Positions 1 to 47,754 of a DNA stretch of 47,754 bases are shown here, in pieces (the stretch's first letter is position 1; each line of letters opens with the position of its first letter). The notes below the pieces were generated by a model, which did no database searches, was not told the origin of the DNA, and worked only from the letters and a program-made list of their open reading frames with translations. The stretch covers positions 42,125-89,878 of the forward strand of contig FN648075.1 of assembly GCA_000310025.1 (NCBI GenBank), given 5' to 3'. Source of the DNA: Ectocarpus siliculosus (Eukaryota > Sar > Phaeophyceae > Ectocarpales > Ectocarpaceae). Both the position numbers and the translations under genes were made by a program.

Positions 1-727
1 TCAAAAAGGGGTCCCCCCTCTCCCCCCTTTTTCCCGGGGGGTTGGGGGGGGGGGGGCTAGGATGCTGTGGTGACGAGCTTCGCGGGCCCCCCTGCACGCG
101 CTCGGCAAGAAGGAGGATGGAGAGGGGGTGTAGAGAACGCGCACGCCTGGAAAAGGAGGCATCTCTCTTCCCGCGACGGAGAGTTGTGTGCGCGACGTGG
201 GTGGGGCAAAAGCCACACCACGATCAGCCGTCGGTGTATAGATGGGTGAAAGACCCTTTTGTGTGGTACATACGTGTGTCGTTTTTCGGTGGCGGTAGGT
301 CATCAAGGAGCGTTTCGTTGTCTGCGATCGTCGAGCTCTTCGTGGAGGCGGTCGTCGAGCGAGAAAATTTTGCTGCAAGCGGCGTGGTCCTAATTATTAG
401 TCGGGAGAGAGAGAGAGAACATGCGCCTGCATGCTGCGGCTGTTCTCCCGAAAACGTTTACAGAGCTTTGTTTTGGCTCCGCACTATATATGTCCTGTCG
501 TGTTTGGGCTCTTCCGCTGCGTTCCGAAGCTAGCTTTCTTGTTCTTTCGCTGTTTTCGTCTTTTTGCCAAGCGTTTATTGTCTTTTCCGAAGTGTCATTT
601 TTATTATTATTTTCCACGAAGTTTGGAAGGTAACTCTCTGACAAACAACGAGGGGGCGACACCGGTCGCTTCCCTCTCTCATCTAGAATCCAAGTTCCCT
701 TTCATGTCAACTGGCCGGGCCTAACAA
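1..727. other. Left edge, no convincing gene
   Basis: This stretch holds homopolymer-rich sequence at the extreme left (runs of C then G near 1-55) and short open frames without family resemblance. I see no coding exon with splice sites and no RNA gene here. It is the region downstream of the DIRS-like element, which is read on the minus strand. Confidence 0.4.
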
Positions 728-809
728 AATGCCGTCTCAGTATACCGAGACCCCCAATGGTACTCTACCATTGACATCCACCAACATCGACGTTTAGTGG
801 GACGGCATT
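728..809. repeat. Cloverleaf-like inverted repeat beside the DIRS element
   Basis: An outer 9-bp stem (AATGCCGTC at 728-736 with GACGGCATT at 801-809) encloses three smaller hairpins: GTCTC/GAGAC at 734-751, a perfect CAATGGTA/TACCATTG at 755-773, and a weaker one near 776-800. It lies about 30 bp beyond the end of the tyrosine recombinase gene (minus strand). It may be a terminal or internal-complementary structure of the DIRS-like element. DIRS elements are known to use unusual repeat termini, but I could not identify a matching partner at the other end. Confidence 0.55.
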
Positions 810-839
810 CTGTCTCCCTTGCCCGTACCTTCGTGTATG

Positions 840-1971
840 CTAGCCCTTCTTCTGCTCCGTCTTCCTTCCCTTTGCTAGTTTACGGGATACTATGTCTACG
901 TCCACCATACTGTCCCGAGTATATATCTTGAACGTACCGGAACCTTCCTTCCATCTACCCACTCTCTGTATAATTCTATCCGGTACGTCTCCTCCCGCTG
1001 CCAACGTGGTGGCGGCCCCGATCCTCAACGAATGCAAGCCAACCTGCCTTGGGTCGCCACCTACCTTCTCCACAATCTGGCGAAGGGCGCTAAGAGCTTT
1101 GGAATATCCCCAAACCTTAACCGTATTGATTGCTCCTGCTGCAGCGAAACGAGCACAGAGGGGCGTTCTCAGGCAAAGCAAGATGGCACGCCATCAATTC
1201 CACCAACACCGCCACGGCACCGCCACCGGCACCAATCTGAGAACTCCCGCCTCGTGCTACATCGCGCACTCGTGTAACGTATGCCCCCATTTCCGACTGA
1301 TCTCCCTTGTGGCCACGAAACCGAACCCGAACACCCGTAGCCTTGTGCCAGTGCAACGGGGGTAACACGTGCTCCCCGTCGGAAAACTCGACGTCGCTCC
1401 GCCGCAAACAATGCACCTGGTGGCAGTGTCCCGACATCGTGGCAAAAATCTCATCCGAACGCGCCACCAGAAAATACAACAACACCAAGCATAGCCACAG
1501 GACCTACCGCCCGTCCCCCACAACGCCGTCAGCTGCTGTCCCTCCAACAGCGTCTCTCACGAGACGGGAACACGACTCCGACGTTTCGTATCCGCTCGCA
1601 CGTGGGCACGTGCAACACCCAACAAACTCCGTTTGATGAGGGGCTCACTGGTCGGCAACTCAATCCTGCCTATAGACGCGATGAAAATACTGTACAGCGG
1701 CCAGCTTGCCGGAAATGGTCGATGCAACGTTACCCTTATCTGCACAACGCCACGCCACAAACTCCAGGAGTGCTTGTCCCAGCACCGTATCGTCCGCCTC
1801 CCCCGAGAGGTACTCCGACTCGCCAATCAACCCGCGAAAAGCACACCAAGCCCGCCAACCCGACATGTAAGTTCTTCGAGACGACTGCGCAACTGACTCG
1901 CGGACGTACTCACGGCTAAGACGCCGGTACAAAGATCGGCGACCTCCGGGTCCAAGACCTGTTGGCGCCAC
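840..1971 (-). pseudogene. DIRS tyrosine recombinase, frameshifted
   Basis: Three or more reading frames together cover a tyrosine recombinase. The N-terminal helical, core-binding-like part is at 1971-1660 (residues such as SSRRTYMSGWRAWCAF). The segment with ARSDEI, DVEF and RGHKGDQ is at 1488-1180, and the catalytic box HSLRIGAATTLAAGG with GRW and a following Tyr (FKIYTR) is at 1181-840. In the family these supply the R...H-x-x-R...H/W...Y active site, which integrates the circular DIRS intermediate without target duplication. The module is split across frames, so no full-length protein can be made from this copy. Confidence 0.75.
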
Positions 1972-2447
1972 GCGACATTGGGACGGGACAGGCGAAGGTG
2001 TGCGTCAATGGTCTCCGGCTCCGATCGTGAAATACCATCTGCAACCGTGTTATCGACACCCTTAACATGAGCCGCCTCAAAGCACCACCCACTGCCCATC
2101 TCCAAACAACCGAGCATACGCATAAGTGCCCCCGAGGGGGGCTCGCTGCCCCCCCGACACTTGTTCACCCAAGCCACACTCGAGGAGTTGTCTCCCATCA
2201 TACGGATGCTATTGCGAGCGTAGTCCGGCCTCATGTCCGATTGCACAATAAACACCCAGGCGCCAACCACCATCGCGAGGAGTTCGAGCGTGTTGATGCT
2301 CAAATAATCGCGCACCTCAGCCTGCTGGCGAAACCTCTCCCGCACTTCCTGACTGAATTCGAAACGCCACCATACTCCCGAACGGAATTCAGCATGCAAG
2401 AAATACCCCCCCATGGCATCACCAGATGCATCTGACCACAAAAACAC
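1827..2447 (-). pseudogene. DIRS RNase H domain
   Basis: An open frame of about 206 codons carries the four acidic positions expected of a retroelement RNase H: Asp in WSDASGDAMGGYF, Glu in INTLELLAMVV, Asp in MMGDNSSSVAW, and Asp in HVKGVDNTVADGISR. It would degrade the RNA strand of the RNA-DNA hybrid during reverse transcription. The frame is offset from the upstream RT frame, with a break near 2450 in an A/C-rich stretch. In a functional element it would be fused to the RT. The frame overlaps the start of the recombinase at 1971. Confidence 0.75.
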
Positions 2448-4082
2448 GAATATGGTTGATCGAAAAACAAAAAAGTGGGGCTGTTAACAACCGCGACGGC
2501 GACCCCAAGCCCCCTTCTACCATCAGACGCCAAAACTGCATATCCGCATGAAACTCGGGACCTATCCGCTTCCGCTCCTGCCCCCGGGCTGTCAATTGCA
2601 CCGGCGGTAGCCCCAACTGGTTGAGCATACGGCGAACAAAATATTTACCAGGCCGCACGACTTCACAGTTATGTAACGGCGAACCAATCACCCCCCGCAA
2701 CTCGGACTCAGAAGCACAGTGGCGTGTGGGGGGCCAATCGCGGATTGTCGCCCGCAGCCGTGCCAGCTTGTCTGTGGGAACCGAAATCGTCATAGCTACC
2801 CTATCAATGTCCCACCCTAGCACACACAACCGTGTTTGCCACGAAGAGAGTTTACGCGGAGACAGCAGGGGGGGGTCTCCAGGCCCTCGTGCGCCAAACA
2901 CACGGAAATGGTCCGATGCACATGACGCGGAAGCTACTTTACACCGTGCGCCAGTCGGAGTCCACATGACTTCGACAAGGATACCATCGTCTACATAGAA
3001 CTTCACGAAAAACGAGTCGGAACGACCGCCTCCCGAACCGGGGGGAATGCGACACCCAGGGGGAAAGGGGGGTGACGTCTCCCGTTCGCCAGGCGAGGGG
3101 ACCTCAACATGGTCCGTGGCTCTATGTCCTAGCTCGGTAACGACTGCATTAGCCAACGACGTGTGATTGTGAGAGTGCTCCAACGCCGCAGTCACGACAC
3201 AAAAATTGCCAGGCGAATTGCGTCACCCAAACACCAAGCGAGAATCTACCACGACCAAGTCTCCAACCGAGTAACCAAACACGGGAGCTCCCGACCATTG
3301 GACCGCTACCTGCCGAAACGCGTCAGTAACGTCAATCTTACTTAACACGATCCGGGCCGACGGACCGTACTTCCTCCGCAGCCATAAAATGCGCCACACA
3401 ACGTCCGCAACACGTTACCTAACGCGACCTTCGGCGCCACCTCCGAATCCGTATCGGCATTGGCACTACGCGACGGGGGGGAGCATTCAAACGTCAAGTC
3501 ATTGATAATACGAGTTTTGCTGGGCGACACGACCACGCCCAGCGGGGACAACCGCAACCCCGGAATCGATTCTGCGTCGTTCCGCGGGAACACAAACGCC
3601 CGCCCGAACCGCACGTCATCAAACACTTTTCTGAGAATGGTGTCGGAGTGTGGGGCTACACTACGGTGGTTACCATACGACAGCGCCTCTGCAATTTCGG
3701 AAGATCCACACACGGGCACGACGGCGCCACGCTCCACAATAGCGGCGACGGTCTCTGTTTGAGGAAACCCCTTCATGCGTCCAAACCAAAACCGAATAAA
3801 ATCAGGCCGCACCCGCGGCACTCCGATGCCGTTTTCAATGGCTTGCATGCATTCAAAGCGTCCCCCGTGCCGACGTAAAAACCTAAAGCCTTTCACCGCG
3901 ATCTGCGCAAGTATGGTGGCACGTGGCGTTCCCTGCTCGACGTTCTGAGACATAGCATGTACCATGGAAACAATACGCCGAACGTCATGGCAATCTAAAG
4001 TACCAACCCCACCTCGGGTCACCGCAGTAGCCGCCCTCGGTCGCAGGAGGTTCGTGCCCGAGCCCGAGATCACGCCCCCCAC
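2419..4082 (-). pseudogene. DIRS reverse transcriptase, broken
   Basis: The N-terminal RT part is open from 4082 to 3342 (motifs such as SPLGVVVSPSKTRIINDLTF). The palm A motif KIDVTDAFRQV lies near 3340-3300 in a different frame, followed by an in-frame TGA at about 3220. The catalytic C motif YVDDGIL lies near 2990 in the frame 3195-2419, and the WDIDRVAM connection region follows. This is an RNA-directed DNA polymerase of the DIRS/gypsy-related type. At least one frameshift and one stop codon interrupt it, so I call it a pseudogene. Confidence 0.8.
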
Positions 4083-4130
4083 GACATCTAAAGACGGCTC
4101 TCCCCCCCCCGGGGGGCAGGGCCCGCACCC

Positions 4131-4812
4131 CTATTCGTCGGTATCGCCCCCCGCGCCGCTGCCGCCGCCGCCACCGCCTTTCGTGCTGCCGCGAGTCTTC
4201 GAACCGACCAACACCGCCTTGGCCCGTTTCGCCGTGGGGGCGTCGGCGGGAGCGGCGTCGGCGTCGGCGGTGGAGGGGGTACCTTTCGAATCGCCGTCGT
4301 CGGCGTGCCCACCAGGGTCGCCCCCTCCTTTGCCACCCTCCCCGCCAGTCTTCCGTTTCGCCACATGCTGGAATATGCATTTCTCTCCATACCGGCAGAA
4401 CCCCTTCCGAGTAAACTGGTAGCACGTCCCTTGCTTCTTGGTCGCACTGCCCGCCCCCGCGGCACCCGCCGCGGCGGCCGATGACCGGCCGGACTTGCCC
4501 TGTACCATGGAATTGATCAGCCCCCCCGACCGGAGATATGCCGTGAACTTGGGGAATTCTGGGATGGGGGCGACCGGAAGAGCCTCAGACGGCGGAGGTA
4601 GAACGTGGCGCCGCTGCATTTCGTCCGAAAACAGCTGCACGTCGCGTACGTACGATTCCATATCCTTACCGAGGAACTTCAAGATGATGTCTCGGTTGTG
4701 TTGCTCTTGTATGGCGGCGTAATTCTCCCGAGCGTGACGCTCCACCGCGCCGATGACCATCTTGAACGCATGGTCTATACTATCCGACAACACTAGCTCC
4801 CGGAACAGAATG
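4131..4812 (-). CDS. DIRS Gag-like protein with CCCH zinc finger
   Basis: The frame is open from just after a stop near 4812 to the stop at 4131, with no obvious ATG at its beginning; the first in-frame ATG is near 4760. The N-terminal half is helical and charged. A low-complexity Ala/Gly segment follows, then a C-x8-C-x5-C-x3-H finger (CYQFTRKGFCRYGEKCIFQH) near 4440-4380, and an acidic, Gly-rich tail ending in TDE. In DIRS-like elements the first ORF is a nucleic-acid-binding Gag analogue, and a CCCH finger instead of a CCHC knuckle is distinctive. It lies immediately upstream of the RT frame. Confidence 0.65.
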
Positions 4813-4830
4813 TCCTAAACCAGCAGCTGG

Positions 4831-7800
4831 CAGTGTTGTCCAATCGTATGTCTAGCAGTCCCTGTGCTCCCAGCACTGCTGATGCTTCAACGTGATCGGG
4901 CGCAAACGGAATGTCCTGCGAGCAGCTGCCTTATCTCGGCGCGCATGCCTCCTCTCCTGCAAGCGCGCAGACATACTCCTTGCCATATAATATAAATGCC
5001 CACTTCTTCTATCAACTCCAATAAGCACCAATTTCAGACTCCTCCCCCCTTTGGTAGGATCCATCTGAAATACTCGCTTTTTTTTTTGTGTGTCCATTTC
5101 GTTTGTCGGTTTTGCTGTCGTCGTCTTTGAACAAAGCAAAGTCGCACGGCGAGTCTTGTAATAAAGTATGACTGTCTGAAGATATCAGTGTACATCTGGA
5201 CTGACTGCTGTGGGTGTTTTGAGTCCAAGGTTTGTTTCGCTGGCCCCGTGTCGGCATACAACCAAAATATGAAACACTGTGAAATTGTTGCTACTTTTGG
5301 ACTCTTGTCTGTGGATAGCAATGAAATGTTGTGGGTTTTGTAAGAAAACTATATGAACAAAATATATCACGGAAATAACTAAATCAGCGATAACATGGTC
5401 TTCTTCGACTCACTTCTTTTCGTTAACGGGTGCACCCCGTCCTCCACGTCTCACCCACTACTAATCATGTTCGAACAGCTCTATCGTCCCTATGCCATTG
5501 GTAAGTGGGAGGCGGGATCGAACCGAATCCGCGGGTGTTTGCCATCAAAAGTCAGACATGTCGTATCTCTTCGTCGACACGCCAATATAATACATTGGTA
5601 GAAGAGAACCGTCCTTCATACACTTTGGGGAGACCTGACGCTGTTTTATTCACTTGAATAAGGGCATCCCCATCATTAATTGTCGTTTCCATCAATATTT
5701 TCCGTCTACTTATATGCATAGATGTTCGTGATCGTCGGCAGCTTGTATGCCTCCCGTCATTCCGCGACGGCACAAGCTATCACATCTAACAGTCACGACC
5801 GTAATTCATCCACAGCACACGATTGTTGCCAAACCCTCGATCGCGAAAGAACACACTGCTATTGTAGCACCACCACGTGGTTGTTGTTCAAGCACACGCA
5901 GGCTCTTCTTCTCGCGGAGGATGGACGTTCAGAGTGGGGTGGGAGCAGCTGCTCTTTCCCTCGAGACACTCTCACCATGTTTCATCTCTTGTTTACCCTT
6001 CCTTCTAGAACACGCCCGCTCGGACGGAGCTAAAACCCTCACCCCCCTACAAGCACTTCCAACACCGACGACGACTGCATCTCTCAACAAGTCGCCCCCC
6101 TACCCTCGGACAACGTCATGACCTATCCCCCCCAATGTCCAAACAACGTTGCCCCGAAAACTCAGTATCACTCTTCGTCCCAGGGGGTTGGTTAAGATCA
6201 AGGCAGCAGGTCCGAATAGCGGGCATACTCCCACAAAACGTTGCACGCGAACAGGGTGGGGTGGGTGTCGTTCCGAATTGCACACCGCACGAAAAGGGCA
6301 CCAAGAGGGAGAGAACCGTGAGCAAGGAATTGAAGGACACACGAAACAACAAGTGTTTCCTGGCACAAGCAAGGTAAGAGAATGAATGAATGCCAGCGAA
6401 GCACATGACACGGGGGAGGAATCCGCCCACAAACAGTGCTGAGTTTGGTCTCGTAGCAGCCAGTGCTCAAGAATTGACACAAACGAATGCGATCTACGAA
6501 AATTCAAAAATACAAAGCATAAAACTCATGCAGACAAAAAACCGGCCCCGTTCATAAACACCCTCTTCAAAAAATAGGTTGTGTAAGACGTAAGTATCTT
6601 AAATTGTGTAAGAAATCGTCGAGTTCAGCCGCCTGCACTGCACTAAATCTTATCGGTGGCTAGTTGAAGCAGGCAAGCCTGTTGAATGATGGTAAGGCTT
6701 GGAGTCTTGCTCAAGGTAGGTTTTTCTTACGAGAGGGCTGACACGTTACATACGACACACATCCATCCCAAAAAATAATCGTTGCATGTGCCTGCATAAT
6801 AATATTATACTGCTACCATACCACATCTATCTCTCGCACCACGCTCGCGAGATGAGAACAAAAGAAAGAGTGCTCTAGAAGAGACACGAACAATGCAAAT
6901 ATCAATGGCCATGAAAATGGTCATGATGCCGATGATGATACCGTCGGAACGGCACCACCACCCACTCACTCACACCCACCGCCCACCAGACAAAGAAACA
7001 GAACACCCCAACCTTCTCGCCCAGTAGGCGAAATAACACAATGACAAAAAACGAGTAAAGTTTGTTCCCGGCACGGCCACAGCAGCAGCATGATTCAATG
7101 CAACATGCGCCACACGTCAACCACCAACACTCCAACAGCAACAGCGTAAATACAAACAGCATCATACACACCATCACCTCGTCGGCTTTGAGAGGGCGGT
7201 CGCTGAAGGGAACAGGTGGCCCAATGGGACACATTGGACGGTGTATCCACGCCGAGCACAAACACCATGCATCACAACGACAACGAAAAACCCTACGGCA
7301 AAACAGCATTTGATTGGCCTAAAACGAAGAACGAAAAACGCACTCGGACGGGACCGTGATGCACTACAGGTAGCACAAATGTTCGCCTGCCGGGATATTA
7401 CATGTTCGGAAGAACTCTATCGTGCGGAATATGCCGTGCATACTATAATAGTAAGGGATCACATTCTTTTAACGCCCCCCCCCCCCCCCCAGAAAATAAA
7501 TTAAAGTCATACGTAGCTGTCATCCGTACGCAAGGAAGTAAGCACAAGATGCCGAACACCCTTAGCAGGATGCAGCTCACCCTTCATGCGACTCGCCAAA
7601 TACCTCACGGCGCTTCGCGCTTGGTGATGTGAGAGCCTGGTCCGGTGCGAACCCGGCGTGCTCCGTCCCGGCTTTGTAGGGATGCGAGGTCAATGGTCAA
7701 ACGACTACGGCATGCACGACTATGAGTACACCCCCCCCCCCCCCCCCCCAAGATTGGCCATCGGTGATCGGTCCTGTGGGACAAATGCCCCGTCCTCTCG

Positions 7801-8541
7801 AGGACGCGTGGTCAATGGTCTAACCGCTAAGGCATGCAAAACAAAAGAGTACGCCAGAGTACGCCTTCCCCCCCCGCCGCTTCGAAGTGTATGCTTCTGT
7901 TGTTGTCCCTATCCCCCTCCCCTGCCCCTCAAACTCAAATCTTCCCTCCACTACTCCCGAAAAAACGTCTGGGTGAATGATCAAGGGGTTTTCGGGTGAT
8001 GGAATGATTTCACGACACGTACACGCCCTAGCGGAACCCAACCTTGACTGAAGTAATAATACCTACCCCGGGGTTGTAGAACAGCTTGAGGCGCTGTATG
8101 CCCAAACCACACACCGACAAAAAGAACAAAAATATAGCAACAACATCGGCACCAGGAGCCCGGTGGGGAATTGACAAGGTTTGATCAAACGTCCATCACG
8201 GCGGGGGCTTGGTAGACTGAGACCTTCACCGTGACTACTACCCTTGGAACATGGCGCCAGGATTCCAGAGCCGGCCACCACGTCTTTGTTGTTGAGTGGT
8301 TTTGCGTGCAAAGACAATGAATGATCATCACGCGACAGCAACGGCGACAGCACTAACTTGTTTTCAATTACAGCAAACTTGCGCACCCACTCACGACCGG
8401 CGCACCAGCTCGACAGGTCTGACCCCACAACGTGTAGTGAGCCAATTCCCCGGCCACGGCCACCCAGACGCTCGAGTGAAGCAAACGCTAAAGCCACTAG
8501 ATATCGTCATCCCCCCCCCCCCCCCCCCCCTTACACATTTC
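4831..8541. other. Intergenic stretch with SINE-like copies, no firm gene
   Basis: Between the DIRS element and the TauE/SafE 3' end I found no exon chain I can support. An open minus-strand frame at 7309-6902 encodes a Cys-rich, hydrophobic 135-residue sequence with one or two possible membrane spans, but it has no family resemblance and its codon pattern is not persuasive. Long C homopolymers occur near 7482-7495, 7730-7749 and 8511-8530. The tRNA-like SINE copies are listed separately. Confidence 0.45.
7622..7875 (-). repeat. tRNA-like SINE copies, two adjacent
   Basis: Two related units lie at about 7622-7750 and 7751-7875, and a third copy lies at 36999-37118. On the minus strand each shows an A-box-like stretch (TTAGCGGTTAGACC in the second unit). 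The first unit also has a B-box-like GGGTTCGCACC. All three are bordered by a long C/G homopolymer. Shared words include GGTCCTGTGGGAC and GTCCTCTCGAGGACGC. This is best read as a tRNA-derived short interspersed element family. It is not a functional tRNA gene, because the acceptor stem does not pair. Confidence 0.5.
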
Positions 8542-8688
8542 TCACACTCCCACGGAGCAGATACCATTCTCCTCCTCCCCTCCAGCGGTCGGGTGTATTA
8601 TATCGTAGAGACCGTTGATGCCCATGAGGAACGCGCTCAGGGCCACCACCGACGCAATGGACAGGATGATGAAGCTCGGACGCTTGAA
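8542..8688 (-). CDS. TauE/SafE transporter, terminal exon
   Basis: This is the terminal exon of the gene whose upstream exons lie at 10112-10015 and 46713-46054. It starts after an acceptor (ACAAACAG) at 8689 and ends at a TGA at 8544-8542. It encodes a basic residue cluster (FKRPS) followed by a clear membrane helix (SFIILSIASVVALSAFLMG) and a short hydrophilic tail. The position and sequence match the last transmembrane helix of TauE/SafE proteins, which are predicted anion or sulfite/organosulfonate exporters. An exon encoding about 30-45 residues is expected between this one and the exon ending at 10015. I could not find it. Confidence 0.7.
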   Translation of the reverse strand, partial: FKRPSFIILSIASVVALSAFLMGINGLYDIIHPTAGGEEENGICSVGV

Positions 8689-10014
8689 CTGTTTGTTTTC
8701 CCGTTTTTTTCCCGGTGTTTTTCGCGCCGGTTTTTCGTGTTGTTGTGTTTCGGTTTTTCGAAAACCGATCGTCGAGATGTACCCGGACCAAAGTTGGTGG
8801 AGCAATTTGCGGAGGGAGGGGACGGTTGTGATGGTTTTAGGAACATTTTGGACGGAGAATGATATGCCCGCTCGCCAATATAATGCCTCTACAGGCAGCT
8901 ATGTTCCGACCGGTGGCTCAGTTCAAAGCCTATTTCCGGAGCAAGAGAGTCCGAGAGGTTGCTACGGTGTACATTTACCCCCCTCCCCTTCCTGTCTCGA
9001 AAGGTGGGTGTTCCGGCATTCCTTGAAGCTGATTGGCTTACTTCCGTACCATTAAGTGAGCATCTTGTTGTTTCGTTGCGGCCGGTGTCACTCGAGTCCT
9101 GTATAAAGAAGGGCTCCTTAAGGCTCGTCTCAGTTGATTGATGGTCCTATTATTGCCACGCTCATTGGCTTTTCTCTGTCGAAGTTTGCGCCCACGGCAC
9201 GGAACCACTTCCCGCGACGAGTCTGGCTCTACAGGCCAACGCCGCTTGAAAACGAACAAAATACGGGGGAGCTCCCGCACAGTTGGGACACGAGAGAAGG
9301 AAGCTTATCTTGCGTTCAACTCTCCAGCTTCACGTGGTGCCCAGCTTTTCGTCGGCCCTCCGCCTTTGCTCTAAACCGCCGCTACTCGCTTCCGCTGTGC
9401 GATCATACAGCACCTAACCCTGTGACAGCAGCAGCAAGAACACTCACTGAAAAGGCTCCAACACATCCCGTTTCGACTGTGGGTATTTCTCGAACGGGTA
9501 GTCTTTCTGTGTGTGTATTTGTTTTTCCTGAGAACAAGAGCAAATTAACCATCTCTCACATGCCAACCACCAACACTGGGAGCTAGCCCCTCACAGCGGA
9601 ACGGTAGGCAAGCAGTGCGCACTACCGTCACTGCTGTAGTTTGCGATTTTACATTAGACACGACAACTGCCACGTCATCGGAGCAGCGGCAGCGGATGGG
9701 GGTTATCGGCATCACAGCGGCCATCGTCTCTCGCGACACAAACTCCACGGCCTTATCCGCCCAACGAAGAACCAGTCGTGGTCTCCGAGCTCCCAGGCCG
9801 CGGGGTCATACCCTACTATTCTCATGTTTTCCCCAAGTCTTACAACCCGCCAGGGAGATGGAGAAAGGTGCGATGACGAACTCGATCGGGTGCATCGAGT
9901 ACCACGCCATACCTATTCGTTCGGTGCATGCAACAACGCGTTCTACTCCAGAGCAGCCCCCTTCGGTCCTTGTTCGCCGCAAGGGCCGATTCTGGGTGGT
10001 GGCTTGTTCCTTAC
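8689..10014 (-). other. TauE/SafE intron region, middle exon not found
   Basis: This is the interval between two recognised exons of the transporter gene. One membrane-helix exon is missing from my reconstruction. I scanned the minus strand for a phase-0 exon with consensus ends and hydrophobic content and saw none I would defend. The plus-strand open frames here (for example 9641-10429) have no family resemblance and overlap the minus-strand exon, so I do not annotate them. Confidence 0.4.
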
Positions 10015-10112
10015 CGTTAGCAAGCCGAACACGACGAAGCTAGTGGTTGCGGTGAAGCTGGTGAAGAGGATCATAACCGCGGAGGTGGATGATGAGACCA
10101 TTGGGTGCACCC
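10015..10112 (-). CDS. TauE/SafE transporter, internal exon left of the element
   Basis: The exon starts after the acceptor TATTTCCAG and ends before the donor GTAAGG. Its peptide GVHPMVSSSTSAVMILFTSF followed by TATTSFVVFGLLT is the conserved second-repeat motif of TauE/SafE proteins, which follows the conserved GGGIVKGPLMLEMG segment. That segment ends the exon at 46247-46054 in phase 1, and this exon begins with the two bases that complete a Gly codon. The pair therefore join perfectly although about 36 kb apart. I infer that they belong to one gene interrupted by nested sequence. A second paralogous fragment is the alternative. Confidence 0.75.
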
Positions 10113-10454
10113 CTGGAAATATACGAGTTTGCGTATCACACGTATGCGCGCAGGTTTTGGGAGAGCGGGGCGGCGGGGAGAGAGAAACAGATACAGACCG
10201 GCAGGCCGGCAGACAGAGAAAAGGCAAGGGAAAGACGAACAAACACGGAAATGGAGAGGCACGCACACACACAGGGCAAAGCGAGCGGGGGTCATTGTTG
10301 CGTAAGGAGCGAAACGGGCCTGTCGACGTTCTAACGTCTCGACGCTTTCAATCGCGCGCAACAATGATTACCTGTGCGGCGTCGTCGGTATCGCATTTAA
10401 TTGGTCAAGACTGCAAGACTGCAATGTAGGAGAAAACATGCTGCTTTAGGAGCA

Positions 10455-10459
10455 GGTGG
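10455..10459. other. Target-site duplication, left copy (GGTGG)
   Basis: The pentamer GGTGG immediately precedes the left terminal inverted repeat. The same pentamer immediately follows the right terminal repeat at 31029-31033. A 5-bp duplication is what a cut-and-join insertion would leave. Confidence 0.8.
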
Positions 10460-11009
10460 ACCTACCTTCAGAGAGGCAGCACACACACACATACTTCCTC
10501 CAAAATTTCCGTGAAACAATGGACGCGAGTCTCCTTATTGCCCCCCGCCGTCACAACAACCATCACCAAGAACACAGGGAGGGATCTTCCACCGTGGTTG
10601 ACGGTTCGTCCATAATCGCCGACTTTTTTTGTCGTCCTACTTTTAAATGCTGCGACAACACTACAAAAAGAGAAACTACTATGCCGCCGCCACGGCTCTC
10701 CCGCGGCCCGAGTACCGGTGGTGCTACGCCGAGCAGGTGGACCAGGCCGCTCCCCTGCCCGACAGGAGCAACGGCTGGCGCTACCTGGGCCCTCGGGAGG
10801 GAGAGACCTACAGGCGCCAGGCGGTCTTCGGGGCCGGGTTCCGCCTCCGCCTGCCGTTCCCCCGCCTCTGCCCGGGGCCGGGGCACCGCTGGTTCAACTC
10901 GCACCCGCTCGGCGGGGATCCCGACCTCCCGGACTTCCAGGCCTGGGCGAGGACGATGCTGCGCAGGCGCCTGGTGCACAGAGACGACGCCGACGCCTGG
11001 CGGGCGGCC
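10460..11009 (+). repeat. Left terminal inverted repeat (550 bp)
   Basis: It starts ACCTACCTTCAGAGAGGCAG and continues through a CA microsatellite. It includes the promoter-proximal region and the first 121 codons of the replicase-like ORF, ending at GCGGGCGGCC, after which the arms diverge (11010 T versus the complement of 30478). All predicted peptides from the three compared frames agree between the arms over this length. Confidence 0.92.
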
Positions 11010-14000
11010 TTCGTCGACGTAGAGGGCGGCGGACACGGACAGCTCGTCGTCTCCGCCGCCGACGAGACCTGGCGAGTGATACTCTGCTGGGGATCACGGG
11101 GCCGAAGGATCGATGTGAACCAGCACGGCATCCCTACATCTCTCGTGGACCTGCAGGTTCGCGCCGGCGTCATATCGGAGGATCCGCGCTTCAGACAGCT
11201 CAATATCGCATCCTTCGGCCACCGACTCGTGAGGTACGATCCCCTTACCGAGTTTGGGGTTATTTGGAAGGAGCGCCTCCCGGGTGCCTGCCTGGCGGTC
11301 CTGGTCGCAGATTCGTGGCGAGACTGTCAGGTCGGTCTACTCGCACGCGATCGACGGAGATTTGGGTTCCGTGACGTAGACCCGCTGACGGGCGCCTTCA
11401 TGGATTCTCGTGCCGGCGGACGGTCGAAGAAGGGTGTCAAGCGTGCACCGCCGAACGCCCTGGATGGGGGAAACTATTTCCGCAACCTCTACTCGATAAT
11501 GCTCGAGAGGGACGTTGGTTCAACAGAGTTCTCGGCGTGGCTTTCGGGCGAGGAATGTGTACCGGCCGTTACTGTCCGCCATCTCGATAAGTGGCTCAAG
11601 ACCACCAAGGCGTCAGTCGTCGTGTGGTCGCACAGGGGCTCCGGGGCCGAGGTTGTCGGTGCCAAGGGCCAGACGACGAGCCTCCGTCCTCGAGCGCTAC
11701 ATGTCGGCGTTCGCGAGGGCCACGTGTACCGCTTGGTGCTCGATGGCCCTTGGAAGGATCGCTTCACCGGCGCTCGCGAGGGGGCGGTCGGTCCATCTCT
11801 GCATGTGGCGGTCGAGCACTGCGTGCGCACGAGGCGTCTCTTTCGCCGTATTGCCGAGGCGGCCGAGGAGGGGGAGGGAGAGGAGAAATCGGATGGTGAC
11901 ACCAGAGCCTTTGGTCGTTGCGCAGACATGACGGAGGCAATCCTTACCTCGAGCCAGACGGATACGGACCAGCAGACCGCTCGTAAGCGGCGGAGAGGAA
12001 CCGACGACAAGGCAGACAGCAAAAAGACCTGGTACGCACCTCCCGGTACGGCTTTGGACGAGCTCATGCTCCATCTCCACCTCGGTGGCGTGGCTTGTGC
12101 GGGCAGGCTCACCAGCTACAGCCACTGGGATTCGTTGTCTTTGCCGGCGCACGGTATCATCATTCGAACCTGGTGCGGCGCGAGCATGGGCGGACTGGAT
12201 CCGGATTCACTCGAATGCGACGAAGCTACTCGTCTGATCGAGCTGCACGGCACGCTGGGGCGCAAGCTCATTCGTGGTGTGATGGATTTTCGGGTCTCGA
12301 GTGAGTACAGCCCGTCTCTTCTCGCGCTACTCGAGGTGTGTTGGAGGGGACCTATCGTGGGGGCAGAAGACGCATCGGGCACAACCTACGGACCAGGAGA
12401 TTGGCAGTGCGACATCAACGGCGCGCACACGGCGGCAATGCTGAGCATGGAGAATCTTCCGGCGTTCACCCACATGGACGAGGTGCAGGTATTCGACGGC
12501 CACGACATCGAGGATTGGACGTTGTACGTCGTCCGCCTGGAAGCGGTTGGCGATCCCGACGTGTTCCTGAATGCGGACGTAACGCCAGTCTTTGGTCGGA
12601 ACTACAAGCGCTATTTGGCGCTAATTAAAACCCCCGCCCCACACCGGGTAAGCCACTTTGTGCGACCTGCGAGGACGATCCAAAAGTGCCACATACCCAG
12701 GCTCGTGCAGGACCTGCTGGCCCGGGATCTAGGGGAGCCCCTCCTCCAAGACCCGGACGCTGCTCGCAGGTTCAAGAAGGGTCTATTCGTTCGCACGAGC
12801 GGCTTGTTACAGCAGAGGCACGCCGACAGGATCAACGCCGTAATGGTCACTACAAGCAAGGAGGCCATGGCCGTGGGGGGTAAGATCGTACCCGTCCTCG
12901 GCGAAGTTAATCGCATCAAGTCGGAGCTGCGGAAGAATGGTACCGATGGGGGGCTTGGCATCGAGAAACTCGACAGCGGAGATGCCTACCTTTGTTTCGA
13001 GGCTAGCCGGGTTTGGTACCGAGACGGGTTCTGGGCGCTGGGGACGCTCATCCTAGACGAAACGCGCCTGCGTGTGTTGGAGGTGCGGAACATGCTCGAG
13101 GCGTGTGGGGGTTCTGCCTTTAGCTACCAGTGCGACGCCGTGTTCTTCAGAGGACCTCCAGAGGTCCAAGAGGAAGCAAGGCACCTCTACGAGCATTGTT
13201 TCAGCGGCGAACTCAAAGCGCCCGGCACTCTCAAGTTCGAACCAGCCCTCAAAAATGCAGCGTCTCCCGATCGCGTCTTCGCTGGCATCGAGGTGAAGTT
13301 GGCCCTCGACATTCTACCCCCAGCCATGAGGACCATTCCCTGCCCGCGGGAGAGAGCGCTGCGTGTCGTCCCACTATGGGGCGGCATCGGGGAGACCTTC
13401 GGTACCATGGAAGCCGCGCATGCAGCCTGGCGATCTGTCGGCAAGGACGACAAAAGGAAGATATGGCCGGACATCTGCGCGGCGGAGTCGCCAGCAACTC
13501 TTGAGCGACTACTCCGCGAGCTGGTGTCGCAGGAGGACAGGGTCGTTTGTGCGGTCACGGGGGAACACGGTGGAGCAGGGAAAAGCTACTGCGCGCTCCG
13601 TGCTGCGAAAGCCGTCTTCAAGACCGGTCTTGTGCTGACACCCACCAACAGCCTTCGCACGTCGTACACCGACCTGCCCTCCGGGTGGAGCGTGAAGACT
13701 GCCGACCATCAGCTTGGGTTTTTCATCGGCGACGACGCGCGCGTCAGGAAGACCGCGGGCTCGATACATATCCCGAGGGTGGACGTTGTAATAATCGAGG
13801 AAGCCGCGTACATGTCTCTCCATGCGCTCAGCATGATCTTCGCCGCCACTCACAGCAGCGGTGTCCACGTCATCGGAACGTATGACACGCACCAGCTGCA
13901 GCCCGTTCGTGAGAGCAGTGGCATGTCTATCAGCGTTGACAACGTCGACAGGCAACTCGTTCTCGAGCGAGCATTTCCCACCTGCTTTCACCTGTTCGCA

Positions 14001-14999
14001 CGCAAGCGGGACAGGACGATCGACGAACAGGTCGAGATGGACGATAGTTTGTTGTACATCTTGGACGCGGGAGACAACAGCGCCGAAGCGCAGACCCGAG
14101 CCCTGGAAAGGTTTGGCGGGATCGAACCCACAGGGCCCGGCACACACGTTTCCGATTTCCACCTCGCTTATACCAGGGAATGTGCGAGGTTCCATGCCTT
14201 CCGGGGTTTGACGAGGTGCAACGAGGCTGGGGGGTGGGACGCGCTGGGTCAAAGCGCGGTGGTGGGTGCCCAGTATCGAGACCTCGGGAAGACAGGAAAG
14301 GTGCACAAGAACCACGCCTACCACATCGTTCGTTCGTCGGCCGACTCGGTCGTCGTGCAAAGTGCCTTCGACGACGGCGCCACCCTCGAAGAGACCACTC
14401 TCAGTCGTGCCGCGGCAGAGATCCTGTTTGATCCCCCGGGTTCGTGTACGGTGCACGCGGTTCAGGGTCGCACAGTGGAAGGGAAATTGGTGATCCACCA
14501 GGCTCGACACCGGTATTCAGACGTTTACTGGCTTTACACAGCCATCAGCCGAGCGACGGGGCCCTCAAACGCCGTAGTCCTCGATGACGTCCATCGGAGT
14601 GTCAGCGACATGCCTGAACACACCAGGAGGTCGTGGGCGACCACAAAGGTCTCGAGCTACCTGCGCGCCGATGTGGCCGCCGGGCGGCTAGATGACGGGG
14701 ACGGGGGGCATCACAAGGACGCCCTTATCGAAGAACTCTTGCGCTCCTACCGTGGGACATGCAACTCATGCTCGCTTGAGGTCGTCTGGGCAGTGTACAG
14801 CGAGCGTCAGCCCACGCTTGATCGTCTCGACTACGCCCTACCCCACACGCCGGGCAACGTTGACGTAAAGTGTTTGAGGTGCAACCGTGCCCGAGGTGGT
14901 TTGGGAAGGGGGCTTACAAAGAAGAAGAAGGAAGCAGAAACAAAGTGTCAGAGAAGTAGCCGTTGTTGTCGAAATGGTGGTTTATTTTGTATGGCATGA
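10647..14999 (+). CDS. Replicase-like fusion: PolB-like palm, SF1 helicase, HNH
   Basis: This is an intronless 1450-codon ORF. The ATG at 10647 is fixed by an in-frame TAA directly before it. Residues 1-580 are unrecognised. Residues about 585-835 resemble a family-B polymerase palm: motif-A-like DINGAHTAAML near 589, a motif-B-like RRFKKGLFVRTSGL near 708, and motif-C-like YQCDAVFF near 827 with a single Asp instead of DTD. Residues about 970-1310 are a Pif1/RecD-type superfamily 1 helicase: Walker A GEHGGAGKS near 972, Walker B VDVVIIEEA near 1045, motif III GTYDTHQLQPV near 1077, motif V TVHAVQGRT near 1268 and motif VI YTAISRA near 1296. Residues about 1368-1420 hold CNSC...LDRLDY...PGNVDVKCLRCNRARGG, an HNH/endonuclease VII-like zinc fold. 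It probably replicates the element. The helicase call is firm and the polymerase call is tentative. The first 121 codons lie inside the TIR. Confidence 0.85.
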   Translation: MLRQHYKKRNYYAAATALPRPEYRWCYAEQVDQAAPLPDRSNGWRYLGPREGETYRRQAVFGAGFRLRLPFPRLCPGPGHRWFNSHPLGGDPDLPDFQAWARTMLRRRLVHRDDADAWRAAFVDVEGGGHGQLVVSAADETWRVILCWGSRGRRIDVNQHGIPTSLVDLQVRAGVISEDPRFRQLNIASFGHRLVRYDPLTEFGVIWKERLPGACLAVLVADSWRDCQVGLLARDRRRFGFRDVDPLTGAFMDSRAGGRSKKGVKRAPPNALDGGNYFRNLYSIMLERDVGSTEFSAWLSGEECVPAVTVRHLDKWLKTTKASVVVWSHRGSGAEVVGAKGQTTSLRPRALHVGVREGHVYRLVLDGPWKDRFTGAREGAVGPSLHVAVEHCVRTRRLFRRIAEAAEEGEGEEKSDGDTRAFGRCADMTEAILTSSQTDTDQQTARKRRRGTDDKADSKKTWYAPPGTALDELMLHLHLGGVACAGRLTSYSHWDSLSLPAHGIIIRTWCGASMGGLDPDSLECDEATRLIELHGTLGRKLIRGVMDFRVSSEYSPSLLALLEVCWRGPIVGAEDASGTTYGPGDWQCDINGAHTAAMLSMENLPAFTHMDEVQVFDGHDIEDWTLYVVRLEAVGDPDVFLNADVTPVFGRNYKRYLALIKTPAPHRVSHFVRPARTIQKCHIPRLVQDLLARDLGEPLLQDPDAARRFKKGLFVRTSGLLQQRHADRINAVMVTTSKEAMAVGGKIVPVLGEVNRIKSELRKNGTDGGLGIEKLDSGDAYLCFEASRVWYRDGFWALGTLILDETRLRVLEVRNMLEACGGSAFSYQCDAVFFRGPPEVQEEARHLYEHCFSGELKAPGTLKFEPALKNAASPDRVFAGIEVKLALDILPPAMRTIPCPRERALRVVPLWGGIGETFGTMEAAHAAWRSVGKDDKRKIWPDICAAESPATLERLLRELVSQEDRVVCAVTGEHGGAGKSYCALRAAKAVFKTGLVLTPTNSLRTSYTDLPSGWSVKTADHQLGFFIGDDARVRKTAGSIHIPRVDVVIIEEAAYMSLHALSMIFAATHSSGVHVIGTYDTHQLQPVRESSGMSISVDNVDRQLVLERAFPTCFHLFARKRDRTIDEQVEMDDSLLYILDAGDNSAEAQTRALERFGGIEPTGPGTHVSDFHLAYTRECARFHAFRGLTRCNEAGGWDALGQSAVVGAQYRDLGKTGKVHKNHAYHIVRSSADSVVVQSAFDDGATLEETTLSRAAAEILFDPPGSCTVHAVQGRTVEGKLVIHQARHRYSDVYWLYTAISRATGPSNAVVLDDVHRSVSDMPEHTRRSWATTKVSSYLRADVAAGRLDDGDGGHHKDALIEELLRSYRGTCNSCSLEVVWAVYSERQPTLDRLDYALPHTPGNVDVKCLRCNRARGGLGRGLTKKKKEAETKCQRSSRCCRNGGLFCMA

Positions 15000-15028
15000 A
15001 GTAGGCAGAGCAAGTGTATTTTCCCAAG

Positions 15029-16087
15029 ATGGACCAAACTATTGTGACGTGTTCGAGATGGCTGGAAGAAAACGAGGATCCAGACGAAGTCGTTGAAGCA
15101 TTGAGAAAATTACACCCGAGATCTCTGAATAAGAATGTGAGAAAGGTCAGGCTACAGTGGATGGACACATATGGCGCAAACCACAATGCCGGTCCCGTCA
15201 GGAACGAGCTCCGGTCGTTGCAAAGGCTCATCAAGAGGGAGGCAATGGTGGCGAAGAAGACTAAGGGACAACGGAATCACCTCAAGCAGCTCAAAACGGC
15301 CGAGGAGCGCGTGTTGATGTTTGCCAAGCTAGACCTTCGCGCCAAATGGTCGGCACGACGCAAGGTATACTCTCGGAAGGACTCCTTTACCGGGCTGGCC
15401 GAAGTCGACGAACATCTCCGTAAATTGCAACTGCTTCCACATTTTGTTTCTCGGCTCGAGCTTACGCCGGAAGAAAAGAGCCTCCCACGAAAAAAACGTA
15501 GGGAAGCTCTGGACGCCAAATGTGAGCGCGGGGTTGTGGTAAACGCAACCGAGTTAATCGATTTGATGTCATCGATCGTCAAATACCCGCGTGCAAACTA
15601 CTTCGAACTTGTGTGTGCATTGTCTTTCATGTCCGGTCGTGGTTTACCGGAAATCCTTGGGGCGGCCGAATTCTCGCCGCGCGAGGGGAACCCTCATGTA
15701 GCTGTCGTCTCTACTGGCGCGGTTGAGACTGTAGTTCCTATTCTGTGTGAGTTCGAAGAATTTTTCGAAGGTTTAGAGAGGATCCGAGGCATCAAAGACA
15801 CAGCTCATCTAACTGCCGCGGAGATTAACCAACGATTCAGCAAATCGGCCAATGTTTGGGTCAGGAAAATGTTACCAGTGAATGGAGACGATCGGCACAC
15901 GTTCAGTGACTTGAAAGTCATGCACGCTGTAATTTCCTTCAAAGTGTTCGAAGGACACGGCCTTGGTTTCGGGGAATGGGTGAGGGTGGCATGCGGGCAG
16001 AGTTCGCCGGCGCTCCAAAAGAAGAGTGCTACGGTGGTCGTTGAGGGGGTCGATGGCCGGCTCCACAGAGCGTGGGTTGTTGCTTGA
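15029..16087 (+). CDS. Telomere resolvase (protelomerase)-like protein
   Basis: This ORF of 352 codons starts at the ATG at 15029, 30 bp after the replicase stop, and is intronless. Residues 1-150 are highly basic and helical. The central and C-terminal part follows the telomere-resolvase catalytic layout: YFELVCALSFMSGRGLPEIL then GAAEF (Arg 204 at the first catalytic Arg position), a beta segment, VPILCEFEEFFEGLERIRGI, an LTAAEIN turn, then HTFSDLKVMHAV and CGQSSPALQKKSAT. In active enzymes the last two blocks supply Arg, His and Tyr. Here they read Lys 296, Gln 324 and no Tyr. The fold match is by eye. The protein may be a degenerate or repurposed resolvase, or use other residues. A divergent tyrosine recombinase is the alternative. 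Family enzymes cut palindromic ends to make covalently closed hairpins. Confidence 0.6.
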   Translation: MDQTIVTCSRWLEENEDPDEVVEALRKLHPRSLNKNVRKVRLQWMDTYGANHNAGPVRNELRSLQRLIKREAMVAKKTKGQRNHLKQLKTAEERVLMFAKLDLRAKWSARRKVYSRKDSFTGLAEVDEHLRKLQLLPHFVSRLELTPEEKSLPRKKRREALDAKCERGVVVNATELIDLMSSIVKYPRANYFELVCALSFMSGRGLPEILGAAEFSPREGNPHVAVVSTGAVETVVPILCEFEEFFEGLERIRGIKDTAHLTAAEINQRFSKSANVWVRKMLPVNGDDRHTFSDLKVMHAVISFKVFEGHGLGFGEWVRVACGQSSPALQKKSATVVVEGVDGRLHRAWVVA

Positions 16088-16571
16088 GTGAAAACTTAAG
16101 TTGCATCGACAATCTATGTAGGTAACACACATCCCTAGTTGGCTCCAGCCTTCTCGGGTCTGAGTTCCTCGGGCAGAACCACACGCGCAAACCCGTTCTC
16201 TCCCTGGGTCTAGAGACTCGATCAACGGAATATCGCATATGGAATGATTCAACGCCACACAACCAGGCACACGTCTATCCACCCCCTTCCCTGAGGCGGG
16301 ATGGAAACATGTACGCTGTCTGTCTGACACACCGCCGACAATCTCGCCGGTCGCACTGCCAACCGCTTCCAGTCAAGAGAAGTTTGTCAGTGAAGTACCA
16401 CCCGAGACATTTTTCTCCCCTGAGTGAGGCAAAGCCCATTGATGTGAGCGACGACGAACTCGCACATGTCCTGACATCAAATCCACCCAAGCCTGCAAAC
16501 TCCATCCAACACCACTCGGCTACCAAGAAAACACAATCTCTTCTCTCACACGTATATACCCCAAACCTAAC
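16088..16571. other. Convergent intergenic gap in the element
   Basis: This 484-bp interval separates the 3' ends of the resolvase-like ORF (plus) and the USP-containing gene (minus). It should hold both transcript ends. I see no further ORF with family resemblance and no strong inverted repeat. Confidence 0.5.
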
Positions 16572-19266
16572 CTACGTCGAGGCGGCACACCGGGCGTATG
16601 TCTGGAGGTCCCCCTCGAACAACCGGTTGCTCTCGCCGAGGCCCATGAACCCCGAGAGGTCCTTGCCAGAGGCGTCGGAGGGGTATGAGAGGTTCCTCTC
16701 TTTGCCGTTCGTGTCGAACTGTTTAAGTCCGAAGATGTCCTTGCCTCCGTTGATCCCTCTGACGTCCTTGTACGCGAACCACTTCGATTCCGATCTACGC
16801 CTGGCCGACGTACGGACAGTCCCATCTTCCTTCACGTAAGACCGGTGACGGGACGAAACGATCAGGGTACGATACGCGTTGATGTCGACGTACGTCTTGG
16901 CCGCTGCACCCGGGCCGCGTGACCCACCGCTGGAATGCATCTTCTTGCCCTGCATCTTTTTTCCTGTTGGGCGGCATGCATCGGCAGAAACGACAACAGC
17001 AACAGCAACGGCGGAAGGGGGCACGGAAGGAGAGAGGGGGGGGGGGGGAGTGATATCATCAGAAAGTCCAATTTTTGTCGTGTGCATGACCTTGGTCCTA
17101 CTTGACAACCCCCGCGAGCGATCTCTGCCCATCTTTCAACCTCGGGGCGGAGGGGGGAGGGGCCTTTGGGCGGAGTGGCGATCTCGCAAAGGTTGGCGCC
17201 GACACAAGGCAATGCTATCCAAAAAGGGGCCATCCGAGATCGATTTTAAACAACAGAGGCAGAAGCGAGCGACGAAAGCCGTAACCCCAACATCGGAGGC
17301 AGCCAGCGACCGGCATCGGCAGAAACGACGACAGCAACAGCAACAGCAGCAGCAGCAGCATGCGACAACAACAACAACGGACAACGAGAGCAACAGCAAT
17401 GACGGGCAAGGTCACACAGCCTCACCGGCTGCCGCCTTGCCCTTCTGCGTCCCCTTGGACGTGCCACCCCCTGGCAGGGCCGCGCCCTCGGCGTAGTCGG
17501 CCTTGCCTGCTTGCAGGGGACGCGGGCGATATATGACGTCGGCGGGGACGGAGATCGAATAGGGCGGCGATAACAACACCGTTAAAATGCCGGTGCTTTG
17601 AGTTGTACCGGGGGCACCTACCGGCACATCAACTTTTAACACCCCGCGAGCGATCTCTGCCCATCTTTCAACCTCGGGGCGGAGGGGGGAGGGGCAGGCG
17701 GGCCGGATGGCGACGGAAGGCAAACGATCGGCGCCGACACAAAGCAATGCTATCGCGGTGGCCATGCAAGGTCGAAGGCACGAAACGAATGGCAAAAGAA
17801 GTACAAGAAAAAACGTCGTCACAGCCGACAAGAAAAAAACAACCACGAACAACAACGGAGGCCACAACAACAACCGACGTTCTCTGTCACCCTTCAAAGA
17901 CGCTCCCCCGCTCGTGATCTTGACGGCTCCGGAGGTGTCTCGAGAAACCAGCTTCCCGTCTCTCACCCAAGCGGTGTCCGCTGCGAAAGACCAGGCCATA
18001 ACATGTTGGTGCGGGGGCGAGCGAGCGAGCGAGCGAGGGACGCGGCAGGGGTGTCACCCCGGCGAAGCAAGATGATCATCGACTGCGGTTGCACGTTCGA
18101 CAGACAGAGGCGCCTTGTTTCTGTCGGTGCAAACAGGCCCCAGCTCGGCACCATTGGGTCAAGGAGCAGGCCCGCCGGCACATCTACCTAACGTTTCGAG
18201 CTCTCGCTGCCATCGGAAACGACGAGGCCTTGGTCCTACTTGACAACCCCCGCGAGCGATCTCTGCCCATCTTTCAACCTCGGGGCGGAGGGGGGAGGGG
18301 CAGGTGGGCCGGATGGCGATCTCGCAAAGGTTGGCGCCGACACGATGCACTCCTATCCAAAGGGGCCACCCGAGATCGATCTTACACAACAACACTTAAA
18401 ACAGCTCACCCCCGCTGGCGCTGTCTGCAGACCGCCGGCGCATCGCCGCTTCCTCGGCGGGCGTCGCCGCCTCCCTGCCCTGCCACACACCCTCACGGAC
18501 TGTGACCTTTTGCCCATTGACGGTGGCCGTCCTCGCTATAAAAAAACGTGGTGCATTCAAGCACGGTGACGGAATGTTTGTTTGTGAAGGAATGGGGCAA
18601 GGGGGGAGAGGGGGGGAATTGATATCAGGGAGTCCAATCTCTCGTGTACATGACCTTGGTCCTACTTGACAACCCCCGCGAGCGATCTCTGCCCATCTTT
18701 CAACCTCGGGGCGGAGGGGGGAGGGGCAGGTGGGCCGGATGGCGATCTCGCAAAGGTTGGCGCCGACACGATGCACTCCTATCCAAAGGGGCCATGCAAG
18801 ATCGATTGTCGGCGATTACAAGACGTAAGCAGCAGCGAGCGACGAAAGCCGCAACTTACCCCCTGCCGCGCAGTCGTCCTGGAACTTCTTCGGGTCCTGC
18901 TTCCGCTTCTTCATCGAAGCCTCCCCTAAAACAACACGTCGGTCAAGATGCGAGAGGGACAGCCGAGTGGGGGTGGACGGGCAGGCACGCGGGTGGAGGG
19001 ATCGCCGTAGACGAGGCAAACGAGGGGGTCTGCCGATAACACTGCAAGCAGGCTCCACCTCGGCATATTGGGACGATGAATAGCACCGATACATCTACCC
19101 AACATTCGCGAGCTCTCGCTGTCGGTACTTTTAACGTTGAGTACGACAGGAACAGCCGCGGCAACAGCGAAATGACAACGACAAAAACAGCCCTCACCGC
19201 CTTCGGCCTTCAGCTCGACCGTTGACTTTTCCGCGCCCCGCTCCTCCGCGGTGTACTTTGCCGCAC
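16572..19266 (-). CDS. Seven short 3' exons separated by introner-like introns
   Basis: The exons are 19266-19198, 18925-18860, 18535-18410, 18120-18058, 17980-17891, 17617-17426 and 16963-16572. Each begins by completing a split codon and, until the last, ends one base into a codon, so all introns are phase 1 with a G just before the donor. The peptides are basic and mixed: KKRKQDPKKF; VNGQKVTVREGVWQGREAAT; SISVPADVIYRPRP. The last exon has VDINAYRTLIVSSRHRSYVK and DIFGLKQFDTNGKERN, ending in CAAST. I recognise no family. The C-terminal exon reads as a globular domain with alternating aromatic and charged residues. Confidence 0.7.
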
Positions 19267-22200
19267 CTGTAGGGAGAAGGTGACGGAATATGCACGGGGA
19301 TGGGAGGTGGGGTGGGGATGGGAGGTGGGGTCGAGGGTGACAAGGGGGCAAGAGGGGAGAGAGGGGGGAGGGGAAGGAGTGATACCAGAGAGTCCAATCT
19401 CTCGTGTATGAAGCCTTGGTCCTACTAGACAACCCCCGCGAGCTTTCGTTGCCAGCTGTTAAAGTCGGGCCAGAGGGGGCCGGGGCTTTTGGGCGGAGTG
19501 GCGACGTGGAGCAACACGAAGCGATTCTATAGCAGTGGTCATCCGGGATCTTTTGTCGTCGATGATATCAAGCTCACCGAAGAGCAGCACCAACACAGAA
19601 AAAAACGAAAACAAGAAGCAACACCAAGGAGGTGTAACGTCAACAAAATAATACCATTATCTTTAGAGACAGACGGCGGCGTGTGTTCAATACGGAAGAG
19701 GAACAAGCAACAACAGCAAGAGGAAAGTTTACTTTGTTCCTCACCACCGTCAGATCTCTGCTGCGTCGTGAACAAAGCGGGGCCCAGCCGTGTGCGAATT
19801 GCGTTGAACGCTTCCTCGAAAACCTCGTCGTTCTCCTCCACGCCCGCTCGGAGAGCCTCCTTCTCGCCGTCGAACGCCGCGGCCCCCTTTTGGGGCGCGA
19901 CGAAGTCCTGGGCGCCAACCAGCGCATCTACGGCTTCAGCCACCGCAGACCTTCGGCGCTCCCCCCCCAGGTCTTCTAGTGTCCGGCAACCCTCGCGGTC
20001 ACGGGCGGCGTGGTGAAGGAGGCAGAGCCCCGCGAAGTTGCTCGTTGCGGCGGGCAGGCCACCCGGGATGGTGCAGATGTGGTGCGAGGCGAACATCCCG
20101 ACCTTGTCGTCCCTGCCAGACCACACGACGCCGTGCCGTGCGGCGCCTTGGTCGCACACCTCGCCAAAGCTGAGAACCATCAGAGCGTGGACGTTCGGGA
20201 AGCGATTGATGAGCAACGTGCAGGTGAGGTCCAGAAAAGTCCGGCTGAGCTCCCTCACACGCGGCGGCATGGTCTTGCTGTCGAAGCAGTTGCCCCCGCG
20301 GTCATGGACACTGCGAGAGCAGCTGTTGTTCTTGTTGAGGGCGGCGATAGCACCACCCGCGTCGCCGCCGAAGGGAGACGCTTTCACAGCAGCGCGCCAC
20401 AGCTTGCCGGTCAGTAGGGGGCAGTCCGGGTCGTAAAAAGGTGACTCGGCGTACTTGGGGCACGCCCCCCATCCGACAAGGAGCGGCTCCGTCCGTCCGG
20501 CGTTGTTGGCGAACGCCGGGTGGGTGGTGTCAATGTGGATCGACACGTCGATCTCGCCGCATACCCCCAAGAACGCGACAACGTCTCCAGCTTTCGCCGC
20601 GACCCGGAGACGCCGGAGTCCCTCCTCGGCCCTTCTTCGCTCCGTCGATTCGGGCCCGTCCAGGACGGCCGCCATGTCACCCACGGGGCCGCGTGTCTGG
20701 CTGGCGGCGGCGAGGATATTCCTGATGGTGGCCGGCCCGAGATCAGAACCCGACGTCGCACCCCCTCTGTAGATCCGGCAGCCATTGGATGCGTGTTTCG
20801 CCGACAGGAGGCCGGCGCCGCCGTCCTTCAGGAGAGCGCGGCACAGCCCAAGTTGTTGGGGCGACGCCTCGGTGCTGAGGCGCAGGAACTTCTGCACCTC
20901 CTCCGGCGTACCGGCCAGCTCCTGTAGGGCTCCGGCTATGGGCTGGACCCGGCGGAGGTGGAGAGAGGGATACAAGGATGGTGGTTAGCAATGTCGTCCG
21001 GGAGCGAAACGTCGGTGTTTGTGGGGGGTGGGGTTGGGGATCGAAGGCGCGCGAGGTGATCCTCGGGAGATGCACACGCGTTACGGTAGGCACCAACGGA
21101 TTTCATGGACCTGTTGTCCTCTTACGTTCTGCCCTCTCGCTACACACCACATATTCAGCCACGCGGCGGGCCTCGCAACATTAGTCAGCACGAGCGCACA
21201 ACGACGTTTCGATAGTGGCGTCCACACCGCCTCGGCGGGAACAGAAATTCTACCTACGAGGCAGGCAGGCCATCGGCGAAAATCGACTGTGTGCACCCAC
21301 TATCTCAAGGCCAAACCAAGACGAAGCTGGGACAGCTGGGAGCGACGCAACGTGTCTAGGACGCTGTAGGGCACGGGGGGCAAAGTAGACTTGCAGGCCT
21401 CACTAACCTCGACCGCCCGCTGACGCTTCTTGTTCTGCGGCACGGGCTGCACGGGCTGGTTTGGGGGTCCCAACGCATCGTTGCTGCTGGGTACCTGTAG
21501 ACATGTCATGGGTGTGGCGGACAAGTACATGAGATCAGCTGCTTCTCTACTGCCGGGGGCGGGGGAGGGGGGTATGGGCATTTTTGGCGGGAAATTTAAG
21601 CGGATTCGCGCCTCGGCAAACTCGAGAAGATTTCCGCAACAGGCATAGGAACAGCGGATGAACGAATAGACACGGGTCGCCTCCTAACTTGTCACCAGAA
21701 AGGAGACACCCGGAAAACAATCGTCTTGACGTGGTTGTGGTCGTGTGTAAACAAATTAAAATTACCTTGCCCTTGTGACGTCGAAGATCATCGGCCTCGT
21801 AGCTGCTGCTGCCGCTGCCACCGCTGCTGCCGCCGCCGCTGCTGCTCCTACTCCTGCTCCTGCTCCTGCTGCGGCTGCTGCTCCTGCTCCTGCTGCCGCC
21901 GCTGCCGCTGCCGCTGCAGCTGCTGCTGCCGTCTCCGTCCGTCTCGCCGCTGCTGCTGCCGTCGTCGTCCGTCTCGCTGCTGCCATCGCCGCTAACGCCG
22001 CCGGGTGCCTGGGCAGGGTTTGACACAGAACGATTCAGAACACAACAAACCGGTCGGGGAGGACGGCAGCGACGGCACATGGGAGTAACTCGTTGTGTCC
22101 TCGCGTCTAATTCGAGTGCACGCAACCCCTGCTGTCCAAGTCGAAGGGTAACGTCACCTGGTAGGTGCTGGAGACAATGTTGGACTTGAGGACACACCAA

Positions 22201-25200
22201 GGGTGGCTTTATCATGAATTTTTGCTTGTTTCGTCGGGAAGACCACCCCCGGCAAACACGGAACGAGGTGCGCTTGGCTATTGGCGCGCGGGCCCACCCT
22301 AAAACTTAGTTCTCACCTGGCCTCCTGACCCCGAAGCCTGCCCTCTGGCGGCAGCGACCGCCGCGCTCCAGAACGCGGGAACATCGGTGCCGTGGGTCGC
22401 TGCGGCTCCGCCTCCGTGCTGCCTCTCGAGGACCATGATCGTCGGGTTGACCTTGCGCACGTCGCGCCACGAGACCTGACCGGGCGGGGTTGTGTTGTGT
22501 TGTGTTGTCGGAGTGTCGGAGTGTCGGAGTGGTGGCGGACGACGCTCCCTTTCTACCTTTCTCTGTTCTACACGCACAGACCAAAATGCATAACTTGCCC
22601 ACCACCCCCACACACAGTTGTTTCGCAGTAGCACGACGAGCCGCGGTTTCGGGGGTCGGCGCCGCTGCAGGATCAACTCTATAAAAGCTTCGGTTTTGTC
22701 CCCACCTCGGTGGTGTCCGCATCGTCAGCGCACACCCACGTGTCGTTTCGCCCCGCCACGAACGCCTTGTAGTGGCCCGCGTTGAGACTGGGTCCGATGT
22801 GCACCCCGATCCTGATTCGAGTTCGTGACACGGCGCGTTCCGTGAGTCCACTTTTTTTCACATCGAACTATACCCCTACATAAGTACAATGTTATACAGC
22901 GGAATGCCTGCATTCGCTGCAGGGGTGGGGGGTGGGAGGTCGGTCGAACGAACCCCCGCCTCCCCCTTCCCATTTCCCGACCCCTTTTTTCTTGTGATGA
23001 TATGCCACCAACTCACCCCCGGACGTCATAGCGCTGCGTTCGCGTGGTTCCGGAAGCGCTCCGCAAGAGGAGCGAAGCCACCCGATCAAACTGGACCGCT
23101 CGGCCGTCCTTGCCGCCGTGGCCCCCGGTGCCGTCTATCCACCCCGTTCGGTTGATCATCACCACCAATGTTGCAGGCGCCTGGGTGGATGTCGGGGTCG
23201 CGGAACGACGCGGCGGCGAGAGAAGGGCGATGGGTCATAAGGGTGAAACAAGGAAATACGTTCTTGGGGGCAGGGGGCATTTCGTCGTTGAGCGTTATTC
23301 TCTCTGCATTGTTGGCGTCTGGATTGCCGCTCGGGCTGTACACATGTACCGAGCTCAGCGCAGACACGCGGACGAGACCTGCACGCCCGCGCAGTAGTCA
23401 TGCACATGAAGATATACAGGTGTACGAGCCACAAGCCCGCACCACGCCAAAACAGTTTCAGCCGCAGCGCGGCGCCAGCAGCGGCCATCGATCTGATATG
23501 ATTTTTCGCGGTTTTTCTTCGCGTGCCACCACACATTCGAATACTCGCAACGTCGTCGATGGCTCGCAGTGGCCGGTTGTCTACGACTATGCCGACGGCC
23601 TCTCTCGTACATATGATACCTCACTGATCAACGTGACTTGCTGCGACGACGTGAGCTGCGAACATCTGGCACAGTGCGCGTCAGACATCTCCCGGGGCGC
23701 CGTCGAATCGTCGAGCAGCCCCTGAAGGGTGATCGTGGAGTCGCTGCTCTCGTCGGGGAGAGCCAGCATCAGGTGGTGCGTCTTCAGGCTCCCGTCTCCC
23801 ACCGAGTGCACCAAGCCGCACGAGGAGCATTGTGCCTGCGCGTTTGAGCACCAATTTGACGACTCGTTCAACTACGGCCGTGCGGGTCCCCGCTTCCGAG
23901 CCCAGAGGTTTGCTCTGCTCGCATACGGTCGTGACTCGCGTGTGTGTGCTGCCCCGTATACACGCGCGCTGCTGGGTTGTTGGAGCCAACTCATAAATGA
24001 CTACAGCAGCTAAAAGAATACGCCTGAAGAAAAACAAAGGGACTCATATTTAGAGGACACCGAAAGCACGACCCCGCTCTCTAGGTTCGACCCTCCCCCC
24101 CCCTCTCTCGCAAGGTCTGCGCGATCGGGTGCTTCTTTTAACAAACTCACGTTAGTTGACGTCGTCATGGTCGTGGCTGCCAGAGGGGGGGGCAGCGGGG
24201 TCTCCGTCGCAGTCGCCTGGGACTGAAGCAGCTCCCAGATTTTGAAGAACGCCTCGCCTAGGTCTTGCTGTTCGTTTTATGCAAACCGCGGGCACAGCGA
24301 GGGGTGCAAGGGATGGGGGTGGGGACGCGTCACTCAGACCCGATGGAGCACCGCCACCGGGCATCATGGCTTCACCTAAACATCGCGACATATTGGCGCT
24401 CGGTTCAGCGCCATCCACTTTTACATAGGCAAAGGACAGGGTCGAGGCTCAACACGACTTGCCTGCTCCCAAGCCTTGAACCCCGCCGGCTTCAGGATTC
24501 CGTTCGCCCCAACGAAACCAGCGTGGATTGAGGGCGTGCATGGCTCCGCCGAGGTCACCTGCGGACGGGATTCTTGTCGCTTAGGATAAATCTTCACCGA
24601 TGGGGACACCAAGTGGACGTTACTCCACCCGCACCATCACTCCTACTATCCAGCATGAATGGAGCACGCGTGCATTAAAGTGTTTTTTTACGTCCAGCCA
24701 CGGTTGCCTCGGAGAAATAAAAAAGATAGGCAGACAGTGGAGCAAACTCGTTTGCCTATTCACACAATATACTCGCATTGTGCGAAATGTAGCCGTACCT
24801 TCCCAGTGGCGTCGACCATCTGCCAGAGTGCCGAGAGCCCCTCCTTCATGGCGTCGTCCCAATCGCACCGGGACTGTCGTTGAGCAGGGCACGTGGAGGC
24901 ACATGGGCAGCAGAGGGGCCGAGATCGCCGAACGAATCTGGCCAACCAGGCTCTCCTCGGCCGCGATATATACTAACCCTTTTAGCAAGAGGCTGCCCAC
25001 AGGGCGACCTCGCTATTTCTCGCATCACGTCGAACCTAGCGCGTTGGGTTGAACGTTCGTGCGTTCGCTCGTGCTCGACGAGCCCTCCAGCGGTTGGAGC
25101 TACAACTTTTGTCTCTGAACAACCGGGACACGACAAACTTACCAGCTCCATCAGCATCCTGCCGAGGGTCGTGCGCGGGCTGGACGCGACCTGGATGAGG

Positions 25201-26706
25201 GTGTTCAGCCAACAGGTCGAACCGCCGTTCGTGAGCCCATGTCTCGCCGGCACCTATGTGGGCCCAAAACAAAGGAAAGTAGGCGAAACAGGCAAACAAC
25301 GGAATAACCAATCGACGCCACGCGGAGTCAAGAAACGTTGTTTGCGCGACCAACCACATGATGGGGGTGTAAGCTGGCATGGTTGACGAGCGAGACCCAT
25401 CCATGGGGACGTGCGTGTTTGTGTTCTTGAGTAACATCCACGCCACCTCTACAAAAAAATGCACACCTGAGGAGGTACCCGCAAAGGTCAAACTCGACCA
25501 AGGGGGAGCGTGTGTGTGTGTGTGTGTGTGCGTGTTGTCAGGAGAACGACACCCGGTCGAAGTACAAACACACAACAGCGGTGCGGCGGATACCATACCT
25601 TATCGAATAATGCGGTGCTCACATGTTCACCACTCGCCCCGCGGCTGGAGGAGGAGCCCTGGCTGGCCGAGGCTTCCGCTGCGCCCCCGGAGGATGCATT
25701 CTCGTTGCTTCGCGCATCCCTCCTGCTCTCCGCCAACACCCGAGCGAGCTCTTCCTGCCGCGCAGCCTGGGGGGCGCATCGAACCAACAACGGGGAAGAT
25801 AGTTTGGTGCACGAGCAACAAGAGATGAAGAACGCGGCCTTTGAACGAACGGTAGACAGCCGTAGTTTGGTCTCTTGCGCAACGAGATAGTCCCCGACGG
25901 ACACGGAGACTCGGCCTCGAGTACTAGCACTCATCTTGGCCGTACTAACCATCCCTTCCACAACGGCGCACGCGCAAGCGCAACATTCAAGAAAGAGACA
26001 CTCGGGCTTCGCGCCGTGGTAGTATACATGGCGGCGTGTTCCCTGGTCGATTCGAACTAAATACGAGTACCTCTTCGGCGGCTCGGCCCTGGATCGGACC
26101 GGCTGGCTGCCCGACGGCCACGTGCATGTCGTCGTCGTCGTCGTCGTCTACGCCGCCCGTGTCCGGGTAGATGTAGTCGTCGTCACGCGTGTTCCCGGGG
26201 GCGGACTCGGGCGAGGCCGAGTCGTCATCTGGAGGCGGCGGGGGGGGGGGGTGAGGGAGTGGGGTTGAGGGAGCAAGGAACACAAGCATCACTACAGCGC
26301 GAGACATGGAGTGCATGATTAGGACTTCTGTCCACGGTGAGACTTCTCTGCCTCCCTTCATCTCCCTTGTGTTGTGATTGCACATAACAGTTAAGCTAGC
26401 CTTTAGCTTGCCAAAGCCCACGGGCGGCCAGCACTCATTTGCGGGGTATCTGTCGAAAATATCGACCCCTGTGCCTGTAAGCTAAACGGGAAGGTGACAC
26501 GTGCCAGCATTTGGCCACACGTGCTGGAAACACTCTGACCCTCTGCGTGTCGTACCCTCGATGACCGCCAAAACTCAAAACAAACCAGACCCTCTCCTCT
26601 CTCACCGGTGCGAGTTCCCGCCGGCCCGGTGCCGTCCTGATCGTGGGCTCCCTGGTCGTCAACGGGGGGCGAAGAGCCACGACGGGTGTAGAATGCCAGA
26701 ATAAAA

Positions 26707-26750
<44 letters not shown>

Positions 26751-28711
26751 GTCGGGCGCGTACGAGATCAATGGCCAAGAGTGACTCGCACACCCACGCC
26801 CCACAAAGCGATGTGTGGTGGCGAAACCTTGCTTTGAAAGAAAAGGCGCACTTTGCCCGCCCGGCGCAAACGCTCATCGCATATGACAGGAAAGAGGGCA
26901 ATTACCTGTACACTTTCGCCTCCACCGACACATACATGTGAATTGTCGGTTAAAATTGCAAACTTACATCGTGGGTTCGCGGTCGCCTCGGCGGGGGTGG
27001 CATGAATTCGACCTCGATCGAACGTCCACGCGGTCCCGATGGCAGGGACAACCTTGACCGGCGCCTCTTCAACGTGTTCGACGCCATCCCGCGTCGTCGG
27101 GGATGCGGGGGCTGGTGACACGTGTGAGATATCTGACGACGATGTCCTGCAAAGGCGTGGGTCGGGGTGAGCCGGGGAGGAATGGGAGGGGGGACTTGTA
27201 CGCTGGACTGGCAGACGGCTGCATCTCGACGTTGACACTACTATCTGCTTTGGGGTACAGTCGAGCCTCGGTTCAAGACGCACTTTTGGGAGTCAACTCC
27301 CTCGGCCATCGACGCATTTTTCCTCGCGAGCAAAATGCCCCGCAGACTCGTGAAACAGTGGGGAATAAAAGCATAAATTTGCATCACAGGAGCCCTAAAA
27401 TTCTTCGGTCAGGTCAGCTTCCTCAGCGTAGGCTGTGTGCCCTGAGAGCGGCCCTGCATTCGCTTGCTGCGCAAGTGCGGATAGATTCCTCTTGTCTGCT
27501 GGTGGTTCGTCCGCTTCCGGCACGACGACATGTTTTCGGTGGTACGTTCAACGTGAGGCATCAACAACAAAAACGCCACAAAGATGAAAACAACAACAGG
27601 TGCTTGGGGATGTGTGTGTGCAGGGCGTGTGTGTGTGCATGGGGATGTGGGGGGGTGGGGGTAGCCCATCTAGTCGAAATGAACAGAAAGTACGATCTGC
27701 ATGCAAACATTCTGCCACGATCAGCGCACCCAACCGCCTTGGATCGCGATAGCCCTGAAGATCTATTCTCACCGCGCAAACACTGCCTTGCTGCCTCGTA
27801 TGTAAGACAATCCGTGACATCAAAGACGGAGCCTTCCCCACATCGGAAGCGGGACTCCGTGGGCTCCAAATACGATATTCCACACGACAGAGTGGCGACT
27901 CTTTCGTATGATGTGGGTAAGATTGCAGACATGCGACAAAAGAGCAAGATCGCTTTCTAGGGATATGTTCTGCATGACCTCCTGCACACATGCACAACAG
28001 CCCTGTCCCTCACGGCTGCAAAGAGTCGAAAAGAGATATTATAGACGACTGCTGCTTGTACACACCTTCAGTTTGGACACACGTTGACTTCGGAATCACG
28101 GGACGCACTACACATCCGTCATGAGACCTGCCGCCAATACAGACACCAAACCTTGGTCACGGATGATCAGCCTAGTGGTGAACGATGTATCTGTCTGCAC
28201 CTGCTGTCTCCGACGGAGCCAGCTCTCAAACAACGATTCAAAATTTTGATTTGAACACAAGGTCGCCACTGCTGTGTGGTGTTCTGTCGTTTATCCCTTT
28301 TTGTGCGAGAAAGGCCGATACGGTATTTGGAATCGACCAACCGCGCACAGTGCTGTGCGGCCTCCCTCACGCACGCTGCAATACTCGGGCAAACCTACAC
28401 TTTACCCCCCATTCCCTGCCTTTCGTGCCAGCAGGTCTGATCCAAACAAACCCGCGGACATTTGCTCTAGATCCTCATGCGCTGTATGTGCCTCATGACA
28501 AGTTCAAATAGCTCTCAGCAACACAAAAAAGACCCCCACCTTGCCTTGGGAAAGGCGCAGATAGCGATGCAGGTTCCCGCTGGCGTCAACCCGGGCGATG
28601 CGGTGAACGGTGGCACCCTCTGCCTTTATCTACTGCCGTGGACAAGACGAGAGTCGTCGTGGTTGAAAATGTTCAAACCGCTGCTGTTCAAATTAATGTT
28701 CAATTTGCATC

Positions 28712-28747
<36 letters not shown>

Positions 28748-29084
28748 CAACAACAAAAATTAATGTTCAATTTGCATCTCGGTCTCTCTCTCTCTCTCTC
28801 TCTCTCTCCGCAACAACAAAAGCATGAACAACCATACGCAGCACTGCTGTGCAGCCTGTGTTATGCAGCCTGAGATACTCGAATGACCAGGACTCCTGTC
28901 ACCTCCCGTCTGCCTACGAGATAGCTCCCACCCTGCAACATCAAAAAAACCCTGCAAGACGCGGTGGCAAGAGGAGCTTTTTTTTCGCGCAACAGAGAAG
29001 AGTCCGCAGGTCTTCTCGCTTACCTCTCGACGCAGTGAACGCAGAGGCCGGAGGCACGCTTCAGTCCGGAGGTGATGTACTATC
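16572..29084 (-). CDS. Multi-exon gene with ubiquitin-specific protease domain
   Basis: A chain of exons runs through the element on the minus strand and ends at the TAG at 16574-16572. Exons placed by splice sites and phase: 27146-26906, 26651-26606, 26228-26071, 25766-25599, 25253-25143, 24873-24799, 24558-24463, 24267-24151, 23835-23620, 23090-23017, 22811-22706, 22475-22317, 22008-21766, 21494-21408, 20921-19745, 19266-19198, 18925-18860, 18535-18410, 18120-18058, 17980-17891, 17617-17426 and 16963-16572. Every junction listed from 26906 downstream is phase-consistent except one unresolved stretch between 23620 and 23090. Two probable upstream exons, 29084-29024 and 28629-28540, are in keeping but not linked to the rest. 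The product would be a deubiquitinase with acidic, Ser/Arg-rich and unrecognised C-terminal parts. It may be a captured host gene. The start codon was not identified. Confidence 0.75.
17020..17282 (-). repeat. Introner-like repeat copy A
   Basis: It occupies most of the intron between exons 17617-17426 and 16963-16572. The core (plus strand) runs from GATATCATC-AGAAAGTCCAA through ACTTGACAACCCCCGCGAGC, CTTTCAACCTCGGGGCGGAG and GGTTGGCGCCGACAC to AAGCCGTAA. On the transcribed strand it ends in a pyrimidine-rich stretch that can act as the acceptor tract. The same unit recurs in four other introns of this gene. Confidence 0.85.
17636..17755 (-). repeat. Introner-like repeat copy B (shortened)
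   Basis: It lies in the intron between exons 17980-17891 and 17617-17426. It shares CCCGCGAGCGATCTCTGCCC, CTTTCAACCTCGGGGCGGAG and GGCGCCGACAC with the other copies, and it is truncated at the acceptor side, where it runs almost into the exon. Confidence 0.8.
18178..18385 (-). repeat. Introner-like repeat copy C
   Basis: It lies in the intron between exons 18535-18410 and 18120-18058. The core at 18226-18385 matches copies A and D closely (CCTTGGTCCTACTTGACAAC, AAAGGTTGGCGCCGACACGA). It has an additional left segment, 18178-18216, containing ACATCTACC and GAGCTCTCGCTG. A similar left segment occurs at 19079-19125 in the intron between exons 19266-19198 and 18925-18860, so that intron may hold a remnant. 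Confidence 0.85.
18590..18852 (-). repeat. Introner-like repeat copy D
   Basis: It fills nearly all of the intron between exons 18925-18860 and 18535-18410. It is nearly identical to copy C over CCTTGGTCCTACTTGACAAC through TCCTATCCAAAGGGGCCA, and it shares the GCAGCGAGCGACGAAAGCC end with copy A. Confidence 0.88.
19340..19545 (-). repeat. Introner-like repeat copy E (diverged)
   Basis: It lies in the intron between exons 20921-19745 and 19266-19198. It keeps GAGTCCAATCTCTCGTGTA, CCTTGGTCCTACTAGACAAC and CCCCCGCGAGC, but the second half (GCGGAGTGGCGA onward) is diverged. This makes it the oldest-looking copy. Confidence 0.75.
19745..20921 (-). CDS. Large 392-codon exon of the USP gene, unknown domain
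   Basis: This long exon has acceptor CCTACAG and donor GTGAGG. It is continuous with the USP exons in phase 0 and with the introner-bearing exons in phase 1. The predicted segment has the look of a folded domain: LRLSTEASPQQLGLCRALL, then CGEIDVSIHIDTTHPAF, then GMFASHHICTIPGGL and FAGLCLLHHAARDREGCR, followed by a charged tail. Several His, Cys and Asp positions could be catalytic or metal-binding, but I do not recognise a family. The open frame continues past the donor to 19539, which I read as intron. Confidence 0.65.
21408..22008 (-). CDS. Ser/Arg-rich and basic linker exons of the USP gene
   Basis: The exon 22008-21766 (81 codons) is a Ser/Gly/Arg/Asp repeat with several Arg-Ser dipeptides, ending in a basic LRRHKGK. 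Its DNA is a long CTG/CCG-like microsatellite on the plus strand. The exon 21494-21408 (29 codons) contains NKKRQR, a possible nuclear localisation signal. Both are phase 0 at each end and continue directly to the large exon at 20921. RS-rich linkers are typical of nuclear proteins. I infer nuclear location with low certainty. Confidence 0.6.
22317..25253 (-). CDS. USP catalytic domain (deubiquitinase), exons of the same gene
   Basis: USP boxes appear in family order across eight exons. The Cys box GLTNGGSTCWLNTLIQ (nucleophile Cys) is in 25253-25143. The QQD box is split by an intron, WEQ at the end of 24558-24463 and QDLGEAFFKIWELL in 24267-24151. The zinc-binding CSSC and CARC pairs around LQGLLDDSTAPREM are in 23835-23620. 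The approach to the His box, QRYDVRG, is in 23090-23017. The His box IGVHIGPSLNAGHYKAFV with ADDADTTE is in 22811-22706. The closing strand VNPTIMVLERQ is in 22475-22317. The family cleaves ubiquitin from substrates. The segment between LISE (23620) and FDRVA (23090) was not resolved. A GC donor is used after 24463. Confidence 0.85.
25599..27146 (-). CDS. N-terminal low-complexity exons of the USP gene
   Basis: Four exons lie here. 27146-26906 encodes a Ser/Pro-rich then mixed segment ending GGGESVQ. 26651-26606 is short and Gly/Asp-rich. 26228-26071 is very acidic, with a run of seven Asp and DDDYIYPDTGG. 25766-25599 is Ala/Ser/Arg-rich and ends STALFDK. Phases are 0, 1, 0, 0 at the successive donors and match their acceptors. 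The last exon splices in phase 0 to the USP Cys-box exon, giving FDK followed by VPARHGL, the usual entry into a USP domain. Acidic disordered N-termini are common in USPs. Confidence 0.65.
26714..26749. repeat. GA microsatellite
   Basis: A run of about 18 GA dinucleotides lies within an intron of the USP-containing gene. On the transcribed strand it reads CT-rich and lies about 60 bp upstream of the acceptor at 26652, where it may serve as the pyrimidine tract. Confidence 0.85.
28540..29084 (-). CDS. Probable 5' exons of the USP-containing gene
   Basis: Two exon-like segments lie here. The first, 29084-29024, has acceptor ACACAG and donor GTAAGC and encodes IVHHLRTEACLRPLRSLRRE. The second, 28629-28540, has acceptor CAGTAG and donor GTGGGG and encodes IKAEGATVHRIARVDASGNL plus HRYLRLSQGK. 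They join in phase 0. No family was recognised. The following 1.4 kb down to 27146 was not resolved into exons, so linkage to the rest of the gene is inferred from strand and position only. The intron between them contains the CT-rich tandem duplication at 28692-28820. Confidence 0.45.
28692..28820. repeat. Tandem duplication with CT microsatellite
   Basis: Two adjacent copies of about 65 bp each contain TTAATGTTCAATTTGCATCT, then a long CT run, then CCGCAACAACAAAA. The CT runs differ in length (about 27 versus 25 bases). The duplication lies in the USP gene's upstream intron region. Confidence 0.85.
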
Positions 29085-30478
29085 CTGTGTCCCACGGGTG
29101 GTGCTGTCGCGGTGTCTCTTGTCGTTGAGCAATCCTCCGACCGCCCAGGCACACCAATTCTGCGGCGGCGCCAGAAACTCGAGATAGTAGATACGTAGCA
29201 CAGGCGCTGTACATATTTTTTTTTTATTTTTCTTAATATTTTCTGGCCCCAAAAACATCGGACCGGGTGTACCGGATTTTGGCCACTCCTCAAAATCCAA
29301 CGACCCAGCAACCCCGAACACGGCCGAATCGCCGAATCAAGACCGAATTTCGCCGCCGTTTGGCAGGAAGGGAATCGAGTAAGCTGGACGTCGCCCCTCC
29401 AGCTCGTCCCGTGCTCACGCTATGGCCCAGCGTCATAGTCCGGCTGTGACCAAGAGGCTGAATGGTTCATTGTCGCCAGTAAAGCTGCCCTAGCCATACC
29501 CAAGCACCACGCGTGGAGGCATCAGCCATGTCTAATAATCTGCCGCCACCTCTCTGCTGTGTTCGTGGGCTTCTTGGAGTCACCACATGTCTGCAACACC
29601 GGCGGACTTGTCTACCCATCGCTCCCTAAACCACCAAGGAGGACTTGAAAGAACAGCCTCGGCGACCTGTCAGGTGCTTATGGATGCATGCGACGTGTAA
29701 ATGCGTGTGTGTGACGTGCAGAGGAATGTCGGCCGGAAGGACCCAGAACAGCAGTGCGCTACCTCTGCATAATAGACCACTTGCAATTGGACCCCCCGCA
29801 CCAAAAAAATGCCAAAAAAATGCTCTGGGCGGAGGGGCGCGGGGGGTCCGATTGCAAGTGGTCTGATTATGCAGAGGTAGCGCACTGACTGTGAAAAGTA
29901 GGAAGAGGCGATGTGTGTAAAAAAATAGCTTTCTTTACCTTGGAGCGCTTCTCTCTGGGTGCTCTTCCCTGTCCCGCTTCACGCAGAAAAGTTAACAGTA
30001 GGGTTCGATGTGCAGTCGCACCCTTTTGGCCATGCCAACAACAAGAAGATAGACGGTTCTTGCTCGGCCTGCCTGCATGTAGGTATACAGCAGTAGTCCT
30101 TTGGTGTGCAGTGGTGGTGATGATGCCACACAAACAAGATCCCCGATCCCAATCTACCCTTCCTTCCTTGTCGCGCGGAGGGTGCCGAGCGGCAGCCATA
30201 ATAATTATTTTAAGGGTTTTCCGCGAAGGATATCACAATAATAAGATTAAGATTACACGAAGGTCGATTGACGGGTCTCTGTCTCTCTATCTCTTGCTTA
30301 TTTAGTATTCAAAGTGGCAGCAACAAGTCATCAGCCGATGTCGACTCGCGACCGATCGTGGATGACGTTGCCGGTCGACCATCTTCGGGGGTGGCTGCCT
30401 GTTTTGAAATCCCGACGAAGTTTTTTTTTGCCAATAAGCTATCTATGTAACTGCGTGCCACGTATTAATCTCTTTCTC
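29085..30478. other. Right interior of the element, presumed promoter region
   Basis: This 1.4-kb stretch lies between the first probable exon of the minus-strand gene and the inner edge of the right TIR. It holds the short inverted-repeat element at 29752-29887 and no coding exon that I recognise. It is the natural place for the promoter and any 5' leader exons of the USP gene. No clear TATA box was assigned. Confidence 0.45.
29752..29887. mobile_element. 136-bp MITE-like hairpin nested in the element
   Basis: The arms CAGTGCGCTACCTCTGCATA... and its complement ...ATGCAGAGGTAGCGCACTG pair over roughly 47 bp with a few mismatches and enclose a short A-rich and G-rich loop. The structure is typical of a miniature inverted-repeat element. 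No clear target duplication is visible. It must be younger than, or carried within, the 20.57-kb element. Confidence 0.75.
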
Positions 30479-31028
30479 GGCCGCCCGCCAGGCGTCGGCG
30501 TCGTCTCTGTGCACCAGGCGCCTGCGCAGCATCGTCCTCGCCCAGGCCTGGAAGTCCGGGAGGTCGGGATCCCCGCCGAGCGGGTGCGAGTTGAACCAGC
30601 GGTGCCCCGGCCCCGGGCAGAGGCGGGGGAACGGCAGGCGGAGGCGGAACCCGGCCCCGAAGACCGCCTGGCGCCTGTAGGTCTCTCCCTCCCGAGGGCC
30701 CAGGTAGCGCCAGCCGTTGCTCCTGTCGGGCAGGGGAGCGGCCTGGTCCACCTGCTCGGCGTAGCACCACCGGTACTCGGGCCGCGGGAGAGCCGTGGCG
30801 GCGGCATAGTAGTTTCTCTTTTTGTAGTGTTGTCGCAGCATTTAAAAGTAGGACGACAAAAAAAGTCGGCGATTATGGACGAACCGTCAACCACGGTGGA
30901 AGATCCCTCCCTGTGTTCTTGGTGATGGTTGTTGTGACGGCGGGGGGCAATAAGGAGACTCGCGTCCATTGTTTCACGGAAATTTTGGAGGAAGTATGTG
31001 TGTGTGTGCTGCCTCTCTGAAGGTAGGT
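30479..31028 (-). repeat. Right terminal inverted repeat with truncated replicase start
   Basis: This is the reverse-complement twin of 10460-11009. It contains the first 121 codons of the replicase-like ORF on the minus strand (ATG at about 30841), after which the frame runs 11 codons into unrelated sequence and stops. It also duplicates the replicase promoter region, so it could drive an antisense or truncated transcript. Confidence 0.92.
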
Positions 31029-31033
31029 GGTGG
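31029..31033. other. Target-site duplication, right copy (GGTGG)
   Basis: GGTGG directly abuts the right TIR end (AGGTAGGT) and matches the pentamer before the left TIR. Confidence 0.8.
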
Positions 31034-32241
31034 TGCATGTTGGATCCCTTATCTATCATCGTCGGCTGCGGGATCATCATTTTTTGGGCGTGGCGGGGGA
31101 CACAGCGACGCCGCTGGATTCGACACAGGCGCAGAAAACAGAAAGATATGAGGCGCGGGGTGCGTGGGTCAAGAGCCCAGACTACCACTGCTGTGTCCAT
31201 ACTTTTTCCGACCAATCATCAGCGAGCTGCGTGCCACTTCGTACTACTGTACAGACCTGTCAGCTATGTAGACTATGTAGTAGCCGCTGGGACCGACTGC
31301 TCTCCGAGAAATCAGTCATACGTAGGGTGGTACTACTACTACTACAGAAAGAAGTGTGCGTGTCATCGAACCAATGATCTCTTACAATATCTCTTCTCTC
31401 TCTCTCTCTCTCCTTGTTTGTGTCTCTGGTGGATCAAGCAGGGGTGGACATGATGGATCGACTGCCGTAGTGCGTAGACTATGTCCCTTCGCTGAAATCT
31501 CTCTTCTCATGAAAACTCGACGAGCCACGGAACCTCTTCTTCTCTCTTCGAGCAGCCAGCACGAGGAGGAGAGTGATGTGGGCGTGAGGCAGCAGGGTGT
31601 ATTCTTCGCCAAGCTTGGTTGGGCTGTCTACATCAATCGGTTGAAGACCGGAAAGATTCTTTGCTATCTATCCCACACCCCAAAGCAAGATTGAACGCGG
31701 AGATCTATCGGACGGTCGGAGGATCCATCTCTCTCTATTGTATCCCCGTTCGCCTGTAATCAGCCAGGATGATGAGGTCATCATTCGAAGACGACGCAGT
31801 CTAGCCAAGATCTCCCAGGGTGCAGTCCGCGAAATCGCCTTGGATGACGTCACCCGTCGTCCGAGGATCTTCGACCGTGCCCTATTTTTTTGCCGTTTTT
31901 AAAATTCCGCCGCAGGGGGCGTTGGCCAATCAGCGAACTGCGTGCCACAAATGTTTTTCTCTCTGCCAATCAGCGAACTGCGTGCCACAAATGTAATTCC
32001 GCCGCAGGGGGCGTTGGCCAATCAGCGAACTGCGTGCCACAAATGTTTTTCTCTCATGTTTTTCTCTATCAGCGAACTGCGTGCCACAAATGTTTTTCTC
32101 GTCATGGTAGCGGTTTACTTCTATATTATTTATGACAGGGGAAGGGATTCAGCAGCTGTACTGCACCCATGTATTTTTCGAAAAATATGAAATATACGTT
32201 GCGTCCGTGGCAAGGAGACACCCTGCACTGCTGTCCCATAC
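31034..32241. other. Flank between the element and ABCA, no coding exon
   Basis: This is where the 3' exons of the ABCA gene would be expected. I found no exon resembling the end of an ABCA nucleotide-binding domain on the minus strand. A plus-strand open stretch near 31690-31900 reads like a basic peptide, but it is unsupported. The tandem motif array at 31903-32092 lies here. Confidence 0.5.
31903..32092. repeat. Tandem array of a GCGAACTGCGTGCCAC motif
   Basis: Four copies of the core ATCAGCGAACTGCGTGCCAC followed by AAATG lie at 31926-31953, 31966-31993, 32018-32045 and 32068-32092. A larger unit of about 93 bp beginning ATTCCGCCGCAGGGGGCGTT is present about twice. A diverged copy lies at 31208-31233, and the short core AACTGCGTGCCAC recurs inside the element at about 30449-30461. 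Confidence 0.8.
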
Positions 32242-35200
32242 CTGTTGACGCCGAGCTCGGCCTTCCGCGAGTCTATCTCCGTGAGCATGCCCTGGAACGA
32301 GGGCGAGGCGTCGTTGGGCAGCTGGAACGACACCTCGGCGCCCACGTTGCTGAGGAGGGTGGCGGCCTTCACGTGCGACCGCACCAGGCGCTTGATCGGC
32401 TTTACGCCCGCCTCCTGTGTTGGTGGGTGTTGATCGTCGTCGACACGAAACAACGGGACAAATACGGGACGCACACCCAAAATAGGAATAGTTGGCTGAA
32501 TAATACGATTGGTTGGTGGCATGCCCGCTACATACACTTTGTCACAGCAGGTGTATGTGATGTCAGCCTTCTGTTAGCTTGGAAGTACATGGGCAAAAAT
32601 CTCCTCTGTCCCCGTACGTACTCAAGAGAGAGAGAGAGAGAAGGGGCAGCAGTTGAGGGACTAAAGAGGGCACAGCAAGGGAAAAATTAACGTAACAAGG
32701 GCTGGGCGTCACAGAACAAACTCACCTGAGCCGCCGTGTTGTTTACGCCGATGTCCTCGTCGATCTTCCCCTCTGCGCTCGTGCCGCTTTCGAACGCGGG
32801 CTTCATGTCAGACTCAGCTCCCTGGATCTCCCGAACGATCGTGAGGTTGTACCTGACGGCAAAAATTTGAAAATGAGCAAGCAAGACATATTTATTAGTG
32901 GACCGTTTCAAAACGTTCCCCGGTTGTGTGTGCGTCTGTTGGTGTATGTGGCCTGATTCACGCCAATCGAAACTTCCCTTACCAACACAAAAACAAGCGG
33001 AGTCCTGTTTATTGAAAAAGCATGTGTCTATCAATAGCATCGACGACGACCCACAATGCCCGAATAGATCAGCGCGGATAGCTTTTCGTCTGGGCACCAT
33101 CACCCTTGGTACCGACACACGACAACCGTTCGTCGAACGAACGGCAAACAAAAAAAAAAAATAGACCAAAAAGGCAGCAAGGGACCGACAGCCCTTCCGA
33201 GCACGCTTTGCGCGGCTACAGCAGCAACGCTGTCTCACAGTTGCGCGACTAACAGCAGTCTTGATTGAGCAACACAACTGGTCTCACCCGACGCCGTAGT
33301 GGTTCTTGAGGAAGATGGAGCTGCCGCAGCAACGGAGCGCGCCGTCGGCCATGATGGCCACGCGGTCGCCCAGCAGGTCCGCCTCGTCCATGAAGTGGGT
33401 AGTCAGGACGATCACGCGGCCCTCCCGGTTCTTGCGGATCAGGTCCCACGTGAAGCGTCGGCTGCGTGTGTTGGGTGTGGCGGGGACGGTGTGTTGCGTT
33501 AATGACTACAGTCAAGGCGCGTGTGTGTTCGGTTCTTGACAGCGTTGAAACTAGAGCTAGAATATTGTCGATTTCTAGTGTGATGGTACACGGTCGGCAT
33601 GCCGCCACGACATGACAGCCGCACACGACGCATACACAGGACATCGAAGAACACCCGCCCGGCCACTTCTCCCGACACCCTCTCACCCCAGCGGTAGCCG
33701 ACCACCCAATCAGATCACGCCCAAAGTTCACCTGTGAGGGTCCATCCCCGACGTAGGCTCGTCCAAGAAGACCACCTTAGACCCGCCGATCAGGGCGATG
33801 CCCACGGACAATTTGCGCTTTTGCCCGCCGGACAGAGTCGTGGTCAGCTCATTCTCCTTCTCGGTCAGGCCCACGTCGTTAAGAGTGTTCTGTGCGATGA
33901 GGGGCGTGCGATGAGGGGCGGGCCGGGAATGAAGGCGTGATCATATGTGCACCCTCGAAACAGACAAAAAAAAAGCACCGTAACAATCTCTCGGGTACAT
34001 TGGCAGGCAGGGTGGGCGGTACAACAACGAAGCCCACCGAAGCAGCTCCCCTTGGTAACAGAGGCAAAAAACAGGACGTCAAAAGGCTTCGACAACACAT
34101 CAGAAAGACAGACCACTTTGGGTCGGGTCTGAGCCACACATTGTTCTCACCGTGATCGCCTCCTGCAGCTCGGAGCTCGGCACGGACTTGAGCACCGCGT
34201 ACATGCGCAGGTGCTCCCTCACGGTCAGGTCCGGGTACAGGATGTCGTGCTGAGGGCACACGCCCAGGGAGTTCCGGATGCTGACCATGTCCGTGTTCAC
34301 ATCGCGGCCGGCCACGAAAGCGCTCCCCGAAGTTACCGGGATCATGCCCGTCAACATGCCGATTGTGGTCGTCTGCGAAGCCAACAAGCACGCGGAACAC
34401 ACCGGCAAAGAACGAACAGCAGCGCGGGGGGGTTAGGTGAATGGTGCGGGGGGGCTACNNNNNNNNNNNNNNNNNNNNNNNNNNNNNNNNNNNNNNNNNN
34501 NNNNNNNNNNNNNNNNNNNNNNNNNNNNNNNNNNNNNNNNNNNNNNNNNNNNNNNNNNGGGGGGGGGGGGGGGGGGGGGCTACCGCCGTGTGAAACAAAC
34601 GACGCAGGGCTATGTACAACACGTCCTTCAGCGCGAGCAAGTCCACCTGCGTCGCATGGACGCAGCAAATGGTTGGTTGCGCGTGAGCGTACGACATAAA
34701 AATGTACCACACACACACACCACACACACACACTATTCAGGGTGACCATCACACCGCGCTCACCTTTCCGGCGCCGTTGTGGCCGAGGAGAGCCGTGATC
34801 TGTCCCGAATACATGGTGAGGTCCAGCTTGTCAACGGCCAGCTTCGAGCCCCCCGTAGAGTTCTTGTACTCCTTGGTAAGCCCTGTTGTTCGTGTAGATA
34901 TAAAATAGATTTGCATACGTATCAACACAAACTTATGACGGTCAGGTCGTTCACCTCATGCTCTCCCAAATGCGGTACAGTACACGTCCACCGCGTGCGC
35001 GCGTTCATGTTCGCGAGCGAAATTTTATTTCCGCTTAATTGCTGCCATTTGCTTTACCACCCGGCACTTCTCACGCTCTTTTACTGTCACTCGTTCTGCG
35101 TATGACCAAAAGAATACGAAACAACATCCACCACCGCCAACACCAGCAGCAGAGTCCTGCCCGGTCAACACGGCGCACCCCTAACACAGCAGCACCAACC

Positions 35201-38200
35201 AACTCACCCCGGATGGCGACGCACTCCCCGGCCGCCACCTGCGACCGCAGCTCGTCCTCGACGGGCTCGACCGAGTCACGGCCCTCGCTCTCGAAGTGCT
35301 CCAGCTCTTGGAGGTTGTCCTTGAGGGCAGACTCCGTGCCTTTGCCGGGGCACCAGTAGTTCGCGGTCAAGAAGAACCAAGGCTTTTTGGCCGTGCCCCA
35401 CTCTGACGGCAGCACCTGTTTTTGGTGAGATACACGCGCGTGTCACAACAGCGTGGAGAACATGGGTTACATTAAGATATAAACAGTTCATGCAAACGAA
35501 CAATAGGTCGCGAGCATCCCGCGGCCGCTGGCCATGTTGGTTGAGCGCCCGCGACGAAGGTCTCTATTAATGAACAGGCAACCAAAACCCTGGCGGGTAT
35601 GCCATCTCCCAGAATCTCAATCCCAGCAATATCGACGGGTAAATACCATTTCCCGGAATCTCAATCCAAGTAAATAGGGTGCTGAAAATCAAGACGAACC
35701 GAGGCAAATGAACACTCACGTGTCCGGCGTACCACGCCAGGGCGGAGAAAATTAGTATGTCGAGGAACAGCATCCCGAGGACGTCGTTAAACGTGAAACC
35801 ATCCTCGCTCTCTCCCGCGGTGTCCGCGGTCACCCCCTGCCCAATCAACGGCGTCACCACACGCGTAGAGGCACAGGGGAAGGAAACAAGAGCGCGCGGG
35901 GTGGGTGGTGGTGGTCTCTGCAAGCGCAAAAAAAAAGCGGAGCCGGCGTTGTTGTTGCTCGTCCGTATGGCCTTGCCTGCCCTCGGCGACCGGGTTCGTG
36001 CCAGCGTCAAACAGGGCGCGCAGCTGGGCCGTCGTCCTCGACACGCGAGTCGTGTCAATACTATGTACCAATCGGGTCCTGTGTGAAGAATGGAAGCGCC
36101 GTTTCCCACCACCACCACCAACGGCAACACTAACCTCCCCCGAGTCCTCAAACTCCGAGAAGGCAACGGTGCCGAGTGCCAGACAGGTCGGCGGGAGGAG
36201 GCACGCCAGGCGCCGGTCGTCCGCCGAGGTGTCGTCGCTTTGGACGGAGAAGTACGGGAACAGGGCCACGAAGAACAGCATGGTTCCGATAGTCGAAGCC
36301 GTCTTGGCGCGACTGAAGAAGGCTGGGATCGCAAAGGTGGCGAGGGGGTGGGGGTGGGGGGTGGGCAGGGGATATCACGACGTTGCAACGTACTGCCTGC
36401 TACAAGCGACCGCGCGCCGGAGAAACGTTCTCCCGTTTGCTCTAAACCACATCAACTATAATATCATAGCTCCAATCAAGCACGCTGTGTGCTAGATTAG
36501 ATGGCTTACCAGACCAGCAGAGCAACGAAAACAGAAAGCCATCCGCTCCCACCGAATGACTCTTGTAGACTAATAGAGAACCGCGCTCGAAGCCATCCCG
36601 GTCGCTGCCATGTACAGCAGCTGCCACGTCGAGCGTGCTCTCAAAACACGTGAGCGGAACAAAGCCAGCCGCAAGCCCCGTTGTGCCTGTGGGCTAATAA
36701 TCCGTGTGCTGCGGTGTTTTTTCTCAAAGCCGGGAAATCGAACAAAAAATAATCTGTCACGCTCACCCGAGATGAAGAAGCAGAAGGCCGTACTCGCCAT
36801 GAAGAACAGGAAGAAGTAAATGAACACCAGGACAGGGTCACTGCAAATTCGGATAGGTGGTGGTGGGGGTGGGGGTTATTCGGTCAACATCGACCGCGCC
36901 TCTCGCCGACCACGTCGATGGCCGATAGAGAGAAATGATACAACACGTAGGGAAATAAGTGCAGTGTTGAGTCACCTTTGACAAAAAAGGAAGGAACGAT
37001 TGGCCATCGGCTAGCGGTCCTGTGGGACCAATGCTCCGTCCTCTCGAGGACGCATGCTCAATGGTCTAATTTCTAAAGCATGCAAAACACAAGAGTACGC
37101 CCGCCCCCCCCCCCCCCTCCCCGAGAAAATGTGGGTTGTTATCCAACAAGGCAAACAAAAAACGAAAACATGCACGTGCATACAGCACAGCAGGAGAGGT
37201 CCCTCTTTGGTGCCGGTATGTGCCCAAGTAAATTCACTGGCACTATACCAGACCAGCACCATACCGATAACGACTTGAAAATTTACTGCGTGCCCGCCGG
37301 AAACACCAGGGACCTCTGACGTACCTGAACTCGAAAAGGCTTCCCGAGGCGAGCACCATGATCAAGGACGTGAAGAAGAAGAGGCACACGAAGTGGAACA
37401 CCCAGGAGGCCGTGTGGGCGGCGTCCGTGAGGCCCATCATCTTCAGCCCTTCCTTGATGCGCAGCTCCTTCTCCTTCACGAGGGCGCTGATGACGTTGGC
37501 GATGGGGTAGAGCACCGCGATCACCACCAGGATGGCGAACATGGCGCCCACCTGCCATAGAAGAGCGCGTCGATTCGTTGAAACAAAAAAATAACGTGGT
37601 CATTCTTGATTTTCTCGTTCTGGGTAACCAACGACACCATACAAGTGCCCAAGTAGCGGACCTCGCAAACACAGTCCGCAGGTGCAAGGCCAATCCGCAG
37701 TCATTAAGTAGATACCATGGGCGTATGTAATTCAGAACAACACACCATCCATCACCATCACACAACCAACATCACCAAGTGATGAGCTTCCAACAACACA
37801 TTTCACACCCTCATCTCCTCACGCTCGGTTCATCGACACGATCGATCAAAAGCAAGCAAGCACGTTGTCTCTTCTCTTGCATCCTCCAGTACTCCCGCAT
37901 AAACTACTCGTTCAGCACCAATCGTCTCAACCGCTGCTCCCGATACGAATCAAACACTAAAGACAGCACCCACGACGCATGAACTCGTCCTGGCGGAGTG
38001 TATATCTTCCAAGCACGTATGTACAACAAACCACAAAAGGAAATAACGCCGCCTGCGTCAAAGGACGACTTTTCCCCCCACCTGAGACCAGAACCCGTCT
38101 TCTTCATACGCCGCGTTCGGGAACTCCGTGATGCGCACGACGGGGGGGGTGGCGGTGGACCCCTCAATAGACATGATACGGTTGTCGACGAGCTGCTGCA

Positions 38201-41200
38201 GCATCAGCACGTGTGACTGGTGGTAGAGCTGATTGGTTGGTCGGTTCGACAACGGTCGACAAAATAAAAAAAGCAAGGGAGAGTGAAGCGGGGGAGGTTC
38301 AGAGTGAGAAAAAAAGGGTGCGGATCGACAAGGAGTGCTGTACAGAAAGAGGGGCACAGAGAGGGAGCTGAGGCGGCCCGTTAACTACGGTACTCGAGAA
38401 ACGAGGAACTACCACAACCAGAGCGTCAAGTGCTGCTGCCGATTGAATGTACAACGGGGCTTACTAGTGGTGAAAAAAAAAGGACGAACGTACAAAATCT
38501 TGTTTTCCACCTTTGGCCAGAAAATGCACATCCACGCACACAAAACAATCACACAACGGGGTGCAAATACAAAAGTACAAGTGGTCAGTCATGACAGCAT
38601 GCTCAGCAGGCACGCAGCAACAACGACCATCGACCAACCAACCAACGAAAACACATGATCACTATTAATCTGTTTACACGCCGTCGACGTACCGCAGCCC
38701 ACGAAAAGTTCTCGCGCCCCTCGTCATCCTCGGGGCAGTCAGTGGGAGACTTGCAGTTGTTCTCCGTCGGAGATTCCGTTTCGGGGACGTTGAACATGTA
38801 GTACGAGTCAGAGTCCGTCCCGCTCTTGGTGATGTTGGCGCGGATCTGGTAGACGACACGGCGGACAGGAAGGAGCGGAGAGTGACGCACGCGCGCGCAA
38901 CAGGGCGTATGCGGCGGAGGGGAGGAGGGGGGGGAGAGGAGGTCGACCGGTTGATCGAGGGGGCAGTGCCAACGGAAATGGGAGGGGCTACACCTGCATG
39001 TAGCACCTGAGCACGTAAACACATCTGTTGATCGAAACCGAATCTATGCGAACAAGAACATTATCGTGTGGTGTGATAAAATACGGTAGAGGTCCCTGGA
39101 AATTTCGCCGGCACTAAACCGGACACCAACTGGCACAATTCAAAGTACAGAACGACTTGGTATTCCAGTGTGTGCGAGCCGAAAACACCATACCGGCAAC
39201 TGGCACTATTCAACCGGCACTAAACAGGGACCTCTACTGTAACCAGTACCACAGCGGTACATACATGTGTTCATCCGCCCACTCGCTCACCGTGTACGCC
39301 CAGTCCGGGCTGCCGGAGGTGAAGACGATCCCCGCCACGAAGGCGGGCCGGTCGTCGAATGCGTCTTGAGAGTAGTCTCCCTCGCCGATGATGTCCAGGA
39401 ACTCCGACTCCGAGTCGTAGCTGATCCAGTGGCTCTGCGTGTCGGGGAAGGCTTCGGTGACGTAGTCGTAGAAGTCGGCGGCCTCGTCGGCGGCTGCCCC
39501 GTCGTCGGCCGGCATAACGGCGAAAGTCAGCCTCTGTTTCAGTGTTGTACGATTCGATACAACAAGAGGGGGGGGGGGGGGGAGACGACGAGAGAGGGCG
39601 ATGAGAGAAAGTAAACAAAGCGCGCGGGCGCAGGAGGGGAAGCGATAGAAGGGGATGGATGGCAAACAAAAAACGCATGGTTTCGTAAATATTGGATCTC
39701 GTGAAGGCTTGTCTGTGGTACGGGGGACGACGACGACGACGCACGGTCAGAAAATGATTATCTTTTCCTTGGTTCTCGTGCGTGGCTCGTCGGCTTGCAT
39801 CGTGGCGGAACGTCGGCTGAACACGAGAGTACGCATCACCACGCCTAGTACAAGCTCTGTCGTCCAATAGACCTCCCTTTTCACAGCCGGTGGTGGTGGG
39901 CGTGTGCTAATTCTCTCCCGTGGCATAGAGAAGGGGAATTGTAGATCGGACCCATAGCAGCAAGCAGAAGGCAGGAAAAGGACGTCATCAACGGGTGACA
40001 CGAACGCACAAGAAAAAAGGATTCATTCCCCAAAACCAAAAACACCCTGCAAACACCACCACCACAAGCATGGCATGCACTCACCAAACTTGCGCCCGTG
40101 GACGGGTGGGTGCTAGTCAAATCTGCCAACAACACGATTTATGCGACGGTAAACACCACACCCGACTTCCAAAGCTCGACCACTCCCCGACGAAGAGCAT
40201 GCACAGTGCCGGCTACGAAATAAGAGAATCGATACAAGAGAACGAAATCGGCTTGTCACGGCTAAAACCGATATAAGAGATAATTCGCCGTATTCCTGAC
40301 GAATTCTCTTAAACCGAGCATGAGAGACTTTTGCTGACATGGAAAGGAGGCACGAAAGAGTGGTTGTAGGAAACATCAATGGGGTGGGAAGAGGGCACGG
40401 TTTTCTGCACTTGCTTTCCCGGTTGATTTGGGCATTTTCTATTTTTTTATACACATGCATGTGTATGTAAGTAAGGGTGCATGCATCACCTGCAAGCATT
40501 ATTTTCGCTGGGGCGAGCATTGGTAGGCGCAGCGCGTAGCAGACGCGCAACCGAAGTACGCATGACTTTTTTTTTCTTTTTTACGGGCATGCACTCAATA
40601 AAACAGACCAACGGTGCGTTGAGTGAGACCGACGCACAATGTCGTTGCTGCAGCACGACGTTCACATGGTTTTGAATGCGCTCATGGATCTCTGACATCA
40701 ATTTGGGAAGAATCCCTGCTCTAAACGGCCCTTGAGAAATTGGCTACGATGTAAGAGAAAAGTCTCTTACATCGTGCTCTTTCGTAATAACGGAAAATTA
40801 TCTTGAAACGAAACAAGAGAAAGCCGGATACAAGAGAAAGATTTCGGCTTGTCACGCCTCTGTCTTACATCGTAGCCGGCACTGCTGTATAAAACAAAAT
40901 ATTGACTGACGTCTTCGGTAAGGCTCTCGACGGGACGGCGGTTCCAACGCCCGCCATGTTTGGAGCAATCGATCCTCGAAAATCGAGGGGGGTGATATCT
41001 TACGTCACCGACAGGAGGCAACAAACCCACCTCGCACACGGAGTCGATCTCGGCGGCCGGGATGGACAGGTCCGAGTCGGCCGCCATCAGAGCCACCGCG
41101 TCCTGCATCACGGTCACGTAGCCCTGCCCCGAGGTGTCCAGGCTGTCGGTGGTGCCGTCCCCGCACGACTCGTCGATCTCCGGGGCCTCGTCGAGGACGA

Positions 41201-44200
41201 GGCCGAGCATTCGAAACTCGTCGGAGTCGCACATCAGCCGGATGAACTGTTGTAGTTGTAGTTGTAGTTGTAGTTGTAGTTGTAGTTGTAGTTGTAGTTG
41301 TAGTTGTAGTTGTTGTTGTTGTTGTTGTTGTTGTTGTCGTTGTTGTCGCCCCGCGATGAGGGTGGTTGAGTCGATGGTTTCGGGTGTCGGTAAGCATGGT
41401 ATGTCGTCGCATGGAATGGTATGTCGTCGTATGGACAACAGAAGGGGGGGGGGGTCAGGTTGCGAAAGCGAAGCGTGCTCAGAGATGTTGGGTGTTAGGG
41501 GGTAGGTTAGGGTCTCTATAAAGTGGGTGGCAGGAGTGCTCACGGCCGCACAGGCTCCAACGCGAAAACACAGCACTCAAAAATCGCGTTCCCGAGGGAG
41601 CTACACCGCACAAACACCGTCCGTGGCAGCAGCAGCAGCAGCAGCAGCAGCATGACAAGCCACCGCAACGTTTTTCTCGTTTGAGCCCTTGCCGCAATAA
41701 CGATACCACTGTTGTACAATCTTTACATGACCAAAACCTCTCATCCTCGCTCTCTCTCTCTCTTGTGGGTGACATCACCGAATCGCATCGAACCGCATTA
41801 CACTTGTCCTCTCTCTCTTGCCTTAGTACCGGTGCACAGAGCGTCGTCCGTGAGAGAGGCCACAGCGCCGAGCGCCAGTTGGCAGTGGCTCAAGAGAGTG
41901 TCCGAGTCATGTTGGGTAGCCCAGATAGCCTGATTTGTCACGAAACGGACGAAAACAAGCGAAATCATACCGGTGCTACGTACGAAGTACTTCCACGAAA
42001 ATGAAACGCAAGCGCGAGTTCCAATCTCAAACGATTGCATGGCCTGGGTGCGGCATTGGGAGTGGTTAGATGAACACCCTTTTCTTCTGGGCACAGCAGA
42101 GAGTGGCAGAACAAGCATGTAGCTCTCGTGCCAACACACATGTCTGCCTGTGTCAATATATAAAGCATCGTCGTCGAAAGGGGGAAAAGGCACAGAGAAA
42201 AACCCACGGATCAACAACACTTGATTCACGAGAATTGCTTATATTGAACGAAAATAAGCTGAATAGAGCGCTATCCCCCCCCCCCCGCCCTCGAGCGCTC
42301 CCAACACCATGCAAACGTCGCCCGAAGCAGGACAGCAGAAAGAGAGGCTCCAAACCGCGGGTCCCCCAAGTGTTCGTTGTGCGTACGCTCGCGTCTATGC
42401 TTTTACTGGCACGAGCATCGACCACGCCATCCGTGCAAAAAACTACCTACATCGTGTCAGCTTAAAAAGGAGAAAACACACAACAAACTCGTGCGCGCGC
42501 GTGTGCGCCTTCTGTCGCCAACCCCGCTCTTACCGCTGCGGTAAATGTAATGGCGGCACCCGAGACGTAGGATTCTGGGGGTTCATAGTCATCGGTGCTC
42601 CTGTGGCACCCGCACCTGATCATTGGGGGATCGGTAACAAAAAAAAGTGTGAGGAGGAGTTCATTAGGACCGCACCTTTTCATAGGAATTGGGAACATAA
42701 CAGTAGAAGGAGGGCCGTCATGAGCATTCGTTGCTGTTTGCAGTCGCTGTCGGCGCCTTCGTTTCACCGTCTGCACAAGAGCAGCAAACATCCTCGTCTC
42801 TTCGCACCCAAAACCCACACCCCTTCATAGAAAGAAGACCTCCACGATAGTCGCGGGGCTGGTTGGCTGGCTGCGGTTGTATCGTGCGGTGCAAGGGAAT
42901 ACTGTCGCAAATGCGGCGGTAAACCGTCTTCGGCTGCCGCGGTTTGTTGCTACCAAACATTGGCGTATGCTACATGAACAGGAGTAGTGCGTCTCACGCC
43001 ATACTCAACTACGGTACCCCTCAACAGAGTCAACAGCAGTGTAGCACACAATCCTGCTACACATGATACGTTACTTCGATTCTCTCGCCATCGAAGGTGA
43101 CGGCACAAACATCAAGCTATTCAACAACAGAGGGGGCCCCCGGCTAGCTAAGACAACCCCCTGGTCCCCCACCACCGCGTTGGGTGTGTCGCGGCAGGCG
43201 ACGCCGGCAAACTCTCGTTCTGCATGCATCGCCTCGCAATACTGTAGGCGGCGCGACTCCTAACAACGACCGGCCCGGAGAACCCGATCGAAAACAACAT
43301 CTCGACGAACACCGACAACGGGTTCACAATCCGGTAACCCGGGATAACCCGGTTCGACTAACCCGAATCGGTAACCCGGTTCGCTGTTGTTTATGATGGT
43401 AATTGCGGTAAGGCGCGCTGAAGGAAACACAAAGGCACACAGCAATGCAATACCGCAATATGAAGAAACAACCGCCGGTACACTCGGGTGCTGTGCGTAG
43501 TGCCCCTACAGAGCGAGTTTTGGATGGGACAGCCGATACGCAAAGTGATTATAAGCTTACCACGAAAAAAGACCGGGCAAGGGGCACGCAGACCCTACAA
43601 GGTAACCGGGGACCCTACCCTGCTGCTACAGCAGTGTCCAGACAGCAGCACGCCTACTTTCAAAATATTCTATACAGCGTTTCGTCTGTGGGTCCATCTG
43701 TTTGTGTTCGGACCGCCAGCACGGCTTATGCATGGAACATAAACTTCTACGCATACGGTCGTAATGTAGATAGCTCGCCTATGGAACACGTTGTTGTCGT
43801 AGCAGAGGACGTTGGGGGAGACGGTGGTGTTCTGCAGGGCCTCGTAGGTGACGACGGGGGTGTCGGTGGCAGGCGTCCCCGCTGGGAGCTCCTTGGGACT
43901 AATGCTGTTCTTGATGACCCCGATGAGCAGCATGACCAGCGCCGGCACGATAAGCTCGATTGCCTAATGACAAGCAGCAAGCACGCAGACGACAAGCATG
44001 AGAGAGATGAACAGCAGCCCCGAGCAAGGCACTTCAGCACAGAGGGATAAGCGCGTGCGTAAATTTATGCATTTTCACCAAGGGTTCCGAGATGGGGCTC
44101 GAATTTGAGGAGTAGGTAGTCCGCAAAAGAAGACTGCTGTCTGTTGCATCATTCTCGTTGTGTGGAAAGGAAGCTAATGCCTCAATAACAAAGGTAGAGT

Positions 44201-45549
44201 GTTCTGCACGTTGTCTGTTGAAAGAACAAGACATTCATAGCTCTCGAGGAGGAGAGGGCAAGAAAGGAGCAATCAACCCCCCCTTGGCAGAACTCTTTAT
44301 TGCAATTAGTCTAAGGAATAATAATTGCAAGGTGTCGGCTGGCATGAACAATCTGTCCGTCCACCTTCCCTCTGGGAAGAAACAATTTTCTCTGCATGCA
44401 CACCTAAAGGGCCACCTGCAGCTCTGTCTTCTCTCTGACGACGACGCATTATTGTATCGGAGTGGAGGAAATCTACTCGCACCTCGGCGTAGCCGCGGAC
44501 GAACCCGTGCGAAAGAAGAGCAAGATACGAGCTCATCAGAGGGGAGTTGCAGTGCCCCCGGGCCCCACTTCACATTCTTCCGCATATACTCGTCTCTTTC
44601 TTGAAGCACGGCGTACGCTAACCGCCTATCTAGTCTATTGTAGAAGTTTTAGGTGAGATCTTGCATATTGGTGGTGTGCCTGAACCGCGTATTATGCTAC
44701 TTAAACAATATCCGCCGCTCTCTTTGCTCTTTCACGTACACATAGGGAATCATTGCTTGCTGTTGTGCATAAAACGAATGGGGGGGCAATCAAGCCCCGG
44801 CTCAACCCCCTGCCCTGCATACCGCGGTGTGTTGTGTGTGGACACCGACGTGTCGGAGGCATCAGGAACCGCTTGACATGTTCGTTAGTCGTTCTTTCAC
44901 ATACCAACACCGCATGCGATGCGAAACACATTAGCGAGGTGCCTGTTGCTGCTGAACTATTCCTTTGTCATCGCGTGGTTTGCTGCAGCAGCAGCAGTAG
45001 CGCGCAGCCTTTTCTGCATGTCACATCGCGGCTGCAAGATAGGCAAACACCGCGTTGTTGTTACTTGTTGCGTAAAGAACATCAGTTGCTGTTCGTCGGG
45101 CGGTGGGGGGGATCCGGTCTCCATCTTCCTTGTTGCAGGAGAGGAAACGAGCAGCGGCAGCCCCAACAGAGAGAGAGGGGGTGAGGCAAAACGATCGTGG
45201 GGCATCATCACCAGCTCGGGCAGTACTGCAGTAGCTCGCACCCAAGCCTAGGTGTCTCCGCCACCAGTGTGGCCATGGTCACCGCGACAAGCTTCCTCTC
45301 TCAAACACAGACGAGCAAAAGTGACGCAAGAACGGGTGTTGCAGATTTCTGATTTCCTGGCTTTGGCCTACTGCTGTTCCCTTGCCCCGCACGCTTACAA
45401 GCAAAGCAGTACATACCGAAAACTAAATGGCTAAATGGGCCGACGACCAAAGGTTCTGATCTCACCAGCTGGAGCTTGGAGCGCCTCTTGGCGAGGAAGT
45501 TCTTCCTCACCAACGCGCCGAACTGGCGGCAGAAGTCACCACACACCAT
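32242..45549 (-). CDS. ABCA-type ABC transporter, TMD1-NBD1, 3' end missing
   Basis: Seventeen exons join without a phase conflict: 45549-45466 (ATG), 43963-43790, 41246-41031, 39533-39291, 38845-38693, 38228-38082, 37551-37325, 36840-36767, 36322-36135, 35836-35720, 35415-35208, 34882-34764, 34372-34151, 33889-33732, 33462-33289, 32852-32726 and 32414-32242. They give about 934 residues. The order is an N-terminal ABCA motif ([18 protein letters not shown]), a first membrane helix, a large acidic extracellular loop, a helix cluster, then the nucleotide-binding domain: Walker A GHNGAGK at about 650, Q-loop [13 protein letters not shown], signature [12 protein letters not shown], Walker [14 protein letters not shown], and H-loop TTHFMDEAD. 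The family moves lipids. The last exon ends in mid-codon (phase 2, LGVNR), and no following exon is found before the element. The gene is therefore a truncated copy or its 3' end is elsewhere. Confidence 0.88.
34459..34558. other. Assembly gap (100 N) in ABCA intron
   Basis: Exactly 100 N lie in the intron between the Walker A exon (34882-34764) and the following exon (34372-34151). Both edges carry a G homopolymer followed by GGCTAC. The gap may reflect an unresolved G run with overlapping ends and not a large missing piece. Confidence 0.95.
36999..37118 (-). repeat. tRNA-like SINE copy in ABCA intron
   Basis: This is the same family as the pair at 7622-7875. It shares GATTGGCCATCGG, CGGTCCTGTGGGAC, CGTCCTCTCGAGGACGC and GAGTACGCC followed by a C homopolymer. 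It lies in the intron between ABCA exons 37551-37325 and 36840-36767. Confidence 0.55.
37195..37317. mobile_element. MITE-like element next to an ABCA splice donor
   Basis: The 10-bp terminal inverted repeats AGAGGTCCCT / AGGGACCTCT enclose about 100 bp that includes GCACTATACCAGACC. Its right end lies 7 bp inside the intron from the donor of ABCA exon 37551-37325. It is related in ends and interior to the element at 39082-39241. Confidence 0.6.
39082..39241. mobile_element. MITE-like element in ABCA intron
   Basis: The termini TACGGTAGAGGTCCCTG and CAGGGACCTCTACTGTA are inverted repeats with one mismatch over 17 bp. The interior has repeated CCGGCACTAAAC and AACTGGCAC words. It lies about 50 bp downstream of the donor of ABCA exon 39533-39291. 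Confidence 0.65.
40742..40877. repeat. Nested inverted repeat (ACGATGTAAGAGA)
   Basis: ACGATGTAAGAGA at 40746-40758 pairs with TCTCTTACATCGT at 40763-40775. The outer GGCTACGATGTAAG at 40742-40755 also pairs with CTTACATCGTAGCC at 40864-40877. A degenerate relative with CCGGCTACGA and TAAGAGA words lies at 40199-40315. It is probably a small non-autonomous element in an ABCA intron. Confidence 0.55.
41247..41345. repeat. TAGTTG/TTG microsatellite at an ABCA acceptor
   Basis: About a dozen TAGTTG hexamers followed by TTG trimers lie directly against the acceptor of ABCA exon 41246-41031. On the transcribed strand this reads (CAA)n(CAACTA)n and then AACAG before the exon. Confidence 0.9.
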
Positions 45550-46053
45550 GTTGCATTTTATTGTCCTTTCAGAGAGGGGCTCCGCCAACTCCAGTGCTGC
45601 CGGGATGTGGAAAGGGCGGCCTCAAACCTGTGCCTCCTTCGCGCATTCGGCACCCCAGACAGATTATTACCACCGTTGTTGTGTTCTTGGAGCCGTCCGT
45701 TGCTAGACTTTCGTGCCTTTTCTCGACGTGTTTTCTCTCATTTAGTATTGTTCTGGTGAGTGTAGGCTCCTTTCGCAATCCCAGCCAGGTAAAGAGCGTT
45801 CTTTGCTGCCGTATGCGTTGTGTCCCTAACTGTTGGAGGTTTGTCCTCGCCTTACTGCTGTCAAACACAAAAACTCCCTGGAGCTAAACAAAAGGAAACA
45901 TCTGGCATATACCGTTTACCAAAGGAAACCATCTGGTATATACCGTTTTGTTTTTGGGCCCTTGGTTATCCCGGTATGGACAAAAGAAGGCACCACCAGC
46001 GTCGTGTGCACCAGCATGCTCTTGCACCCTTTTCTGGTACATCTTGGACTCAC
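45550..46053. promoter_or_regulatory. Upstream region of ABCA inside the TauE/SafE intron
   Basis: This 504-bp interval separates the ABCA start codon at 45549 from the donor of the TauE/SafE exon at 46054. If ABCA is expressed on its own, its promoter should lie here. Two near-identical words, TATACCGTTT, occur about 40 bp apart near 45907-45955. No core promoter element is clear. Confidence 0.35.
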
Positions 46054-46713
46054 CCATCTCCAGCATAAGCGGCCCCTTGACGATCCCCCCGCCGACGCCA
46101 AACATGCCCGCGAAGAAGCCGGCGAAGAAGCAGATGCAAGGGTACCTGATCGTGTTCAGCGGCGTCCACTCCACGTCTCCCTCCACGTACTCGAACCCCA
46201 CCTCCGCCTTCAAGACCCACCTGTTGACGAGATACCTCCGCACGTACCTGGGGTTTCGACGGAGGGGAGGGCGAGCGGTGGACGGGGGGAGGGGCGGTGA
46301 ACAGTCGGTTTCCTTTAGCGGTGAATTTATCACCAATCTATCCTAGACCCTTATCTGTGGACAGATATGGATACATATTTAGATAAAAAATATAAACGGA
46401 GGCTCGTGTGAACTGTAGCCCAATCGGGTCCTGCAACACCTCCAGCGCCAAAACTGTCCTTACAGGTTATACTAAGAAAAACATATCAGAGGCTCGTGTG
46501 AATTGTAGCCCAATCGGGTCCTGCAACACTTCCAGCGCCAAAAACAATCCATCCTCACAAAGAGACCCCCACGAGGTAGACGAAGGACAGGACAGAGGTC
46601 GCCCAGAAGGAAAACGACCCGCACACGATGCCCACGGGGCTGTCGAAGGCACCGCCGCCCTTGAGCAGGTTGACGGTCAGCAGCACCACGAAGACGGCGG
46701 TCATGATGCCCAC
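46054..46713 (-). CDS. TauE/SafE transporter, exons right of the ABCA gene
   Basis: Two exons lie here. 46713-46559 encodes GIMTAVFVVLLTVNLLKGGG, then a second helix (SFSFWATSVLSFVYLVGVSL), and ends in phase 2. 46247-46054 encodes YVRRYLVNRWV, then IRYPCICFFAGFFAGMFGVG followed by GGIVKGPLMLEMG, and ends in phase 1. The Pro-x3-F-x-AG-x2-AG-x2-GVGGG-x3-GP-L pattern is the hallmark of the TauE/SafE (DUF81) family, predicted multi-pass exporters of sulfite or organosulfonates. The next family segment lies at 10112-10015 and joins in phase. Upstream exons should lie beyond or near the right end of the window. Confidence 0.82.
46399..46544. repeat. 90-bp tandem duplication
   Basis: GAGGCTCGTGTGAACTGTAG... 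and a second copy starting 90 bp later (GAGGCTCGTGTGAATTGTAG...) share about 53 bp, including CCCAATCGGGTCCTGCAACA, with two or three differences. It lies in the TauE/SafE intron just downstream of the 46559 donor. Confidence 0.85.
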
Positions 46714-47754
46714 CTGTTCCAAGATCGAGGAGGCAAAAAAAGTGGCCTTGCTGTAGAAGAGTGTTCTTTCTTTTTGGACAACCAGCCGTAGGGAAGAAAG
46801 CGGTGTCGTTGTGGTGTTCTTTCATTATGTGGGCAGCCAGCTGTGTTCGGTCGAACGTCTGACGTGTAGTGGACGGATACGGGGAGAGGGATCGACGCAG
46901 CTTGAACAGCCGAAACATTCAAAAACCAAACGTGGAAGGATGGAAAAAGATGCTCGAAAAACGCTTGTGGTGACCGCAAGACACAAACAGAGATCACGAT
47001 ACCCGCCCTGTAATCGGCGAGGGGGGAGGAGCGGAAGACAGATATGTCGCGTGAACGGCCGAACCTGGTGGGGAAAGAAAAACCATCATGGTTATTGCAG
47101 CTGTTACTGTTATTGTTGTTGTGGGTGCTAATTGTCGTCGTCGTAGTCGTCTTCGAAAACGATATCAGTCGAATTGCCACCCCAGCACAGATGAATTTCG
47201 GTGTTCACGAGGCATGTACCCGGAATTTTTCTGTGTAACTACCAACTGTAGGCATATTCTTGTTGCTGCGGTTCGTTTTGGGAAGCCGGAACGCGGACAA
47301 ACAAAGGACAGTGGGTGCCGGCGCTCAAAAGGTCGATTTACAGAAAAGGGGGCACCGCAAAATCGTTGCGGTCAGAGGCGATGGTGTTCGGGTCATCTGC
47401 CGAGGAAGAGAGGGCGGCTCCACAGATGTCGATACCATACCGGGGTCAAATATCGCGAACATTAACATTCGCCACCGAGACACTAGAGAGAGCGGGTTTC
47501 ATGGAAACAGTGCTCCATCGCAGTTATTGGACCTGTGGGCGAAATTCGTTGTAATGTTCACGATTATCCAAACAGGTAGGAATCGGTGGAGCGATGACGA
47601 ATGGGAGCATCGGTGCAGCGTTAACTAGTAGCACAGGAGCATCACTGGTTAGTCCACCATATCTTACTCCGAGTACTGCTGCCTTGATATCTTTGGAAGA
47701 GGGACGAGCACAATCCCCCCGCCCCCCCCTAGAAGGGCGCTGTCGCATATATCC
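46714..47754. other. Right edge, upstream intron of TauE/SafE
   Basis: No further TauE/SafE exon could be recognised on the minus strand here. Weak open frames exist on both strands near 47260-47750 without family resemblance. The N-terminal exons are presumably beyond the window. Confidence 0.4.

Follow-up and report, generated by a model that had tools for sequence, protein, structure and literature searches.

A 20.6-kb element with long terminal inverted repeats in Ectocarpus siliculosus, carrying a helicase-HNH gene, a telomere-resolvase homologue and a ubiquitin-specific protease gene

Anatomy of the element and its ends

The window analyzed here, a 47,754-nucleotide stretch of E. siliculosus contig FN648075.1, contains a 20.6-kb element that is bounded by terminal inverted repeats (TIRs) and by one copy of GGTGG at either end, with the features summarized in Table 1. 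A preliminary description of this DNA had proposed a discrete element with inverted arms and an abutting 5-bp repeat, and this is what we observe: both an inverted-repeat search and a direct, base-by-base string comparison give arms of 550 nt that are 100% complementary, with GGTGG immediately outside each of them. The arms are the sole inverted pair of at least 40 nt in the window at the search setting used, and the bases flanking their outer ends are G and G, which do not pair, so that the boundary of the element is sharp. Two random flanking 5-mers would agree with a computed probability of 0.0013, making a chance match of GGTGG unlikely; as seen at this one insertion, the repeat may be either a target-site duplication or the core of an attachment site. 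Since there are no differences across the 550 bp, the arms are probably either recent or homogenised by copying or conversion. Furthermore, the TIR covers the start of gene 1, and the right end therefore bears a truncated copy of this gene start; in this respect, it would seem that one of the two ends had served as the template for its partner, by analogy with linear replicons.

Table 1. Features of the element, in coordinates of the window
Feature	Position	Strand	Remarks
Left GGTGG copy	10455..10459	.	Possible target-site duplication or attachment core, from sequence
Left TIR	10460..11009	+	550 bp, 100% identical to right arm
Gene 1	10647..14999	+	1450 aa; first 121 codons within TIR
Gene 1, OTU-like motif pair	residues 270 and 355	+	Picked by eye
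Gene 1, polymerase-like motifs A/B/C	12399-12428, 12774-12803, 13125-13148	+	Motif strings
Gene 1, SF1 helicase	13569-14474	+	Profile matches
Gene 1, HNH	14817-14897	+	Profile match
Gene 2	15029..16087	+	352 aa; telomere-resolvase homologue without catalytic residues
Coding-like segment	16581..16958	-	126 aa, from codon score; no Pfam match
153-nt repeat	17090..18806	.	Four copies, 60-98% alike
Gene 3	19806..20984	-	Long coding-like frame, no assigned function
USP (ubiquitin-specific protease) gene	22706..25253	-	Core exons predicted, without transcripts
USP core exons	25253-25143, 24873-24799, 24558-24463, 24267-24151, 23835-23620, 23180-23017, 22811-22706	-	Predicted; further 5' exons possible
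Truncated second copy of gene 1 start	30443..30841	-	Open reading frame, carried by right TIR
Right TIR	30479..31028	-	550 bp
Right GGTGG copy	31029..31033	.	From sequence

Gene 3, a long coding-like frame whose codon score is exceeded within the element by that of gene 1 alone, gave no family match in profile searches. The USP gene claimed in the preliminary description was confirmed once its exons were joined, with the spliced translation matching the Pfam UCH profile above its cut-off (E 1.1e-16) and USP18 among the PDB sequences (E 1.6e-10). The GLTNGGSTCWLNTLIQ of this gene is read from the minus strand around position 25238. Five exons have lengths divisible by three, with four GT donors and one GC donor; after these come an exon carrying the KDGRAVQF block and another carrying the GHYKAFV His box.

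The helicase-HNH protein and the telomere-resolvase homologue

Gene 1 had been described as a polymerase/helicase/HNH fusion, of which the helicase and HNH parts are supported by profile matches. The helicase is matched in Pfam by AAA_30 (E 1e-5, score 25.9, just under the cut-off of 27) and among phage profiles by phrog_325, a Dda-like helicase (E 4e-9), and residues 1357-1419 at the C-terminus are matched by an endonuclease VII profile (E 4.4e-4). Across the family, phrog_325 and AAA_30 are each found in 19 of the 20 members scanned and HNH/endonuclease VII in 8/20; further HNH families each match no more than 5 members. The polymerase part, in turn, consists of motif strings (DINGAH from residue 589, KKGLFVRTSG from 710 and YQCDAVFF from 827) and did not pass the profile tests: comparison of gene 1 with the phi29/PRD1 and T4 polymerases by hhalign gave a probability of ≤1%, and neither a polymerase nor an OTU domain was matched by Pfam in 20 members of the family. 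The alignment of the window sequence with 19 of the 23 relatives found (P0008, P0017, P0022 and P0023 were left out) shows that the DTD pattern of motif C lacks its first Asp in 17/17 rows with letters there. In the two OTU-like motifs (NALDGGNYFRN, residue 270; VREGHVYRLV, residue 355), likewise without a profile match, Tyr occupies the Cys site in 18/19 rows, and His is present in 14/19. The predicted structure of the gene 1 protein is poor (pLDDT 42).

In published descriptions, Tlr1-like helicases are built from a variable N-terminus, a middle domain, a vOTU, a palm without the first motif C Asp, an SF1 helicase and GIY-YIG/HNH (PMC11071308; PMC12721341), and occur in polinton-like viruses and transpovirons; in the proteins examined by that study, the vOTU retains both its Cys and its His (PMC11071308). 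The preliminary description had judged the gene set to be unlike Polinton, Helitron, Crypton or Teratorn-type elements. A gene set without any known counterpart is not supported in the case of gene 1: its successive parts (N-terminal region, motifs resembling an OTU and a palm, SF1 helicase, C-terminal HNH) follow the layout published for Tlr1-like (pPolB-S1H) elements (PMC11071308), as far as can be compared by description. Because of this shared domain layout, we infer that gene 1 encodes a Tlr1-like replication protein with an OTU-like region, a palm, an SF1 helicase and an HNH domain. It differs from the Tlr1-like elements in that the OTU Cys is not seen and the polymerase motifs have no profile match.

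Bacteria and bacteriophages are known to encode telomere resolvases. The preliminary description had noted a telomere-resolvase-like protein in the element, and the homology of gene 2 to these enzymes is clear: the protein matches phrog_5272 (E 3.9e-12) and PF16684 ResT-TelK (E 8.7e-5, below the cut-off of that profile), its family profile recovers ResT from the PDB sequences (E 0.001), and the first eight Foldseek matches, obtained from a weak predicted model, are all protelomerases (E 0.004-0.09). When the family profile was aligned by hhalign with eight reference resolvases (six phage and two cyanobacterial), a probability of 97.7% was obtained over 218 columns (E 1.3e-12); a tblastn search with gene 2 against phage records gave no match. 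The canonical catalytic residues, on the other hand, are absent. R275, K300, R383, H416 and Y425, which we take to be the catalytic residues of telomere resolvases, are invariant across the eight reference proteins. In the alignment of the window sequence with 12 relatives (further, mostly short matches were left out), the R275 site is Gly or Ala in 13/13 rows, with its neighbour R274 kept in 12/13; K300 has no conserved counterpart across the family; the R383 site is Lys in 10/11 rows and Arg in 1/11; and His is found at the H416 site in 2/11. The position of Y425, set by fixed spacing from the H416 site, is occupied by Ser in six and by Cys in five of the 11 rows that carry a residue at this point; none of them has Tyr. 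As most relatives (9 of 12) measure 355-373 aa, with identities of 51-89%, the loss of these residues appears to be a kept trait rather than decay. The replacement of both the resolvase tyrosine and the catalytic Arg suggests that gene 2 likely encodes an end-binding protein; a Ser/Cys nucleophile is possible as well, but would be less likely than a binding role since the arginines are also changed.

These data bear on whether the element could replicate as a linear molecule whose telomeres are closed into hairpins by an active resolvase, in the manner of phage N15, with gene 2 using a Ser/Cys nucleophile or other chemistry. The clear homology of gene 2 to resolvases and the strict Ser/Cys at the tyrosine position would agree with such a replicon, as would the palindrome that joined TIR ends make by construction, and the phaeoviruses of the same hosts encode a telomere resolvase and possess a site resembling telRL (PMC13236599; PMC2373305), with a resolvase also predicted in coccolithoviruses (PMC10222054). 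We nevertheless consider this reading very improbable, given the changes at R275, R383, H416 and Y425 described above, and given that no telRL-like palindrome was found in the element or the TIR (best script scores of 8 and 5), although the same script finds the 56-bp site of N15, with a control score of 20. Furthermore, hairpin formation alone leaves the 5-bp repeat unexplained. Compared with the telomere resolvases (TelN, TelK, TelA and ResT, with those of phaeoviruses and coccolithoviruses in the same group), to which its homology extends over 218 columns, gene 2 is shorter (352 aa vs 631 aa for TelN), and both the canonical catalytic residues and a telRL-like site are absent here.

Relatives of the element and genes sought in its interior

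Among 5.8 billion proteins searched, with scoring of the candidates sharing most words (as was done for gene 2), at least 23 relatives of gene 1 were found, from brown algae and from Tribonema: at least 12 from Ectocarpus sp. CCAP 1310/34, on 12 contigs that all differ in length; at least 3 from Ectocarpus sp. 6 AP-2014; at least 1 each from Pylaiella littoralis, Hapterophycus canaliculatus and E. siliculosus; at least 3 from Tribonema minus, at ~41% identity; and 2 further entries without a species name (best at 91%). By itself, this distribution already points to a brown alga close to Ectocarpus as the likely host. For gene 2, there are at least 24 relatives beyond one fragment listed as the window's own. 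By the terms of the preliminary description, a complete lack of copies elsewhere would have counted against it; at the protein level this objection falls away, both genes having relatives elsewhere. In a tree of all 23 gene 1 relatives and the window sequence, midpoint-rooted for drawing purposes, the CCAP 1310/34 copies are spread over several supported clades, of which one neighbours Hapterophycus and another Pylaiella, while the Tribonema sequences stand apart, a pattern that points to an old multi-copy mobile family. Four of the 23 gene 1 models, namely P0008 (in two stretches), P0011, P0012 and P0022, continue into gene 2 sequence, and these four fall in three clades of the tree. Repeated scans of IMG/VR viral contigs gave no relatives, nor did the genome-contig collection, where one 18-base match to a Bacteroidales MAG is within chance expectation. 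Gene 3 and the USP gene had no match among 48 fetched proteins, but this says little, because all 48 were fetched through genes 1 and 2.

The preliminary description had recognized no DDE transposase, Polinton integrase, capsid gene or packaging ATPase, and our scans agree, with the proviso that spliced genes can escape them. Six-frame Pfam scans of 16.1-30.5 kb found no integrase, capsid or ATPase, and gave just two weak rows below the cut-off (DUF6692, E 0.03, and TFIIA, E 0.09); a DD(E/D) transposase was found neither by these scans nor by those of exon-chain products, subject to the same escape of spliced genes. Because the six-frame scans also overlooked the spliced USP gene, they do not prove that an integrase is absent. 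An exon-chaining script, which recovered 6/7 exons of the USP gene (it had been trained on five of these), gave three weak exons and nothing more on the minus strand of 25.2-30.5 kb. Five of the six exon-chain products (the USP control included; plus_16090_23000 was left out) were submitted to Pfam together with gene 3, and nothing was matched below E 0.1 except for the USP control. An integrase hidden in the element is thus less likely.

That a true USP gene escaped Pfam until it was spliced would lend some weight to the view that a polinton-like virus is integrated here in complete form, with capsid, ATPase and integrase genes that are spliced or have diverged beyond recognition, and the size, TIR, 5-bp repeat and gene 1 layout would all fit such a virus. 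With so little recovered by exon chaining on the minus strand of 25.2-30.5 kb, and with no Pfam match for gene 3 or the exon-chain products other than the control, we regard a complete virus as quite unlikely. The same lack of an integrase would be expected of a giant non-autonomous DD(E/D) transposon, the ends of which are cut and pasted by a transposase from elsewhere and all genes of which are cargo. Giant KDZ, EnSpm and Sola-1 transposons of >10 kb occur in Ectocarpus, and a transposable element survey includes several families with only non-transposase-homologous genes (PMC12477816). The gene 1-gene 2 pair recurs in three clades, however, and gene 1 is present in Tribonema (~41%), which fits core genes better than cargo, and a 550-bp TIR that contains a gene start would look more like a replication end. 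A cargo-bearing DD(E/D) transposon therefore seems to us an unlikely explanation.

Origin of the element and its significance

Comparison with known systems places the element near several of them without a full match. Polinton-like viruses have capsid genes; the telomere-resolvase homologue and the spliced USP gene further set the present element apart from the Tlr1-like elements. Transpovirons are without a capsid, as this element appears to be, and have TIRs of a similar length (380-520 nt, PMC7031253, vs 550 nt here), but are linear episomes of ~7 kb associated with mimiviruses, whereas this element is 20.6 kb and chromosomal. Polintons/Mavericks likewise have long TIRs, and they and mavirus leave target-site duplications of 5-6 bp (PMC8547959), comparable to the 5-bp repeat observed here, although no integrase, capsid, ATPase or exonuclease-bearing pPolB is recognized in the present case. 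Integrated phaeoviruses share the kind of host and a telomere resolvase gene (PMC13236599), but reach 407 kb and integrate at CC via a tyrosine recombinase (PMC13236599), rather than being 20.6 kb long with 550-bp TIRs and a 5-bp repeat. Finally, the giant transposons of Ectocarpus are also >10 kb, with extra genes and in the same hosts (PMC12477816), but the KDZ, EnSpm and Sola-1 groups are defined by DD(E/D) transposases, none of which is recognized here. The 'Unknown' row of that survey comprises 94 entries and 3.93% of the genome (PMC12477816), and the present element may be among these entries.

Taking these comparisons into account, the reading that we prefer, while giving it about an even chance, is that the element is related to polinton-like viruses and transpovirons, is capsid-less and integrated, and would copy itself as linear DNA by means of gene 1 and insert by a 5-bp staggered cut. 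In its support stand the TIR ends, which recall transpovirons, the GGTGG repeat, which recalls the duplications left by mavirus and Maverick/Polinton elements, and the helicase and HNH domains of the family. The motif order and missing motif C Asp fit the Tlr1-like description, and gene 1-gene 2 read-through occurs in three clades, with at least 12 relatives on 12 contigs of one Ectocarpus strain. Against it, the polymerase and OTU regions have no profile match, the OTU Cys site is Tyr in 18/19 rows, no capsid, ATPase or integrase was found in the scans of the element, and there are no relatives in IMG/VR. From the anatomy and homologies observed here, we infer how replication, end binding and insertion might proceed. 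The gene 1 protein would copy the element as linear DNA, with copying beginning at the TIR ends, and the gene 2 protein would bind these ends as an architectural factor, without cutting by tyrosine chemistry. The USP may process the large gene 1 protein or blunt host ubiquitin control. Insertion would occur with a 5-bp stagger, by an integrase supplied in trans from another element or virus, or by an unrecognized gene of the element.

More tentatively, and in our view doubtfully, the element could belong to a novel class of mobile elements in eukaryotes, long established among brown and yellow-green algae. In such a class, a resolvase would have given up its tyrosine active site in favour of an end-binding role (or of a Ser/Cys nucleophile) and would act together with a Tlr1-like polymerase-helicase-HNH protein; the element would perhaps be a satellite of phaeoviruses, themselves bearers of a telomere resolvase. 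Among the matches listed in open-licence literature, we found no eukaryotic transposon-like element with a telomere resolvase, and the main text of the Ectocarpus survey makes no mention of a resolvase, Polinton, Maverick or Crypton (PMC12477816).

If the preferred reading of the element as a capsid-less polinton-like relative is correct, it would add a capsid-less branch to the polinton-like world, in a multicellular lineage, and would provide a case in which a recombinase has been retained without its active site. It would also make a host available for testing whether a satellite link with giant viruses exists.

Flanking coding sequence

Next to the 20.6-kb element, the right flank holds an ABC transporter gene with matches to ABC_tran (E 3e-13) and ABC2_membrane_3 (E 3e-7), and a search of the left flank on its minus strand found no counterpart half of this gene, which the element may have split. 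Coding-like segments were also observed in both flanks: those on the left, which gave a zf_CCCH_4 match (E 0.004), resemble by eye the RNase H and a CCCH-finger part of a DIRS/Ngaro-like retroelement; those on the far right look, again by eye, like a TauE/SafE-type membrane transporter.

Features within and beside the element
Feature	Position	Strand	Remarks
Coding-like segments	1911-4814	minus	left flank
153-nt repeat	17090-18806		four copies, 60-98% alike; within element, between genes 2 and 3
Shorter partial copies of the 153-nt repeat	near 19354-19504		within element, between genes 2 and 3
ABC transporter gene	31034-40000	minus	right flank
Coding-like segments	45986-46761	minus	far right flank

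Shared repeat sequence

By eye, AACTGCGTGCCAC occurs both at the element's inner right end (30431-30470) and in a short tandem repeat of the right flank (31903-32102).

Gene 2 stretches in P0008

In P0008, a relative of gene 1 (helicase/HNH protein) from Ectocarpus sp. CCAP 1310/34, a single gene model contains gene 1 and, after it, two non-contiguous stretches (residues 1131-1268 and 1516-1672) that correspond to gene 2, the telomere-resolvase homologue. This doubling may reflect either a tandem pair of elements or a duplication.
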